Source: Nocardioides alpinus (GTDB lineage: Bacteria; Actinomycetota; Actinomycetes; Propionibacteriales; Nocardioidaceae). From it: a stretch of 64,000 bases of DNA. The position numbers and the translations under genes are program-made. The stretch is from positions 372,001 to 436,000 of the forward strand of contig NZ_FOKC01000001.1 in NCBI RefSeq assembly GCF_900112035.1, in the 5' to 3' direction. The notes under the pieces are model-generated. The model was not told the DNA's origin and made no database searches. It saw only the letters and a list, made by a program, of their open reading frames with translations. Each line of letters begins with the position of its first letter. The stretch's first letter is position 1. Below are positions 1 through 64,000 of this stretch, piece by piece.

Positions 1-210
1 CTCCTGCCAGTCGGGCTCGCCACGCAGGATGATGCCCAGGATCGACGTGCCCAGCAGCATCAGCGGGAAGATCGCGATGAAGGCGTAGTAGGTCAGCGCG
101 GACGCGAGGTAGGGACCCTGGTCGTCGAAGTACTTGTAGACCACCGCGAGCGGGAAGCCCAGGACGGGGTGGCGACGCTGGAAGGCGTCGACGCGCGGGA
201 CCGCTGGCAC
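1..210 (-). CDS. YihY/BrkB-family membrane protein, N-terminal part (gene runs off the window)
   Basis: Only about 70 N-terminal codons are present; the gene continues leftwards beyond base 1. Translation from the GTG at 210 gives a short polar leader, then a segment with the hallmarks of the YihY/BrkB family (long called RNase BN in error): YKYFDDQGPYLASALTYYAF followed by a first hydrophobic helix ending in GTSILG. An in-frame TAG lies three codons upstream of the GTG, so no earlier start is possible. No good ribosome-binding site is visible. Members are inner-membrane proteins of uncertain function with about six helices. It shares a strand with the next gene, 33 bp away. Confidence 0.75.
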   Translation of the reverse strand, partial: MPAVPRVDAFQRRHPVLGFPLAVVYKYFDDQGPYLASALTYYAFIAIFPLMLLGTSILGIILRGEPDWQE

Positions 211-243
211 GAGGTGAGGCTACCGCTCACCACCACTCCGGCC

Positions 244-1023
244 TCACCACCAGCCCAGCACGTCGCCGCCGAGTCGAACGACGAAGGCGGAGACCACGAT
301 GAGGAAGAACACCCGGACGAACCTCGCGCCGCGCGCCATCGCGACGCGGGCGCCGAGGTAGCCGCCGACGATGTTGGCCGCGGCCATCGGCAGCGCGAGC
401 TCCCAGATGACCGCGCCCTGCGGGACGAAGACGATCAGCGCGGCGAGGTTGGTGGCCCAGTTGGCGAGCTTGGCCTTGGCCGAGGCCTCGAGGAAGTTGT
501 AGCCGAGGATGCCGACCAGCGCGAAGACGAGGAACGAGCCGGTGCCCGGACCGATCGCGCCGTCGTAGAAGCCGATCGTGAGGCCGGTGAGGACGACCAT
601 CGACACGTGCTTGCCGCCGCTGAAGCGCAGGGCGGTCAGCTGGCCCACGTCGGGTCGCACGAGGACGTATCCCCCGACGAGCACGAGCACGACGAGGATG
701 ATCGGGTCGAACGCGCTGCGCGGCAGCAGCGAGGCGACGAGGGCCCCGCCGGCGGACCCGATGAAGGCGGCCAGCATCAGCGGCAGGAAGGTCCGCGGGT
801 CGGGGCGGATGCGTCGGACGTACGTCGCCGCGCTGATGGAGGTGCCGCAGAAGGACGCGAGCTTGTTGGTCGCCGCGATCTGGACGACCGAGGCGCCGGG
901 CAGGCCGATGAGCAGCGCCGGCAGCTGCACCAGTCCGCCACCACCGACGACGGCGTCGACGAAGCCCGCGGCCAGGGCCGCGAGGACCAGGAAGCCGATG
1001 ACCTCCAGGGACAGGTCACTCAC
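244..1023 (-). CDS. TauE/SafE-family sulfite exporter-like permease
   Basis: A 259-residue polytopic membrane protein with about eight hydrophobic segments. The N-terminal half carries the family signature AGFVDAVVGGGGLVQLPALL, then KLASFCGT; the second half repeats the pattern with GFYDGAIGPGTGSF and ANWATNL. TauE/SafE permeases move sulfite, sulfoacetate or related anions, but substrate cannot be read from sequence. The GTG start at 1023 lies one base past the stop of the upstream lipoprotein gene, so it is probably co-transcribed with that gene and with cystathionine beta-synthase. A sulfur-related role is an inference from that neighbour. Confidence 0.85.
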   Translation of the reverse strand: MSDLSLEVIGFLVLAALAAGFVDAVVGGGGLVQLPALLIGLPGASVVQIAATNKLASFCGTSISAATYVRRIRPDPRTFLPLMLAAFIGSAGGALVASLLPRSAFDPIILVVLVLVGGYVLVRPDVGQLTALRFSGGKHVSMVVLTGLTIGFYDGAIGPGTGSFLVFALVGILGYNFLEASAKAKLANWATNLAALIVFVPQGAVIWELALPMAAANIVGGYLGARVAMARGARFVRVFFLIVVSAFVVRLGGDVLGWW

Positions 1024-1024
1024 G

Positions 1025-1447
1025 TCAGCGGGTGAACTCCTGCACCACGACGGCGTCGTAGTCCTCGGGCATGGTGGCGCTGAGCCCCGGGCAGAGGAAC
1101 TGCTGCGACTGGTCGGTCGTCATCTTCGCGGCCGCACAGTTGACGGTCGCCAGCGGCTCGCCGTCGGCGGAGAAGACCATCTCGAAGATCGCCGCGCGCT
1201 CCTCGTCGGACAGGTTGGTGATGGTGCCCTTGACCTCGGGCGTGGTGACCTCGTCGGACCCGGCCGAGCGCTTGACGCCGTTGAGCTCCCAGCCGTCGTC
1301 GACGGCGAAGCTGTTCCACTCGAAGGCCTCGCCCAGCTCGACCTCGACCGGGTCGGTGCTGGTGTTGACGTCGTCGCCGCACGCCGCGAGGGCACCGAGG
1401 CAGGCGAGGACGACCAGCGCCGTCCGCGCGCCCCGCAGCGGCCTCAC
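1025..1447 (-). CDS. small secreted lipoprotein of unknown function
   Basis: A 140-residue protein starting at a GTG that overlaps the stop of cystathionine beta-synthase by 4 bp (GTGA), so translation is probably coupled. The N terminus is a lipoprotein signal peptide: a short basic head, a hydrophobic stretch and lipobox LAAC followed by GDD. The mature part resembles small extracellular beta-sandwich domains, with acidic segments and two further cysteines (VNC and FLCPG) that could form a disulfide. I recognise no specific family. The preceding frame across cystathionine beta-synthase is not coding. Confidence 0.7.
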   Translation of the reverse strand: MRPLRGARTALVVLACLGALAACGDDVNTSTDPVEVELGEAFEWNSFAVDDGWELNGVKRSAGSDEVTTPEVKGTITNLSDEERAAIFEMVFSADGEPLATVNCAAAKMTTDQSQQFLCPGLSATMPEDYDAVVVQEFTR

Positions 1448-2829
1448 GACGCCGCCAGGAAGGTGAGCAGGTCCTGCCGGGTCAGCACGCCGATGGGCTT
1501 GCCGTCCTCGTGGACCAGCACAGCATCGGCCTTCTCGAGCAGCGTGACCGCGTCGGCAGCGGCCTCGGTCGAGCCGATCGTCGGCAGCGCCGGGGACATG
1601 TGGTCCTCCACGCGGTCGGTGAGCTTGGCGTGGCCGGTGAACAGCGCGTCGAGGATGGTGCGCTCCGACACCGACCCCGCGACCTCGGCCGCCACGATCG
1701 GCGGCTCGGCGCGGACGACGGGCATCTGGCTGACGCCGTACTCCTGCAGGATGTGGACGGCCTCCGCGATGGTCTCGGCAGGGTGCGTGTGCACGAGGTC
1801 GGGCAGGCGACCGGACTTGCCGCGAAGCACCTCGCCGACGGTGCGGTGGTCGGCCGTCGCGCCGTTGGCGAAGCCGTACTGGCCGAGCCAGTCGTCGTTG
1901 AAGACCTTGGTGAGGTAGCCGCGGCCCGAATCGGGCAGCAGGACCACGATCACCGCGTCCGTACGCCCCTCGGCGGCGAGCTCGTGCGCGAGCTGGCGTG
2001 CGGCGAAGGCCGCCATGCCGGACGAGCCGCCGACGAGCATCGCCTCCTCGCGGGCGAGGCGGCGGGTGAAGGCGAACGAGTCGGCATCCGAGACCTCGAT
2101 GACTCGGTCGGCCACCGACCGGTCGTAGGTCTCGGGCCAGAAGTCCTCGCCGACGCCCTCGACGAGGTAGGGGCGGCCGCTGCCGCCGGAGTAGACGGAA
2201 CCCGACGGGTCGGCGCCGATGACCTGGACGTCCGGGTTCTGGTCCTTGAGGTAGCGACCGACGCCGCTGATCGTGCCGCCGGTGCCCATGCCGGTCACGA
2301 AGTGGGTGATCCGGCCGTCGGTCTGCTCCCAGATCTCCGGGCCGGTCGTCTCGTAGTGCGACCGCGGGTTGTGGGGGTTGGAGTACTGGTCGGGCTTCCA
2401 GGCGCCGGGCTCCTTGGAGAGCCGGTCGCTGACGTTGTAGTAGGAGTCCGGGTGCTCCGGCGCGACGGCGGTCGGGCAGACCACGACCTCGGCGCCGTAG
2501 GCCTTCAGCACGTTGCGCTTGTCCTCGCTGACCTTGTCCGGGCAGACGAAGACGCACTTGTAGCCCTTCTCCTGCGCCACCATCGCGAGGCCGACGCCGG
2601 TGTTGCCGGAGGTCGGCTCGACGATCGTCCCGCCGGGCTGCAGCGCTCCGGAGGCCTCCGCGGCCTCGATCATCCGGGTGGCGATGCGGTCCTTCACGGA
2701 GCCACCGGGATTGAGGTACTCCACCTTCGCCAGCACCAGCGGCGCCGCCTCGGGGAGGTCCAGGGTCCGGCCGAGGCGGACGAGCGGAGTGTTGCCGATC
2801 AGGTCGAGGAGCGAGTTCACGTACTGCAC
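1444..2829 (-). CDS. cbs: cystathionine beta-synthase (PLP domain plus C-terminal CBS pair)
   Basis: A 461-residue enzyme that condenses serine (or O-acetylserine) with homocysteine to cystathionine in reverse transsulfuration. Residues 1-310 are the fold-type II PLP domain: Lys46 in NPGGSVKDR is the Schiff-base lysine, TSGNTG (about 73-78) binds the substrate carboxylate, and GTGGTISG (about 180) holds the PLP phosphate. Residues from about 335 form a CBS-domain pair with THPAETIAEAV and GVLTRQDLL. The CBS pair separates it from plain cysteine synthase. It is the first gene of a minus-strand unit with the lipoprotein and TauE genes and diverges from the SGNH hydrolase gene across only 40 bp. 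Confidence 0.93.
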   Translation of the reverse strand: MQYVNSLLDLIGNTPLVRLGRTLDLPEAAPLVLAKVEYLNPGGSVKDRIATRMIEAAEASGALQPGGTIVEPTSGNTGVGLAMVAQEKGYKCVFVCPDKVSEDKRNVLKAYGAEVVVCPTAVAPEHPDSYYNVSDRLSKEPGAWKPDQYSNPHNPRSHYETTGPEIWEQTDGRITHFVTGMGTGGTISGVGRYLKDQNPDVQVIGADPSGSVYSGGSGRPYLVEGVGEDFWPETYDRSVADRVIEVSDADSFAFTRRLAREEAMLVGGSSGMAAFAARQLAHELAAEGRTDAVIVVLLPDSGRGYLTKVFNDDWLGQYGFANGATADHRTVGEVLRGKSGRLPDLVHTHPAETIAEAVHILQEYGVSQMPVVRAEPPIVAAEVAGSVSERTILDALFTGHAKLTDRVEDHMSPALPTIGSTEAAADAVTLLEKADAVLVHEDGKPIGVLTRQDLLTFLAAS

Positions 2830-2869
2830 CCGGTCAATCTAGCGACCCGAGGCTCCGTAACATGAACTC

Positions 2870-3892
2870 GTGGGGGCAACAGGAGCAGCACGCAAGCTGG
2901 CGTCAGCCGCGGCCTTGGGCGGCGGCGGACTCTCCGTGCTCGGCGCCGGGCTCTACGGAGTGCTGGTCGCCGAGGCGAAGTTCGCGCGCAGGATCATCGG
3001 CAACGCGACCGACGTCCCTCCCGACGCGACCGGCTGGTACGGCCGCGGCCGGCCCGGTCCGGCGATCCGGATCGCCCTGCTGGGTGACTCCAGCGCGGCC
3101 GGCTACGGCGTCGAGCGCGTCGAGGACACGACCGGCGCCCACCTGGCCAGCGGCGTGGCCGCGCAGGCCGACCGACGGGTGCACCTGCGCTCGTTCGCGG
3201 TCGTGGGCGCCCAGTCCAGCGCGCTCGCCGACCAGGCCGAGGCCGCCATCGGCACCCACCCCGACCTGGCCGTCGTCCTGATCGGCGCCAACGACGTCAC
3301 CCACACCGTCCTGCCGTCCGCGTCGGTGCGGCACCTCGCCGAGGGCGTACGACGCCTCCGCGAGGCCGGCATCGAGGTCGTGGTGGGCACGTGTCCCGAC
3401 CTCGGCACGATCCGCCCGATCCCGCCCCCGCTCAAGCAGGTGGCACGCGAGTGGTCGCGCCGCCTCGCTGCGGCGCAGACGATCACCGTCGTCGAGAACG
3501 GCGGCCGCTCGGTCTCCGTCGGCGACATCCTCGGCCCGGAGTTCTATGCCGCGCCCGCGGTGCTGTTCGGACCGGACCGGTTCCACCCGTCCGCCGACGG
3601 CTACCAGCAGCTGGCGTCGGTGCTGATCCCGTCGTGCCTGGCCGCCCTCGACCTGCTCCCCGACGACGAGGCGGTGCCCGAGCCGTTGCGCCGCGAGGGG
3701 ATCCTGCCCGTGGCAGCCGCCGCGGTGCGCGCAGCGCGTACGCCGGGCACCGAGGTCGACGGCACCGAGGTCGGCGGCAACCAGCGCGGCCTGCGCGGAC
3801 GCTGGGTCGAGCTGCGCCACCGCCGGCGCCGGCCGTCCACCGACGTCGAGTCGCCGGCGCCGGACGAGGACCACGAGGTCGCGGAGTCCTGA
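2870..3892 (+). CDS. SGNH/GDSL-family hydrolase (lipase/esterase-like)
   Basis: A 340-residue protein with an N-terminal hydrophobic segment (probable membrane anchor or signal) and an SGNH hydrolase domain. Block I is LLGDSSAAGYG (nucleophile Ser), block III is IGANDVTH (Asn), and block V is DRFHPSADGY (catalytic Asp and His). The C-terminal 80 residues are low-complexity and charged. Family members are serine esterases of the envelope; the substrate is unknown. The GTG start is very close to a TAACAT element (2858-2863) that could be a -10 box, so the mRNA may be leaderless. A hairpin lies just downstream. Confidence 0.82.
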   Translation: MGATGAARKLASAAALGGGGLSVLGAGLYGVLVAEAKFARRIIGNATDVPPDATGWYGRGRPGPAIRIALLGDSSAAGYGVERVEDTTGAHLASGVAAQADRRVHLRSFAVVGAQSSALADQAEAAIGTHPDLAVVLIGANDVTHTVLPSASVRHLAEGVRRLREAGIEVVVGTCPDLGTIRPIPPPLKQVAREWSRRLAAAQTITVVENGGRSVSVGDILGPEFYAAPAVLFGPDRFHPSADGYQQLASVLIPSCLAALDLLPDDEAVPEPLRREGILPVAAAAVRAARTPGTEVDGTEVGGNQRGLRGRWVELRHRRRRPSTDVESPAPDEDHEVAES

Positions 3893-3922
3893 GGCGCTGG
3901 CCAGGACATGCCACAGGACATG

Positions 3923-3960
3923 TCACTGGCCCGCCCGAGCGAGCTCGGACGGGCCAGTGA
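3923..3960. terminator. hairpin between convergent genes, likely bidirectional terminator
   Basis: An 18-bp inverted repeat with one G-U-type mismatch and a 2-nt centre: tcactggcccg at the left pairs with cgggccagtga at the right. It sits between the stops of the convergent SGNH and Bax-inhibitor genes. It lacks a clear T-tract, as is common in high-GC actinobacteria. Confidence 0.75.
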
Positions 3961-3986
3961 CGTTGATCAGCTGTGCTGCGTGAGGG

Positions 3987-4817
3987 TCAGTCGCCCCGGA
4001 TGATCGCGAGGATGCGCAGCAGGTTGGTGTAGATCCAGACCAGGCTCACGGTGAGGCCGAAGGCCGCACGCCACGACTCGCGGTCCGGGAGACCGGCGGC
4101 GACGCCGTTCTCGACGAAGTCGAAGTCGAGGATCAGCATGAAGACACCGAGCACGAGGCCGGCGATCGCCATGATGAGGCCGAGGGCGCCGAAGCCGAAG
4201 AGGCCGGTGTTGATGCCGAAGAAGCTCAGCACCAGCGACAGCAGGCCAAGGCCCACCATGCCGAACATGCCCGCGATCACGAAGGTGCGGAACTTGTTGC
4301 CGACCTTGATGTCGAAGAACTTGTAGGCGGCCAGCGTGCCGGCGAAGGCAGCGAAGGTGCCGAGGACGGCCTGGGTGACGATGCCGTCACCGAACTGGGC
4401 GTCGAAAACCTTGCTGATCGCACCGAGCGCCACACCCTCGGCGGCCGCGAACGCGAGCACGAGGGCCGGGCTGATGACCTTCTTGAAGGAGTTGGCGAGG
4501 GACAGCCCGAACGCCAGTCCGGCACCGACCATCGACAGCGTCAGGGCACGGCCCCACGCGTCCTGGTCGACGGTGTTGACGTCGATGATGTCCCCGATCC
4601 ACCACCAGGTGGCGAACGCGGTCGCGAAGACGACCGCGAGGGAGATGGCCGTCTTCTGGACGACCGAGTCGACGGTCATCCGACCACCGGAGCCGTCCAC
4701 CTGGCCGGGGGCCTCTCCGTAGCCGGGGTAGGTCTGACCGCCGCCGGCATAGGTCTGGTTCGACGAGGCGCGGTTGAACTCCTCGGAACGGTTGAAAACG
4801 GGGTTGCTGCTCTTCAT
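3987..4817 (-). CDS. Bax inhibitor-1/YccA-family integral membrane protein
   Basis: A 276-residue protein. The first 60 residues are polar, Gly/Tyr/Gln-rich and probably cytoplasmic; about seven transmembrane helices follow. Typical family segments are visible, including ALVLAFAAAEGVALGAIS and the C-terminal LILDFDFVENGV. Bacterial members are linked to calcium or proton flux and stress tolerance, and the fold acts as a pH-sensitive leak channel in the one well-studied case. The ATG has a good GGAGA ribosome-binding site. Nothing in the neighbourhood points to a specific role. Confidence 0.88.
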   Translation of the reverse strand: MKSSNPVFNRSEEFNRASSNQTYAGGGQTYPGYGEAPGQVDGSGGRMTVDSVVQKTAISLAVVFATAFATWWWIGDIIDVNTVDQDAWGRALTLSMVGAGLAFGLSLANSFKKVISPALVLAFAAAEGVALGAISKVFDAQFGDGIVTQAVLGTFAAFAGTLAAYKFFDIKVGNKFRTFVIAGMFGMVGLGLLSLVLSFFGINTGLFGFGALGLIMAIAGLVLGVFMLILDFDFVENGVAAGLPDRESWRAAFGLTVSLVWIYTNLLRILAIIRGD

Positions 4818-4962
4818 GGTCTCTCCTTGGAGGCCGCCCCGGGTGTTCCGGGGATTCCGACGCCGTCGAGGTGACGACGCCTGTCACGTCACACCACTCT
4901 AGCCGGGGTGACACCAGTTCAAACGTGTCCCGGCGCGCCGGTGTTCCCGGCACAGCAACTTC

Positions 4963-7900
4963 TCAGGAACGGCGTACGCGGACCGTGAACTGCTCCCTCG
5001 TCCGCGGGTGCAGGTCGTCGCCGCGGTAGACGACCGTCAGCGTGCGCTTGCCGACCCGCTGGAGGGCCGGCAGGCGGACCGCGAGCCTGCCGTCGTCCCT
5101 GAGCCTGGCCTCGAGCGGCCGGTCGACACCGGAGAGACGCACCCGGACCGTGCCCGTCGGCGCGGCGGGCGAGGTGACGACGCGCAGCACGAGGCGCTCA
5201 CGCTCGCCGACGGTCGTGACGATCAGTCCCTTGGCGACCTTGGCGATCGTCACCGTTGCCGGCTGCGGCTGCGGCTGCGGCTGCGGCTGCGGGGTCGGCT
5301 GCGGCTGGGGCTGCGGCTGGGGCTGCGGCTGGGGCTGCGGCTGGGGGGTCGGCGTGGGAGTGGGCGTCGGGGTCGGGCTCGTCGGCGGCTCGACGGTCGG
5401 CGGTGCCGTGCACGGCACGGTGCCCGACCGCAGCGAGTGGCCGTCGGTGTCGCCGTCGTCGGACCACACGACCTCCTTGTGACCCGCGACGCAGGCGGAC
5501 TGCGGGGCGAGGGCCAGACCCTCGTTGTTGAGGTTGGGCATGCCGACCGGGCGGTCGTAGGCATCAGCCACGGAGAAGGCTCCGGTGTCGTCGAGCTCGA
5601 GCGCCACCGTGGTGCCGTCGCAGCTGTCGTCGCAGAGGGCCCAGAGGCGCTGGGTCTCGGGGTCCCACGAGACGTCCATCGCGCCGGCCGGGCCGGCGTT
5701 GGTGAGCAGCTCGGGGTCGATGGTCGCGACCAGGTGGGCGGTCTCCTGGACCGCGGCGGTCTGCTCGAGCGCGACGACGTACAGCTGTCCCGTGCCCTCG
5801 ACCGCGACGACCGCCAGCGTGGTGCCGTGGCCGGGGTAGTCGGCGGGGTCGTAGGGCGTGCCCGCGGACTGGTCGACGAAGCCGCCGGCGGTGAGGACGC
5901 TGTCGGGGACGAAGGTCACGCCCTCGAGGCCGAGGTTGGCGCCGAGCGCCGGCAGCAGCGGGTTGAGGTCCCACTCGTCCGTCGCGCTCATGGAGACGGT
6001 CGGCTGGTAGCGCAGGATCGTGTTCTTGCTGACTCCGCTCACGTCGTTGTTGCGCTCGGACGCGAGGTAGACCGCGCCGTCGGTCCCGAGCGCGACACCC
6101 TCGGTGTCGGGCGCGCCGGTGCCGTCGGCGTACCTCGGGTTCTTGCCGCCGGTCCACCCGCTCGCGGGCTTCCAGGTGGCACCGTCCTTGGTCAGCTTCC
6201 ACAGCGTGCCGACCTTGTTCTGCGCGACCCACAGGGTCCTGCCGGTGGGGTCGCTCGGGTCGAAGGTGACACCACTGGCGTCGGCCGGGAAGGTCGCCGC
6301 CTCGTCGGAGACGCTGACCGTCGCTGAGCCCCACCACGGCTGGGTCTGCAGGCCGGGGCAGTCGTTGACCGCACCCGGGGTGGCGCTGGCGCTGGCGACG
6401 AAGGCGCCGACGCCATCAGCGCACCGGGCGTACGTCGGGACGCCGTGGGCGGTCCAGGAGAAGGAGTCGATGAGCTTGGCGGCCGGGTCGAGGAGGCGTA
6501 CGGAGTCGGCGCTGCCGAGCCCGGCGGCGAGGGTGCTGACCAGGAGGTGGCCGTCCGCCGGCACCACGGTGGGGCTGGGCAGGGTGGTGGGGTTGGTGTC
6601 CGTGCTGTCCTTGATCACCCAGCCGGCCACGTCGACCGGCGCGTTCGAGAGGTTGACCAGCTCCACCCAGTCGTTGGGGTTGGAGGACACCTCGTTGACG
6701 CGGATCGGGCTGCACGCGTTCGCCGCGCCGCGGGTGGAGACAGTGGTCTCCTGCCACGCGCCCGCGCCGTCGGGGCACCGTCCGTACGTCGTACCGGCGT
6801 GCCCACCTGTCCAGCCGTAGGTGTCGACGAGCGTGGTGCCGTCGGCCTGGTAGAGGGTGACGGTGTCCTCGGCACCGAGGCCGAAGCCGGGCGGCGGGAA
6901 CTCGGTGTAGAAGGCGAAGAACGCGCCGGGCTGGAGGACGGTGTTCGCCGGCACCGAGACGAACGGGTGGCTGGGGTCGGCGTCGATGAGCTTCCAGCCG
7001 GAGATGTCGGCCGGCGTGGCGCCGGTGTTGACGACCTCGACCCAGTCAGCGACGACGTCACCGTTGGACTCGACCTCGTTGAGCTTCACGTCGAGCGGGT
7101 CGAAGGCGCTCGGGCAGCTGTTGGCCGCGCCCTTGGTGCCGGCGGCCGTGGTGGTGAAGTCGCCGCTGGGCCCGGGGCAGCGACCCCACGTCGTGGTCGC
7201 GTGCGCGGTCCACGAGTACGACGACACGAGGGTGGTGCCGTCTGCCGCGAAGATCCGCGCCGAGTCGGCGCCGCCGAGGCCGAAGCCGTTGACCGCGATG
7301 GGGTCGGTGTCGATCGCGAGGTAGCCCTGCGGAGCGACGACGGAGCCTGCCGGGAAGGTCAGCGCCCGCGCGTCGTCGCTGTCCTTGACGACGAAGCCGG
7401 ACACGTCCGCCGCGACCGGGCTCGGGTTGTGGACCTCGATCCAGTCCGTGGCGTCGCCGTTGGACTCGACCTCGGTGATGTGGACCGGGCTCACGCAGTT
7501 GTTGGCCGCACCCTTGGTCGCGAGCTTGGTCGTGACGAGGGCTCCGGTGGCGTCCGGGCACCGGCCGTAGGTGATCGCGGAGTGGGTGGTCCAGCTGTAG
7601 GCGTCCACGAGCGTCGTGCCGTCGGCGGCGAAGACGCGCGCCGAGTCGGCGCCACCGAGGCCGAAGCTGCCGGTGACGGCCGGGTCGTCGGTGTTGACCG
7701 CGAGGTGGGCGCCCGGCGCGATGACCGTGCTCGCCGGGAGCGTGACCGCGTGGGTGTCGTCGTTGTCCTTGACCACCCAGCCGGACACGTCCGCTGCAGT
7801 GGTGCCGGTGTTGACGAGCTCGACCCAGTCGAAGGTGTCACCGTTGGACTCCACCTCGTTGACCTTGACGTCGGCCAGCGGGTCGGCCTGGGCGGGAGCG

Positions 7901-7968
7901 AAGGCTCCGGCGGCGAGGGCGGACGAGGCGAGGGCGCCCACCAAGGACAGTTGCAGCAGTCGACGCAT
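4963..7968 (-). CDS. secreted protein with four lamin-tail domains, a propeller region and a PQ/PT-rich linker
   Basis: A 1001-residue exported protein. A signal peptide with a cleavage motif near APAQA is followed by four lamin-tail (LTD) domains (about residues 30-155, 160-285, 290-420 and 423-540), each with a VNEVESNGD...DWVELVN start and a GxADSxRxxxxDGTTLVDxYSW core; pairs of Cys (GRCP...ANNC) recur at each end. Residues about 550-850 look like an esterase-like phytase/propeller domain (GLEGVTFVPDS, NNEGLALAPQ). A Pro-Thr/Pro-Gln linker (about 862-905) leads to a C-terminal Ig-like domain. LTD domains are common in secreted actinobacterial nucleases and adhesins; no nuclease domain is seen. 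The likely role is surface binding (inference). Confidence 0.8.
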   Translation of the reverse strand: MRRLLQLSLVGALASSALAAGAFAPAQADPLADVKVNEVESNGDTFDWVELVNTGTTAADVSGWVVKDNDDTHAVTLPASTVIAPGAHLAVNTDDPAVTGSFGLGGADSARVFAADGTTLVDAYSWTTHSAITYGRCPDATGALVTTKLATKGAANNCVSPVHITEVESNGDATDWIEVHNPSPVAADVSGFVVKDSDDARALTFPAGSVVAPQGYLAIDTDPIAVNGFGLGGADSARIFAADGTTLVSSYSWTAHATTTWGRCPGPSGDFTTTAAGTKGAANSCPSAFDPLDVKLNEVESNGDVVADWVEVVNTGATPADISGWKLIDADPSHPFVSVPANTVLQPGAFFAFYTEFPPPGFGLGAEDTVTLYQADGTTLVDTYGWTGGHAGTTYGRCPDGAGAWQETTVSTRGAANACSPIRVNEVSSNPNDWVELVNLSNAPVDVAGWVIKDSTDTNPTTLPSPTVVPADGHLLVSTLAAGLGSADSVRLLDPAAKLIDSFSWTAHGVPTYARCADGVGAFVASASATPGAVNDCPGLQTQPWWGSATVSVSDEAATFPADASGVTFDPSDPTGRTLWVAQNKVGTLWKLTKDGATWKPASGWTGGKNPRYADGTGAPDTEGVALGTDGAVYLASERNNDVSGVSKNTILRYQPTVSMSATDEWDLNPLLPALGANLGLEGVTFVPDSVLTAGGFVDQSAGTPYDPADYPGHGTTLAVVAVEGTGQLYVVALEQTAAVQETAHLVATIDPELLTNAGPAGAMDVSWDPETQRLWALCDDSCDGTTVALELDDTGAFSVADAYDRPVGMPNLNNEGLALAPQSACVAGHKEVVWSDDGDTDGHSLRSGTVPCTAPPTVEPPTSPTPTPTPTPTPQPQPQPQPQPQPQPQPTPQPQPQPQPQPATVTIAKVAKGLIVTTVGERERLVLRVVTSPAAPTGTVRVRLSGVDRPLEARLRDDGRLAVRLPALQRVGKRTLTVVYRGDDLHPRTREQFTVRVRRS
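5261..5380 (-). repeat. hexanucleotide minisatellite encoding the PQ/PT linker
   Basis: Tandem GGCTGC and GGCTGG hexamers on the plus strand (about 14 units, 5261-5346), followed by GTCGGC/GTGGGC-type units. They encode alternating Pro-Gln and Pro-Thr dipeptides in the lamin-tail protein. The run lies in frame, so gain or loss of whole units would lengthen or shorten the linker without breaking the gene. Confidence 0.85.
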
Positions 7969-8122
7969 GGGGCGGAGTTTCGCGGCGCGCGCCGAACGCC
8001 GGCACCGCGGCGGGAGAACGCAGTGCGAACGGCCGTCGACGTGATGGTGCGAGCCGGGTCAGGGCCTCTCGCAGCCGCGCTCCTGCTCGGCCCGGCACCG
8101 GTCCGTTCCGCGCCCGCCTTCG

Positions 8123-9388
8123 TCAGCAGCAGTCGTCCATGGCGGGCTGCGGCGGGGCGTCGGAGTCCAGGTGGAGCACCTGACCGCCCGGTGAGACGGC
8201 GAGCTGTTGCCAGGATCGTTCTCCGTCGACGGTCCAGAGCGCTGTGCCGGTGGGGGGATCCAGCGCGGTGACCCCGTCCTCGGTCAGGGCCAGCACGACG
8301 TCGCCGGCGGCCACGACGGACGTGGCCTCCCCTCCGTCCCAGAGCATCTCTCCTGTGGTCCGGTCGAAGCCCGTCGTCGTGGAGCCGACCTGCTGGACCA
8401 CCACGGTGTCGCTGGTGAGGGCCGCCGTCGATGTGGACTCGTGCTCGATGGCGGTCGGGGCCGGGTGACGCCACAGCAGGTCGCCGCTGCGGGTGTCGCG
8501 AGCCTCCACGGACTCACGGGCGCGCAGCACGGTGACCTGCCGGTCCACTCCGAGCACGCTCATGGCCGGGTGGGTCCAGCGAAGCCGACCGGTCCTCGCG
8601 TCGGTCGCGTACACGAAGGAGCTCTCGGACACGTCAGACGTCGTGGCGGCCGTGAGGATCGTGCCTCGAACGCTGGTGACCCTGATGTCGTAGCCGAGGG
8701 CCGGCACCGGCGGGATCGTGCGCCACACCACGTCGCCGTCGGCCAGGTCGATCGCGTAGGTCGAGCCGTCACTGCCGGTGAGGAGCAGGAGGTTCTCGTC
8801 GTGCAGGTGGAGGTCGTGACAACAGGCCGGGAGACCGACGTCCCAGTCGGGGCGGGCTTCGCCCAGGGTCTGTGACCTGAGGGAGCTGCCGTACCCGGTG
8901 ATCAGGTTTCCGCCGGCGATCGCGGCGCCGTGGAACGGAACGTTGGTGACGTACGTGTATCCCGGCGCATCCTCGGTGAGCGAGAGGGTGGAGTAGCCGT
9001 TGCTGTCGCCCTCGCGGTCCTCTTGGACGATGAGGAGGTCGTCGATGACGCCGAAGACGCCGGAGGACTCCTCGGGCAACGCGTCGTCGAAGAGGACCTC
9101 CCCATCGGCGAGGTCCAGGGCTGCGACACCGCACGGGCCCGTCACGATGGCTGTCCCGTCGAAGACGTGCGGTGGAGATTCACTGGCCTGGGCAAGGTCG
9201 GCCTGCCACTCGACGTCGCCCGTGACCGGGTCGATGCTCGAGAGGGTCGACGCCTGCCGTGCGCACGCAGCGAGATCGTCCTCCCCGCCCGTGCAGCCCG
9301 CCAGCGCAGCCGTCACCAGCGCCAGCACCATGACGGACGCGACCCGGACACCGCGGTCGACGACGCGACGCCGAGGCCCCTCACCCAT
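8123..9388 (-). CDS. PQQ-like beta-propeller lipoprotein
   Basis: A 421-residue protein taken from the ATG at 9388; a GTG five codons upstream (9403) is possible. A lipoprotein signal ends in lipobox ALAGC. The mature protein is a WD40/PQQ-like propeller with repeated blades of the type GDVEWQADL, GDVVWRTI, GRLRWTHPA, GDLLWRHPA, GEMLWDGG and GTALWTVDG, the pattern of the PQQ-like repeat superfamily (BamB-like). It has no PQQ dehydrogenase active-site pattern, so it is probably a scaffold or binding protein on the outer face of the membrane. The C terminus ends in a CC pair. Confidence 0.8.
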   Translation of the reverse strand: MGEGPRRRVVDRGVRVASVMVLALVTAALAGCTGGEDDLAACARQASTLSSIDPVTGDVEWQADLAQASESPPHVFDGTAIVTGPCGVAALDLADGEVLFDDALPEESSGVFGVIDDLLIVQEDREGDSNGYSTLSLTEDAPGYTYVTNVPFHGAAIAGGNLITGYGSSLRSQTLGEARPDWDVGLPACCHDLHLHDENLLLLTGSDGSTYAIDLADGDVVWRTIPPVPALGYDIRVTSVRGTILTAATTSDVSESSFVYATDARTGRLRWTHPAMSVLGVDRQVTVLRARESVEARDTRSGDLLWRHPAPTAIEHESTSTAALTSDTVVVQQVGSTTTGFDRTTGEMLWDGGEATSVVAAGDVVLALTEDGVTALDPPTGTALWTVDGERSWQQLAVSPGGQVLHLDSDAPPQPAMDDCC

Positions 9389-9521
9389 GCGCAACGGTCC
9401 CACGGCACCACGCTCAAGACGTCAGTCGTGATCGCATCGAGACCTCGTGGGGCAGCAACGGCGGTGTTGCGGACGGACGGGCTGCGACCTCATGTCTCCG
9501 GTGAGCAACCAGGACGCGCCG

Positions 9522-10758
9522 CTAGGTGGCGAGGGTGTAGGTGCTGGCGAGGTGGAGCTCGGCGGGTGAGTAGTCCCAGCCGCCGGTGGGTCCGCCGGGC
9601 AGGGGTGGGGAGGTGGATCGGGTCATGCGGAGGTGTTCGGTGACGCCGTGGACCTCGTGTCGTGTGGTGTCGCTGGGGTGGGCGACCCAGGTGGTCCAGC
9701 CGGGGGTCTCCTTGACGTGGTTGCAGCGTTCGCAGAGTCCTTGGCCGTTGGCGGCGGTGGTGGGGCCGGCGTCGGTGGCGCGTTGGACGTGGTCGAGGTG
9801 TCTGATCGTGGCGTTGCACCAGGGTGTGCGGCAGGTGCCGGCGTCGCGGAGGGTGAGGAGCTCGGCGAGGGGGCCGTCGAAGCGTCGGCTGGTGGACTCC
9901 ATCGCGTCCAGTGCCCGGTCCTCGGGGGTGGTGAACAACCGGCGCAGGGTGGCCTTCGTGGCGGCGGAGGCTCTGTGGACGAGGTCGGTGCACAGCGCGG
10001 CGGGGAGGACCCCGACGCCGTTGATCAGGCCGGGTTCGGTGCCGTCGCAGAACAGCGACTTGACGCCGATGACGAGGTTGACCCTCAGGGTGGGTGCGTC
10101 GGTGGCGGGGTCCGTGCTGTGCGTGCTGCCGGTGATCCGGGCGGCGAGGGTGTCGGCGCGGACCTGCCCGCCGGTGCGCGTATCGCCGTCGGCGCGGGCG
10201 GTAGCGCTTCGTCTCGGCGTCGGCGGCGAGGGTGAGGCACGTGCGGCGTGCGGCCTGGCGGAGCTTGAGGTCGCCGAGTCCGGGGAGTCGGGGTGCGAGG
10301 TCGGCGTCGACCTGGTGGCGTTGCTCGGGGGTGAGGTGGGCGACCTCGCGGGCGAGGGTGAACGCGCGGTCCTCGGTGAGCTCACCGCGCCCGAGCGCGG
10401 CCAGGGTCAGGGGGAGGTCGTCACGCAGGCGACGCGACAACAACACCCGCTGCTCCCCGGCGTGCGGGCTGGCGAGGGTGGCCAATGCGACCTCGGCGCC
10501 GATCGACATCGCCCGCGGAGGCGTACGACGACCTGATCCGGCACCGGCGGGGACGTCCTCGGCCTCGGCGGCGTCCGCGAACCTAGAGGTCACGACGACC
10601 TGCGCGGCCGCGCACGCGGCCTTGATCCGCTCGAGTGCTTCGAGCTGGTCGCGGTGCCCGGTCGGCAGGCCGGCAGGGGTCAGGGAGGCGAGGAGATCAG
10701 CCAGCGCACGGAGGTCGCCGGCCTGCCACGCGGTCACTTCCTGCTGCTGCTGCTCCAT
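9522..10758 (-). pseudogene. DUF222 / HNH endonuclease gene with one frameshift
   Basis: The N-terminal DUF222 part reads from the ATG at 10758 (MEQQQQEVTAWQAGDL) to about 10198, ending near AETKRYR. The expected continuation (RADGDTRTGGQVRADT and onward) lies in another frame and reads to a stop at 9522. That half carries the HNH signature CRTPWCNATIRHLDH, then GPTTAANGQGLCERCNH. The break is at a C-run around 10194-10198, consistent with one extra C. DUF222-HNH proteins are multicopy in Nocardioidaceae. The gene is either inactive or carries a sequencing error; with the base removed it would encode about 411 residues. Confidence 0.8.
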
Positions 10759-10859
10759 CTGCCCCTCCTCCGGCTCCCGGTTCGAACGTGTGTTCCACGA
10801 TGGCAGCGACCACCGACAGTGCCGCCTCGACCGCGGACAGGCGGGGCCTCGTTAACCCG

Positions 10860-10889
10860 TTGCCGCGCCCTCCCGGCGCTGTCTACGGT
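10860..10889 (+). promoter_or_regulatory. possible sigma-70-type promoter for the Tet(M)-like gene
   Basis: TTGCCG (10860-10865) and TACGGT (10884-10889) are 18 bp apart in the 239-bp divergent gap between the HNH gene and the ribosomal-protection gene. This predicts a leader of about 100 nt. It is pattern-based only and weak in a GC-rich background. Confidence 0.3.
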
Positions 10890-10997
10890 GCAGGGAGCCG
10901 GGCACGTCCGGCGGCCGTGAGGGCGACGTCCCAGGAGGTATCGAGATGCGAGCAGCGCACGCTCCCGTCCGCATCCACCTCCTCGAAGGGACCTCGC

Positions 10998-12951
10998 GTG
11001 TCGCCACGCCCACTCCTTGCGCGCTCACTCAACCTGGGCATCCTCGCCCACGTCGACGCAGGTAAGACCACCCTCACCGAGCGACTCCTGCACATCGCCG
11101 GAGTCATCGACCAGCCGGGATCGGTCGACGCCGGCACCACCCAGACCGACAGCCTCGATCTCGAGCGACGACGCGGCATCACCATCAAGGCCGCGGTCGT
11201 GGCGTTCCCGGTCGGGGACCTCGTCGTCAACGTGATCGACACACCGGGGCACCCCGACTTCATCGCCGAGGTCGAGCGGGTGCTCGGGGTGCTCGACGGC
11301 GCGGTGCTGGTCCTGTCGGCCGTCGAGGGCGTGCAGCCGCAGACCCGGATCCTGATGCGCGCCCTGCAGCGGCTCGGCGTGCCGACGCTGCTGTTCGTCA
11401 ACAAGATCGATCGTGCCGGCGCCGACGTCGACGCGGTGCTCGACGCGATCCGCAGGCGCCTGACCCCCGATGTCCTGCCCATGGGCACCGCCGCCGGGCT
11501 CGGCGCCAGGACCGCGACGTTCGCGGCGTACTCCCCCGACGATCCCGAGTTCCACGAGCGCGAGACCGTGGCGCTGGCCGAGAACGACGACGCGCTGCTG
11601 GCGTCGTACGTCGAGGGCCGGGACCGCACGGCGGAGCAGCTGCTGGCCCTGGCGGCCGAACAGACCCGCTCGGGGAGGCTGCACCCGGTCTTCGCCGGGT
11701 CGGCGGCCACCGGAGCCGGAGTCCCGGACCTCATGGCGGCCATCACCACACTCCTGCCCGGCCCGGAGTCCGACACCGGCGGCCCCGCTTCGGGACGGGT
11801 GTTCAAGGTCGAGCGGGGCGCAGCAGGCGAGAAGGTCGCCTACGTGCGGATGTTCTCCGGCGAGCTCCGCGCACGACAGCGGGTGGAGCTGCCGGACGGC
11901 CGGTCGGGCAAGGTCACAGGCGTCCAGATCTTCCGTGACGGGCACTGGGTCCGCGCCGCCGAGGCGCACGCGGGCCAGGTCGTGAGGCTTCTCGGACTGG
12001 GCCTGGTCCGCGTCGGTGACGGGTTCGGCACCTCGATCCGGGCGGAGGCCCACCACTTCCCCCCGCCGACCCTGGAGGCCTCGGTCGCGGCCTGCGACCC
12101 GGCGCAGGAACCCGCGCTCCGCGCGGCACTCGCCCGGCTCGCCGACCACGATCCCCTGATCGCGGCCCGCATCGACCAGGACGGCCGTCCCACGGTGTCC
12201 CTCTACGGTCGCGTCCAGCAGGAGGTCATCGCCTCGACGCTGGCCGAGGAGCACGGCATCGAGGTCGAGTTTCTCCGAGGCGTCCGTGCTGCACGTCGAG
12301 CGCCTGCGACGGACCGGCTCGGCGGTCGAGCGGTTCAACACACCGTCGAACCCCTACTGGGCCACGATCGGCCTCCGGATCTCCCCGGCGGCACCCGGCA
12401 CCGGGGTCGTCCTCGACCTGGAGGTGCCGCTCCGCGACCTTCCCCTCTTCCTGTTCAGGTCCGTCGAGCACTTCACCCACGTCATGTCCGAGCACGTCAC
12501 CCGGGCGCTCGCACGTGGGCTCTCCGGCTGGGAGGTGACCGACTGCCGGGTCACCCTGACCGAGGTGGCGTACGCCTCGTGGGACGGCCCGCCGTCGCGT
12601 CGCGGCCCGCTGCCCACCGCCCTGGACTACCGCAAGCTCACCCCGCTCGTCGTACGACAGGCGCTGGTCCGCGCCGCGACTCAGGTCTGCGAGCCCGTCC
12701 TGGGGGTGAGCCTCGAGGTGCCCACCCGGGACAGCCCGCAGCTGCTGCGGCTGCTCGGCCGGTGGGGCACCGAGGTCACCGGTCAGACCGCGACCGCCGA
12801 CCTCACCCGCATCGAGGCCCGGATCGTCGCGGCCCGGCTGCACGACCTGCAGCACCAGCTCCCGGACCTCACCGGCGGAGAAGGTGTGCTCGAGACCCGG
12901 TTCGACGGCTACGAGCCGGTCCGGGGCGACGCACCCGTGCGACGCAGCTGA
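10998..12951 (+). pseudogene. Tet(M)/Otr(A)-type ribosomal protection GTPase with one frameshift
   Basis: A homologue of the EF-G-like GTPases that remove tetracycline from the ribosome. The GTG start has a GAAGGGA ribosome-binding site. The GTPase motifs are complete: AHVDAGKTTL (G1), RGITIKAA (G2), DTPGHPDF (G3) and NKIDRAG (G4). After EHGIEVEF (about 12272) the expected SEASVLHVERL continues in another frame, through NTPSNPYWATIGLRI and GWEVTDCRVTLTEV to a stop at 12951. One surplus base near 12270-12273 explains this; the span is 3n+1. Repaired length would be about 650 residues, normal for the family. It lies next to another frameshifted gene. Whether the repaired product would act on tetracycline cannot be judged from sequence. 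Confidence 0.8.
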
Positions 12952-12959
12952 CCGTCGGG

Positions 12960-13033
12960 TGCCCCGGCTGGGGTTCGAACCCAGACTGTGCGGTTTTTAA
13001 GACCGCTTCCTCTACCGGTTGGGATACCGGGGC
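12960..13033 (-). tRNA. unusual short tRNA with anticodon UAA (Leu UUA codon by sequence)
   Basis: A cloverleaf reads on the minus strand: 7-bp acceptor GCCCCGG/CCGGGGC, anticodon stem GCGGT/ACCGC around the 7-nt loop CTTAAAA (anticodon TAA), and T-arm CTGGG-TTCGAAC-CCCAG. The discriminator base is A and the genome does not encode CCA (ACCC follows). The variable region is only 5 nt, whereas bacterial tRNA-Leu normally has a long variable arm. The D-arm is also odd: the best stem is TCC/GGA, giving a large loop and one extra base before the anticodon stem. It ends 8 bp past the Tet(M)-like gene on the opposite strand. Identity as a working tRNA-Leu is uncertain. Confidence 0.7.
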
Positions 13034-13051
13034 TTGGTGACGACGACCGCC

Positions 13052-13609
13052 CTAGAGATAGGTCTTGCGAGCGTAGACGGCGTGCGCCCCGGCCGCGCGA
13101 TCCAGGAACAGCAGCCCGTCACAGTGGTCGATCTCGTGCTGCAACGCCCGCGCCTCGAAGGCCTCGACCTCGAGCTCGACCTGCTCGCCGGTGCCCGGCA
13201 GCTGGCCGCGTACGACGACGCGGCTGGGACGCTTCACGTCACCGGTCAGGTCGGGGACGGACATGCACCCCTCGCGGGCCTTCTCGTTGCGGCTGCCCGA
13301 GACGACCTCGGCGTTGCAGAGCACGAACGTGCCGTGGTGGTCGCGGGTCTTCGGGTGCGCGGAGACGTCGACGCAGAAGACCTTCACTCCCTCCCCCACC
13401 TGGGGTGCGGCGAGGCCGACGCACCCCGGCGAGACGCGCATCGTCGCGACGAGGTCGGCAGCGAGCTGCACGATCTCGGGGGCAGACGGGTCCACCACGC
13501 CACCGTCGGCGGACAGCACGGCGGCAGGAGCGCGTACGACGTCGCGCACGGCCCCGGGCACGCCGAGGTCCGACTCGGCCCAGGCCAGGACCGTCGGGTT
13601 GATCGCCAT
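13052..13609 (-). CDS. def: peptide deformylase
   Basis: A 185-residue metalloenzyme that removes the formyl group from the N-terminal methionine of new proteins. All three motifs are present: GCVGLAAPQ (about 62-70), EGCMS (Cys115, metal ligand) and HEIDH (158-162, two metal-binding His plus the catalytic Glu). Motif III continues as CDG rather than the usual LDG. The length is normal for actinobacterial type I/III enzymes. It is the last gene of a minus-strand run and starts 8 bp after the ACT-domain gene ends. Confidence 0.95.
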   Translation of the reverse strand: MAINPTVLAWAESDLGVPGAVRDVVRAPAAVLSADGGVVDPSAPEIVQLAADLVATMRVSPGCVGLAAPQVGEGVKVFCVDVSAHPKTRDHHGTFVLCNAEVVSGSRNEKAREGCMSVPDLTGDVKRPSRVVVRGQLPGTGEQVELEVEAFEARALQHEIDHCDGLLFLDRAAGAHAVYARKTYL

Positions 13610-13617
13610 GACCGGGC

Positions 13618-14136
13618 TCAGAGCTCGTCGGTGTCAGCTGCGCGCAGGGTCACGCCGACCCCGAGGCCGGCGGCGACCGACGTCAGCTCCCGCGACACCG
13701 CCTCGACGTCCGCTCCGGAGGGGAGGTCCACCTCCGCGACGAGGAGGTAGAGGTCACCGGCGAGGCGGGTGGTGAGGTCGGTGATGTTGCCGCCGACGCC
13801 GGCGACCACCGCGACCACGGCCGAGACGATGCCGGGGCGGTCACCGCCGTGGACCGACAGGACCCACGAGGTGCCGGCCGCGGGCGGGGCGTGCTCCGCC
13901 GGGACCTCGCGGACGGTGACGGTCAGGCTGCCGTCGGCGGTGAGCGGCGCCAGCGCAGCCTCGATCTCCGAGCCGCCGGCCGTGCCCTCGCAGACCAGCG
14001 TCATCGCGAAGTGACCGCGCAGCAGGGTCATCGTCGAGTCCTCGAGGTTGAGGCCCAGGCCGGCCAGCCTGTCGGTGGTCTCGGCGATGATGCCGGGACG
14101 GTCGTGGCCGAGGACGGTGATGGCGTGGAGGGTCAC
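13618..14136 (-). CDS. tandem ACT-domain protein (GcvR-like)
   Basis: A 172-residue protein made of two ACT domains: residues 3-80 beginning AITVLGHDRPGIIAET and residues 90-165 beginning WVLSVHGGDRPGIVSAV. This matches the GcvR-like group of stand-alone ACT proteins, which bind small ligands such as amino acids and regulate through protein contact. There is no DNA-binding or catalytic domain. The ATG overlaps the stop of the upstream uracil-DNA glycosylase gene by 4 bp, so translation is coupled. The ligand is unknown. Confidence 0.85.
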   Translation of the reverse strand: MTLHAITVLGHDRPGIIAETTDRLAGLGLNLEDSTMTLLRGHFAMTLVCEGTAGGSEIEAALAPLTADGSLTVTVREVPAEHAPPAAGTSWVLSVHGGDRPGIVSAVVAVVAGVGGNITDLTTRLAGDLYLLVAEVDLPSGADVEAVSRELTSVAAGLGVGVTLRAADTDEL

Positions 14137-15002
14137 GGCTCCATTGTGTCAGCGGCGGAGACGGTCAACGCCCGTGCCCGCGTGAAGACCTCGTCGGTCA
14201 TCTCCCGGGTCAGCCGTCCGGTGTAGGTGTTGTGCGGAGAGGGGTGGTAGCAGCCGATCAGCGTCACCGACCCGAGCGCCAGCTCGGCGCCGTGGGCGAA
14301 CTTCGGCTTGCGGTCCGGTGCAGGCGCACCGGCCGCCACCAACGACCGCACCGCGCCGTCCCAGCCGAAGGAGCCCAGCGCGACGACCGCGCGCACGGTC
14401 GGCAGCAGGTCGAGCTCGGCAGCGATCCAGGGGGCGCAGGTGTCGCGCTCGGCGGGCGTCGGCTTGTTCTCCGGGGGTGCGCATCGCACGGTCGCGATCA
14501 TCCGCGCGTCGACCAGGCGCTGCCCGTCGCCGGCGTGCTCACTGGTGGCCTGCGCGGCCCACCCGGTGCGGTGCAGGCTGGCGAAGAGCCAGTCCGCGCT
14601 CGGGTCGCCGGTGAAGATGCGGCCGGTCCGGTTGCCGCCGTTGGCCGCGGGCGCGAGGCCGACGATCAGCAGGGACGGCTCGGGATCGCCCCATCCGGGG
14701 ATCGGCCTGCCCCAGTAGGGCTGGTCGGCGAAGGACGCGCGCTTCTCGCGCGCCACGTCCTCGCGCCAGGTCACCAGCCGGGGGCACGCCGAGCAGACAC
14801 TCACCCGGGCATCGAGCTCGGCCAGCGATCCGGCGGGCGCGAGACGTCGTACGTCGTCGGCGTCGCGCGCGACCGGCGTGTCCGGGGCGCCCGGGTCGTC
14901 CGGCCACCCCGTCCCCGGAGCCACCGGACTGGGGAACTCGCCCCCGACGACGGGATGGGGCAGCAAGACCATGGGCGGAGGGGTCATGGGCGGAGGGGTC
15001 AT
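14133..15002 (-). CDS. family 5-type uracil-DNA glycosylase (UdgB)
   Basis: About 289 residues. It removes uracil, and in this family also hypoxanthine and other deaminated bases, from DNA. A 4Fe-4S cluster region (VCSACPRLVTWREDV) is followed by motif A GLAPAANGGNRTGRIFTGD, which has Ala where family 1 enzymes have the catalytic Asp, and by the C-terminal CYHPSPHNT motif. The start is uncertain because three in-frame ATGs (15002, 14987, 14972) lie in a tandem repeat, so the product may be 10 residues shorter. It lies between ppx and the ACT gene, within the mfd-eno block. Confidence 0.88.
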   Translation of the reverse strand: MTPPPMTPPPMVLLPHPVVGGEFPSPVAPGTGWPDDPGAPDTPVARDADDVRRLAPAGSLAELDARVSVCSACPRLVTWREDVAREKRASFADQPYWGRPIPGWGDPEPSLLIVGLAPAANGGNRTGRIFTGDPSADWLFASLHRTGWAAQATSEHAGDGQRLVDARMIATVRCAPPENKPTPAERDTCAPWIAAELDLLPTVRAVVALGSFGWDGAVRSLVAAGAPAPDRKPKFAHGAELALGSVTLIGCYHPSPHNTYTGRLTREMTDEVFTRARALTVSAADTMEP

Positions 15003-15014
15003 GGGTGGAGGGTC
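14971..15014 (-). repeat. 15-bp tandem repeat (3 copies) carrying three in-frame start codons
   Basis: Plus-strand unit atgggcggaggggtc occurs at 14971-14985 and 14986-15000, with a degenerate 14-nt copy at 15001-15014. On the minus strand each unit presents an ATG followed by ACCCC, so the udg gene has three alternative starts and the repeat touches the ppx stop codon. Confidence 0.9.
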
Positions 15015-15957
15015 ATCGCCCGATGGCCGCAGCCATGCCGTGCAGGATGTCGGCCTCGGAGACCAGGTGCTCGCGCACCGGCACGCGGGCCAGGATCCGG
15101 CTCCAGATCAGCGCCCCCGCGTCGATCACGTCGGCGCGGCCGGGGTGCATGTAGGGCAGTGCGCGGCGCTCGGCGACCGTCATCGCGACGAGGCCGTCGA
15201 CGAAGGTCGCCGTGGACGCGTTGGAGAGGACCGCCCGGTCGAAGGCGTCGCGGTCGTAGGTGCCGAGGGCGAGCACGCCACACGCGAGGGTCTTGATCGT
15301 GCCGGACGTGCCGATCACCGTCGCGGTCCGGTGCAGCGCGACGCCGGAGTCGTCGAGGTGGGCGTCGATGTCGACCACGCAGGCCGCCACCTCCGCCTCG
15401 CTCGGCGGGTCGGAGTGGAGGTGGCGCTCGTGGAGGCGGACGGATCCGATGTCCATCGAGACCGCCTGCCGCTCCTCCCCCGCACCGAGCACCAGCTCGG
15501 TGGATCCGCCGCCGATGTCGACCACCAGCACGGGCTCGGGCGGCATCGGGTCCTGCGCGGCCATGGCGCCGGCGAAGACCAGCGCAGCCTCCTCGTCCCC
15601 GGACAGCACCTCGGGCTCGACGCCCAGCCGGCGGCGTACGCCCTCGGCGAAGACCGCGGCGTTGCCGGCGTCGCGGGTGGCCGAGGTGGCGCAGAAGCGC
15701 AGCAGCTCGGGCGGCACGCCGTGGTGGCGGATCACGAGCGCGAACTCGTCGATCGCGGCGAACGTCCGCGCCAGGGCCTCGTCGGCCAGCATCCTCGTCG
15801 CGTCGACGCCCTGGCCGAGACGGACCACTCGCGAGTCACGGACCACGACGTCCAGCCCACCGTCGTCGCGGACGTCGGCAATGAGGATCTTGATCGAGTT
15901 GGTGCCGCAGTCGATCGCGGCGACGGTCCGTGCGGGTGCAGCCACGTCTGTCGACAC
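15013..15957 (-). CDS. Ppx/GppA-family exopolyphosphatase
   Basis: A 314-residue ASKHA-fold phosphatase acting on polyphosphate and/or pppGpp. The phosphate-1 loop is AAIDCGTNSIKILIAD near the N terminus, the phosphate-2 loop is VVDIGGGSTELVLG, and SGDEEAALVFAGA is the family catalytic-region signature. It is the short single-module form typical of actinobacteria (Rv1026 type). The GTG start at 15957 lies 5 bp after the DUF501 stop; frames extending upstream of it belong to DUF501. It sits in the conserved eno - divIC - DUF501 - ppx order. Confidence 0.92.
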   Translation of the reverse strand: MSTDVAAPARTVAAIDCGTNSIKILIADVRDDGGLDVVVRDSRVVRLGQGVDATRMLADEALARTFAAIDEFALVIRHHGVPPELLRFCATSATRDAGNAAVFAEGVRRRLGVEPEVLSGDEEAALVFAGAMAAQDPMPPEPVLVVDIGGGSTELVLGAGEERQAVSMDIGSVRLHERHLHSDPPSEAEVAACVVDIDAHLDDSGVALHRTATVIGTSGTIKTLACGVLALGTYDRDAFDRAVLSNASTATFVDGLVAMTVAERRALPYMHPGRADVIDAGALIWSRILARVPVREHLVSEADILHGMAAAIGR

Positions 15958-15962
15958 GGCCG

Positions 15963-16487
15963 TCAGTCCGAGGGGCGCTCGACGCACGGGCCCATCGACC
16001 ACCAGTCGCCGAGCGCGTCGAGCACCTCGTCGCCGAGGGGGTTCACGCCGCGCCCCATGGCCAGCGACTGGCCGGCGAGGACGTGGAGGCACTTGACCCG
16101 GTCGGGCATGCCGCCGGCCGAGATGCCGTCGATCTCGGGCACCTCGAGCCCGGCCCGACGGCCGACCTCGGCGCGCGCCTCGAGGTAGCGCTCGTGGGCA
16201 GCCCGGTAGGCGGCGGCCAGGTCCTCGTCGGTGGCGAGCCGGTCCTGCATCTGCTTCATCACGCCGTTGCCCTCGAGCGTGCCGATGCGCGAGGCCGCGC
16301 GCGGGCAGGTGAGGTAGAAGGTCGTGGGGAACGGCGTGCCGTCGGGCAGCCGGGGCTCGGTCGTGACCACGTCGGGGTTGCCGCACGGGCACCGGTGGCC
16401 GATCGAGTCGATGCCGCGGGGTCGGCGGTTGAGCTGGCCCTGGATCGCTGCGACGTCGTCGGGATCGATGGCTGACTGCTCGCTCAC
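15963..16487 (-). CDS. DUF501-family protein (Rv1025-like)
   Basis: A 174-residue protein of the actinobacterial DUF501 family. It has a Cys-rich motif RCPCGNPDVV, TFYLTCPRAASRIGTLEGNGVMK in the middle and VKCLHVLAGQSLA with a conserved Cys-x2-His near the C terminus. The function is not known; the cysteine/histidine pattern could bind a metal (inference). The start is taken as the GTG at 16487, overlapping the stop of the divIC-like gene by 4 bp. It lies between divIC-like and ppx genes as in mycobacteria. Confidence 0.88.
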   Translation of the reverse strand: MSEQSAIDPDDVAAIQGQLNRRPRGIDSIGHRCPCGNPDVVTTEPRLPDGTPFPTTFYLTCPRAASRIGTLEGNGVMKQMQDRLATDEDLAAAYRAAHERYLEARAEVGRRAGLEVPEIDGISAGGMPDRVKCLHVLAGQSLAMGRGVNPLGDEVLDALGDWWSMGPCVERPSD

Positions 16488-17122
16488 TGCTGGCCTCCCG
16501 TGACGGAGCCGTCGACCAGGTCGGCCGGCTCGGGGTCCGGGGGCGGCGGGTTGCCGGCGAGCTCCACCGACTCCCACGCCGCGCTCCACCAGGCCTTCGG
16601 GACGGTCTTGATGACGTCGTCGGGGTCGTTGAGGGAGGCCTGCGCCTCGAGCGGCTTGCCGTCGGCCCCGATGACCTCGAAGCCGGACTCGCCCGGCATG
16701 ACGTAGCCGAAGCGGGCCCGTGCCTGGGCCTTGACGTAGGCCGGGTCGTCCCAGCGCAACTTCTCGCGCTCGAGGTCGTTGATGCTGGCCTCGCGCTCGA
16801 CGATCTGCGCCTTGAGCTCGCCGATCTGCGAGCGCTGCTGGAGGTAGGCGCGCAGCGACGAGGCGTACGACACGGTCAGCACGGCGAGCACCAGCACGAG
16901 CACGGCGGCGCGGCCGGTGAACCGGGGGCGCCGCGCAGCGGTCCCCGCGGCGGCGGGACGTGCCGCCGCGACGGTCGTGTCCGCGGGCCGGGAGGACGTC
17001 GTACGCGCTCCGGCGTTGCGCGGCCTCGGGCCGCGCGCGCCGGGGCGCGAGGTGCCCTGAGCCGGTCCGCGTGATGCGTTGCCTCCGGGTCCGCCGCGAG
17101 AAGTACGACGTGGGGAAGGCAT
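16484..17122 (-). CDS. FtsB/DivIC-family septum-formation protein
   Basis: A 212-residue bitopic division protein from the ATG at 17122. Residues 1-70 are a basic, Arg/Gly/Pro-rich cytoplasmic tail; one transmembrane helix follows (AAVLVLVLAVLTVSYASSL), then a coiled coil (QRSQIGELKAQIVEREASINDLER) and the family motif DPAYVKAQARARFGYVMPGE. FtsB/DivIC proteins link with FtsL and FtsQ in the divisome. The acidic Pro-rich C-terminal extension is usual in actinobacteria. It starts 19 bp after eno ends and is translationally coupled to DUF501. Confidence 0.9.
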   Translation of the reverse strand: MPSPRRTSRGGPGGNASRGPAQGTSRPGARGPRPRNAGARTTSSRPADTTVAAARPAAAGTAARRPRFTGRAAVLVLVLAVLTVSYASSLRAYLQQRSQIGELKAQIVEREASINDLEREKLRWDDPAYVKAQARARFGYVMPGESGFEVIGADGKPLEAQASLNDPDDVIKTVPKAWWSAAWESVELAGNPPPPDPEPADLVDGSVTGGQQ

Positions 17123-17141
17123 GCGGACCAGTCTGCCTCGT

Positions 17142-18461
<1,320 letters not shown>

Positions 18462-18860
18462 CTAGCCACGTCTCTTCTCGGCCGCCTTGGCGGCGTTCCA
18501 CAGCGTGAGCACCTCGGCGGCGTCGTTGGCGACCGCATCGCCGAAGACGTGCGGGTTGCGGCGCTCCATCTTGGCGATGACGCCGCGGGCGACGTCGTCG
18601 AGGGTGAAGTGGCCGGCCTCCTCGGCGATGACGGCGTGGATCACCACCTGGAGCAGGAGGTCGCCGAGCTCGTCGCAGAGCGCGGCCGGGTCGCCGGACT
18701 CGATCGCCTCGACGACCTCCTCGGCCTCCTCCCGCACGAAGGGGATGAGCGAGGTGTGGGTCTGCTCGCGCTTCCACGCGCACTCGCGCCGCAGCAGGCG
18801 CATCTGGTCGGCGAACGCCTCCAGTGCTGAACCGTCCGGAGCCGACGCGTCGACCGTCAT
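18462..18860 (-). CDS. mazG: MazG-family nucleoside triphosphate pyrophosphohydrolase, short form
   Basis: A 132-residue single-domain MazG protein. The helical NTP-PPase core shows WKREQTHTSLIPFVREEAEE (E-x2-E metal site) and ALCDELGDLLLQVVIHA (E-x2-D metal site), followed by MERRNPHVFG. These enzymes hydrolyse (d)NTPs or alarmones and help clear aberrant nucleotides. Many MazG proteins have two repeats; this one has one, and mycobacterial homologues in the same place carry N-terminal extensions. The start is 4 bp downstream of the SurA-like lipoprotein stop. Confidence 0.92.
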   Translation of the reverse strand: MTVDASAPDGSALEAFADQMRLLRRECAWKREQTHTSLIPFVREEAEEVVEAIESGDPAALCDELGDLLLQVVIHAVIAEEAGHFTLDDVARGVIAKMERRNPHVFGDAVANDAAEVLTLWNAAKAAEKRRG

Positions 18861-18864
18861 GGCC

Positions 18865-19533
18865 TCAGCCGCAGCGGTGGTTGAGCGGCAGCGACCTCGC
18901 GAAGGCGGTGTCCGGCTCGGTGGCCAGCCCGGACTTGGCGGTCTCCCCGACGGCCACCGACGTGTTCGTGTCCACCGGGGTCAGCACCCCGTCGACGCTC
19001 CTCAGGCCGTAGCGCGGGTCGATCTCGACGCCGTTGGCGTCGGGCCACTGGTTGAAGACGTCGACGCCGGCCTGCGAGATCTGCTCGGCGGTGGCGTCGA
19101 CGACACCGTCCTGGTCCAGCTCGATCTTGCCGACCTGGTCGAGGATGTCCTGCGCGTAGGCCTGCGCGGAGGCCAGGTCGACGTAGTCCTCGCGGACCTC
19201 GGCCGGCTGGGTGGCGGCCGTGCCCTGCCGCTGGGCCACGTCGTTGAGGTAGGTCGAACCCGGCTCCACGCCGTAGTCGTCCGCGATCTGCTCGGCCTGT
19301 GAGCGCAGCGCCATCAGCTGGATGACGAACTGGCGCACGAAGCTCATCGGCACCTCGGCCTCGAGCTCACCGAGCGCCGTGCAGTAGTTCTCGGTGGCGG
19401 AGTCGACCTGCCGGACCGTGAGCTCCTGGTCTCCGATCCTGGCGGCGACCCCCGGGGAGGCACTGCCGCACCCCGTGAGCAGCAGCCCGGCGAGGCCCAG
19501 CGTCACGGCGGTCACGAGGCGGGTCTTGCTCAC
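18865..19533 (-). CDS. SurA N-terminal-like lipoprotein
   Basis: A 222-residue lipoprotein with signal peptide and lipobox LLLTGC. The mature N terminus (VAARIGDQELTVRQVDSATENYC) matches the SurA_N chaperone domain; a helical region follows. There is no parvulin PPIase domain, so it would act as a holdase-type chaperone at most (inference). It lies between mfd and mazG, about where mycobacteria carry lipoprotein LpqU, but LpqU is a different family (transglycosylase-like). Confidence 0.8.
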   Translation of the reverse strand: MSKTRLVTAVTLGLAGLLLTGCGSASPGVAARIGDQELTVRQVDSATENYCTALGELEAEVPMSFVRQFVIQLMALRSQAEQIADDYGVEPGSTYLNDVAQRQGTAATQPAEVREDYVDLASAQAYAQDILDQVGKIELDQDGVVDATAEQISQAGVDVFNQWPDANGVEIDPRYGLRSVDGVLTPVDTNTSVAVGETAKSGLATEPDTAFARSLPLNHRCG

Positions 19534-19560
19534 GGGTCACTCCTGGTCACGACGGGCTGG

Positions 19561-23133
<3,573 letters not shown>

Positions 23134-23311
23134 CGGGGACTCCCTTCGAGAGCACGCAGAACGACCCCCATTCACCGAGGGATGGGGGGAGGTTGAGAGT
23201 CTACGGGTGCTGCCTCGGGGGTTTGCCCCAGGCGTCACACGGGTAGCAGCACCTTCACCGACCGGCGCTCGAGCGTCGGTCGTCCACATCCTTGAGAGGA
23301 ACAACGGGGAC

Positions 23312-24055
23312 ATGCGCATCACTCGTCTCGTGGCCGGCACGGTCACCGCCGGCCTGCTCGGCGTCACGCCCATCGCGATATCGGCTCCGGCCCATGCCGA
23401 CGGCCAGACCTACACGCCCACCGTCACCGCCGAGCTCAACGTCACTGACTCGCCCTACGAGGCGCCCTTCATGTACGGCGGCGGCTTCTACGTGACCGGC
23501 ACGGTCACCGACCCCAACGGGCTCTACGACAACGGCAACCCCGCAGGGGTGGCCTACCTCCAGGTCTACACGGCGTCGAACCCCGTGTGGACGACCATCG
23601 CCACGGACGCGTTCCCGAGCACCCTCTTCTTCGACGGTGACTTCACCTTCTCCGAGAACGCCCAGTACAAGGTCGTCTTCTCCGGCGCCCCGGCCCGGTC
23701 GGGCGTGGAGGACACCCTCCTGCCGGCCGAGTCCGTCGCCATCGCCGCGCCGGTCACCCGCAAGGTCGTCTTCAGCAACCCCAGGGGCACCCTGATCAAG
23801 GGCAAGGTCACGCCCAACTACGGCAAGAAGAAGATCAAGGTCCAGAAGCGGGTCGGCAAGAAGTGGAAGAAGTTCAACACCTACAAGACCACCTCGGCCG
23901 GCAAGTACAGGTTCACCCTGCCTGCCCCCCGCCGCGGCAAGACCCAGTTCAAGATCTCGGTCCCCGGCAACGCGCAGTACACGACGTGGGAGACCACGGG
24001 CTACACCTACAGCTCGCGCACCGCGGTCGCTCCCCGCGCCGCGTTCACGCGCTGA
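23312..24055 (+). CDS. secreted beta-sandwich protein of unknown function
   Basis: A 247-residue exported protein. The signal peptide ends near SAPAHA; the mature chain starts DGQTYTPTVTAEL. The middle part resembles an Ig-like or carbohydrate-binding sandwich with many aromatics (YEAPFMYGGGFYVTGTVTD). A Lys-rich segment follows (NYGKKKIKVQKRVGKKWKKF), then a short sandwich motif of the GKYRFTLPAPRRGKTQFKI type, common in actinobacterial surface proteins. I recognise no named family. It diverges from mfd and is followed by a strong hairpin. Confidence 0.75.
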   Translation: MRITRLVAGTVTAGLLGVTPIAISAPAHADGQTYTPTVTAELNVTDSPYEAPFMYGGGFYVTGTVTDPNGLYDNGNPAGVAYLQVYTASNPVWTTIATDAFPSTLFFDGDFTFSENAQYKVVFSGAPARSGVEDTLLPAESVAIAAPVTRKVVFSNPRGTLIKGKVTPNYGKKKIKVQKRVGKKWKKFNTYKTTSAGKYRFTLPAPRRGKTQFKISVPGNAQYTTWETTGYTYSSRTAVAPRAAFTR

Positions 24056-24073
24056 GCACACCCTGACGGACCC

Positions 24074-24110
24074 GAACGGGCACCCGACCTCACCGGTCGG
24101 GTGCCCGTTC
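24074..24110. terminator. strong hairpin, bidirectional terminator
   Basis: A perfect 16-bp inverted repeat (gaacgggcacccgacc / ggtcgggtgcccgttc) with a 5-nt loop, between the stop of the plus-strand secreted protein (24055) and the stop of the minus-strand glyoxalase-like gene (24117). It serves convergent genes. Confidence 0.88.
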
Positions 24111-24116
24111 GCTGTC

Positions 24117-24524
24117 TCACCCGGGTGGCGGGCCTGCCGCCACCTCGGCCTCCGAGCGGAGCAGGCAGAACTGGTTGCCCTCGGGGTCGGCAAAGACGAC
24201 CCACCCCGTGCCCGGGCCGTACTGTCCGCGCTGGTCGTCGACCTCCACGGCACCGAGACCCCGCACCCGCTCGACCTCCGCGTCGCGGCTGCCCGCTCGC
24301 GGGCGCAGGTCGAAGTGGATCCGCTTGGGCGCGAGCACCTCGTCGGGCACCTCGAGGAACAGGATGCTGTGGCCGCTGTCGGGGTCGAGGATCATGCACT
24401 CCTCGTGGCCGGGCTCGTTGGGGTCGCCGTCCACGTCGACGTAGCCCAGCAGCGCCTTCCACCACTGCGAGAGCTCGTAGGCGTCATGGCAGTCGACGGT
24501 GGTGTGCGAGACGAAGGACGTCAC
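24117..24524 (-). CDS. glyoxalase/VOC-fold protein
   Basis: A 135-residue protein of the vicinal-oxygen-chelate superfamily (glyoxalase-like domain). It opens with SHTTVDCHDAYELSQWWKALLGY and ends with the standard GWVVFADPEGNQFCLL segment. KRIHFDLRP supplies the His usual for the middle metal-binding strand. The substrate is not predictable; many members are cytosolic and of unknown role. It lies 7 bp after the CysQ-like gene and is probably co-transcribed. Confidence 0.85.
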   Translation of the reverse strand: MTSFVSHTTVDCHDAYELSQWWKALLGYVDVDGDPNEPGHEECMILDPDSGHSILFLEVPDEVLAPKRIHFDLRPRAGSRDAEVERVRGLGAVEVDDQRGQYGPGTGWVVFADPEGNQFCLLRSEAEVAAGPPPG

Positions 24525-24531
24525 GGCCGGG

Positions 24532-25302
24532 TCACTCCGTCCCGTGCCGTCGGACGAAGTCGACGATCTGCTCGGCGAGCTCGGGACGGCACACGATGAG
24601 GTCGGGCAGCGACGTGTCGTCCTCGTTGTAGACGATGGGCGATCCGTCGACGCGGCTGCAGTGCAGGCCCGCGGCGCGTGCGACGGCGACGGGCGCCGCG
24701 TTGTCCCACTGGTACTGCCCGCCGGCGTGGACGTAGGCGTCGGCGATGTCGCGCACCACGCTCATCACCTTCACCCCGGCACTGCCCATGGGCACGAGCT
24801 CGGCGTCGAGCTCGGCGGCGAGCGCCTCGACGAAGGCGGGCGGACGGCTGCGCGAGACCGCGATGCGGGGCCGCTCGGAGGTGCGCGGAGGGAGGATGCT
24901 GGGACGGCCGGTGTGGAAGGTCTCCCCCAGCGCCGGCTGCGCGACCGCGCCCGCCACGAGGTCGCCGTCCTGCCAGAGCGCGACGTGCACCGCCCAGTCG
25001 TCACGTGGCGGCTCGGAGAACTCGCGGGTGCCGTCGAGGGGGTCGATGATCCAGACCCGGTGGGCGGTCAGCCGCGACTTGTCGTCGGCCGCCTCCTCGG
25101 ACAGGACCGCGTCGTCGGGTCGGTGCAGGGTGAGGACCCGGTCGAGCTCGGCCTGCGCCGCCGCGTCGCCGGCGTCCTTGAGGGCCTTGCCCTCGAGCCC
25201 TGCGGCGTGCGCCCCGGCGCGTACGTCGAGCAGCACGGCGCCTGCCCGTTCGGCCGCCCAGACGGCGAAGGCGTGGTCGTCGAGCGTGGTGGGATCGATC
25301 AT
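24532..25302 (-). CDS. CysQ / inositol-monophosphatase-family phosphatase
   Basis: A 256-residue Mg-dependent, Li-sensitive-type phosphatase. Metal-site motifs are visible: LSEEAAD (Glu), WIIDPLDGTREF (D-x-D-G-T) and the C-terminal GGQYQWDNAAPVAVARAAG (W-D). This fits the CysQ subgroup, which hydrolyses 3'-phosphoadenosine 5'-phosphate from sulfate assimilation, though inositol or fructose phosphates cannot be excluded. It begins about 66 bp from the LuxR-type gene stop; no EPS-type motif is seen upstream. Confidence 0.85.
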   Translation of the reverse strand: MIDPTTLDDHAFAVWAAERAGAVLLDVRAGAHAAGLEGKALKDAGDAAAQAELDRVLTLHRPDDAVLSEEAADDKSRLTAHRVWIIDPLDGTREFSEPPRDDWAVHVALWQDGDLVAGAVAQPALGETFHTGRPSILPPRTSERPRIAVSRSRPPAFVEALAAELDAELVPMGSAGVKVMSVVRDIADAYVHAGGQYQWDNAAPVAVARAAGLHCSRVDGSPIVYNEDDTSLPDLIVCRPELAEQIVDFVRRHGTE

Positions 25303-25368
25303 GCCGGGGTCCCTGCGTCGAGGGGAGCGAAGCGAGGCTCGTCGTGGGGTGAGGTCATGTGCGGCAGC

Positions 25369-26100
25369 CTATCGACGGGGAGGGACCTCCGTGCCGGCGT
25401 AGGCCTGCCGAGGGCGCGGGACCAGGTTGGCGCCGACGCCGGCGGCGTACGCCTCGTGCAGCATCGCGACCGCTTCCAGCTGCGTCCGCGCGCCCAGCTT
25501 GGCGCGGAGCGCCTTCACGTGGCTGCGCACCGTGCCCCGCGTGACCCCCATCTCGGTGCCGACCTCGGCGACGCGGAGCCCGGAGGCGAGCAGCTCGAGG
25601 ACGCGCCGCTGCTGCGGCGAGAGGCTCTCGATGAGCTCGGTGACGTGGTGGCGCCGGTCGAGGGCCTGCACCCAGGAGACTCGGAGCGCCACGCGGCCTG
25701 CCGGGTCCAGTGCGGTGCCCCCCGCGCGGATGCGGTCCACGACCTCGGCGAGCTGCTGCACGGACGAGGCCGTGGTGACGTCGAGCAGGTCCTCGTCCAC
25801 CAGGCCGCCCCAGAGGACCGAGGCCTCGGCCGTGGTGACGACCATGACCCTCGTACGACCGTCCCTGACGAGACGGGCGACGTCCTGCACGACGTCGGCG
25901 TTGTCGAGGCCGTCGAGGATCACCACCAGCGGGTGCTGCTCGTCGGGAGCGATCTCCCGTGAGCCCGTCTCCGGGTCGTGGACGAACGACTCCCAGCTGC
26001 GGGCCTCGGCGCTCGTGCCGGCCGACCTGAGGGCAGCCGCGACCGCCTGGGCCACCAGCAGATGAGGTGACACCACGCAGGTGGGACCGGCAACGCCCAT
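25369..26100 (-). CDS. LuxR-family regulator with a receiver-like domain
   Basis: A 243-residue regulator from the ATG at 26100, preceded by GAGGGAGG. Residues 1-130 resemble a receiver domain (VVILDGLDN around the usual phospho-Asp position) but lack the paired N-terminal acidic residues, so it may be a pseudo-receiver. Residues about 175-235 are a LuxR/NarL HTH (LSPQQRRVLELLASGLRVAEVGTEMGV, then VTRGTVRSHVKALRAKLG). It diverges from the kinase/regulator pair and carries one copy of the palindromic motif in its upstream region, so it is a candidate regulator of the EPS locus (inference). Confidence 0.82.
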   Translation of the reverse strand: MGVAGPTCVVSPHLLVAQAVAAALRSAGTSAEARSWESFVHDPETGSREIAPDEQHPLVVILDGLDNADVVQDVARLVRDGRTRVMVVTTAEASVLWGGLVDEDLLDVTTASSVQQLAEVVDRIRAGGTALDPAGRVALRVSWVQALDRRHHVTELIESLSPQQRRVLELLASGLRVAEVGTEMGVTRGTVRSHVKALRAKLGARTQLEAVAMLHEAYAAGVGANLVPRPRQAYAGTEVPPRR

Positions 26101-26176
26101 CACGCCTCCCTCGTCACGCCGTCAGCGCCACCTTGGTGGTCGGACCTTGGACGAGGGCCTCACCTCGTCGAATGTG

Positions 26177-26190
26177 CACCGAATTGGGGA
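26177..26190 (-). promoter_or_regulatory. palindromic EPS motif, copy A (upstream of LuxR regulator)
   Basis: Minus strand TCCCCAATTCGGTG, an imperfect CCCCA/TGGGG palindrome, about 77 bp upstream of the regulator start. Confidence 0.5.
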
Positions 26191-26314
26191 CGGCCGCTCC
26201 CACGGGAGCCCGGCAGCTCCATGACCAAGGAACTTGACGCCCCCTTGACGCGTCCTGCTGTGCGCCTGACGCGGCCCTGACAGCGACCTCGACAAATCCG
26301 GACCAGACCGGGAT

Positions 26315-26330
26315 TGCCGCAAATTGGGTA
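26315..26330 (+). promoter_or_regulatory. palindromic EPS motif, copy B (upstream of kinase operon)
   Basis: Plus strand TGCCGCAAATTGGGTA, ending 91 bp before the kinase ATG. It matches the CCA-N3-TGGG core with one change in the left arm. Confidence 0.5.
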
Positions 26331-26420
26331 CGCCCGCACAATCGTTGGACACCCCCGGCTTTGAGGTTCCATCCTGCTTGCGGGACCTGATCGAATCATC
26401 CGTTCAGCGTGGGGGGAAGT

Positions 26421-27896
26421 ATGCGCCAGATCGCGCATGTCAGTAGGGAGTTGCGCCACAGCGTGGGGACGCTGGGGGTGGGGGGGCTGGGGTTCGCCGT
26501 GCTGGCGTGGACCAGCTGGGGCGGCGTACCGCCGGTGAGCAGCACCGATGCGGAGGCACGCACCCTGGTCGCCGCGGTGGTCAGCTGCGTCTTCGTGGCC
26601 GGTGCCGTGCTGGCCGCCGTCATGGGATGCCGCCGGCATGCCCGGGCACACGAGGGCTGGGTGGTGGGTGTCGGCGCGCTGATCGCGGCGCAGGCGCTGC
26701 TGGTCACGTTGCCCGCGATCGCCAACCCGCCACCGCGGGCCACCCTCGAGCTGGTCGCGCTCCTGGTCATCGGCCTCGTGGGCCTGGCATCCGTCATGGG
26801 TGCCCTCACCGCCCTGCCCGGTGCCCGCGCGGTGGCCGACGACGTCTTCGCCGTGGGACTCGGGATGGGCCTCCTGGCTGCCGGGCACCTGCTGCTGCTC
26901 ATCCCGCAGGGCGCCGCCGCCTCCGTGCCGATGCAGCTGCTGATCGGGCTGCTCGTGCTCACCCAGGTGGCGGCCGCCGCGATCGTCGTCTCCCAGCGGG
27001 TGCTGGTCGGGCTCATGACGCCGCTGGTCGTCCTCACCGCCGTTGTCCTCACCGCGCTCGGCGTGGTCGTCGGCCTCGGCCGCGACACCGCCTGGGACAC
27101 CCTGGTCTCGCTCGCGCTGGCCGCCGTCGGCGCCGCCTGGCTCGCCGCCGCCTGGCAGTGCCTCAACCGTGGCGTCGACCGCGCCGCTGCCCGGCGTGAC
27201 GCCGAGATCACGGAGGCCCAGCAGGCCACCATCCGCGACCAGCGCGAGCGGATGCACGAGCTGCGGAGCACGGTCGCCGGGCTCGTCAACGGCTCGGAGC
27301 TGCTCGACCACGCCGACATCTCCCTCGAGGCGCGGCTGCGCCTGTGGGAGTCGGTCCGGCGCGAGCTCGGCCGGATGCAGCGCCTGCTCTCGGACGAGAG
27401 CCGGCCCGCCACGCCCGTCGACCTCGACGAGGCGCTCGTGCTGATCCTCGAGCTGCAGCGGCTCAAGGGACGCCAGGTCGAGCTGCACACGACCGGTGAC
27501 ACCGTCCAGGCCCGCTACGACTCGCTGGCGGAGGTGGTCAACATCCTGATGGACAACGCCGCCACGCACGGCGGGACGGACAGCAGCGTCGTCGAGGTCG
27601 TCCGCCGCGACGAGGAGACGGTGGACATCACGGTGACGGACTTCGGTCGCGGCATCCCCGAGCAGGAGCGGCAGCGGATCTTCGAGTGGGGCGAGCACGG
27701 CGACGACTCCCCCGGTGAGGGCATCGGGCTCCACCTCGCGCAACGCCTCGTGGCCCAGGACGGTGGCTCCCTGAGGCTGGCCGAGGCCAAGGGCGTGGGA
27801 TCGTCCTTCGTCATCTCCCTGCCGGCGCCCCGCACCTCCACCGAGAACGATCTTGTGGATGAGGACGGCCATGTCTCCTGGCGCCGCTCGGGCTGA
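26421..27896 (+). CDS. membrane sensor histidine kinase
   Basis: About 491 residues. Residues 1-255 hold seven or eight hydrophobic helices with no extracellular sensor domain. A coiled segment with the H-box RDQRERMHELRSTVAGL follows (His in MHELR), then a HATPase domain: N-box NILMDNAATH, G1 DFGRGIPE and G2 GEGIGLHLAQRL. The start is the ATG at 26421, behind GGGGGGA; an in-frame GTG at 26409 is also possible. The 3' end overlaps the response-regulator gene by 26 bp, so they form a two-component system. Polytopic sensors like this often read membrane or wall state (inference). Confidence 0.88.
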   Translation: MRQIAHVSRELRHSVGTLGVGGLGFAVLAWTSWGGVPPVSSTDAEARTLVAAVVSCVFVAGAVLAAVMGCRRHARAHEGWVVGVGALIAAQALLVTLPAIANPPPRATLELVALLVIGLVGLASVMGALTALPGARAVADDVFAVGLGMGLLAAGHLLLLIPQGAAASVPMQLLIGLLVLTQVAAAAIVVSQRVLVGLMTPLVVLTAVVLTALGVVVGLGRDTAWDTLVSLALAAVGAAWLAAAWQCLNRGVDRAAARRDAEITEAQQATIRDQRERMHELRSTVAGLVNGSELLDHADISLEARLRLWESVRRELGRMQRLLSDESRPATPVDLDEALVLILELQRLKGRQVELHTTGDTVQARYDSLAEVVNILMDNAATHGGTDSSVVEVVRRDEETVDITVTDFGRGIPEQERQRIFEWGEHGDDSPGEGIGLHLAQRLVAQDGGSLRLAEAKGVGSSFVISLPAPRTSTENDLVDEDGHVSWRRSG

Positions 27897-28557
27897 TCAC
27901 CGCATCCTCATCGTCGACGACCACATGCTGTTCGCCGAGTCGCTGGAGCTCGCGCTCTCGGTGGAGGGCTACGACGTACGACGCATGGAGCTGCCGAACG
28001 AGGGTGGGTCGATGGCGACCCTGCGCTCCCTCGCGCTGCGCGCCAACCCGCGCACCGTCCTCCTCGACCTCGACCTGGGTCGGTTCGGCGACGGGATGAA
28101 CCTCATCGCCCCGCTCGCGCGCGCCCACATCAACGTCGTGGTCCTCACGGCGTCCGAGGACTTCGGACGCTGGGGCGGGTGCATGCGCCTCGGCGCCCGC
28201 AAGGTGCTGCCCAAGAGCGGGGCGCTCCAGCAGGCCCTGGCGACGGTGCGACGGCTGCACCTGGGCCTCCCGGTCACGAGTCGCGAGGAGCTGGAGCACC
28301 TGCTCGACCAGTGGGCGCAGCAGCGGCAGGCCAACGACGACCTCCGGCGTCGCCTCGACCTGCTCACCCCTCGGGAGCGGCAGGTGCTGGGTTCGCTGAT
28401 CGAAGGACGCACGGTGCGCACCATCTCCGAGGCGAGCGTCGTGTCCGAGGCCACGGTGCGCACCCAGGTCAAGTCGATCCTGGCCAAGCTCGAGGTGTCC
28501 TCGCAGCTGGCGGCGGTCGGGATGGCCAACCAGATCGGGTGGAAGAACGGCACATGA
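27871..28557 (+). CDS. NarL/LuxR-type response regulator
   Basis: A 228-residue regulator. The receiver domain is complete: acidic pair D16 D17 (LIVDDHMLFAES), phospho-acceptor D66 (VLLDLDLG), Thr in VVLTASED and K115 (VLPKSG). The HTH is at about 165-225 (LTPRERQVLGSLIEGRTVRT, then ATVRTQVKSILAKLEV). The ATG has an upstream GAGGACGG. It overlaps the kinase gene and precedes the asparagine-synthetase-like gene by 13 bp. It is a good candidate to bind the palindromic motif seen across the locus (inference). Confidence 0.9.
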   Translation: MSPGAARADHRILIVDDHMLFAESLELALSVEGYDVRRMELPNEGGSMATLRSLALRANPRTVLLDLDLGRFGDGMNLIAPLARAHINVVVLTASEDFGRWGGCMRLGARKVLPKSGALQQALATVRRLHLGLPVTSREELEHLLDQWAQQRQANDDLRRRLDLLTPRERQVLGSLIEGRTVRTISEASVVSEATVRTQVKSILAKLEVSSQLAAVGMANQIGWKNGT

Positions 28558-28570
28558 ACCCGGCACTCGG

Positions 28571-30391
28571 ATGAGCGGCATCGGCGGTGTGCGGGCGTTC
28601 TCACCGGGGGCGTTCACGACGTCGACGCTGCAGGGCATGGCCGAGGCGCTCCGCCACCGCGGTCCGGACGCGTCCTCGACGTGGGTCGGCCCCGACCTCG
28701 GCCTGACCCACACGCGGATGGAGGTCGTCGACGCCGCGCACGCGCACCAGCCGATGCACTCCGCCGACGGCCGGTGGGTCGTCGTGCTCGACGGCGAGGT
28801 CGTCAACCACGACAGCCTGCGGTCCCACCTGGACTACCCGTTCCGCACCAGCGGCGACACCGAGGTGGTGGTGGCCGGTCTCGCCGTGGAGGGCATCAGC
28901 TTCGTCGAGCGGCTGCGCGGGCCGTTCGCCCTCGTGGCGCACGACCTCCGCACCGACACCACGCACCTCGTGCGCGACCGGCTCGGCGTCCTCCCGCTCT
29001 ACTACCGGCACGTCCCGGGCGGCATCGCGTTCGGCTCCGAGATCAAGGCCCTCCTCGCCCTCGGTCCGCGTCCGGAGGTGGACGGGCGCAGCCTGGACGC
29101 CTACCTGACGTCCAGCGTGGTGCCGGCACCCGACACCCTCTTCGAGGGGGTCAAGAAGGTCAGGCCCGCCCATCGCGTCACGATCATGCCCCGCGGGCAC
29201 CTGGAGGAGCACCACTACTGGGCGCCCCCTGAGGGGGATCCCGAGGAGATCTGGACCGCCGGCGACGCGATCGAAGCGGTCGGCGACGGCATCCGCGACG
29301 CCGTCCGCGTGGCCGTCGCCACCGACGCAGCGGTGGGCGCCCACCTCTCCGGCGCGCTGGGGAGCAGCCTGCTGGTCGCGGAGATGCAGCAGCTGCGCGG
29401 TGGCGCTCCGCTGCACACGTTCTCCGTCGGCTTCACCGAGCAGCCCAGCGACGAACTCCGGTGGGCGCGCCACGTCTCCGAGCTGTTGGGCACCGAGCAC
29501 CACGAGGTCGCGCTGCAGGCCACCGACGTCGACGAGCTCTGGGGCCGGTTGTCCTGGCACCGGGACGCGCCGATCTCGGCGCCGGGCGACGTCGCGGTGT
29601 TCGGGCTCGCCCGCGCCGCGCGCGAGCACGTACGCGTCGTGGTCTCGGACGAGGGCACCGAGGAGCTGTTCGGCGTGCAGCCGCAGCACCGGTTGGCGCG
29701 ACGGGTGGCCGAACGGTCCGCCGCCCTCCCGACCCCGCTGCGCTCCCGGGTGACCGGGCCTGCCGAACGCCGCCTCGGCGCCGTCTTCACCACCGCCGAA
29801 CGACGCCGACTGCTCAGCGCTGAGCCGCCGCGGGAGCGGGTGCTGCCACCCGTCCTCGGCGCGGACCCCCTGGACCGCCAGTCCCGTCAGGACCTTCAGC
29901 ACTGGCTGCCCGACCACCTCCTCGAGCGGGCCGACCGGCTGTCGATGGCCGCGTCGGTCGCGTGGCGCCCGGCACTGCTGGACCACCACCTCGTCGAGCT
30001 GGCCTTCCGGCTGCCGGCCTCGCTCCGGTTCCGACCGGGGACGCCGCGGTGGGTGCTGAAGGAGGTCGCGCGGCCGATGCTGCCGGACCACGTCGTGGAC
30101 CACAGGCCCGCCCGGTCCGCGATGCCGCTCGACGCGTGGTTCCGGGAGGACCTGCGCGACTCCGCTCGGGATCGGCTCACCGGCAGGGAGTCCTGGGCAG
30201 GCCGTACGCTCGACCGCGCCTTCGTCCACGCCCTGGTCGAGGGCCACGAGCGGGGCGGCCACGAGGCCGGCAGGCTGTGGACGCTGCTGGCGCTGGAGAT
30301 GTGGCACGAGTGCTTCTTCGGCACACCACCGACCGCGCCGCGGCCCCGTCGAGCCACGACCTCGGCCGTCGCACCGTCCCGACGTCACTGA
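28571..30391 (+). CDS. asparagine-synthetase-like protein with changed catalytic motifs
   Basis: A 606-residue homologue of AsnB-type amidotransferases, of the kind seen in EPS loci. The overall two-domain layout is kept: RHRGPD at about 29-33, DGEVVNH at about 74-80, then the synthetase domain with FSVGF, LGTEHHEV and a C-terminal LERADRLSMAASVAWRPALLDHHLVELA. However, residue 2 is Ser where active class II glutaminases have Cys, the pyrophosphate loop SGGxDSS reads SGALGSS (260-266), and the SGDGGDELFGG block reads SDEGTEELFG (358-367). Glutamine hydrolysis and AMP-ligase chemistry are therefore both doubtful. It is third in the kinase operon. Confidence 0.85.
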   Translation: MSGIGGVRAFSPGAFTTSTLQGMAEALRHRGPDASSTWVGPDLGLTHTRMEVVDAAHAHQPMHSADGRWVVVLDGEVVNHDSLRSHLDYPFRTSGDTEVVVAGLAVEGISFVERLRGPFALVAHDLRTDTTHLVRDRLGVLPLYYRHVPGGIAFGSEIKALLALGPRPEVDGRSLDAYLTSSVVPAPDTLFEGVKKVRPAHRVTIMPRGHLEEHHYWAPPEGDPEEIWTAGDAIEAVGDGIRDAVRVAVATDAAVGAHLSGALGSSLLVAEMQQLRGGAPLHTFSVGFTEQPSDELRWARHVSELLGTEHHEVALQATDVDELWGRLSWHRDAPISAPGDVAVFGLARAAREHVRVVVSDEGTEELFGVQPQHRLARRVAERSAALPTPLRSRVTGPAERRLGAVFTTAERRRLLSAEPPRERVLPPVLGADPLDRQSRQDLQHWLPDHLLERADRLSMAASVAWRPALLDHHLVELAFRLPASLRFRPGTPRWVLKEVARPMLPDHVVDHRPARSAMPLDAWFREDLRDSARDRLTGRESWAGRTLDRAFVHALVEGHERGGHEAGRLWTLLALEMWHECFFGTPPTAPRPRRATTSAVAPSRRH

Positions 30392-30792
30392 GGCCCTGAG
30401 GGTGCGCAGGACCGAGGCGGCCCGACCGCGTCCGGACGTGCGGCTGCGGCGGCCGAGGTGGGGGAACCTCGACCGCCGCTACTGGTGCGCGTCGCCCGTG
30501 GTGGCGAGGCGTGGGGGTCCCGCGCCACCGATGCGGCCAGAGGCCTCTGCAGGGACAACTTTGAGTGCGGCGAACCAGTAACTTGCACCGATTCGAGAGT
30601 ACGACCCGGGAAGGACGGCGCCAATCCCACCGAGTGGGTATCTGCGGGCCGTCCGTCATGGCGCCGTCAGGGCGGCCCTGCAGGGCTTTCGCTGATTTGC
30701 GGCATGCCCCGCTCCCGCGCCGTTCCTAGGCTCTCGACCACGAGGGCAGCTGGGGTGCCCGTGGGGAAAGACAGCGGGGAGGGGTCCGTCAG
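30392..30792 (+). other. 401-bp leader/regulatory gap before the sugar transferase gene
   Basis: No gene is recognised here. Two stretches resemble the EPS palindrome: CCCACCGAGTGGGTAT at 30626-30641 (perfect CCCAC/GTGGG arms) and CGCTGATTTGCGGCATGCC at about 30690-30708, the latter 85 bp from the ATG. A short CGAGGT/ACCTCG inverted repeat at about 30459 could end the preceding transcript. Confidence 0.5.
30626..30641 (+). promoter_or_regulatory. palindromic EPS motif, copy C (upstream of sugar transferase)
   Basis: CCCACCGAGTGGGTAT: perfect 5-bp arms around CGA, followed by TAT as in the other copies. It lies 152 bp before the ATG. A second, weaker candidate lies at 30690-30708, and either could be the functional site. 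Confidence 0.4.
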
Positions 30793-32274
30793 ATGACGCA
30801 GACCACAGTCGGTAGGAGCACACCTGGGGCAGCGTTGCCGCTGCCGCGGATCCCGCGACCGCGCGGGCTCCAGCAGCTGGTGCCACCGCCACTGCTCGCA
30901 CCGGTCCCCCCGGTGCCAGACGTCACGGTCGTCCCTCCGGCGCTCACTCCTCGCCGGGGCGTGAGCCGCCCCGCCGTCGCCCTCGACACGGCGCTGTCAC
31001 TGGCGCTCGGCGCCACCGCGGCGGCACTGGGCGTGCTGGCTGCCCCGGTCGCGCTCACCGCCGCGCTGGCCTGGCCGCTCCTGCTCCTCGCCACCGGTCA
31101 CTACCGTCACGTCGGGCTCGGCGAGAGCCGGCTGACCCCTCCGCTGCGCATCCTCGGCACGGGAGCGCGCGCCGCGGTGCTGGCGCTCGCGCTGGCCCCC
31201 TGGTTCGTGACCGCCGACGCCGTGGCCCTTGCCGCACTGGTCGCCGTCCTCAGCGTCGCCAGCACGGTCCCGTCCCTGGCAGGCATCGGCCGACGCCGAC
31301 CGCGGGTGGTGCTGGTCGGGCGACCGCGCGACGTACGTGAGGCACTGGCCGAGCTGCGGACGGCCGACAACCACGAGGTCGTCGCCGCGTGCCTGACCCG
31401 CTCGTCCAAGATCCCGCTCGGCGACCTGCCGACGTACCTCGGCTTCGAGGCCACTTCCGCCGTCGCCGCCCACCACCGTGCGGACGCCCTGGTGGTGCTC
31501 CCGGGCGCGCGCCTCACCCACGCCCAGGTGCGCCGCCTGCACTGGTCGCTGGCCGGGGTGGGCGCCGACCTCTACCTCGGCACCGGGCTCCTCGACGTGG
31601 AACCGCAGCGCACCCGCGTGGTGTCCACCGCAGGCGTCGACCTGCTGCACGTCACCAGCCCGGTGCTGCACGGGCCGCGCCGCCTCCTCAAGGACGTCGT
31701 CGAGCGCTCGCTCGCCCTCGTCGTGCTGGTGATGACCCTGCCGCTCCTCGCACTCCTGTGCGTGGCGATCCGCCGGGAGACTCCCGGTCCCGCCCTGTTC
31801 CGCCAGGAGCGCGTCGGCCTCGACGGCGTGCCGTTCACCATGTTCAAGCTGCGCTCGATGGGCAACGACGCGGAGGACGAGCGGTCCGAGCTGGTCGCCC
31901 ACAACGAGGGCGACGGCATCCTGTTCAAGATCAGGATCGACCCCCGGATCACCCCCCTCGGGCGCCAGCTGCGTCGCTACTCCCTCGACGAGCTCCCCCA
32001 GCTCTGGAACGTCGTGCGCGGCGACATGTCGCTGGTCGGTCCGCGGCCCGCGCTGCCGAGCGAGGTCGCCCGCTACGACATCGACCCGCGCCGGCGGCTG
32101 GTCGTCAAGCCCGGGGTGACCGGCCTCTGGCAGGTCTCGGGTCGCTCGGACCTCAGCTGGGAGGAGTCGGTCCGGCTGGACCTCAGGTACGTCGACAACT
32201 GGTCGTTGCGCCTCGACGTCTCGATCCTGGCCCGCACCGTCCAGGCCGTGCTGGGGCACCGCGGTGCCTACTGA
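30793..32274 (+). CDS. polyprenyl-phosphate sugar-1-phosphate transferase (WbaP/EpsL type)
   Basis: A 493-residue initiating enzyme that moves a sugar-1-phosphate from a nucleotide sugar to undecaprenyl phosphate at the membrane. The N-terminal half has several hydrophobic helices and a degenerate nucleotide-binding-like domain (VVLVGRPRDVREALAEL). The C-terminal catalytic domain follows one reentrant helix: RRLLKDVVERSLAL, GPALFRQERVG, MFKLRSM, DPRITPLGRQLRRYSLDELPQLWNV, GDMSLVGPRP and KPGVTGLWQVSGRSDLSW. The RBS GGGGAGGGG is strong. It starts a four-gene unit and probably commits the repeat unit of the EPS; the sugar is unknown. Confidence 0.93.
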   Translation: MTQTTVGRSTPGAALPLPRIPRPRGLQQLVPPPLLAPVPPVPDVTVVPPALTPRRGVSRPAVALDTALSLALGATAAALGVLAAPVALTAALAWPLLLLATGHYRHVGLGESRLTPPLRILGTGARAAVLALALAPWFVTADAVALAALVAVLSVASTVPSLAGIGRRRPRVVLVGRPRDVREALAELRTADNHEVVAACLTRSSKIPLGDLPTYLGFEATSAVAAHHRADALVVLPGARLTHAQVRRLHWSLAGVGADLYLGTGLLDVEPQRTRVVSTAGVDLLHVTSPVLHGPRRLLKDVVERSLALVVLVMTLPLLALLCVAIRRETPGPALFRQERVGLDGVPFTMFKLRSMGNDAEDERSELVAHNEGDGILFKIRIDPRITPLGRQLRRYSLDELPQLWNVVRGDMSLVGPRPALPSEVARYDIDPRRRLVVKPGVTGLWQVSGRSDLSWEESVRLDLRYVDNWSLRLDVSILARTVQAVLGHRGAY

Positions 32275-33007
32275 GGGCACGAGCATCCTCCGGTCGGTCG
32301 TGGTCGTCGCCGCGACGAGCCTGCTCCTCGCCGGCTGCGGGGGCGGCGCACCGTCACCCGGCGCCGACGCGCCCGCGTCGCCGGCCACCACGCCCGGATC
32401 CACCTCCAGCCCGACACCGAGCTCGACACCCAGCTCGACACCCGGATCCAAGGCGACATCGACACCTGAGCCCACCGACGAGCCCACCGGCGAGCCCACC
32501 GACGAGCCCACCGAAAGCCCGTCGCCGTCCAGGTCCGCCTCCGCCTCCGGCTCCGGCGCCGGCTCCGGGCTCGAGATGCCGGAGGCTCCCGAGCCGACGG
32601 TGACCAGCCTGGCCGAGCTCCTCGAGGACGTGCGCACCGATCCCCTCGTGACGGCTCCGCTGCCGCGCGCCGCCGACGCACGGGGGCGCCTCGCGACGGG
32701 CTTCCCCGCCGTGCTTCGACCCACCCGGGCCAGCCGGGTCGACTCCAGCAGCGTGTCCCCGGCGGGCCCCCGCCTGCAGGTCGCCCTGGTCGGCTCCACC
32801 TCGCTGGCACCCGCGGACGTGCTCATGGCCTACCGCACCCGACTCGCCGGTCGAGGGCTGACCGAGCTGGCCGCGCCGGCCACGTCCGCCGGCTCGGAGG
32901 CCGCCGCCTTCAGGCGCGGACGCAGTGTCGTGACGATCACCGTCACCACGCAGGGATCCGGCACGGGCTACTCACTGCACGCCTCGCTCCATACCGGAGG
33001 CGAGTGA
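32264..33007 (+). CDS. Pro/Thr/Ser-rich lipoprotein
   Basis: A 247-residue lipoprotein starting at a GTG 11 bp inside the end of the sugar transferase gene. The signal peptide ends in lipobox LLLAGC. Residues about 30-95 are a disordered Ser/Thr/Pro/Glu tract with SSTP and TDEPTGEP-type repeats, probably a wall spacer. The C-terminal 120 residues form a small globular domain (PRLQVALVGSTSLAPADVLMAYRTRLAGRG) that I cannot name. The overlap suggests coupled translation and a role in EPS assembly or display (inference). Confidence 0.75.
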   Translation: MPTEGTSILRSVVVVAATSLLLAGCGGGAPSPGADAPASPATTPGSTSSPTPSSTPSSTPGSKATSTPEPTDEPTGEPTDEPTESPSPSRSASASGSGAGSGLEMPEAPEPTVTSLAELLEDVRTDPLVTAPLPRAADARGRLATGFPAVLRPTRASRVDSSSVSPAGPRLQVALVGSTSLAPADVLMAYRTRLAGRGLTELAAPATSAGSEAAAFRRGRSVVTITVTTQGSGTGYSLHASLHTGGE

Positions 33008-34278
33008 GCCGGATGTACATCTCCGTCCGCGACCGGCCGGCCACCGGCGAGGAGTCCCGCTCCGGGACGACCGTCACCACGCCACCGGTCGGCCGCGTGG
33101 TCATCATCCTGGGCGTGGTCTCGCTGCTGACCGACGTCTCGTCGGAGTCGGTCTCGGCGATCCTGCCGCTCTACCTCACCCTCGTCGTCGGCCTCACCCC
33201 AGTGGCGTACGGCCTCATCGACGGGCTCTACCAGGGCGTGAGCGCGCTCGTGCGCCTCGGCGGCGGCTGGGTCGCGGACGCGACGGACCGGCCGAAGTGG
33301 GTCGCGTTCCTCGGCTACGGCCTCTCCGCCGTCGCCCGCGTCTTCCTGCTCTTCGCCTCGGGCGCCGCCGGCATCGCCGCCGTCGTCACCGCCGACCGCA
33401 TCGGCAAGGGGATCCGGACGGCGCCGCGGGACGCGATGATCAGCACGTCGACCCCTGCCGAGCACCTCGGTCGCGCCTTCGGCGTGCACCGGATGCTCGA
33501 CACGATCGGCGCCGCGCTCGGCCCGCTCATCGCCTTCGGGATCCTGGTGCTGGTGCCGGACGGCTACTCGGTCGTCCTCGTCGTCTCGCTCGCCTTCGCG
33601 CTCGCCGGGGTGGCCCTGCTCGGCCTGCTCGGCCCCGACGTGAGGAGTCGGCGCGAGGCAGCAGCACAGTCGGGGCCGACGCCCCCGCCCTTCCGGTGGC
33701 GCGACCTGACCGACCGCAGGCTGCGGCCCCTGCTCGTGATCGCCGGGGTCCTGGGCCTGCTGACCGTCGGCGACGGCTTCATCTACCTCGCGCTCCTCGA
33801 CCACGGCGGCGTCAACGTCTCGTGGTTCCCGCTGTTCTACGTCGGCACCAACCTGGCCTACCTGCTGCTCGCCGTGCCGGTGGGCCGGCTGGCCGACCGC
33901 GTCGGTCGGGCCCGGATCCTGGTCGTCGGCCACCTCGCCCTGGTCGGGGCCTACCTGTGCGCGGTCCTGCCCACCTCCACCGCTGCCGCCACGATCGGCA
34001 CGCTGGCGCTGCTGGGCACCTTCTACGCCGCCACCGACGGCGTGATCGCGGCCCTCGCCGGCCGGCTCGTCCCGGTGCAGGCGCGGACCAGCGGCATCGC
34101 CGCCGCCCAGACCGTGGTCGCGCTCGCCCGCATGCTCGCCTCGGCCGGGTTCGGACTGATGTGGCTGCTGCTCGGGCCGGCGACCGCGATGATCGTCGTC
34201 GCGGGGCTGCTGGCCGTGGCGATCCTCGCCGCCGCGTCCCGGGTGCGCCTGCTCGACACGGCCGAGGTCACGCCGTGA
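33004..34278 (+). CDS. major facilitator superfamily transporter
   Basis: A 424-residue membrane protein with about 12 helices. Early segments read VVSLLTDVSSESVSAILPLYL and YGLIDGLYQGVSALVRLGGGWVAD, and the first-half loop ADRIGKGIRTAPRDAMIS is typical of an MFS subgroup annotated as YfcJ/fosmidomycin-like. No substrate can be assigned. The GTG start overlaps the lipoprotein stop by 4 bp, which ties it to this operon, possibly as an exporter (inference). Confidence 0.87.
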   Translation: MSRMYISVRDRPATGEESRSGTTVTTPPVGRVVIILGVVSLLTDVSSESVSAILPLYLTLVVGLTPVAYGLIDGLYQGVSALVRLGGGWVADATDRPKWVAFLGYGLSAVARVFLLFASGAAGIAAVVTADRIGKGIRTAPRDAMISTSTPAEHLGRAFGVHRMLDTIGAALGPLIAFGILVLVPDGYSVVLVVSLAFALAGVALLGLLGPDVRSRREAAAQSGPTPPPFRWRDLTDRRLRPLLVIAGVLGLLTVGDGFIYLALLDHGGVNVSWFPLFYVGTNLAYLLLAVPVGRLADRVGRARILVVGHLALVGAYLCAVLPTSTAAATIGTLALLGTFYAATDGVIAALAGRLVPVQARTSGIAAAQTVVALARMLASAGFGLMWLLLGPATAMIVVAGLLAVAILAAASRVRLLDTAEVTP

Positions 34279-34285
34279 GCCCGGC

Positions 34286-35302
34286 ATGAGCACCCGCGCA
34301 CGCGTGCTGTGGTTCGCCGTCATCGTGGTGGCCCTGGTCGTCGGCGCCGGGGTGTACGGCGTCGTCGAGGGACGCGAGGTGCGCGCACAGCGAGCTGCCG
34401 AGCCGGAGGCTCCGGCAGCGCCCGTCGCGGAGGTGACCGACGGGCCGAGGATCGTCTTCCGCCACACCGGGCTCGACAACGAGTACGGCACCGTGGCGAT
34501 CGTGAGCGCCGACGACCCCGGCGGCGCACGCGCCTTCACCGGCGTGACCTGCGACCGGGTCGCCGCGCGGGCCGAGGGCGCCTCGTGCCTCGTGACGGAC
34601 CCCAGCCTCGCGGCGTCGTACGAGGTGCGCGAGCTGGACGCGCAGTGGCAGCCGGTCGCCACGAACGCCCTCCCGGGACTCCCCAGCCGCACCCGCCTGT
34701 CACCGGACGGGTCGCTCGTGGCGACCACGGTGTTCGTGACCGGGCACTCCTACATGTCGACGGGCTTCTCCACCGCGACCGAGGTGCACGAGTTCGGCGG
34801 CGGCACCCGCTGGGGCAACCTGGAGAAGTTCCAGCTGGTCCTCGACGGGACCGAGGCCGACCCGGTCGACCGCAACATCTGGGGCGTCACCTTCGTCGAC
34901 GACGACACGTTCTACGCCACGGTGGGCACCGGGGGCCGCACCTACCTGGTGCAGGGCAGCCTCGGCAGCCGGACCCTCACGTCGGTGTCGCGCGACGCCG
35001 AGTGCCCGGCGTTGTCACCGGACGGATCGCGCGTCGCCTTCAAGGTCGACGTCGACCCCGGTCGACGCATCGTGTGGCAGATCGCCGTGCAGGACCTCGC
35101 CTCAGGCGAGCGCACGCTGCTCGAGGAGGGCCCGAGCGGCCTCGACGACCAGGTCGAGTGGCTCGACGACGACACGCTGCTCTACGGCATGCCGCGCGCG
35201 GACGAGCCGGGCGTGAGCGACGTCTGGTCGGTCGACACCAGCGCCGACGCCGCACCGTCGCTCCTCATCGAGCAGGCGTGGTCGCCGACGGTCGTGCGGT
35301 AG
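34286..35302 (+). CDS. membrane-anchored TolB-like propeller protein
   Basis: A 338-residue protein with one N-terminal transmembrane helix (VLWFAVIVVALVVGAGVYGVV) and an extracellular domain with propeller-like strands such as LSPDGSLVATT and LSPDGSRVAFKVD, as in TolB/WD40-like repeats. It has no catalytic motif. It is last in the sugar transferase - lipoprotein - MFS unit, 7 bp after the MFS gene, and ends 7 bp from the convergent asparagine-synthetase-like gene. Its role is unknown; a surface scaffold is plausible. Confidence 0.72.
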   Translation: MSTRARVLWFAVIVVALVVGAGVYGVVEGREVRAQRAAEPEAPAAPVAEVTDGPRIVFRHTGLDNEYGTVAIVSADDPGGARAFTGVTCDRVAARAEGASCLVTDPSLAASYEVRELDAQWQPVATNALPGLPSRTRLSPDGSLVATTVFVTGHSYMSTGFSTATEVHEFGGGTRWGNLEKFQLVLDGTEADPVDRNIWGVTFVDDDTFYATVGTGGRTYLVQGSLGSRTLTSVSRDAECPALSPDGSRVAFKVDVDPGRRIVWQIAVQDLASGERTLLEEGPSGLDDQVEWLDDDTLLYGMPRADEPGVSDVWSVDTSADAAPSLLIEQAWSPTVVR

Positions 35303-35309
35303 CTGTCGG

Positions 35310-37067
35310 TCAGGCAGACACGGACGTCTGACTCCGACTCGGGAGACAGGCCACGTTGAGCACGAAGGCGACGGTGCTGGGAGCCGGGTCGAGCTCGCCG
35401 CGAACCATGCGGTCGAGCCAGCTGTCGTCCAGGACGTGCTGCCCTCGAGCCCTGTCGAGCAGGTCGGGGTTCGCCCGCCAGTGGCGCAGCACCTTGGCGG
35501 CCAGCACCGTCCCACCGGCCGGCGGACGGGTGGAGTGGGCGAAGCGCTGACGCGCCTTGCTCGCCGCCTTCTGCGCCAGCGTCTGGATGCCCCGCACGCG
35601 ATCAGCGTGGCGAGGGTACGCGTACGCCTCAGGGGGCGGTCGTCCGTTCAGCGGCATGCGCCCGAGCTCTGGGTCCAATGCCATCTGCAACCGAGCGAGG
35701 AAGAGCGAGTTGCGCTTGCTGTCGGGCGACATCCCCTGGGCGATCGCAATGAAACGGTCATCGAGCATCGGGTTGACGACCGAGCGGTCCATGCAGACCG
35801 CCGTGTCCGTGACCCCGGCCCACCGCTGCATCCGCTGGTAGAGATAGAAGTCGTCGGTGGCGTCGAGCCAGTCCTTGCCGGTCCCCGCCATGAGGCCGTG
35901 GATCCGCTCGACGGCCCTCTCACGGGCGCCCTCGCGCATCGACGGCTCGAGCGACGCAGGATCGATTGCCTCGTTGGCGAACATGCGCCAGCTGGCCAGC
36001 CGCGCCACCCGCGCGCGGGTCACCGACGGGTCGCGGGGTCGGCCGAGGTAGTAGAAGCCCCTGGCCACCTCCCCGCCGAGGCCGGCGATCCGGTGTCCTT
36101 GGTCGAGGCGTCTCTCCGCCATGGTGAGCGCGGCCAGCGCCAGCGGGTCGGCCATGCCCTCGAGCCGCGCACTCGACTCGGTGCACAGGTCGTAGGCCGC
36201 CGCAGGGTCGAGGCCCTCGAGGCTGTCGAGTGCCTCCACGTGGTGGCGCGCTCCGGTGCGGGCGCAGATCTCCGCCGCGATGCTGACGTCCTCGCTCCCG
36301 GGCACAGCAAGGGTAACGGCAGCCAGCCCTCGCCGAAGGTCTGGAGGGATGGCACTGAGCAGGATGCGGGAATCCTGACCACCCGTGAGCTGCAGGGTGG
36401 CGTCCGGGTGGTCGCCGAGGTAGGCGGAGAGGTTCGTGCGCAGCAGCTCGGCGGCCTGCTCGACCGCGTCGTCCAACGAGAGCGGCTCGGGTGTCGGACG
36501 GTCGCCTCCGTGGATGGTCAACTCGCCGGCGCCGAGCTGGGCCACCGCCCCCGGGGCCAGCTTGGAGACGCCGTCGAACAGAGTCCACTGCCCGACCTGC
36601 CAGCCGACCAGGCTCTGCAACGACATCGACTCGCGGTCGATGTCTCGGCCGCCGAGCACCGCGAGGAGGCGGGCGGAGGTGCTGATCGCAGCCCACCCCC
36701 TGCCTTCCGCGTGGTAGACGTGACGGAAGCCCAGAGCGTCAGTGACAGCCACTGCCTCCTCGCGCGCGGGGCCCGTCCGCAGGGCCGCGAACGGCGGCAG
36801 CACCTCGGCCAGGGCGGCGACGTCGCGACGGGCGAGCAGCTCGGCGACGTCCTGCGGGAGGGCGTCCCGTTCGTGCCTGCGGGCACCTCGACTGAGCATC
36901 CAGCCGTCGTCGACCGTCGGCCCCAGGTCGCCCCAGGCGGCCACCGCCAGGGAGCCGTCCTCGCGCACGGTGGCGTCCGGGACGCCGGCATGGCTTAGGG
37001 CAGCGCCCAGGTCAGGCGTCGACCCGGGCACGCCTCCACGCGATAGGACCAGCACCCCCTGCTGCAT
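35310..37067 (-). CDS. asparagine-synthetase-like protein, glutaminase domain degenerate
   Basis: About 585 residues from the ATG at 37067 (a GTG at 37100 is also in frame). The synthetase half keeps an intact pyrophosphate loop, LQLTGGQDSRILLSAI (TGGQDSR at about 228-234), and DVSIAAEICARTGARHH. The N-terminal half starts MQQGVLVL, so it lacks the Cys2 nucleophile and normal RGPD motif, although the amidotransferase-like fold is hinted at by AISTSARLLAVLGG. It resembles beta-lactam-synthetase or lasso-cyclase-like AsnB relatives in keeping adenylation chemistry without glutaminase (inference). It has its own upstream palindrome. Confidence 0.8.
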   Translation of the reverse strand: MQQGVLVLSRGGVPGSTPDLGAALSHAGVPDATVREDGSLAVAAWGDLGPTVDDGWMLSRGARRHERDALPQDVAELLARRDVAALAEVLPPFAALRTGPAREEAVAVTDALGFRHVYHAEGRGWAAISTSARLLAVLGGRDIDRESMSLQSLVGWQVGQWTLFDGVSKLAPGAVAQLGAGELTIHGGDRPTPEPLSLDDAVEQAAELLRTNLSAYLGDHPDATLQLTGGQDSRILLSAIPPDLRRGLAAVTLAVPGSEDVSIAAEICARTGARHHVEALDSLEGLDPAAAYDLCTESSARLEGMADPLALAALTMAERRLDQGHRIAGLGGEVARGFYYLGRPRDPSVTRARVARLASWRMFANEAIDPASLEPSMREGARERAVERIHGLMAGTGKDWLDATDDFYLYQRMQRWAGVTDTAVCMDRSVVNPMLDDRFIAIAQGMSPDSKRNSLFLARLQMALDPELGRMPLNGRPPPEAYAYPRHADRVRGIQTLAQKAASKARQRFAHSTRPPAGGTVLAAKVLRHWRANPDLLDRARGQHVLDDSWLDRMVRGELDPAPSTVAFVLNVACLPSRSQTSVSA

Positions 37068-37101
37068 GCACCCACCATAGGAGAGCGCGCCGGCTCGCAC
37101 G

Positions 37102-37114
37102 TCCCGAATTTGGA
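37102..37114 (-). promoter_or_regulatory. palindromic EPS motif, copy D
   Basis: Minus strand TCCAAATTCGGGA, 35 bp upstream of the second asparagine-synthetase-like gene. The left arm is weak and the right arm is good. Confidence 0.45.
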
Positions 37115-37145
37115 TGGTCTCCCTCCCGGACGCGTGACCCGCTGG

Positions 37146-38582
37146 TCAGGAGGGGCTGACCGGCGTCCCGTCGTCCCAGACGTTGCCCGACCACACGTTG
37201 CCGGGCGCGTTCCCGTCGAAGTCGGTGATGGGCCACCAGTAGCCGCACTTCCCACCGCTGCCACGCGTAAACACGTTGTCGATGAACCTGATGTTGGCCG
37301 TGGCGTCGGAGTACGGCTTGCCACCGGAGGCTCCGCCGTAGGCACACGTGCCCCCGGTCGAGGGGAGGAAGAGGTTGTTCTGGATCAGGTTGTCGCGCAC
37401 CGGGGCGAAGTCGCCGTAGCCGGTCAGGCCGGCGGAGCAGCCCGCGTCCGGGGGCACGTTGGGTGCGTCGCACGTGATCGTGTTGTGGATCAGCGTCGTG
37501 TTCTGCTCCATCCGGATCCCCGACTCGTGGTGGACCCCGGTCTCGTCCGTCATCTGTCCGTGCACGTAAGAGTCGCGGATGGTGCAGTTCTTCGCGCAGG
37601 ACATCGACCGGCTACCGCCGACGACGTGGACGCGGGTGGCGGTGAAGTTGTAGGCCTCGAGCCCCGTGCCCGCCCGGTCGCCGGCGTTGATGTCGGTATC
37701 GGTGATGGTCAGGCTGGCGTCCTCCTCGATGCTCACGTTGCCGCTGATCGACGACCGGCTGATCGTCACGTCGGGCGCGAGGATCCTCAGCGATCCGTCG
37801 ACCTGCTTGGCGTCGATCACGGTGCCGGGCGTCTGGATCGTCAACGGACCCGTGTAGGGAGTCAGCGCAGTGCCGGCCGGCACACCCGTGTTGTCGGCGT
37901 TGGGCCAGCCCGTGGGCGTCGGCTCAGGCGGATCCGTGATCACCGGGGCCGGGACGAAGAGGACGTCCACCCAGTAGTTGGACTTGCGCCAGGCCTTCTT
38001 GGGGAATCCCGACGTCCCGCCGTGTCGACGTACGCCGACACGCTCTCCACCTGTCTGCAGGACACCACGGACCCGGGACTTGCGCAGGCCGCGCGCGGTC
38101 ATCGCGTAGCGACCCTTGGGCGCGAACGCCGACACTGTGTAGGTCCGGTTGGCAAGCACCTCGACAGGAGAGGTGAACCGCACCGTCACCCAGCCCTTGC
38201 CGGCGTGGGGGGCGATCTTGGCGGTCGCAAGACGCTCGCCGCGGGCGTTCCACAGCGACGCGCGTCGAGGTGTAGCACCGGAGGCCCGCGCGACCTTGTA
38301 GACCTCGACGCCGGTGACGCTTCCTGCGCTGGTGGCGACGAACTGGAGACCCACCTCCGTGGGACGCCGGTTGCGGACCTTGGTCACTTGTCGCGGCTTG
38401 GACGTGGCGAAGAGCCCGAGCTCCTCGGCCGTCGCCCAGGCTGTGGGCTCGGCATCGGCTGGCTGGGACGACGCAGGAGCGACGGCCGCGCCAGCCAGGA
38501 CCAATGCGGCCGTCAGTACGAGCGCCAGTGGCGCGGCGAGCGCGCGTGAGCACGCGGACATGGAGCGGGGGGAGGTGGACAT
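37146..38582 (-). CDS. exported DUF4082 plus right-handed beta-helix protein
   Basis: A 478-residue secreted protein. A signal peptide (hydrophobic stretch ending VAPASS) precedes a DUF4082 domain at about 60-215 (SLWNARGERLATAKI, GWVTVRFTSPVEVLANRTYTVSAF, SNYWVDVLF). A Pro-rich hinge follows, then a parallel beta-helix at about 240-475 with short repeating turns (ISRSSISGNVSIEED, TITDTDINA, IRDSYVHG, IHNTITC), as in pectate-lyase-like folds. Beta-helix proteins in polysaccharide loci often cleave or bind the polymer; the active-site residues cannot be assigned here. The same DUF4082 occurs four times in the 47.5-52.3 kb gene. Confidence 0.83.
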   Translation of the reverse strand: MSTSPRSMSACSRALAAPLALVLTAALVLAGAAVAPASSQPADAEPTAWATAEELGLFATSKPRQVTKVRNRRPTEVGLQFVATSAGSVTGVEVYKVARASGATPRRASLWNARGERLATAKIAPHAGKGWVTVRFTSPVEVLANRTYTVSAFAPKGRYAMTARGLRKSRVRGVLQTGGERVGVRRHGGTSGFPKKAWRKSNYWVDVLFVPAPVITDPPEPTPTGWPNADNTGVPAGTALTPYTGPLTIQTPGTVIDAKQVDGSLRILAPDVTISRSSISGNVSIEEDASLTITDTDINAGDRAGTGLEAYNFTATRVHVVGGSRSMSCAKNCTIRDSYVHGQMTDETGVHHESGIRMEQNTTLIHNTITCDAPNVPPDAGCSAGLTGYGDFAPVRDNLIQNNLFLPSTGGTCAYGGASGGKPYSDATANIRFIDNVFTRGSGGKCGYWWPITDFDGNAPGNVWSGNVWDDGTPVSPS

Positions 38583-38723
38583 GCAGAACTGCCTCTGACC
38601 GTCGGGGGTGTCGGTTGCGGGCTCACTATGGCCGCTCACGCGGATCACGGCAAAGGGGCATCCGCCCGGTTGCAGTCGCCGACCAGTGGTGCGCTCGCAT
38701 CGTCGCAGGTCAGCCGCGCGCGC

Positions 38724-38740
38724 TATCCCAAACTGGGGAA
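38724..38740 (-). promoter_or_regulatory. palindromic EPS motif, copy E
   Basis: Minus strand TTCCCCAGTTTGGGATA, 142 bp upstream of the beta-helix protein gene. One of the best copies (CCCCA-GTT-TGGGA, followed by TA). Confidence 0.6.
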
Positions 38741-38756
38741 ATGGGAGGCGTGCGGC

Positions 38757-39029
38757 TCATGAAGTCCCCGACAACTGCTTGGACGCCACGAAATCGGCCA
38801 GGTTCCCGACCGTCTCGAAGACCTCTCCGGTGACGTCGTCGTCGGCAACCTCGATATCGAACCTGTCCTCGAGGGCCGACGCAAGCTCCACCACGCCGAG
38901 GGAGTCGAGCTCGGGGAGCTCACCGAAGAGCGGGGTCGAGGCATCGATGGTCGAGGCCTGGTCCTCGATGCCCAAGGTGCTCACGAGCACCTCGATCACC
39001 GCGTTGACGTGGTCGGGGGTGGACTGCAT
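38757..39029 (-). CDS. acyl carrier protein
   Basis: A 90-residue helical carrier protein from the ATG at 39029. The phosphopantetheine site is Ser43 in PELDSLGVVELASALE; VADDDVTGEVFETVGNLADFV completes the fold. It is the last gene of the unit that starts at 42.8 kb with the GNAT, ligase and decarboxylase genes, so it probably carries the acyl or aminoacyl group activated by the ligase (inference). Confidence 0.93.
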   Translation of the reverse strand: MQSTPDHVNAVIEVLVSTLGIEDQASTIDASTPLFGELPELDSLGVVELASALEDRFDIEVADDDVTGEVFETVGNLADFVASKQLSGTS

Positions 39030-39081
39030 GGCTGCCTCCGGATCGTTGGGGCGTTCGGGTGGTTGGTCGGTGCTGCAACGG

Positions 39082-40317
39082 TCACACCAGCACCTCGGCA
39101 GGCGACGGGTGTCCGAGGAAGGCGGTCGGACTCGCCGTGAGGCCGTAGGCGCCGGCCTGATGCACGACCAGCAGGTCACCGACGTCGATGGTGGGGAGAC
39201 GGACCTTGTCGCCCAGCAGGTCGAGGGGCGTGCAGAGGCTTCCGACGATCGTGACCTCCGTGAGCTCACCCCCAGGCTCGACCGTCCGGGCAACGCCAGC
39301 GGAGATCGGATAGTTCCGGCGGATGACCTGTCCGAAGTTCCCCGAAGCCGCGAGCTGGTGGTGCATGCCCCCGTCGACGACGCAGTAGGTCACGCCCCGC
39401 GAGACCTTCCGGTCGACGATCCTGGTCACGTACACACCGGCCTCGCCCACGAGGTAGCGGCCGAGCTCGACGCCGATGCGTGCCTCACCCAGCACCGGCC
39501 GCAACCGCTCGGAGCAGAGCCGCTCGAGGTTCGCACCCACGGCCGAGAGGTCCAGCGGCTGGTCCTTCTCGAAGTACGGGATGCCGAAGCCGCCGCCGAG
39601 ATTGACGTACCGGACCGGCTCCGAGGCGTGCTTGGAGAGCTCGAGCACGAGGTTGACGGTGCGCTCGTGCGCCTCCGCCAGGATCGACGCGTGGAGGTTC
39701 TGGGACCCGGCGAAGACGTGGAAGCCCTCCAGGGCCACGCCGAGGTGGGCCATCTTGTCCATCAGCTGCGGGACGACCTCGGCGTCGACGCCGAACTGCT
39801 GCGGGCCACCACCCATCCGCATCCCGGACCCCTTGACCGCGAAGTCTGGGTTGACCCGGATCGCAGCACGGGGGCGGAGGCCCAGCTCGTGACCGGCGGC
39901 CCCGAGACGCCGCGCCTCGCCCTCCGACTCCACCTCGACCAGCACTCCGGAGGCGACTGCGCGATGCAGCTCGTCGTCCGTCTTGCCCGGACCGGCGAAG
40001 GTGATCCGCTCCGGGGCCGTCCCGGTGTCCAGGGCGACCGCCATCTCACCAGCCGAAGCCACGTCCAGCGTGTCCACCAGTGACGAGAGGTGCTGCACGA
40101 GCGCCGGCATCGGGTTCGCCTTCACTGCGTAGCCGAGGTCGAGGTCGTCGGGAAGGGCGGCGCGCACCTCCGCCACTCGTTGCGTGAGAAGGCGCCGATC
40201 GTAGGCGAAGAAGGGGGTCGAGCCGACGCGCGCCGCCAGCCGGTCGAGAGCCAGACCGCCGACGCGGATCCGGCCGTCGTCGCCGATGAAGGCCTGTGCG
40301 TGCTCGGCGGCGATCAC
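39082..40317 (-). CDS. PLP-dependent decarboxylase, exosortase-A-locus type (LysA/ornithine-decarboxylase fold III)
   Basis: A 411-residue fold-type III enzyme. PLP-lysine K66 is in LGYAVKANPMPALVQHL; the Gly-rich phosphate loop is NLGGGFGIPYFE; GSLCTPLDLLGD has the second-subunit Cys of the diaminopimelate/ornithine decarboxylase family. It closely follows the pattern of the decarboxylase found in proteobacterial exosortase-A (EpsH) loci. The substrate is unknown. The GTG start overlaps the ligase stop by 4 bp. Confidence 0.9.
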   Translation of the reverse strand: MIAAEHAQAFIGDDGRIRVGGLALDRLAARVGSTPFFAYDRRLLTQRVAEVRAALPDDLDLGYAVKANPMPALVQHLSSLVDTLDVASAGEMAVALDTGTAPERITFAGPGKTDDELHRAVASGVLVEVESEGEARRLGAAGHELGLRPRAAIRVNPDFAVKGSGMRMGGGPQQFGVDAEVVPQLMDKMAHLGVALEGFHVFAGSQNLHASILAEAHERTVNLVLELSKHASEPVRYVNLGGGFGIPYFEKDQPLDLSAVGANLERLCSERLRPVLGEARIGVELGRYLVGEAGVYVTRIVDRKVSRGVTYCVVDGGMHHQLAASGNFGQVIRRNYPISAGVARTVEPGGELTEVTIVGSLCTPLDLLGDKVRLPTIDVGDLLVVHQAGAYGLTASPTAFLGHPSPAEVLV

Positions 40318-41918
40318 GATCCGGCCCCCCTCGTGCGGGCGGCGATCTCCCGCGCCACTTCCGGGGCCAGCGCCACTCGATCGAACTTGCCATTGGGCGA
40401 GCGCGGCAGCTCTTCGCGCACGAGCACCTCCGAGGGGACCATGTAGAGGGGGAGCTCACGTCGCAGCAGCCTGGAGAGCCCGGTCCCGTCCACCGTCCCC
40501 CCGGGCGTGGACGCGACGACGAGCACGATCCGCTGGCCGAGCTTCTCGTCGGGAACGCCGAGCGCCACCGCGTCGCGGACGAGACCGGTCTCGTATGCGG
40601 CCTCCTCGACCTCGGTCGGGCTCACCCGGTAGCCGGAGGTCTTGATCATCTCGTCGGCGCGGCCGACGAAGCTCAGGAAACCCAGTTCGTCGGCGACGAC
40701 GGTGTCGCCGGACCACACGGCTCGCTCCTCGGCCTGCCACGCCGCGCGTCCCGGCAGAGGGCGGAACCTCTGTGCGGTGCGCTCGGGATCGTTCCAGTAG
40801 CCGAGCGCCACCAGCGGTCCGCGGTGGACCAGCTCACCTTCTTCGCCAGGCTCGCACGCGGAGCCGTCGGGCCGTAGCACGAGGATCTCGGCGTCCGGGA
40901 TGGCCTTGCCGATCGAGTCGCCGTGCCGGTCGACCTCGTCGGGGTCGAGGTAGGTCGAGCGGAAGGCCTCGGTGAGGCCGTACATCAGGTAGGGACGGGC
41001 GGACGGGAACAGGTCACGCAGCCGCTTCAGCGTTGCAGCAGGCATGCGTCCACCGGTGTTGGCGAAGTAGCGCATCGAGCTGCGCGCCTCCGCTGGCCAC
41101 TGCTGCTCGACCAGCTGCACCCACAGCGGCGGCACGCACGTGAGGCCGGTGACACCGTGCCGCGCGCAGAGCTCCACCAGGTCGCGCGCCACGAGGTAGT
41201 TCGCGAGGACGACGTGGGCGCCGACGGCCAGGCCCGTGGTGACCTGGCTCAGCCCCGCGTCGAAGCTCAGGGGCAGCGCCGCCAGGATGACGTCGTCGGC
41301 GTCGTTGCCGAGGTAGCTGCTCACGCTCTCCGCACCGATGAGCATGTTGCGGTGGCTCAGCACCACGCCCTTGGGACTGCCCGTGCTGCCGGAGGTGTAG
41401 AGGATCGCGGCCATGTCGGAGTCGGGCGGGCGCGGGCTCACCGCCTCGCGCGACGGTGCGGCAAGGAGCCGACCGAGCTCGTGGACGGACACGTCGGGAG
41501 GCTCGGACCCCGTGCCCGCCACGGGACCGTCGACCAGGACCACGTCGCGCAGGTCCGTGTCCGCCAGCGCCGTGGCAAGCGTGGCCCACCGGCGAGCGGT
41601 CGTCACCAGGATCCGGGAGCCGCTGTCCCGTACGACGTGGCCGACCTGCCGCGGCTTGAAGACGGGGTTGACCGGCACGAAGACACCACCGGCCAGCGAG
41701 GAGGCGAGGAGGCTGGTGACGGTCTCGATCTTCTTGTCCAAGAACACCGCGACCCGGTCGTCGCGCACGAGGCCGAGGCCCTCGAACCCGGACGCCAGCC
41801 GACCGACGGCGTCCCACGCCTCGGCGTAGCTCACCGTGTCGGCACCCGACGTCAGCGCGGGGCTGTCCGGGTGGGTGCCCGCACGCTCCTCGAGGAGGTG
41901 GTGGATCCGTGTCCTCAT
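40314..41918 (-). CDS. AMP-forming acyl-CoA/acyl-ACP ligase, exosortase-A-locus type
   Basis: A 534-residue adenylating enzyme. Core motifs are ILYTSGSTGSPKGVVLSHRN (A3), YLMYGLTEAFRSTYLDPDEV (A5), GELVHRGPLVALGYWNDP (A6/A7), VWSGDTVVADELGFLSFVGR (A7/A8), DEMIKTSGYRVSP (A8) and the A10 Lys in PRSPNGKFDR. The YGLTEAFRSTYLDPDEVDRHGDS and GKAIPDAEILVLRPDGS segments look like those of the exosortase-A-associated ligases. It most likely activates a small acid and loads the ACP two genes downstream. It overlaps the decarboxylase start. Confidence 0.92.
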   Translation of the reverse strand: MRTRIHHLLEERAGTHPDSPALTSGADTVSYAEAWDAVGRLASGFEGLGLVRDDRVAVFLDKKIETVTSLLASSLAGGVFVPVNPVFKPRQVGHVVRDSGSRILVTTARRWATLATALADTDLRDVVLVDGPVAGTGSEPPDVSVHELGRLLAAPSREAVSPRPPDSDMAAILYTSGSTGSPKGVVLSHRNMLIGAESVSSYLGNDADDVILAALPLSFDAGLSQVTTGLAVGAHVVLANYLVARDLVELCARHGVTGLTCVPPLWVQLVEQQWPAEARSSMRYFANTGGRMPAATLKRLRDLFPSARPYLMYGLTEAFRSTYLDPDEVDRHGDSIGKAIPDAEILVLRPDGSACEPGEEGELVHRGPLVALGYWNDPERTAQRFRPLPGRAAWQAEERAVWSGDTVVADELGFLSFVGRADEMIKTSGYRVSPTEVEEAAYETGLVRDAVALGVPDEKLGQRIVLVVASTPGGTVDGTGLSRLLRRELPLYMVPSEVLVREELPRSPNGKFDRVALAPEVAREIAARTRGAGS

Positions 41919-41943
41919 CTGCTGCCTTTCCCTTCGCTCCGGC

Positions 41944-42804
41944 TCACCACGCGACGCACGTCAGCTCGCTGTAGAGGTAGTCGACGTCGCCCGCGTCCAG
42001 TGCGTCGCTGCGGAACATCCTGGGCCTCGGATGCGGCAGGGTCATCCCTTGTGGGGGCTTCCAGGCCACGACCCGCTTCTCGAGCAGGGTGGCCAACGCG
42101 CCGTGCCGGAGCAGCAGGTGGGTCGAAAGCCGGTCCCAGACCTGGGGCAGGAGCTGGGGGTCGGAGATGTGCAGGACCGTCGCGAACACGGGCATCCTCT
42201 TGCGGCGGTCCTTGCGAAACATCACGTACACGTTGCGGCCGTGCGCCTGCAGCACCACGTGCCGCGCCGCGGCCGCCCTGCGGTGGTCCTCGAAGATCTG
42301 GCGCTGCCTGCCGCTCAGCAGGAGCGCAATCCGCTCGTGATCGGCCACAGCGGTGACGCCACGCCCCGGCAGCACCAGGTTGGGGACCAGCGTCGTGGCC
42401 GTGTCGAGGTGCTTGAACTTGAGACGCTCGTTGAGCGCAACCACGTTGCCGCTCGGGGAGAGGTCCGTGAAGTGGTAGCCGCGCTGCCCCAGGAGGGCCA
42501 GCACCAGCCTGAGGCCCTGCGAACGCTGTTCCTCGTCCACGCACCAGGCGGCGAGGTTGCACACCCGCTCGGTCCGACCGCGGACGTCTCGCTCGGCGTA
42601 GAAAGCGACCGCCGTGCCGACGACCCGTCCGTCGCTGCGCAGGTGGAAGCCGTGGTTGGGCGCCTTGGCCTGCCACGGCGGGACGATCGAGTCCTCCCAC
42701 TCGCGGGCACTCAACCGCGAGTTCAGTGCGCGGTGCAGGTAGGCCGCAACCTCCGGCACGTCCGCTCGCGTGATAGGCGCCACCACGGCGCGATTCCCCC
42801 CCAT
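41944..42804 (-). CDS. GNAT-fold N-acyltransferase-like protein
   Basis: A 286-residue protein with a GNAT-like N-terminal half: ITRADVPEVAAYLHRAL, RSDGRVVGTAVAFY, VCNLAAWCVDEEQRSQGLRLVLALL (the cofactor-binding helix region, with QRSQGLRL replacing the usual R/Q-x2-G-x-G/A) and FTDLSPSGNVVALNERLKFKHLDT. The C-terminal half is not recognised. It leads the four-gene unit with ligase, decarboxylase and ACP, so it probably transfers the carrier-bound group to an acceptor on or for the polysaccharide (inference). The ATG at 42804 is used; a GTG at 42810 also fits. Confidence 0.75.
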   Translation of the reverse strand: MGGNRAVVAPITRADVPEVAAYLHRALNSRLSAREWEDSIVPPWQAKAPNHGFHLRSDGRVVGTAVAFYAERDVRGRTERVCNLAAWCVDEEQRSQGLRLVLALLGQRGYHFTDLSPSGNVVALNERLKFKHLDTATTLVPNLVLPGRGVTAVADHERIALLLSGRQRQIFEDHRRAAAARHVVLQAHGRNVYVMFRKDRRKRMPVFATVLHISDPQLLPQVWDRLSTHLLLRHGALATLLEKRVVAWKPPQGMTLPHPRPRMFRSDALDAGDVDYLYSELTCVAW

Positions 42805-42852
42805 GGGCACAGCATCTGTTCGTTGTCGCCGCGGCTTGGCCGGCGGCGACGG

Positions 42853-42873
42853 CTATACCTCATTTTTGGCAAT
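42853..42873. promoter_or_regulatory. palindromic EPS motif, copy F (divergent)
   Basis: On the minus strand it reads ATTGCCAAAAATGAGGTATA, about 50 bp upstream of the GNAT gene. Read on the plus strand, ACCTCATTTTTGGCAAT also fits and lies about 50 bp before the deacetylase ATG. One site could serve both genes. Confidence 0.45.
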
Positions 42874-42922
42874 GGGACCCCGGGTTGCCGGAGCGACCTT
42901 CAGACCGTCCTACGGTCTTGGC

Positions 42923-43594
42923 ATGAGCTGGGGGGGCGAGAGCGTCAACGTGTGCTTCCACGGCGTGGGCACGCCCGCTCGTGAGCTCGAGCCCGGCGAG
43001 GCGCCGTACTGGATCGACGTCCCCACGTTCCTCGGGGTGCTTGACCTCGTCGTGAACGACCCGCGAGTGCAGCTCAGCTTCGACGACGGCAACGCCTCCG
43101 ACGTGCTTATCGGCCTCCCTGCCCTCCTCGAGCGCGGGCTGGACGCGACCTTCTTCGTGCTCGCTGGCCGTCTCGACCAGCCCGGGAGCCTCAGCACGCA
43201 GGACGTGCGCGACCTGGCTGCCGCCGGGATGCGGATAGGCACCCACGGCATGGACCACGTGCCGTGGCGCAGACTCGAACCGCACCAGCGGCAACGCGAG
43301 CTCGTCGACGCCCGCCGGCGGATCGAGGACATCGTGGGCGCCCGGGTCGACGAGGCAGCCCTGCCTCTCGGCCGCTACGACCGCACTCTGCTCGCCCACC
43401 TGCGCCGCCTCGGCTACGCGGCCGTCCACTCCAGCGACCGGTGCCGGGCGCGGAGCGATGCCTGGCTCCGGCCGCGCTACTCCATCCGGAGCGACGACAC
43501 GGTCGCGGCCGTCCGGGAGACTGTGTTGGCCGCGCCGTCAGTGGGCAGCCGTGCCGAGCGGCTCGTGACGACGACCGTCAAACGCCTGCGCTAA
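42923..43594 (+). CDS. polysaccharide deacetylase (NodB fold, CE4)
   Basis: A 223-residue CE4-type deacetylase. Motif 1 SFDDGNASD carries the catalytic base D54 and the metal ligand D55; motif 2 THGMDH gives the two metal-binding His (about 108 and 112); LGRYDRTLLAHLRRLGY is the motif 3 region. There is no signal peptide, so the enzyme appears cytoplasmic, suggesting action on a precursor or lipid-linked unit (inference). The ATG follows the palindrome region. It converges with, and overlaps by 57 bp, the minus-strand glycosyltransferase gene. Confidence 0.88.
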   Translation: MSWGGESVNVCFHGVGTPARELEPGEAPYWIDVPTFLGVLDLVVNDPRVQLSFDDGNASDVLIGLPALLERGLDATFFVLAGRLDQPGSLSTQDVRDLAAAGMRIGTHGMDHVPWRRLEPHQRQRELVDARRRIEDIVGARVDEAALPLGRYDRTLLAHLRRLGYAAVHSSDRCRARSDAWLRPRYSIRSDDTVAAVRETVLAAPSVGSRAERLVTTTVKRLR

Positions 43595-44836
43595 ACCCTC
43601 CTCCGTGGGGCTCGTGCCTGCCCGCCGGGCCAGCTCCTCGATGACGCCCACCACGTCTCGCCCTGTGCGCTCCCAGCTCGTCCCGGCCACGCTGGCAGCA
43701 GCAGCGGCTACCGCGGACGGCGACGTGCGCGCGACTGCCCTCTCCAGTCCCAGCGCGAGCGCCGTCGGTGTGGGAGCCGCCCACTCGGCGTGGACGTTGT
43801 CGAAGTCCGCACGCACGTCGAGACTATCGTTGACCACGGGGATGCAGCCGGCCGCCAGCATCTCGTCGGGCACCATCGAGACGTTGGTGAACGACAGCGC
43901 GAGTCCGGCGGCGCAACGGTTGTAGAGCTCGTTGAGCTGGGCGGGTGTCGGTCGCCCGTGGCGGGTCACCGGGAAGCCCACGTCACCGAGGTCGGCCCCG
44001 AAGACGTGGATCTCCTGTTCGGGACACCGACGATGGAACTCGGCGAGGGCCAGCACGCCGAGGCGGTAGCCGCGGCGCGGCGTGTCGGGGCGGGCGAAGA
44101 AGGCAACGCCGGAGCGGTGCTCCTGGTTGGTCAGAGAGTAGGTGTGCGTGTCGCGTCCCCACGCCACCCGGGTCGATGGCACGCCCGTCATGGTGAGCCA
44201 GCGGTGCACCATCCCGCCCAGGGCGATGTTGGTGAAGCCGAACCGGTAGGTGTCCGTGGCCAACGCGTGCTCGGTGCCGTGGGGGTAGAACAGCGGCTCG
44301 TAGTCCTGGATGAAGTACGCCCGCTGCACCACCGCTTCGGACCGGCTGGCAAGGACGTGGGCGGTCTCCCAGCCAGTGGCCACGACCACGTCCAGCCCGT
44401 CCAGGCCGTCGTCGATCGAGCGCACCGTCACACGGGCGTCAGGCCAGGAGCTGTGGATCACTGCCGCCCGCGGATCGAGGTCGCCTCGGTGCCTGTCGTA
44501 GAGGACCACGTGGTTGTGGTGGCCTGCGTCGTCGAGGGCGCGGACCATCCGGAACATCGTCGTGTGCCCTCCCGATCCGGCCATGGGCGGGGTGCACAGC
44601 CAACCGACCTCGATCGGCCTCGACGCGGGCACCGGAGGTGGCGTCCGGAGCTCGAGCGCGGTCGAGTCGGCCACGTCCTGCGGCAGCAGACCGAAGCCGA
44701 GCGAGGCTCCGTCCACGCGCTCGTAGACCCGACGCACCACACGCTGGGCCACCCCCCTCGCACCCTCGTTGCGGAACTTGGTCCTGACGTTCGCGGCGGC
44801 GGCGACAGCGCGCCGCGCAGGGGTGGGTCGAGTCAT
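43538..44836 (-). CDS. WsaF-like GT-B glycosyltransferase
   Basis: A 432-residue glycosyltransferase. The pattern VRTKFRNEGARGVAQRVVRRV, then GWLCTPPMAGSGGHTTMFRMVRAL, YFIQDYEPLFYPHG and VAFFARPDTPRRGYRLGVLAL fits the WsaF / rhamnan-type GT family. FGADLGDVGFP and GLALSFTNVSMVPDEMLAAGCIPVVND form the C-terminal donor-binding domain. It probably adds a deoxyhexose to the repeat unit (inference). The ATG overlaps the flippase stop by 4 bp; the 3' end overlaps the convergent deacetylase gene. Confidence 0.87.
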   Translation of the reverse strand: MTRPTPARRAVAAAANVRTKFRNEGARGVAQRVVRRVYERVDGASLGFGLLPQDVADSTALELRTPPPVPASRPIEVGWLCTPPMAGSGGHTTMFRMVRALDDAGHHNHVVLYDRHRGDLDPRAAVIHSSWPDARVTVRSIDDGLDGLDVVVATGWETAHVLASRSEAVVQRAYFIQDYEPLFYPHGTEHALATDTYRFGFTNIALGGMVHRWLTMTGVPSTRVAWGRDTHTYSLTNQEHRSGVAFFARPDTPRRGYRLGVLALAEFHRRCPEQEIHVFGADLGDVGFPVTRHGRPTPAQLNELYNRCAAGLALSFTNVSMVPDEMLAAGCIPVVNDSLDVRADFDNVHAEWAAPTPTALALGLERAVARTSPSAVAAAAASVAGTSWERTGRDVVGVIEELARRAGTSPTEEGLAQAFDGRRHEPLGTAAH

Positions 44837-46332
44837 CCTCGGTTCCTCTCGACGGCCTCGGCGTCACCGAGGGGGTTTCGCAGCTCATGCAGACGACGGC
44901 GGGTCCACGGCCACATGGGCGCGAGGTAGAAGACGACCACTGCCGCGCCGCCCAAGGCGAGGAGCAGCAGGTCGGGGCCGTCGGCGCGTCCCACTGCCCA
45001 GCACACGAGCGCCGCGGGGACCGCGACCACCAGCGGCAGGACGCAGGCACGACCGATCGCTGCCACGTCGACGCCGACGCGGCGGAGCGCCATGGCGTAC
45101 GCCGGCACGACGACGGCGACCGACACCACCACGTGGGCCCATCCCGCGCCCGCCAACCCCCATACCCGGACTCCCAGCACCATGGCCGGCACCATCGTGG
45201 CCAGCCACACCAGCTGGACGACGAGCACGGCCCGGGTCTCGCCCGCTGCGATCAGGAAGGTCGCGACCAGGTCGAGCAGCACCCGGCTCGCCCCGAAGAC
45301 CGACAGCCCCACCAGCGCGGCGGCCGCTGCGGTCCACTCGTCGCCGAACAGCACGGAGACCACAGGACTCGCGAGCGAGGCAAGCCCCACACCCATGGCG
45401 GTCGCGACCACGGCGAGCGGGCCGAAGCAGCGCACCAGCCCTGCGTTGCGCTCCACCTCCGACTCGGTCTCGGCGAAGGCAGGCAGCGCCACGACCCGGA
45501 CCGCCTGACCCACTGCGGACATCGGCCACGAGGAGACGTTGAAGGCCAGGACGTAGAGCCCGAGGGCCACGGTCGTCAGCTCACGCGACACGATGAGGTT
45601 GTCGACGGTGATGAGCATCCAGGAGACAAGGTTCGCCGCGGCCAGTGGGGCGCTGAACGACAACGACTCGCGGGCAAGGCGGCGGTCGAATCCGAAGCGC
45701 GGCCGGTGACGTGCCACGACGTGCAGCGCGAGGAGCATGACAGCCTGGCTGGCCACCTGCCCCCAGGCAAGCGAGCTCGCCCCGGCGCCGAGCAGGATGA
45801 GCGACACCGTGACGACGGCCGACGCAACGAGCCCGGCAGCGTAGACCGCGAAGAGGGCACGCTGACGATAGGCACGCTGCAGCATGGCCGCGGGGACGAT
45901 CGTGAGGCCGAACATCGCCGGCACCAGCGACATGACCACGAGGGTGTGGGTCGACCCCGGGCTCTCGAAGGCAGCCGCGATCCGGGGAGCCCCGGCGAAC
46001 ATGGAAAGCGCAGCGATCACTCCGATCCCGGCGCCGAGCGTGGCCACGGTCGGTGCGCGGCGCTCGGGATCTTTTGCGCGCACCAGATCGGCGCCCAGCC
46101 CGAACTCCGAGAGGGCGCTGAGCAGCATCCACACAGTGAGCGCCACCGCGAAGACCCCGTAGGCCTCCGGCGCAACGAGCCTGGCCACGACGATGCTGAG
46201 GAGCAGGTTGCCGATCCGGAGCGCAAGAGTGCTCATGAGGCTCCAGCCCAGGCCGCGACCGACCCGGGTCGCCTTGTCGGGCTCCGAATTCCCCGCGGAC
46301 TTCTCGGCGAGCTTCTCCGTCACGGGTCTCAC
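44833..46332 (-). CDS. polysaccharide flippase (Wzx/MOP superfamily)
   Basis: A 499-residue membrane protein with about 14 helices. It has typical oligosaccharide-flippase features: an N-terminal LGWSLMSTLALRIGNLLLSIVVARLVAPEAYGVFAVALTVW region, GLVRCFGPLAVVATAMGVGLASLASPVVSVLFGDEW in the middle, and a hydrophobic C-terminal third. It would move the lipid-linked repeat unit across the membrane. The GTG start overlaps the GT2 stop and its own stop overlaps the WsaF-like start, so the three genes are coupled. Confidence 0.92.
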   Translation of the reverse strand: MRPVTEKLAEKSAGNSEPDKATRVGRGLGWSLMSTLALRIGNLLLSIVVARLVAPEAYGVFAVALTVWMLLSALSEFGLGADLVRAKDPERRAPTVATLGAGIGVIAALSMFAGAPRIAAAFESPGSTHTLVVMSLVPAMFGLTIVPAAMLQRAYRQRALFAVYAAGLVASAVVTVSLILLGAGASSLAWGQVASQAVMLLALHVVARHRPRFGFDRRLARESLSFSAPLAAANLVSWMLITVDNLIVSRELTTVALGLYVLAFNVSSWPMSAVGQAVRVVALPAFAETESEVERNAGLVRCFGPLAVVATAMGVGLASLASPVVSVLFGDEWTAAAAALVGLSVFGASRVLLDLVATFLIAAGETRAVLVVQLVWLATMVPAMVLGVRVWGLAGAGWAHVVVSVAVVVPAYAMALRRVGVDVAAIGRACVLPLVVAVPAALVCWAVGRADGPDLLLLALGGAAVVVFYLAPMWPWTRRRLHELRNPLGDAEAVERNRG

Positions 46333-47381
46333 ACCCCCCAGCGGCGCTCACGCCGCCACTCCACATGGTGACGCACCCGCGTGCCCAGCTCCCGGGCCTG
46401 CACTGCGGGGAGACGCCCCTGCTCCAGCAGGAGGCGCGTGGCGCGCCCGGTCCATGACCTCTCGGACCCGGGCCACGTCTCCGAGGCGAACTGCAGGTAG
46501 GCAGCGGCCTCGTCGTCCGACCAGCCTGCGCCCCGGTGCGCCAGGCGCGACCTCCTCATCGCCTCGCGGGCCAAGGCCTTCATCGCCACGGGCCTCAGAG
46601 CTACGACCTCCGCGACGTCGGCTGCACGCTCGTCGAAGAGGATGTCAAACGTGCGCCTGCGGGCCTCCAGGTCGGTCAGCCAGCCGGCGTACGACGTCAG
46701 GTGCATGTTGGCGTCGTGGACGCGGTAGTGGGCCTGGATCGGGCCGTTGACCCGGCCCACGTCCCAGCGCGCAGCCGTGCGCAGCCACATGTCGAAGTCA
46801 CCCGAGTGAGGTAGGCGCGGGTCGTAGAGGTCGGTCTCGAAGAGGGCCTCGCGACGCATGACGGCCTCCGGGCTCACCAGGAAGCAGCGCCCGGACCGTG
46901 CGGACCTGCGCAGCCACTGCCTCCCCGGCCAGACGGACCAGTTCCGGGTCTCGTCCGTGACGGTGTCGGGACGGTCGGTGAAGGAGCGGGCATAGCCGTA
47001 GACGAGACCCACGCTCGGGTGCGCCTCCATCAGCCCGATGGCCCGGGTCAGCGCGTTGCGCGGCAGCAGGTCGTCGGCGGACAGGAGGACGACGTAGTCG
47101 CCCTCTGCGCGCGTGAGCCCGTCGTTGTAAGTCTGGATGTGCCCGGCGTTGTTATCGTGCACCAGCACGTCGACGCGGGGGTCCGAGGCTGCCAGCTCCT
47201 GCGCGACCAGGTGGCTGCCGTCCGGCGACGCGTCGTCGACGACGAGCACGTCGACGTCGAGTCCCTGCTGGTCGAGCGCGCTGGCAACCGCGGCCGGCAG
47301 GTAGCGGCCGTAGTTGTAGCACGGGATGACCACCGAGACCCGCGGAGTGCGCCCCAACGCACGTGGACTGTGGAACCTCAT
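46329..47381 (-). CDS. GT2-family glycosyltransferase
   Basis: A 350-residue GT-A enzyme. VSVVIPCYNYGRYLPAAVAS opens the nucleotide-binding domain, LVVDDASPDGS holds the first Asp cluster, and YVVLLSADDLLPRNAL the DxD-like motif (ADD). GDFDMWLR matches the catalytic ED-type motif region. It transfers a sugar from a nucleotide donor to the growing chain. The start is the ATG at 47381, 8 bp after AGGGGAG. It begins the GT2 - flippase - GT unit, about 83 bp downstream of a palindrome copy. Confidence 0.92.
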   Translation of the reverse strand: MRFHSPRALGRTPRVSVVIPCYNYGRYLPAAVASALDQQGLDVDVLVVDDASPDGSHLVAQELAASDPRVDVLVHDNNAGHIQTYNDGLTRAEGDYVVLLSADDLLPRNALTRAIGLMEAHPSVGLVYGYARSFTDRPDTVTDETRNWSVWPGRQWLRRSARSGRCFLVSPEAVMRREALFETDLYDPRLPHSGDFDMWLRTAARWDVGRVNGPIQAHYRVHDANMHLTSYAGWLTDLEARRRTFDILFDERAADVAEVVALRPVAMKALAREAMRRSRLAHRGAGWSDDEAAAYLQFASETWPGSERSWTGRATRLLLEQGRLPAVQARELGTRVRHHVEWRRERRWGV

Positions 47382-47463
47382 CCTTGGCACTCCCCTGGCG
47401 TGCTCGAGCTGCGACCGTCCCACGTTCGCCGAGCCGTGCCCGCGACCCGATCGCCACCGGGAC

Positions 47464-47483
47464 TTATCCCCAAAATTTGGCGG
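47464..47483 (-). promoter_or_regulatory. palindromic EPS motif, copy G
   Basis: Minus strand CCGCCAAATTTTGGGGATAA, 83 bp upstream of the GT2 gene; near-perfect right arm followed by ATA. It lies between the stop of the giant DUF4082 gene and the GT2 unit. Confidence 0.6.
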
Positions 47484-47501
47484 CCGGGTCGACGGCAGCG
47501 G

Positions 47502-50500
47502 TCACGAGGCGCGGAACAGGACGTCGACGAAGTAGTTGGTCGAGTTGTAGGAGCCGGTCGGGAAGCTACCGCCCGTCGCATAGCGGTAGAGGCCGTTGCT
47601 CCCGGCAGGTGCCGTCAGCGGGCCTACTGTGCGCGCCTGCGAGAAGAAGCCGCCGATGACCGAGTAGTCACCACTTGGCGAGTAGTACGAGATGACGTAG
47701 GTCTGACCTGCGGACACTGGGATCGCGCTGGCGAACTCGGCTATCTGCCAACCGTCCGCGGTCTCGTTGGTGAACGTCACCGTCCCGAGCCTGGTGCCGC
47801 TGGCGCTCCACAACGAGCCGGTGTGGGTGCCGGTGTGCCCTGGTCCCTTCCAGAACCTCACCCCGGTCACCGCGCCGCTGATCGACGGCACGAAGGACAT
47901 GCCGAGCTCGATCGGGTCGTTGTCCTGGATGTGGCTCGCAGGTGTCAGGCCGTCGAGCAGACGGCTCACCGGAACCGTGGCCGCCGCGGTCGTGAAGGAC
48001 CACGTCTGCGTGGCCAGTGGCAACCCGTCGGTCGATGTCACCCCGGACACCTCGACGGTATAGGTGGTGCTGGCGGCGAGGTCGGACGTGGGGTCGAACG
48101 TCAACCGGGTGCTGTCCGAGGAGAGGCTCGCCGAGCCGGGCTCCGTGGTCGTCCCCTGCTTGAGGATCATCGTCCAGCCGGACGTCGCGATCGTGTCGGA
48201 GAAGGTTATCGTGGGCGTCAGGTCCGCAAGTACACCTGTGGCGTTGACGTCGGGGGTCCGTGAAGCCACCGTGACGGCAGACGGATCCTTTTCGAAGAGC
48301 ACGTCCACGAAGTAGTTGGTGGAGTTCCAGGAATACTGCGGGAACCCGCCGCCGGCTCCGTAGAAGTACCGGCCGTTGGTGCCCGCCGCGACGCGCAGGT
48401 CACCTGCGATCCACTGGTTGTTGAAGAACCCGCCCGAGATCGAGTAGTGGCCCTGCGGTGCGAAGTAGGACACGACGTACGGCGTCCCGGCGCTCACCTG
48501 GAGCGGGGTCGACAGCATCGCCGTCTGCCACCCCGACGCGGTCTCGCCGACGAAGGTGAGGCCGGCCAGCTTGGTCCCGGAGGCCGACCACACCGATCCC
48601 TTGTGCACTCCGGAGTTACCCGCGCCCTTGAAGAACCTGATGCCGGTCACCTGGCCGGACTTCGTGGGCGTGAACTCGACCCCCAACTCCACTGGGGAGC
48701 TGTCGTCGGTGGCGGTCACGGCCGGCGTCTGGGAGCTGAACAGGCTCTGCACGGGGGCCGGTTCGCCGCTGCGCGTCTGGAACGACCACGACTGGTTGGC
48801 CAGTGTGACACCCTCGGTCGACCTGAGTCCGTTGACGGCCACGTTGACCTGGGTGCCGGCCGGCAGCAGGCTGGTGGGCACGAACGTCACCTGTGTCCCG
48901 TCGCTGCTGAGGCTCGCGGTGCCGGCGACCGCTCCCGCGGACGTCGAGACCGACATGCCCCACCCGCTCGCCAGCGGAGAGCTGACCTCGAGCACCACCT
49001 GGCTGTCGCGGCGCACCTGGGTGGCGCCCGGGGCCGGGGACTGCCCGACCACGGCGAGCGGGGACGGAGCTCGCTCGAACACCACGTCGACCATGTAGCT
49101 GGTGGACGAGCTGGCCGATGGATAACCCGTGCCGTAGGTGAACGCCCCGGAGTTGGAGGCCACCACGAGAGGCGACCGGGACATCGAGGCGAAACCGCCC
49201 CCGGTCACCGAGTAGCGTCCGGCCGGCGCACGGTATCCGGCGATGTACTCGGTGTTCTTGGTGATGGCGACGGGCTGGCCGAAGACCAGCGTCTGCCATC
49301 CCGAGACCGTCTCCCCCGTGAAGGTGCCGGTCGCGAGCTGCGTGCCCGTGGCGGACCAGAGGGTGCCGGTGTGGGTGCCGGTGTTGTTGGGGCCCTTGTA
49401 GAAGCGGACCGCGCTGACGGTGCCGTCCACCGTGGAGCTGAAGCGCACCCCGAGGGTGAGGGGACCCTGGTCCGACTCCTCGAGCACGCTCGGCTGCGAC
49501 GCATCGTCGTAGAGCGAGCACGGGCAGACTCCGGGCGCCGAGGCCGGCTTGGCCGTGCGGAAACTCCAGGTCTTCCCCGCACCCACGGACTGTCCGAGGG
49601 CGTCAGTGGCCGACACGGTGGCGGTGTGCTGCACGAAGCCGGCCAGCGGCGACGTGGGCGTGAAGGTGACCGTGCGGGTGGCCGCGTCGTACGACGTCGT
49701 GCCGGGCACCGTCTGGCCGAGCTCATCCTTGAGCACCAGGCTCGCGGAGCCCGCGACGATCGGCTTCGAGAGCGTCGCACGCACGGTCGTGCTTGGCGGC
49801 ACGCTGCTCGAGCCAGCGATCGGCGCCTGGTTGGTCGCGGCGAGGGGGGAGTCGTCGACGTTGGTGAAGAGCACATCGACGTAGTAGTTGCTGCTCTGGT
49901 GGCTGCTGGCGGGGTATTGACCCGACCAGCCGAAGACACCGGCCGGCGCGGCACCGAACCCTCCTGCCACGGTAAGGGGCGGCGCGAGCTTGGGTGCGTC
50001 GTAGAACGCGTTGGCCCCGAGCGCGTAGCGCCCCTGCGGTGCGGTGTAGGAGGCGACGTAGGTCTGGTTGGCACTGACGGGAACAGCGGAGGTGAACTGC
50101 AGCGTCTGCCAGCCGGTAGCGGTCTCATTGGTGAAGGTCCCCGTGGCGAGCCGGGCGCCGCTGGTGCTCCACAGGGATCCCTGGTGCGTCCCCCCGTTGC
50201 CGGTGCCCTTGTAGAACCGCACGCCCGAGATGTAGCCATCGCTTGTGGGGGTGAACCGCAGTCCGAGCTCGACAGCACCGCTGTCGTTCGTGGCAGCGGT
50301 TGGCGGCACCTCCGCGCCGAAGATAGAGCAGGGGCACTGGACCGCGGCGTTGCGGGTCGCCACGGCGCCGGTGTTGGCGCTGTCGTCGGTCGCGCGGACC
50401 CGCAACGGGACGCTGCCCATGCCCTTCTGGACATAGGTGTAACTCCACGACGAGGTGCCAGTCGCGGGGTGCCACGTGTCGCCGCCGTTGGTCGAGACCT

Positions 50501-52256
50501 CGACGCCGGCCACCCGGCCACCACCGGCGTCGGTCGCGGTGCCCGAGATGGTGCGCTGCGTCCCGTTGGCGACCGAAGCCCCGGCCGCCGGGGAAGTGAT
50601 CGAGACGGAGGGGCCAGTCGTGTCCGTCGACTTGCTCGCGGTCACCAGCCCGGCCATCAACGTGCTCGGCTGCGAGCCCATGTCGGCGAGGAGGTTGACC
50701 TGTGCCTGCTGCATCCGGACGTCGGCGGGTTCGGGGTCGAACGGCGTGTCGTGGACCTCGTCCAGTCCCCAGGACCACTGCACGGATCCGGCGCTGAACA
50801 CGAGGGCACCGCTGGGCGCCTTGTAGAGGGTCAGGTTGTGCGTGGTCGTCCCCGGAGTCACGGTGTTGCCGTAGTCGCGCAGGTATTCGGGCGTGGGTCC
50901 GATGGTCGTGGACAGGCGCACCAGACCCGCCGGGCGCTGTCCGTTGTCGATGTCCTCGTTGGACTCGTAGCCGACGGTGTGCGGTGCGAGGGCCCGCGTC
51001 TGGCCAGCGGCCAGGGACGCCAAAGACGTGTTGCGCCAGAGCCTGGTCCTGCCCTCTTCGGTGCTGACCGTGACCGGGAGGTCGCTGTAGTTGGCCTGGT
51101 ACATCGTCCCCGTCAGGGCGTTCTCGGGCAGACCGGCACCCTGCGACGTCGGCGCGTAGCGAGGGTCGCGCCAGGTGCCGGTCCACTGCGGGCTCGGGTC
51201 GGACTTCATCCAGTCCCACGTCTCCTTGTAGCTGACGAGGGTGCGGTAGGCCGTGTGGCTGGTGTCGAGCGACGGCTCGTAGCGCGTGCGCCAGTAGACG
51301 TCGTTGCCGCTGAGGAACTGCAGGTTCACCCCGGCGTCGCGGGCAGCCTCGACGTTGGCGCGCTGGGCACCGCTCCAGTACTCGTCGTGCCCGACGGAGA
51401 GGAACACGTCGTGGTTCTTGATGAGGTTGCCGCGGCGGTCGCTGTCGACGCCTGCCATGTAGGAGACGTCGTAGCCGTTGCGCTCGAGGAAGCGCACCAT
51501 CGGGTACTCGTTGGCGAAGAAGAAGTCCCGTCCGCCGGTGCCTCCGCGCGTGTTCATCGGCCGGTTGTAGGAGAGCTTGTAGCTGCGCCCGTTGACGCCT
51601 CCGTTGTAGAAGTTCGAGCCGCCGTAGTTGTTGTAGGCGACCCACGTCGGGTCGGAGGTCTGAAAGACGACGTCGGAGGTGCTCGCGTCGTCGCGCACCA
51701 CGAACGTGATGTGGCTGGAGTCGCCGTTGCTCCGCTTGAGCTGGGCGATGTAGACGCCCGACACGGCCGTGGACGGCACGTTCCACGACGCGGAGACAGC
51801 CCAGTTGCCGCAGTCGTAGGTCTCGGTGGTGAGGTCGTTGATGCAGTTGGGCTGGTTCTGCGGCAGGTTGACGCTGGGCGTGACGGACGTGATCTTGCGG
51901 GCGCCGTTGCCCTGGTAGTAGCCGATCCGGTAGATGTCGATGGTGTACGACGACGCGTCGGTCTTGATCTTGAAGTCGACGCGCTGGCCGACGTTGACGG
52001 AGATGTCGGTGGAGAAGCCCTGGATCGAGTCCGCGCCCGAGCCGTAGGCGGAGTCCCAGATCTCCGGCGAGGTGCCGGGCTTGGAGTTCTCGCACGCGAT
52101 CTTGTTGCCACCGGGGGCACAGGGGTCGGCCGCGTTCGCGGTCGACGGGCCACCGATCAGGGACGGGCCGACCAGCACGTTCAGCGCCGCCACCAGGAGC
52201 AGCGCCACCACCCGCGCGCTCCATGCGCGCGTGCGCCCCATCACTGCTGACCCCAT
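47502..52256 (-). CDS. giant secreted protein: DMFase-beta-like domain plus four DUF4082 domains
   Basis: A 1584-residue exported protein from the ATG at 52256 (RBS GGTGGA; an ATG five codons on is also possible). A signal peptide ends near PSTANA. The N-terminal 630 residues match the N,N-dimethylformamidase beta-subunit-like family (DVVFQTSDPTWVAYNNYGGSNFY, VGHDEYWSGAQRANVEAARDAG). An Ig-like segment follows (GTATDAGGGRVAGVEVSTNGGDTWHPATG), then four DUF4082 domains separated by Big_5-like Ig domains. The enzymatic metal-site residues of true DMFases were not checked. The role is likely surface binding or modification of the EPS (inference). It ends 121 bp from the GT2 start. Confidence 0.87.
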   Translation of the reverse strand: MGSAVMGRTRAWSARVVALLLVAALNVLVGPSLIGGPSTANAADPCAPGGNKIACENSKPGTSPEIWDSAYGSGADSIQGFSTDISVNVGQRVDFKIKTDASSYTIDIYRIGYYQGNGARKITSVTPSVNLPQNQPNCINDLTTETYDCGNWAVSASWNVPSTAVSGVYIAQLKRSNGDSSHITFVVRDDASTSDVVFQTSDPTWVAYNNYGGSNFYNGGVNGRSYKLSYNRPMNTRGGTGGRDFFFANEYPMVRFLERNGYDVSYMAGVDSDRRGNLIKNHDVFLSVGHDEYWSGAQRANVEAARDAGVNLQFLSGNDVYWRTRYEPSLDTSHTAYRTLVSYKETWDWMKSDPSPQWTGTWRDPRYAPTSQGAGLPENALTGTMYQANYSDLPVTVSTEEGRTRLWRNTSLASLAAGQTRALAPHTVGYESNEDIDNGQRPAGLVRLSTTIGPTPEYLRDYGNTVTPGTTTHNLTLYKAPSGALVFSAGSVQWSWGLDEVHDTPFDPEPADVRMQQAQVNLLADMGSQPSTLMAGLVTASKSTDTTGPSVSITSPAAGASVANGTQRTISGTATDAGGGRVAGVEVSTNGGDTWHPATGTSSWSYTYVQKGMGSVPLRVRATDDSANTGAVATRNAAVQCPCSIFGAEVPPTAATNDSGAVELGLRFTPTSDGYISGVRFYKGTGNGGTHQGSLWSTSGARLATGTFTNETATGWQTLQFTSAVPVSANQTYVASYTAPQGRYALGANAFYDAPKLAPPLTVAGGFGAAPAGVFGWSGQYPASSHQSSNYYVDVLFTNVDDSPLAATNQAPIAGSSSVPPSTTVRATLSKPIVAGSASLVLKDELGQTVPGTTSYDAATRTVTFTPTSPLAGFVQHTATVSATDALGQSVGAGKTWSFRTAKPASAPGVCPCSLYDDASQPSVLEESDQGPLTLGVRFSSTVDGTVSAVRFYKGPNNTGTHTGTLWSATGTQLATGTFTGETVSGWQTLVFGQPVAITKNTEYIAGYRAPAGRYSVTGGGFASMSRSPLVVASNSGAFTYGTGYPSASSSTSYMVDVVFERAPSPLAVVGQSPAPGATQVRRDSQVVLEVSSPLASGWGMSVSTSAGAVAGTASLSSDGTQVTFVPTSLLPAGTQVNVAVNGLRSTEGVTLANQSWSFQTRSGEPAPVQSLFSSQTPAVTATDDSSPVELGVEFTPTKSGQVTGIRFFKGAGNSGVHKGSVWSASGTKLAGLTFVGETASGWQTAMLSTPLQVSAGTPYVVSYFAPQGHYSISGGFFNNQWIAGDLRVAAGTNGRYFYGAGGGFPQYSWNSTNYFVDVLFEKDPSAVTVASRTPDVNATGVLADLTPTITFSDTIATSGWTMILKQGTTTEPGSASLSSDSTRLTFDPTSDLAASTTYTVEVSGVTSTDGLPLATQTWSFTTAAATVPVSRLLDGLTPASHIQDNDPIELGMSFVPSISGAVTGVRFWKGPGHTGTHTGSLWSASGTRLGTVTFTNETADGWQIAEFASAIPVSAGQTYVISYYSPSGDYSVIGGFFSQARTVGPLTAPAGSNGLYRYATGGSFPTGSYNSTNYFVDVLFRAS
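47505..50330 (-). repeat. four in-frame DUF4082 coding repeats
   Basis: Units of roughly 480 nt at about 50330-49850, 49515-49075, 48745-48295 and 47965-47505, spaced about 770-810 nt. Each encodes the pattern GVRFYKGxxNxGTHxGSLWSxxG ... TFTxETxxGWQ ... YFVDVLF. The copies are diverged at the protein level, not recent duplicates. Confidence 0.85.
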
Positions 52257-52351
52257 CGCCGTCCACCCATCCTGCTCGCACTCGTCCAGGGGCATTCCGC
52301 CCCTGGGTGATCGTGGCCGGGACGCGCCCCCCGCATCGGGCACGCCGGCCG

Positions 52352-52370
52352 TTTTCCCCACATTGGGGGT
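52352..52370 (-). promoter_or_regulatory. palindromic EPS motif, copy H
   Basis: Minus strand ACCCCCAATGTGGGGAAAA, 96 bp upstream of the giant DUF4082 gene and touching the stop of the preceding glycosyltransferase gene. The arms are near perfect. Confidence 0.65.
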
Positions 52371-53353
52371 CAGACGCCGACCGGCTGGCCCGGCACTCGC
52401 TGGCGGGGGATGCGCACGCTGCTGATCCGCAGCTGAGGCGGGTCGGTCAGCTTGGTGACGGTCCTGCTCGCGGCGGCGACCAGGTCGCGCCCCTTGAGGC
52501 TGTCGGCGTCGCGCGAGATGCAGAGGTCGCGCAGCGCCAGGTCGAGCGCGATGGTCATCTGGTGGTCGTCGACGTGCTCGCCATGGCGGGCCCGGCGCGG
52601 CACGAGGATCGGGCACTTGCCGTTTTCCAGCGCCATCAGGGCGATGCCCGTCCCGGCATGGGCGACCACGACGTCGGCGTCGCGGATCGAGGTCCGCATC
52701 TCCTCCGAGGGCACCCGCGAGCGCCCGTCGATGCCCAGGCCGGTGGTGTCCGTACCGCCGGTCTGCCACAGCACCTTCGTGCTCGGCGGCACCAGCGGCA
52801 CCAGCCGGTCGAGCAGCCGGCGGAAGCCGTAGTCCTCCTGCGTGCCCAGGCTCACGACCATCGACCGGATCGGTCGGGGCTCGATCGGGCTGGTGTCGTA
52901 GAGGTCCCACGGCGAGGCCAGGTAGGTCCAGGCGCCGGTGCACAGGTCACTGGACTGGCTGAAGGTCGAGATGCCCGGCATCGCCGCCATCGCGCGACCC
53001 GACAGGGACGGCTCGTCGCGGCGCGTGGCGCTCTCGATGTAGACCGTCTCGATGCCGCGCATCCTCGCCTGCGGGAGCACGGCGAGCGCGAGCGCGGCGC
53101 CGGTGCTGACCACGAGGCGTACGTCGTGGAGCCGGAACAGCTGGCGGGCGGCGAGGGCGTTGCGCGCCACGGCACGCAGGTCGCGGGGCGGGCACGGCGC
53201 CATCCAGTGCACCTGCTCACCGGCCAGCATCGACTCGGTCTGGGGCGTCCGGACGGTCACCCACACCACGTCCGCGCCGACGCCCAGGCGCGGGCGGAGC
53301 GTGTGGAGCTGCATCAGGTGTCCGCCGTCGTTGGCGACCAGGAGCGTGGTCAC
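52370..53353 (-). CDS. Alg13/14 / GT28-type glycosyltransferase
   Basis: A 327-residue GT-B protein. The N-terminal half resembles the acceptor/membrane-associated Alg14-like domain (LLVANDGGHLMQLHTL and YIESATRRDEPSLSGRAM), the C-terminal half the Alg13/GT28 donor domain (MVVSLGTQEDYGFRRLLDRL, ADVVVAHAGTGIALMALENGKCPILVPRRARHGEHVDDHQ). EPS enzymes of the EpsF/CpsF type have this fold with either or both halves. The GTG start overlaps the DegT gene stop by 4 bp. It is the last gene of the eight-gene operon. Confidence 0.87.
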   Translation of the reverse strand: MTTLLVANDGGHLMQLHTLRPRLGVGADVVWVTVRTPQTESMLAGEQVHWMAPCPPRDLRAVARNALAARQLFRLHDVRLVVSTGAALALAVLPQARMRGIETVYIESATRRDEPSLSGRAMAAMPGISTFSQSSDLCTGAWTYLASPWDLYDTSPIEPRPIRSMVVSLGTQEDYGFRRLLDRLVPLVPPSTKVLWQTGGTDTTGLGIDGRSRVPSEEMRTSIRDADVVVAHAGTGIALMALENGKCPILVPRRARHGEHVDDHQMTIALDLALRDLCISRDADSLKGRDLVAAASRTVTKLTDPPQLRISSVRIPRQRVPGQPVGV

Positions 53354-54474
53354 GAGGCTCCCCCTCCAGCGACCGCGGCCGCCAGGACCTCGACGACGCG
53401 GTCCTGCATCGACTCGGTCAGGTGCGGGTGCATCGGGAGGGACAGGATCTCCCCGGCCGCGGCCTCGGCCACGGGCGCCGTCCCCGGCCCCAGCCCGAGA
53501 TGGGCGTAGGCCCCGGTCAGGTGCACCGGGCAGGGGTAGTGGATCCCGGCACCGATCCCGGCGCGCCCGAGCTCGGCCAGCACCCGGTCGCGTTCGGCGA
53601 CCCGCACGACGTAGAGGTGCCAGACGTGCTGTCCCTCGGCTCCCGGCAGCGGACGTCGTACGCCCGGCACGTCGGCCAGCAGGCTGTCGTAGCGGGCGGC
53701 CGCGCGCACGCGGAGCTCGTTCCACTTCTCCAGCCGGTCGAGCTTGGCCTGCAGGTAGACGGCCTGGATGGTGTCGAGCCGGGAGTTCATCCCGATCACG
53801 TCGTGGACGTAGCGGGTGGCGGAGCCGTGGTTGCGCAGCCTCCGGACCTCGGCGGCCATCGTCGCGTCGTCGGTGGTCACGGCACCCGCGTCGCCGGCGG
53901 CGCCGAGGTTCTTGCCCGGGTAGAAGCTGGTGGCGGCGATCGTCCCGATCCCCCCCGAGCCGCGGCCGCCCAGTCGCGCGCCCTGGGACTGGGCCGCGTC
54001 CTCGACCAGCGGTACGCCGGCTGCCGTGCAGATCGCGGACAGCTGCTCCATCGGTGCGAGCTGGCCGAAGAGGTGGACCGCCACGACTGCCTGGGTCCGG
54101 TCGCCGATCGCCGCGTCGAGGGCCGCGGGATCGATCAGCAGCCGGTCGTCGTCGACATCCACGGGCACCGGCACGGCGCCGATCCGCGAGACCGCCTCGG
54201 CGGTGGCCACGAAGGTGTTGGCCGGGACGACGACCTCCCCGCCCGGGCCCACGCCGGCGGCGCGCAGCGCCAGCTCGAGGGCGTCGGTGCCGTTGGCGAC
54301 GCCGACGCAGTGGTCGACCCCGACGAAGTCGGCGTACTGCTGCTCGAACGCGGCCACGGGCGGGCCGTCGACGAACGCGGTCGCGGCGAAGACGGCGGCG
54401 ATGCCCGCCTCCACCTCGTCGGCCACCTCGGCGTGCGGCGAGGCGAGATCGACGAAGGGAACCTTGACACTCAT
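53350..54474 (-). CDS. DegT/DnrJ/EryC1/StrS-type sugar aminotransferase (1)
   Basis: A 374-residue PLP aminotransferase that makes amino sugars from keto-sugar nucleotides. Key parts are GVANGTDALELALRAAGVGPGDEV-type N-terminal region, VHLFGQLAPMEQL, VEDAAQSQGA and the PLP-lysine K188 in SFYPGKNLGAAGDAGAVTT. It is close to WbpE/WlbC-type enzymes, which act after a Gfo/Idh oxidoreductase encoded in the same operon. Overlaps of 4 bp at both ends show translational coupling. Confidence 0.93.
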   Translation of the reverse strand: MSVKVPFVDLASPHAEVADEVEAGIAAVFAATAFVDGPPVAAFEQQYADFVGVDHCVGVANGTDALELALRAAGVGPGGEVVVPANTFVATAEAVSRIGAVPVPVDVDDDRLLIDPAALDAAIGDRTQAVVAVHLFGQLAPMEQLSAICTAAGVPLVEDAAQSQGARLGGRGSGGIGTIAATSFYPGKNLGAAGDAGAVTTDDATMAAEVRRLRNHGSATRYVHDVIGMNSRLDTIQAVYLQAKLDRLEKWNELRVRAAARYDSLLADVPGVRRPLPGAEGQHVWHLYVVRVAERDRVLAELGRAGIGAGIHYPCPVHLTGAYAHLGLGPGTAPVAEAAAGEILSLPMHPHLTESMQDRVVEVLAAAVAGGGAS

Positions 54475-55115
54475 GCGGTGACTCCTGTCCGGACGGGGCG
54501 GGCAGGGACGCCCACCCAGGTCTCTCCTGCGGGGACGTCGTGGAGGACGACGGCGCCCATCCCGACGGTGGCACCTGCTCCGACGTGCACTCCTTGGCGC
54601 ACGGACGCGTTCATGCCGACGTAGGCGCCCTCGCCGATCTCGACGTCGCCGCCGAGGGACACCCCGGCACAGATCGTCGCGAAGTCGTGGACGCGGCACC
54701 CGTGGGTGAGCGTCACCTGCGGCATCAGCACCACGTGCCGGCCGACCTCGACGTCGGCGGTGAGGACCACCCCGTCGAGGGCGATCGAGCCCGTGCCGAT
54801 GGAGCAGCTGCCGGGCAGCACGACGCGGGGGTGGATGAGCGAGGTGTAGCGCCCGGGATCCATCCCCAGCATCTCGAGGCGCAGGGCGACCCGGTGCCGG
54901 TGTCCCCCCTTGCCGAGCGTGAGCACCACGTCGTGGTCGACGACGTCGGTGACGAGGTCGACCGAGCCGAGGACCGGGGTCAGCCCGTGGAGGGTGCCCC
55001 AGGTGGCGGGGTCGTCGTCGACGATGCTGACCGGGCCCTGGTGGTGCAGCCACACCGCCACAGTGGTGGCCTCACGGGCCAGGCCGCTGGCGCCGACGAG
55101 CAGCAGGCCGCTCAC
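54471..55115 (-). CDS. PglD/NeuD-type sugar N- or O-acetyltransferase
   Basis: A 214-residue left-handed beta-helix acetyltransferase. The N-terminal nucleotide-binding-like part (GLLLVGASGLAREATTVAVWL, VSIVDDDPATWG) and hexapeptide repeats (GTGSIALDGVVLTADVEVGRHVVLMPQVTLTHGCRV) match the PglD/NeuD group. His in HGCRVHDF lies in the position of the catalytic His. It probably acetylates the amino sugar made by one of the two DegT enzymes (inference). The GTG start overlaps the second DegT gene. Confidence 0.88.
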   Translation of the reverse strand: MSGLLLVGASGLAREATTVAVWLHHQGPVSIVDDDPATWGTLHGLTPVLGSVDLVTDVVDHDVVLTLGKGGHRHRVALRLEMLGMDPGRYTSLIHPRVVLPGSCSIGTGSIALDGVVLTADVEVGRHVVLMPQVTLTHGCRVHDFATICAGVSLGGDVEIGEGAYVGMNASVRQGVHVGAGATVGMGAVVLHDVPAGETWVGVPARPVRTGVTA

Positions 55116-56263
55116 GGTCGCCACGCCGTGCTGAGGGCCTCGCACACGCGTGCCTGCTCCGGGTCGGTCATCTGGTGGAACAGCGGCAGGATCAGCGTCC
55201 GGTCGTTGAGTCGCTCGGTGACCGGGAGCGGCGCGTGCGACCGGTGGTCGTGCGCCGGCTGGCGGTGGGCCGCCATGATGCCGCGCCGTGCGGAGATGCC
55301 TGCCTCGGCGAGATGGACCATCAGCTCCTCGCGGTCCATCGGGTGGTCCTCGAGGACCTCGACCCAGCAGGACTGGAAGTTGGTGGTGCCCCAGGCCGGA
55401 TCGGCCACCATCCGCAGACCGGGCAGGTCGGCCACCACGGCGGCGTACGTCGCGGCGCGCTCGCGGCGGCGGGCGACCATGGCGGGCAGCCGACCCAGCT
55501 GGACGCTGCCCACGGCCGCCTGCAGGTCGGTCATCCGGAAGTTGAAGCCGACCTCGGCGTAGGACTCCGGCGGGGCGAGCACGCTCGCGTGCCTATCCGC
55601 CGCGGAGGTGGACATGGCGTGCTCGCGCAGCCGGCGGGCGCGATCGGCCCAGTCGCTGCGCGACGTGGTGAGCATGCCGCCCTCACCCGTGGTGAGGAGC
55701 TTGCGCGGGTGGAACGACCAGGCCGCGATCTCCGCACCGGCGCCCACCGGACGCCCGTGCGCGGTCGAGCCCGCCGCGCACGCGGCGTCCTCGATGACGG
55801 TGATGCCGAGCGGGTCGCACCAGGCACGGATGGCGCGCAGGTCGAGCGGCACGCCGCCCTGGTCCACGGCGATCACCGCACGCGTCCGCGCGGTGACCAC
55901 CGTGGCGATCGTGGCAGGGGTGAGATTGCCGGTCGTCGCGTCCACGTCCGCGAACACCGGTGTCGCCCCGACGTAGGTCGGTGCGTTGGCCGTGGCGACG
56001 AACGAGAAGGACGGGACGACGACCTCGTCGCCGGGCCCGACACCGGCGACCACGAGCGCCAGGTGGAGAGCAGTGGTGCAGTTGCTGACGGCCACCGCGT
56101 GAGCAGCCTCCTGCGAGGCGGCGAAGGCGGCCTCGAACGCCGCCACGCGTGGGCCCTGGGCGACCCAGCCGGACCGCAGCACCGCGGCGACCGCCGCGAC
56201 CTCCTCCTCGCCGAGCCACGGCTGCATCACGTTGATGCGGGTCAGCTGCTGGTCCAGGCTCAT
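55112..56263 (-). CDS. DegT/DnrJ/EryC1/StrS-type sugar aminotransferase (2)
   Basis: A 383-residue PLP aminotransferase, paralogous to the previous one. MQPWLGEEEVAAVAAVLRSGWVAQGP starts the fold; the PLP lysine is K188 in SFHPRKLLTTGEGGML, and VVVPSFSFVATANA plus VIEDAACAAGSTAHGRPVG are standard. It is nearer PglE-type enzymes, which pair with PglD-type acetyltransferases in diacetylated-sugar synthesis. It overlaps its neighbours by 4 bp on both sides. Confidence 0.93.
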   Translation of the reverse strand: MSLDQQLTRINVMQPWLGEEEVAAVAAVLRSGWVAQGPRVAAFEAAFAASQEAAHAVAVSNCTTALHLALVVAGVGPGDEVVVPSFSFVATANAPTYVGATPVFADVDATTGNLTPATIATVVTARTRAVIAVDQGGVPLDLRAIRAWCDPLGITVIEDAACAAGSTAHGRPVGAGAEIAAWSFHPRKLLTTGEGGMLTTSRSDWADRARRLREHAMSTSAADRHASVLAPPESYAEVGFNFRMTDLQAAVGSVQLGRLPAMVARRRERAATYAAVVADLPGLRMVADPAWGTTNFQSCWVEVLEDHPMDREELMVHLAEAGISARRGIMAAHRQPAHDHRSHAPLPVTERLNDRTLILPLFHQMTDPEQARVCEALSTAWRP

Positions 56264-57261
56264 CGGGCCACCGCCGGCACGGGCCGTCCGGCAGCGATCT
56301 CCTCGCGCTGCGGACGCCACCACTCCACCAGGGCACGCAGCCCGTCCTCGAGGCCGGTGTCGGCGACGAAGCCCAGGTCGCGCTCGGCGGCGCAGGTGTC
56401 GGCGAGACGGCGTACGACACCGTTGACGCCGCGCTCGGGTCCGTGCTCGACGGGCAGGTCCGAGCCCATCACCCGCAGCAACGTCTCGGCGAGCCCGAGC
56501 AGGCTGGTCTCCTCGCCGCGAGCGACGTTGTAGACGCCCTCCACGACCGGTGACGCGGCTGCCAGCACGTTGGCGCGGGCGATGTCGGTGGTGAAGACGA
56601 AGTCCATCGTCTGCCGCCCGTCCCCGAAGATCAGCGGGGGCTGGCCGTCATCGATGCGCTCCATCCACCGCACCAGCACCTCGGTGTAGAGGCCGTGGAC
56701 GTCCATCCGCGGGCCGTAGACGTTGAAGTAGCGCAGTGCGACGTAGTCGAGGCCGTGCATGGCGCGGAAGCTGCGCAGCATGCCCTCGTTGAAGGTCTTG
56801 GCCGCGCCGTAGAAGGTGTCGTTGGCGTAGGGGTGCTGGACCTCGGGCGTCGGGAACTGCTCGGCGAGCCCGTAGACCGAGGCCGACGAGGCGGCCACCA
56901 GCTTGTCGACGCCGGCGGAGGTGGCTGCCTCGACGACGTTGAAGGTGCCGTCGACGAGCACCTCGAGGGCGAGCCGCGGCTCCTCCGCGCACTGGGTGAT
57001 CCGGATGGCGGCCTGGTGGAAGACGAGGTCGCAGCCGCGGGTCAGGTCGTGGACGAGGTCCCGGTCGCGGATGTCGCCGCGGACCAGCTCGACACCACCG
57101 CGGACGAGGGCGTCGGCGAGGTTGAACTCACGGCCCCGCACCATGTTGTCGAGGACCCGGACCTGCGAGACCCCGGCGTCGAGGAGCTGGTCGACGAGGG
57201 TCGAGCCGATCGTGCCGGCACCTCCGGTGACGAGCACGGTGGCCCCGGTGAGCGCGGTCAT
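56260..57261 (-). CDS. NAD-dependent nucleotide-sugar epimerase/dehydratase
   Basis: A 333-residue extended SDR enzyme. The Rossmann motif is VLVTGGAGTIGSTLVDQLL, catalytic Tyr and Lys are in FYGAAKTFNEGML, and ALRYFNVYGPRMDVHGLYTEVLVRWMERI marks a nucleotide-sugar epimerase. GDGRQTMDFVFTTDIARAN is the usual substrate loop. It is probably a UDP-hexose epimerase/dehydratase feeding the operon; the exact reaction is not clear. It overlaps both neighbouring genes by 4 bp. Confidence 0.9.
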   Translation of the reverse strand: MTALTGATVLVTGGAGTIGSTLVDQLLDAGVSQVRVLDNMVRGREFNLADALVRGGVELVRGDIRDRDLVHDLTRGCDLVFHQAAIRITQCAEEPRLALEVLVDGTFNVVEAATSAGVDKLVAASSASVYGLAEQFPTPEVQHPYANDTFYGAAKTFNEGMLRSFRAMHGLDYVALRYFNVYGPRMDVHGLYTEVLVRWMERIDDGQPPLIFGDGRQTMDFVFTTDIARANVLAAASPVVEGVYNVARGEETSLLGLAETLLRVMGSDLPVEHGPERGVNGVVRRLADTCAAERDLGFVADTGLEDGLRALVEWWRPQREEIAAGRPVPAVAR

Positions 57262-58331
57262 CGGCTGACCTCCAGCACGCGCTCGGTCGCCTGGCGGGGC
57301 ACCGGCGGCGGCCCGACCGGCACCGCCTGCTCGGCGAGCCGGCGGGAGGCCTGCTCCAGCACCTCGAGGACCCGGAGCCCCGAGCGGCCGTCGGTCAGCG
57401 CCTGCCGCCCCTCGCGGATCGCAGCCGCGAACTCGCCCACCATCGACCCGAGCGCCTCGCGCTCGGGCAGGGCGGGAGACCACGTGTCGCCGAGGCGGTA
57501 GGAGACGGTCGAGGCCGCACGGTCCGAGCCGGCCACAGACGTACGGGCCAGGTCGACGCCGCGGTCGAAGACGCTGAGCCGCTGCTGCGGGTTGAGGTCG
57601 TCCCACACGAGGGTGCGACGGGAGCCGCCGATCACCATCTGGCGGATCTTGGTCGGGCTCAGCCAGTTGACGTGCACGTGCGCCAGCCCGTCGTCCGGCA
57701 GCGGGAGCGTCAGGTGGCCGACACAGGCGCGGCCGGCACCGATGGGGTCGGCGCCGGTCGCGCCGATGCCGGCAGTGGGGAGACCACCCGGCAGCACGAA
57801 GTCGAGGATCGCGAGGTCGTGCGGCGCGAGGTCCCACAGGACGTCGATGTCGGGCTGGATGAGGCCGAGGTTGATGCGCACCGAGTCGACGAAGTGCACC
57901 TGGCCCAGCTCGCCGCTGACCACGAGGTCCCGCATCTTCTGGACCGCAGGGGTGTAGCAGTAGGTGTGGTCCGTCATCAGGACCAGGCCCTCCCGCTCGG
58001 CCAGGTCGACCATGGCCCGCCCGCCGGCGACGCTGTCGGCCAGAGGCTTCTCGACGAGCACGTGCTTGCCGGCGCGGAGTGCGTCGAGGGCGAGGCCACG
58101 GTGCGTGCGCGCCGGCGTGGCGATCGCGACCGCGTCGATGTCGGGGTCGTCCAGCACCCGCTCCACGCTGTCGGTGACGGCGACGTGCGGGCCGGCGACC
58201 TTCCGCGCCCGGTCGAGGTCGAGGTCGCACACCGTGCGCAGGTCCCAGCCCGGCGAGCCGCCGAAGTTGCGGACCAGGTTGGGCCCCCAGTAGCCGGCGC
58301 CGATCACGGCGATGCCCAGGTTGCGGTTCAT
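57258..58331 (-). CDS. Gfo/Idh/MocA oxidoreductase (WbpB/WlbA-like)
   Basis: A 357-residue NAD(P)-dependent oxidoreductase. The dinucleotide site is GIAVIGAGYWGPNLVRNF, and GKHVLVEKPLADSVAGG has the EKP motif. DHTYCYTPAVQKMRDLV and DLAPHDLAILDFVL (with the His of the family HxxD-type catalytic pair) match WlbA/WbpB, which oxidise a UDP-sugar C3 before amination. With the DegT enzyme and the acetyltransferase next to it, this fits a 3-amino-3-deoxy sugar pathway. A 6-dehydrogenase (WbpA-type) is not in this window. Confidence 0.92.
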   Translation of the reverse strand: MNRNLGIAVIGAGYWGPNLVRNFGGSPGWDLRTVCDLDLDRARKVAGPHVAVTDSVERVLDDPDIDAVAIATPARTHRGLALDALRAGKHVLVEKPLADSVAGGRAMVDLAEREGLVLMTDHTYCYTPAVQKMRDLVVSGELGQVHFVDSVRINLGLIQPDIDVLWDLAPHDLAILDFVLPGGLPTAGIGATGADPIGAGRACVGHLTLPLPDDGLAHVHVNWLSPTKIRQMVIGGSRRTLVWDDLNPQQRLSVFDRGVDLARTSVAGSDRAASTVSYRLGDTWSPALPEREALGSMVGEFAAAIREGRQALTDGRSGLRVLEVLEQASRRLAEQAVPVGPPPVPRQATERVLEVSR

Positions 58332-58957
58332 CGAGCTTCCTCCAGTCGTCCTTCGTGCTCCAGGTAGACCTCGCCCGAGGCCGGGCAGATCCATCGGTCG
58401 TGGGTGTCGGACACGAGGGGTACGCCGCTGCGCCCGACCCATCCGACGCGGCGTGCGGGCGTCCCGACGACGAGGGCGTGGTCGGGCACGTCCCGGGTCA
58501 CGACGGCCCCGGCCCCGACGCTGGCCCAGCGGCCGATCGTCACCGGCGCCACGCAGACGGCGCGCGCACCGATCGATGCGCCCTCGCGGACGGTCACGCC
58601 GACCGCCTCCCAGTCCTCGGCGCCCTTGCGGCGGCCGTCGGGCGTCACCGCGCGGGGGTAGGTGTCGTTGGTCAGCACCACGGCCGGTCCGATGAAGACG
58701 CCGTCCTCCAGGACCGCCGGCTCGTAGAGGAGGGCCTGGTTCTGGACCTTGCAGCGCTCCCCGATCCGGGTGCCGGGACCGACGTAGACGTTGCGGCCGA
58801 TGATCGTGTCGGCGCCGATCTCGGCGCCGGCGCGGACTGCGGACTGGTCCCAGACCTGCGCGCCGGGACCGACCAGGGCGCCGTCCTCGACGGAGGCGGT
58901 GGGAGCGATCACGGTGTCGGCGCCGCGGTGGGCCCTCGGACCGGAGAGTGTCGTCAT
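58328..58957 (-). CDS. hexapeptide acyltransferase (WbpD-like)
   Basis: A 209-residue left-handed beta-helix acetyltransferase. Hexapeptide repeats run from ADTVIAPTASVEDGALVGPGAQVWDQSAV to TIIGRNVYVGPGTRIGERCKVQNQALL; the C-terminal domain has the VLTNDTYPRAVTPDGRRKGAEDWEAV loop, with the WbpD-type NDxxPR motif. It should N-acetylate the 3-amino group made by the WbpE-type aminotransferase (inference). The ATG overlaps the GT2 stop by 4 bp. Confidence 0.92.
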   Translation of the reverse strand: MTTLSGPRAHRGADTVIAPTASVEDGALVGPGAQVWDQSAVRAGAEIGADTIIGRNVYVGPGTRIGERCKVQNQALLYEPAVLEDGVFIGPAVVLTNDTYPRAVTPDGRRKGAEDWEAVGVTVREGASIGARAVCVAPVTIGRWASVGAGAVVTRDVPDHALVVGTPARRVGWVGRSGVPLVSDTHDRWICPASGEVYLEHEGRLEEAR

Positions 58958-59796
58958 GAGCGGGAGCTTTCGTCTCGTTGCCAGGTGGTGAAGTCGCCGG
59001 CCCGCAGGGCCTGTCGGGCACCGAGCTGCGCGGCGACGTGGACGCCCACGAACACCGGGAGCCGGAGGGCGACGCCCGGGCGGCCGACGGCCAGGCCCAG
59101 GAGGGTGCGCGCGCTGGTGCGCGAGGTCGGTCGGCGCACGCCGAGCTGCGCGGCCTGGGCGTTGCCGGTGGCGATCCGGACCCGACGGCGTACGAGGTCG
59201 CGCACCGTGCGCGGCGGGTGCACGACGGCGACGGCGCCGGGGACGACGCGACGCTCGTCCCCGGTGAACGCGTCGGACATGCCGAGGTCGTCGCTCATCA
59301 TCCGGGGCAGCGCGGTGACCCGGGCCTGGGCCTGCTCGGAGAGCACGACGACCCCCCGGCCGAAGAGTCCAGACTCCACCTGCGGCAACGACTCCCAGAC
59401 GTCGTAGTACCAGCGCACCCAGCGCGAGCAACCGGCCCGCGGCACGTCGCGGCGGGGAGCGGTCGCCAGCACGTGGCCGGCGGTGATGGGCTCGAGCAGC
59501 TGCAGCACGTCGCGGCCGTTGAGCTCGATGTCGGCGTCGAGGTGGACCCGCGGGAACACGTCCGTCACGGTGTTGCCCACGCGCACGGCCTCGGCCTTCG
59601 AGGGCTGCTGGATCTCGATGACGCGCGCCAGCGGGTCGGCACTGCGCGCGACCTCGGCGGTCCGGTCGGTGCACCCGTTGCAGACGACGACCACGTCGAG
59701 GTCGCCGCCGCGAGTGCCCTCCCGGAGAGCGCGGAGGTTGCGGCCGATGCTCGCTGCCTCGTTGTGCGCAGGAATGATGACGCTCGCGACGGCCAT
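58954..59796 (-). CDS. GT2-family glycosyltransferase
   Basis: A 280-residue GT-A enzyme, first gene of the eight-gene operon. SVIIPAHNEAASIGRNLRAL opens the domain, and VVVVCNGCTDRTAEV and VHLDADIELNGRDVLQLL (DAD motif) follow, with MSDDLGMSDAFTG as the acidic catalytic region. The C terminus has hydrophobic segments that could associate with the membrane. The ATG at 59796 has an upstream GGGGAG; an in-frame start further upstream (59838) is less likely. It lies about 89 bp downstream of palindrome copy I. Confidence 0.88.
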   Translation of the reverse strand: MAVASVIIPAHNEAASIGRNLRALREGTRGGDLDVVVVCNGCTDRTAEVARSADPLARVIEIQQPSKAEAVRVGNTVTDVFPRVHLDADIELNGRDVLQLLEPITAGHVLATAPRRDVPRAGCSRWVRWYYDVWESLPQVESGLFGRGVVVLSEQAQARVTALPRMMSDDLGMSDAFTGDERRVVPGAVAVVHPPRTVRDLVRRRVRIATGNAQAAQLGVRRPTSRTSARTLLGLAVGRPGVALRLPVFVGVHVAAQLGARQALRAGDFTTWQRDESSRS

Positions 59797-59884
59797 CCCC
59801 AACTCCCCCAAGTCGTGTGCCCGTCGAACGACCGGCACGCTCAGATCTTGGGGAGCCGGGAGCTCGACTCGGCCGCCGACGGGA

Positions 59885-59906
59885 CCCTTTCGCCAATATT
59901 GGTGAG
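59885..59906 (-). promoter_or_regulatory. palindromic EPS motif, copy I
   Basis: Contains a perfect 10-bp palindrome CCAATATTGG (59893-59902). On the minus strand ACCAATATTGGCGAAAGGG faces the eight-gene operon, 89 bp from its start. Confidence 0.6.
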
Positions 59907-59929
59907 CGGTCCCGGCTCGTCGCGCGGCG

Positions 59930-60622
59930 TCATCCCGGCTGCGCCATCGAGAAGGTGATCTCGCTCGAGCGCAGGTTGCGCAGGGACAGCACCATGAGGT
60001 CCAGCTCGACCACCGACCACCCGTCGTCCACGGCCGTCCCGGCTGCGGTGGTGCGGAGCGCCTGCAGCAGGTTGAGCGGCTGCTTGCGCAGCTCGGCGTG
60101 CAGCGTCCCCTCCAGGACCCGGCCGAGGAAGTCGTGCTGGGCCGCAGGCCCCGACCCGTAGGCGTACGCCGGGTCGACGCCGTTGTCGTCCGCGAGCCGC
60201 ACGAACGTGTCCCAGTCGATGGCGATCACGTGGTCGACGCGCCGGCCGGACCACTCCTCGACCAGGCCGACGCCCGTGCTGGGCGACGACGTGGCGACCA
60301 CGGGGCGGATGCCGCTGCTGGCGGGCAGCGACTCCACCTCCGCCGACAGGCCGTCAGGGGGGACCTCGATCAGCATCACGGCCTCGACGGACTGCTCTCC
60401 GGACAGCCACGGCACGTCGGGACCCGCACCTCCGGTCCGGGTGCCGACCACCAGGACGGTCTTCCCGTCCGCGGGCGGAGGTCTGTCGGTCAGGCCCGCG
60501 AAGGCGCCCTCGATGCGGTCCAGCCGGCTCGCCATGGCGACGTTGAGCCCCAGCCCCACCATCGCGACGGCCAGGCCGAGGGCGAGCACCACCCTGAGCA
60601 GCCGGCGTACGACCCTCGCCAT
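59930..60622 (-). CDS. degenerate LytR-CpsA-Psr-like membrane protein
   Basis: A 230-residue protein with an N-terminal transmembrane helix (RLLRVVLALGLAVAMVGLGLNVA). The extracellular domain follows the LCP pattern in outline: VLVVGTRTGGAG (where LCPs have a GsDxR-type motif), AVMLIEVPPDGLSAEVESLPASSGI and the GRRVDHVIAIDWDTFVRLADDNG segment. The arginines and Asp that bind the lipid pyrophosphate are mostly missing, so phosphotransferase activity that attaches polymers to peptidoglycan is doubtful. The start has a strong GGGGGAGG site. Confidence 0.7.
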   Translation of the reverse strand: MARVVRRLLRVVLALGLAVAMVGLGLNVAMASRLDRIEGAFAGLTDRPPPADGKTVLVVGTRTGGAGPDVPWLSGEQSVEAVMLIEVPPDGLSAEVESLPASSGIRPVVATSSPSTGVGLVEEWSGRRVDHVIAIDWDTFVRLADDNGVDPAYAYGSGPAAQHDFLGRVLEGTLHAELRKQPLNLLQALRTTAAGTAVDDGWSVVELDLMVLSLRNLRSSEITFSMAQPG

Positions 60623-60677
60623 CCGCCTCCCCCTCGTGCCGATCCCCCGACGCTAGGGCGCGAGGCCGGGTGATCTC

Positions 60678-60697
60678 ATGCCCCAAAGAGGGGACAC
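60678..60697 (-). promoter_or_regulatory. palindromic EPS motif, copy J
   Basis: Minus strand TGTCCCCTCTTTGGGGCATG, with good CCCC/GGGG arms, 56 bp upstream of the LCP-like gene. It is the last copy, between the locus and pth. Confidence 0.6.
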
Positions 60698-60711
60698 GGG
60701 CGCGGGTGGGC

Positions 60712-61302
60712 TCAGGAGTTGAAGCGCTGCTGGGTCTTCTCGAGGCCGTCGGAGATCAGCGACTCGACCGCGTCGGCGGCGTCGCCGACCTGGAACGACA
60801 GCTCCTTGCGCTCGACCGTGGAGTAGTTGGACAGCACGAAGTCGGCCACGTCCTGGCGACCGGACGGTCGGCCGATGCCGGCCCGCACGCGGTAGAAGTC
60901 TCCGGTGGCCAGCGACGAGCGCATCGACTTGAGGCCGTTGTGGCCGTTGTCGCCGCCGCCGAACTTGATCCGCAGGGTGCCGAAGGCGATGTCGAGCTCG
61001 TCGTGGATCGCGATGACGTGGTCGGGCTCGACCTTGTAGAACGAGGCGAGCGCCTTGACCGGACCGCCGGACTCGTTCATGTAGCCACGGCCCCGGGCCA
61101 GGACCACGCGCGGCCCGCCGATCGTGAGCCGGCCCTCGACGACGTCGGCGCGGCCCGACTTGTGACTCCTGAAGGGTGATCCCATCCGGCTCGCCAGCTC
61201 GTCGGTCACGAGGTAGCCGATGTTGTGGCGGTACCCGGCATAGGTGGGGCCGGGGTTGCCGAGGCCGACCACCAGCCAGACGCCGTCCTCGGTGCCGCTC
61301 AT
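60712..61302 (-). CDS. pth: peptidyl-tRNA hydrolase
   Basis: A 196-residue enzyme that releases peptides from stray peptidyl-tRNA. It has VVGLGNPGPTYAGYRHNIGY with catalytic His26, the ARGRGYMNESGGPVKALASFY region, HDELDIAFG (with the conserved Asp) and GGGDNGHNGLKSM. The start is the ATG at 61302; longer in-frame extensions lack support. It lies 95 bp after rplY ends. The pth-rplY pair is conserved in actinobacteria. Confidence 0.96.
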   Translation of the reverse strand: MSGTEDGVWLVVGLGNPGPTYAGYRHNIGYLVTDELASRMGSPFRSHKSGRADVVEGRLTIGGPRVVLARGRGYMNESGGPVKALASFYKVEPDHVIAIHDELDIAFGTLRIKFGGGDNGHNGLKSMRSSLATGDFYRVRAGIGRPSGRQDVADFVLSNYSTVERKELSFQVGDAADAVESLISDGLEKTQQRFNS

Positions 61303-61397
61303 GCCCTCGTCCTCCTCATCGCGACGATCCTTCCAAGACGCAGCGAGCCGGCGCATCCGCACACGCAAGGTGGACGGACGCGCCGGCTCGGCCGGGA

Positions 61398-62090
61398 TCA
61401 CTCGGAGTCGGTGCCCTCGGACTCGATGGCAGCGTCCTCGGCCTTGGCCTCGACCTGTGCGTCGGCGATCTCGGCGTCGGAGACGTCGTGCTCGATGCCG
61501 GCCTCGGCCTCGGCCTCCTCCAGCTCGGCCTCGAGGGCCTCGGCGGAGATCTGCTCGGTCACGTTGACGATGAGGAGCTCCTCGTCGGCGAGCAGCGTGG
61601 TGCCCGAGGGGAGGTCGAGGTCCTTGGCGTGGATCATGGTGCCCGGGGCCGCGCCCTCGACGGAGACCTCGAAGAACTCGGGGATGTGGGTGGCCTCGGC
61701 CTCGACGGAGACGACGGCGTTCTCGGTGACGACCAGCGTGTCGGGAGCGGCGTCGCCCACGACGTGGATCGGGACGTCGACGGTGACCTTCTCGCCGCGG
61801 ATGACGGCGACGAAGTCGAGGTGCTCGATGACCCGGCGGATCGGGTCGACCTGGACGTCCTTGGTGAGCGCGAGCTGCTCGGAACCGTCGATGTCGAGCG
61901 CGAGGAGCGCGTTGGCGCCACCGTGCTTGAGGGCCATCATCGTCTGGTGGCCGGGGAGGATCACGTGGATCGGGTCGTTGCCGTGGCCGTAGATGACGGC
62001 GGGGATCTTGTTGTCGCGACGGATCCGGCGGGCAGCGCCCTTGCCGAACTCGGTGCGCGTCTCGGTGGCGATCTTCTCGGGGGCAGACAT
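61398..62090 (-). CDS. rplY: 50S ribosomal protein L25 (TL5/Ctc form)
   Basis: A 230-residue general stress-type L25 that binds 5S rRNA. The N-terminal L25 domain reads KGAARRIRRDNKIPAVIYGHG and HLDFVAVIRGEKVTVDVPI; a C-terminal TL5 domain follows, ending in a long acidic, Ala/Glu-rich tail (SAEALEAELEEAEAEAG) typical of actinobacteria. The ATG at 62090 is preceded by GGAGAACCCC. An inverted repeat lies in the leader. Confidence 0.95.
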   Translation of the reverse strand: MSAPEKIATETRTEFGKGAARRIRRDNKIPAVIYGHGNDPIHVILPGHQTMMALKHGGANALLALDIDGSEQLALTKDVQVDPIRRVIEHLDFVAVIRGEKVTVDVPIHVVGDAAPDTLVVTENAVVSVEAEATHIPEFFEVSVEGAAPGTMIHAKDLDLPSGTTLLADEELLIVNVTEQISAEALEAELEEAEAEAGIEHDVSDAEIADAQVEAKAEDAAIESEGTDSE

Positions 62091-62158
62091 GGGGTTCTCC
62101 ACTCGGTTGGGGGCTGGTCGGTGTGGTCTCGGGGGCTCGGCGCTCCGGAGACGACGAA

Positions 62159-62186
62159 CGCCGCGCTCCGGATCGTGAGCGCGGCG
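62159..62186 (-). promoter_or_regulatory. hairpin in the rplY leader
   Basis: A perfect 10-bp inverted repeat, CGCCGCGCTC / GAGCGCGGCG, with an 8-nt loop, about 70-100 nt upstream of the rplY start. There is no T-tract. It could be an mRNA leader structure; a role is unproven. Confidence 0.45.
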
Positions 62187-62315
62187 CAGTGTGGGCAGCC
62201 GGCCCAGTCGATCACGGAGTCCCAGGTCGTTCGTCGGGCTCCCTCGCCGAGGCAACCCCGAAACCCTAGACCCGCCCCCCGGGGTGGGTCGAATCCACGC
62301 GCCTAAGGTGTCGTC

Positions 62316-64000
62316 GTGCCCCTGATGCTCCCCGAGGCGCGCGAGCGCGCCACCCTGCTGTCCGACGTCCACACCGTGCTGCACCTCGACCTCACGTCGC
62401 CCGACGACTTCGGTGTCGAGGCGACCCTCACGTTCCGCTGCGACGAGCCGGGGGCGTCGACCTTCCTCGAGCTCAACGGCGGCACCGACGTGACGCTCGA
62501 CGGTCGGCCGGCGACGTACGACGCGGGGCGGATCCCGCTCACCGACCTCGCCGAGCACAACGAGGTCCGGGTCACCGCGCGGATGCCCTACGTCACCGAC
62601 GGCGACGGGATGACCGTCACCGTCGACCCGGCCGACGGGGAGCGCTACGTCTGCGCGCACACATCGATGGACATCACCCAGAAGGTGATCCCGTGCTTCG
62701 ACCAGCCCGACATCAAGTCGACGTTCTCGCTGACCGTGACCGCCCCGTCGCACTGGACGGTGCTGGCCAACGGGCAGCTCGAGGACCGGACGTCTGGCAC
62801 GGACGGCGACACCTGGACCTTCGGCACCACGCCCCCCTTCTCGTCCTACCTCTTCACCCTCGTCGGCGGGCCGTGGGTGTCGGTGACGTGGGACGAGCCC
62901 TACGCCCCGGCGCCGGGCGGGACGCTGCCGTTCGGCTGGCACGCGCGGGCGTCGCAGGGGCGCGAGCTCGAGCGGGACGCCGAGGAGCTGAAGCGCATCA
63001 CCAGCACCTGCTTCCAGCACTACACGACGATCTTCGAGCCGGAGTACCCCTACGCCGACTACCAGCAGGTCTTCGCCCCCGGGCTCAACTGGGGCGCGAT
63101 GGAGTTCCCCGGGTGCGTGGTCTTCCGTGACCAGGCGCTCACGCAGGGAGCTCCGACCGAGCTCGAGCGTGAGTGGCTGGCCTCGACGATCGCGCACGAG
63201 ATGGCGCACATGTGGTTCGGCGACCTCGTCACGATGAAGTGGTGGGAGGACTCCTGGCTCAACGAGTCCTTCGCCGACTTCATGGGCTTCGACGTGGCCG
63301 GCATCGCTGCGGGCTACACCGACGCCTGGACCTCGGCCGCGATCACCCGCAAGCCCACCGGCTACCGCGCCGACCGGCGGCGCTCGTCGCACCCGATCGC
63401 GGAGGACACCGACAAGATCGTCGACGTCGACACCGCCTTCGCCAACTTCGACATGATCACCTACGCCAAGGGCAACGCGACCCTGGCGCAGCTCGGCCAC
63501 TGGCTCGGCGAGCAGGACTTCCTCGCCGGCGTCAACCGCCACCTCACCACCCATGCCTTCGGCAACGCCGACCTCGCCGACTTCCTCGACTCGCTCGACG
63601 CGGCCACCGAGCTCGACGTACGCAGCTGGGCGCAGGCGTGGCTGCGCACGACCGGCTTCGACACCCTCGTGGTGACCCGCGACGGCGACGTCCCCGTGCT
63701 CACGCGCGAAGGATCCCGGCCGCACCGCCTCACCGTGTCGGCGTACGACGACGCGATGCGGCTCGTGGCCTCCCGCGACGTGCAGCTCGGGGCGGAGCCG
63801 GTGCGGCTCGACGAGTTCGCCGGACGGGTCGTGGTGCCCAACTCGGGCGACGAGACCTTTGCGGTCATCCGCCCCGACGAGCAGTCGTGGGCCGCGATCA
63901 CGGCCGGGTTGTCGTCGGTGGAGTCCCAGCTCACCCGCGCCATGCTCTGGTGGACCGCGGTCGACCTGTGCGAGTCGCAGGTCATCCCCGTCGCCGACCT
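62316..64000 (+). CDS. pepN: M1-family aminopeptidase N (gene runs off the window)
   Basis: The first 561 codons of a zinc aminopeptidase, from the GTG at 62316 (RBS AAGG); an ATG at 62325 is also in frame. The zinc site is HEMAHMWFGDLVTMKWWEDSWLNESF (HExxH at about 294-298, third ligand Glu in WLNES). The substrate-binding segment, usually GAMEN, reads GAMEFPG (about 260), a variant. LVGGPWVSVTWDEPYAPAP and KFxTTF-like strands precede it. The gene lies opposite to rplY across 225 bp and continues beyond base 64000. Confidence 0.92.
   Translation, partial: MPLMLPEARERATLLSDVHTVLHLDLTSPDDFGVEATLTFRCDEPGASTFLELNGGTDVTLDGRPATYDAGRIPLTDLAEHNEVRVTARMPYVTDGDGMTVTVDPADGERYVCAHTSMDITQKVIPCFDQPDIKSTFSLTVTAPSHWTVLANGQLEDRTSGTDGDTWTFGTTPPFSSYLFTLVGGPWVSVTWDEPYAPAPGGTLPFGWHARASQGRELERDAEELKRITSTCFQHYTTIFEPEYPYADYQQVFAPGLNWGAMEFPGCVVFRDQALTQGAPTELEREWLASTIAHEMAHMWFGDLVTMKWWEDSWLNESFADFMGFDVAGIAAGYTDAWTSAAITRKPTGYRADRRRSSHPIAEDTDKIVDVDTAFANFDMITYAKGNATLAQLGHWLGEQDFLAGVNRHLTTHAFGNADLADFLDSLDAATELDVRSWAQAWLRTTGFDTLVVTRDGDVPVLTREGSRPHRLTVSAYDDAMRLVASRDVQLGAEPVRLDEFAGRVVVPNSGDETFAVIRPDEQSWAAITAGLSSVESQLTRAMLWWTAVDLCESQVIPVAD

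Follow-up and report, generated by a model that had tools for sequence, protein, structure and literature searches.

The exopolysaccharide (EPS) locus of the soil bacterium Nocardioides alpinus, 34.5 kb or 0.75% of the genome, carries an imperfect palindrome upstream of one transcription unit after another, and this raises the question of whether the palindrome is a common operator and, if so, which protein recognizes it. The locus was analyzed within a stretch of 64,000 nt, called the window here (GCF_900112035.1, NZ_FOKC01000001.1, positions 372,001 to 436,000 of the forward strand). A first-pass annotation had listed ten sites of the form CCCA-N3-5-TGGGG, all in the same orientation as the genes that follow.

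Ten sites are indeed present at these places. When scored with a matrix that excluded the window and was built on 156 intergenic segments from 18 Nocardioides loci (the relatives-only matrix), nine of them (A, B, C, E, F, G, H, I, and J) reached at least 10 bits, and the one at 37.10 kb (D) matched only weakly. The form given for the element had to be replaced, however: it is better described by a 16-bp consensus, TMCCCMAWWTKGGGKA, whose core is A/T and whose outer positions are T/A, and the shared orientation says little because the site is a palindrome. Of 25 random seeds, 4 led to this motif de novo, with log-likelihoods of 348 to 351 compared with 172 for the next motif. None of 300 column-permuted palindrome matrices reached nine sites (mean, 0.32; maximum, 7), and Markov-1 shuffles yielded a mean of 0.11 matches and a maximum of 3 (500 shuffles). 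At a threshold of at least 10 bits, the window held nine matches in 1,742 bp of intergenic DNA of the locus; two others lay within genes and one in the 4,270 bp of uncovered DNA elsewhere. Away from the locus, the window has one match of at least 12 bits (11,024), in DNA for which no gene was called. The copies in the window diverge considerably from the consensus, and none in the locus comes within one mismatch of it. An earlier matrix had been trained on the same loci that were later scored, and the out-of-sample tests are the window scan and a set of 20 further genomes. Other approaches were discarded. Counting perfect 5+5 palindromes in 80 loci gave a weak signal only (TCCCC-N6-GGGGA, 6 occurrences in 6 loci versus 0.19 expected), since the palindrome is imperfect and is found mainly in a single genus. 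Expectation maximization (EM), run on the 80 loci together with the window, returned a blurred motif. The loose CCCA-N3-5-TGGGG pattern was useless for a genome scan and was unenriched genome-wide, with 57 and 40 matches on the two strands, where the reversed control gave 80 on each.

Palindromes, putative -10 hexamers, and regulatory genes of the window (scores from the relatives-only matrix)
Feature	Position	Strand	Bits	Setting
LuxR2, LuxR-type protein	25369..26100	-		GerE; no recognized receiver domain (no Response_reg)
Site A	26174..26191		10.8	Gap between LuxR2 (-) and kinase (+)
Site B	26314..26331		15.3	Upstream of kinase-regulator operon
Histidine kinase, predicted partner of regulator	26421..27896	+		HATPase_c above cut-off; end overlaps regulator gene
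NarL-type response regulator, predicted binder	27871..28557	+		Response_reg and GerE above cut-off
Site C	30624..30641		16.1	Upstream of sugar transferase operon
Site C2	30688..30705		7.0	Copy unnoticed by first-pass annotation; 64 bp downstream of C
Predicted -10 of C2, TAGGCT	30727..30732	+		Starts 30 bp from palindrome centre
Predicted -10 of D, TATGGT	37074..37079	-		30 bp from centre
Site D	37101..37118		6.3	Upstream of second asparagine-synthase-like gene; 42 bp from start codon
Site E	38723..38740		15.0	Upstream of small DUF4082 gene
Site F	42855..42872		18.9	Between GNAT-like operon (-) and polysaccharide deacetylase (+)
Predicted -10 of F toward deacetylase, TACGGT	42911..42916	+		Offset 47
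Site G	47466..47483		13.2	Upstream of glycosyltransferase-flippase operon
Site H	52354..52371		12.3	Upstream of large DUF4082 gene
Site I	59889..59906		15.6	Upstream of eight-gene sugar operon
Predicted -10 of J, TAGCGT	60650..60655	-		Offset 31
Site J	60678..60695		13.6	Upstream of 230-aa membrane or secreted protein

Most of these sites recur upstream of the orthologous genes in relatives; counts are of distinct relatives, as three pairs of loci share a genome each, and gene starts come from our own gene caller, corrected in part by eye (37,067; large DUF4082 gene, 52,256 or 52,241). A site of at least 14 bits precedes the kinase in all three relatives with the start in view (site B), and sites of at least 10 bits were found for C in six of seven relatives and for J in four of four. 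Site F had counterparts upstream of the GNAT-like orthologue in 7/8 relatives and of the deacetylase in 7/9. Distances are also kept: site E was present in both relatives compared, 147 to 148 bp from the start versus 149 bp here, site I in both as well (58 to 59 bp versus 59 bp), and site G in the single relative, 93 bp from the start there and here. A comparable C/C2-like pair, 37 bp apart, occurs in relatives, several of which also pair the site with TAGGCT. For site D, three relatives were compared; the best match lay at 42 bp in two of them, L047 with 14.2 bits and L009 with a mere 6.0 bits, and L011 had no counterpart. The weak single copies A, C2, and D could each have arisen by chance.

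The clustering check that had been set beforehand bore out the proposal of a dedicated regulon with one operator, which is now well supported: 8 of the 54 distinct matches in the N. alpinus genome with at most three mismatches fall inside the locus (binomial P, about 8e-9). A genome-wide excess over the control did not accompany this clustering. At the same stringency there were 55 matches versus 59 for the reversed pattern, and weak matches beyond the locus are therefore mostly chance; the stretches of this genome that we retrieved were mostly picked around pattern matches and are therefore biased as background. The same annotation had tied the regulon to the EPS units, and confinement to them is unlikely. 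All three matches with at most one mismatch fall outside the locus, and five of the seven outside sites with at most two mismatches are intergenic, each adjoining a gene whose product appears to be exported. The candidate targets beyond the locus are at C7:55.9 kb, C13:143.1 kb, C16:93.1 kb, C19:10.4 kb, and C21:57.1 kb of this genome. Judged by these positions, the regulon likely extends past the EPS locus.

Across the genus, the palindrome follows the response regulator. The 106 regulator-positive genomes among 147 Nocardioides genomes contained 259 near-consensus sites compared with 7 for the reversed-pattern control, and the 41 regulator-negative genomes contained 6 compared with 5. At least one site was present in 93/106 positive versus 4/41 negative genomes (Fisher P, 3e-19, which, like all P values for the genus, assumes independence among genomes); the counter-cases are thus 13 positive genomes without a near-consensus site and the 4 negative ones with one. 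We rejected a tie between the motif and the decarboxylase-type EPS cluster, as the decarboxylase (E of at most 1e-100) was found in 29/147 genomes and the motif in 97/147; among the 77 regulator-positive genomes lacking the decarboxylase, 65 carry at least one site, for a total of 176 (control, 6). Four loci with regulators 85 to 88% identical (L119, L121, L122, and L123) showed no site of at least 10 bits in the short piece examined. In a 44-genome comparison, Nakamurella (G086), with a 42% match, was scored as regulator negative, and L058 and L039 were left out. Since the presence of the motif tracks the regulator across the 147 genomes, the response regulator is the likely binder of the palindrome.

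This protein has the domains of a NarL/FixJ-type response regulator. Its only Pfam matches were a receiver (Response_reg, 41.3 bits; cut-off, 30.2) and a LuxR-type helix-turn-helix (GerE, 46.6 bits; cut-off, 23.5), and no sigma-54-interacting domain of the NtrC type was among them. Its recognition helix, SE(A/T)TVRTQVK(S/A)IL, was conserved in 27/27 homologues of at least 51% identity (30 loci). No HisKA model matched the kinase. As a probe for the system in 61 genomes of the family, the kinase was abandoned; outside its own genome it retrieved low-identity kinases only (29 to 43% among the matches listed).

The palindrome also keeps a preferred distance to a TANNNT hexamer, which lies 30 to 31 or 46 to 50 bp from its centre. 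Of 106 pairs, 27 had the 46- to 49-bp spacing, against a mean of 1.1 and a maximum of 5 in the control, and 55 of 66 matches to a -10 matrix lay at 30 to 31, 46 to 49, or 66 to 67 bp. The peak at 46 to 49 bp in the matrix scan is partly circular because the matrix was trained on matches at that distance; the peaks at 30 to 31 and 66 to 67 bp and the test on 20 further genomes are free of this circularity. That test placed 25 of 31 hexamer matches at 30 to 31 or 46 to 50 bp, and 78 sites were intergenic and 4 genic. The 20 regions came from the 77 genomes that have the regulator but lack the decarboxylase, and they were picked when their motif counts, at least two sites each, were already known, so that site density is favored, but the hexamer distances were unseen before the choice. 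In the window, a strong hexamer at the expected distance was found in four promoters only (C2, D, J, and F toward the deacetylase). It was absent for B, C, E, G, H, I, and the other side of F, for A (at 30 to 31 or 46 to 49 bp), and for the outside sites of the same genome. Sites G, H, and I have weak candidates at 47 bp, with CA or GA in place of TA, which were left uncounted. A search for a -35 element by a TTG profile showed no peak. If this hexamer serves the main sigma factor as its -10 element, the palindrome centre would lie near -42 or -59. Sites of class II and class I activators are centred near -41 and -60 from the transcription start, respectively, and because the fixed distances would fit this geometry, the palindromes are likely activator sites and not repressor sites.

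Several other explanations were weighed against these data. Chance palindromes of a G+C-rich genome would fit the loose and three-mismatch patterns, which do not exceed their reversed controls genome-wide. For the site set as a whole, however, chance is already contradicted by the out-of-window matrix with its permuted and shuffled controls, by the conservation upstream of orthologues, and by the co-occurrence with the regulator, and its probability is negligible. Palindromes upstream of operons are typical of repressors too, and a repressor operator would explain that placement, but the site stands clear of the -10-like hexamer, 30 to 31 and 46 to 50 bp upstream of it, which makes repression improbable. 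A promoter recognized by a dedicated sigma factor, of which the sites would form part, deserves still less credit, as does an RNA element. The site does partly overlie the -35 position in the 30- to 31-bp class, yet two distance classes about 17 bp apart misfit one -35 element, and a site upstream of the predicted start would be missing from the transcript of that promoter.

The most serious competitor is LuxR2, which might be the true binder, either by itself or paired with the response regulator in a heterodimer, as for BldM and WhiI in Streptomyces. Its gene adjoins two sites, A and B, and the protein has, by eye, SP where receivers carry the DD pair, as an unphosphorylated partner might show; a second, more distant LuxR-type gene with a related helix (VSxxTVRSQVK) lies near the regulator in 15/20 loci of other genomes. 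Nevertheless, close orthologues of LuxR2 occur in just 27/147 genomes, all regulator positive, and sites are present in 68 of the other 79 regulator-positive genomes (201 in total; control, 6), although the search took close orthologues and distant ones could exist in the 79. Moreover, the 5/20 loci without any second LuxR-type gene still carry sites. We therefore consider LuxR2 an unlikely binder. The LuxR-type proteins had both been put forward as candidates by the first-pass annotation; the response regulator holds up, and LuxR2 is less favored, with a partner role possible.

Among proteins of known structure, the best PDB matches of the regulator were VraR (E, 6e-9) and DesR and NarL (E, 6e-7 to 9e-7), yet the similarity is low, and these proteins have operators and functions other than those of the Nocardioides regulator. 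PrsK/PrsR, which controls PEP-CTERM genes in Proteobacteria, resembles the present system, according to Haft and others (2006; PMC1569441), in its two-component pair, an EPS locus with an exosortase-A-type ligase and a decarboxylase, scattered genes for exported proteins, and one shared cis site whose phylogenetic profile matches the regulator. The ligase and decarboxylase of the window scored above the cut-offs of TIGR03098 (715.7 bits; cut-off, 592.35) and TIGR03099 (562.7 bits; cut-off, 478.45), while the amidotransferase fell below that of TIGR03108 (335.9 versus 816.9) and the kinase below that of the PrsK model TIGR02916 (48.7 versus 300). The exosortase model PF09721 had no match at E of at most 0.001 in the N. 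alpinus genome (97.7% complete). Furthermore, PrsR is, according to PMC1569441, a sigma-54 enhancer-binding protein whose site has a sigma-54 motif, whereas the Nocardioides regulator is NarL type with a hexamer of the -10 kind. The Nocardioides system is an analogue, not a member, of PrsK/PrsR control. The BldM and BldM-WhiI regulons of Streptomyces share with it, according to PMC4125116, actinobacterial LuxR/NarL-type regulators, a 16-bp palindromic operator, and a second such protein nearby. Their operator, TCACcCgnncGgGTGA, differs from TMCCCMAWWTKGGGKA, and they are described there as orphan atypical developmental regulators, whereas the Nocardioides regulator has an adjacent kinase gene and predicted EPS targets. 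The open literature, covered mostly without subscription journals and at the level of titles and the starts of abstracts, held no description of such a Nocardioides regulon.

Overall, we consider it probable from these sequence comparisons that TMCCCMAWWTKGGGKA is the site of the NarL-type regulator. The kinase encoded beside it would phosphorylate the regulator, which may bind the palindrome as a homodimer and likely activates the EPS operons and genes for secreted surface proteins elsewhere in the genome; sites A and B would then serve autoregulation. Because genomes that lack this kind of EPS cluster likewise have sites grouped near the regulator, regulator and site have probably been kept together while the polysaccharide genes under their control differ. 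More tentatively, and with considerable doubt, the pair and its palindrome may form a portable coat switch kept across Nocardioides, in which polysaccharide genes are exchanged and scattered secreted proteins recruited, so that coat and surface proteins would be made together without an exosortase and the receiver-less LuxR2 would tune the output by pairing with the regulator, as BldM/WhiI do. These results yield a predicted operator, regulator, and promoter positions for EPS control in a large soil genus, a prediction that a single protein and a single promoter would suffice to test, and a matrix that can be used to find candidate members of the regulon in other Nocardioides genomes.

Palindrome-constrained EM was run on intergenic sequence from the window together with that of 18 Nocardioides loci and a single Microlunatus locus. 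It reached the motif aTCCCCcAtaTgGGGGAt from 4 of 25 random seeds, with a log-likelihood of 348-351 versus 172 for the next solution. The first-pass annotation had marked ten palindrome copies (sites A to J) in the window, which has a G+C content of 71.5% and belongs to a 4.6-Mb assembly. A matrix trained without the window recovered nine of them, and the permuted and shuffled controls were far lower. At ≥9 bits, the first matrix found at least two intergenic matches in each of 19 Nocardioides loci (84 in total), 18 of which had also trained that matrix, and 33 matches across 61 other loci.

Features discussed and their coordinates (window positions unless stated)
Feature	Coordinates	Strand	Details
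Exopolysaccharide locus	25.4-60.6 kb		LuxR-type gene; kinase and response regulator; two asparagine-synthase-like genes; polyprenyl glycosylphosphotransferase; exosortase-A-associated-type ligase and decarboxylase; carrier protein; flippase; glycosyltransferases; eight-gene sugar operon; two DUF4082 proteins
Second LuxR-type gene (LuxR2)	25369-26100	-	no recognised receiver domain
Kinase	26,421-27,896	+	
NarL-type response regulator	27,871-28,557	+	predicted binder of the palindrome
Site C2	30,688-30,705		additional palindrome copy
Carrier protein, decarboxylase and ligase	38757-41918		exosortase-A-associated type; no exosortase detected in the genome
Stretch of 1.7 kb without a called gene	10537-12285		the window's one strong motif-like match outside the locus (11,024)
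Secreted 343-aa LPDTGA protein	L155:5503-6534 (own-genome contig C19, ~10.5-11.6 kb including the next ORF)	+	motif copy 112 bp upstream; the ORF overlapping the gene's end has a sortase-like start by eye

With the decarboxylase of the window as a probe, the closest loci found were those of Nocardioides pini, N. hwasunensis and N. pinisoli (75 to 85% identical). Decarboxylases 62 to 66% identical also occurred in four records titled Rhizobiales, Rhizobium or Stenotrophomonas (L055, L056, L061 and L082), titles that possibly reflect contamination or mislabelling. Upstream of orthologues in distinct relatives, matches of ≥10 bits were present for sites B (3/3), C (6/7), E (2/2), G (1/1), I (2/2) and J (4/4), and for the two sides of F (7/8 and 7/9). 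Site D had one in 1/3, with another match of 6.0 bits at the same distance, and no relative was comparable for H. The distance to the start codon was constant for D, E, G and I and often for F, but not for B, C and J.

When ≤3 mismatches were allowed, the consensus matched the N. alpinus genome 55 times (54 distinct), versus 59 times for the reversed pattern. Clustering in the locus, the check suggested in the first-pass annotation, was borne out, with eight of these matches inside the 34.5-kb locus versus 0.4 expected. At ≤2 mismatches, 4 of 11 matches lay within the locus; two of the other seven were within genes and five were intergenic, each of the five adjoining a gene for a product with a signal peptide (by eye). 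Two of these products are laminin-G-like; the others are a DUF4397 protein with a membrane anchor, the 343-aa protein with a C-terminal LPDTGA, and a protein of 1,940 aa or more that matched no Pfam model. The target of the outside sites is not certain, because three of the five also face divergently oriented genes of other kinds, encoding a thiolase, an ABC-type ATPase and an N-acetyltransferase.

Near-consensus sites (≤1 mismatch) followed the regulator. Among 44 genomes (its own and 43 reached via decarboxylase loci), the 19 with the regulator held 51 sites (control, 1) and the 25 without it held 11 (control, 4). Since this split follows genus, the comparison was redone within the genus, where 106 of 147 genomes carried the regulator (E≤1e-40). 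Sites were present in 93 of these 106 (259 sites; control, 7) and in 4 of the 41 regulator-negative genomes (6 sites; control, 5). All 29 decarboxylase-bearing genomes of the genus have the regulator, and the 77 regulator-positive genomes without the decarboxylase held 176 sites versus 6 in the control. Lacisediminihabitans profunda had near-consensus matches at three places (reversed control, 0) and no regulator match at E≤1e-25.

Among 30 regulator-like loci, some of which overlap or repeat, the recognition helix was SE(A/T)TVRTQVK(S/A)IL in the 27 regulators of ≥51% identity. Sites of ≥10 bits occurred in 23 of these 27 short loci and in none of the three of ≤44% identity. Close LuxR2 orthologues were found in 27 of the 147 genomes, every one regulator-positive; of the 79 regulator-positive genomes lacking such an orthologue, 68 had sites. 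The second LuxR-type protein may have a partner role, because in 15 of the 20 loci sampled a more distant LuxR-type gene with a related helix was located close to the regulator.

The -10-like hexamer TANNNT started 46 to 49 bp from the palindrome centre, in gene orientation, in 27 of 106 nonredundant site-gene pairs (control windows: mean, 1.1; maximum, 5). When a hexamer matrix was used and weaker sites were added (156 pairs), 55 of 66 strong matches fell at 30-31, 46-49 or 66-67 bp. Within 400 kb around the regulator in 20 further genomes (78 intergenic and 4 genic sites; 87 pairs), 25 of 31 hexamer matches lay at 30-31 or 46-50 bp. Taken as a -10 element, the hexamer would place the palindrome centre at about -42 and -59, where class II and class I activators, respectively, are known to bind. 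In the window, it stood at the expected distance in four promoters, those of C2, D and J and that of F toward the deacetylase; the remaining promoters had no strong hexamer there and may use weaker or other -10 sequences. It was likewise absent at that distance from most site-gene pairs of the relatives, and no strong one was found there at the five intergenic outside sites.

The arrangement in N. alpinus would work like PrsK/PrsR control of PEP-CTERM genes, where the phylogenetic profile of the motif likewise matches that of the regulator (PMC1569441). The two differ in that a sigma-54 regulator, a match to the PrsK model and an exosortase (PF09721) were sought in N. alpinus and not found. 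The BldM operator is likewise a palindrome, of 16 bp, but differs in sequence from that of Nocardioides (PMC4125116). Judged from sequence, the predicted Nocardioides regulon would fall among the two-component regulons of the NarL type, a broad class.
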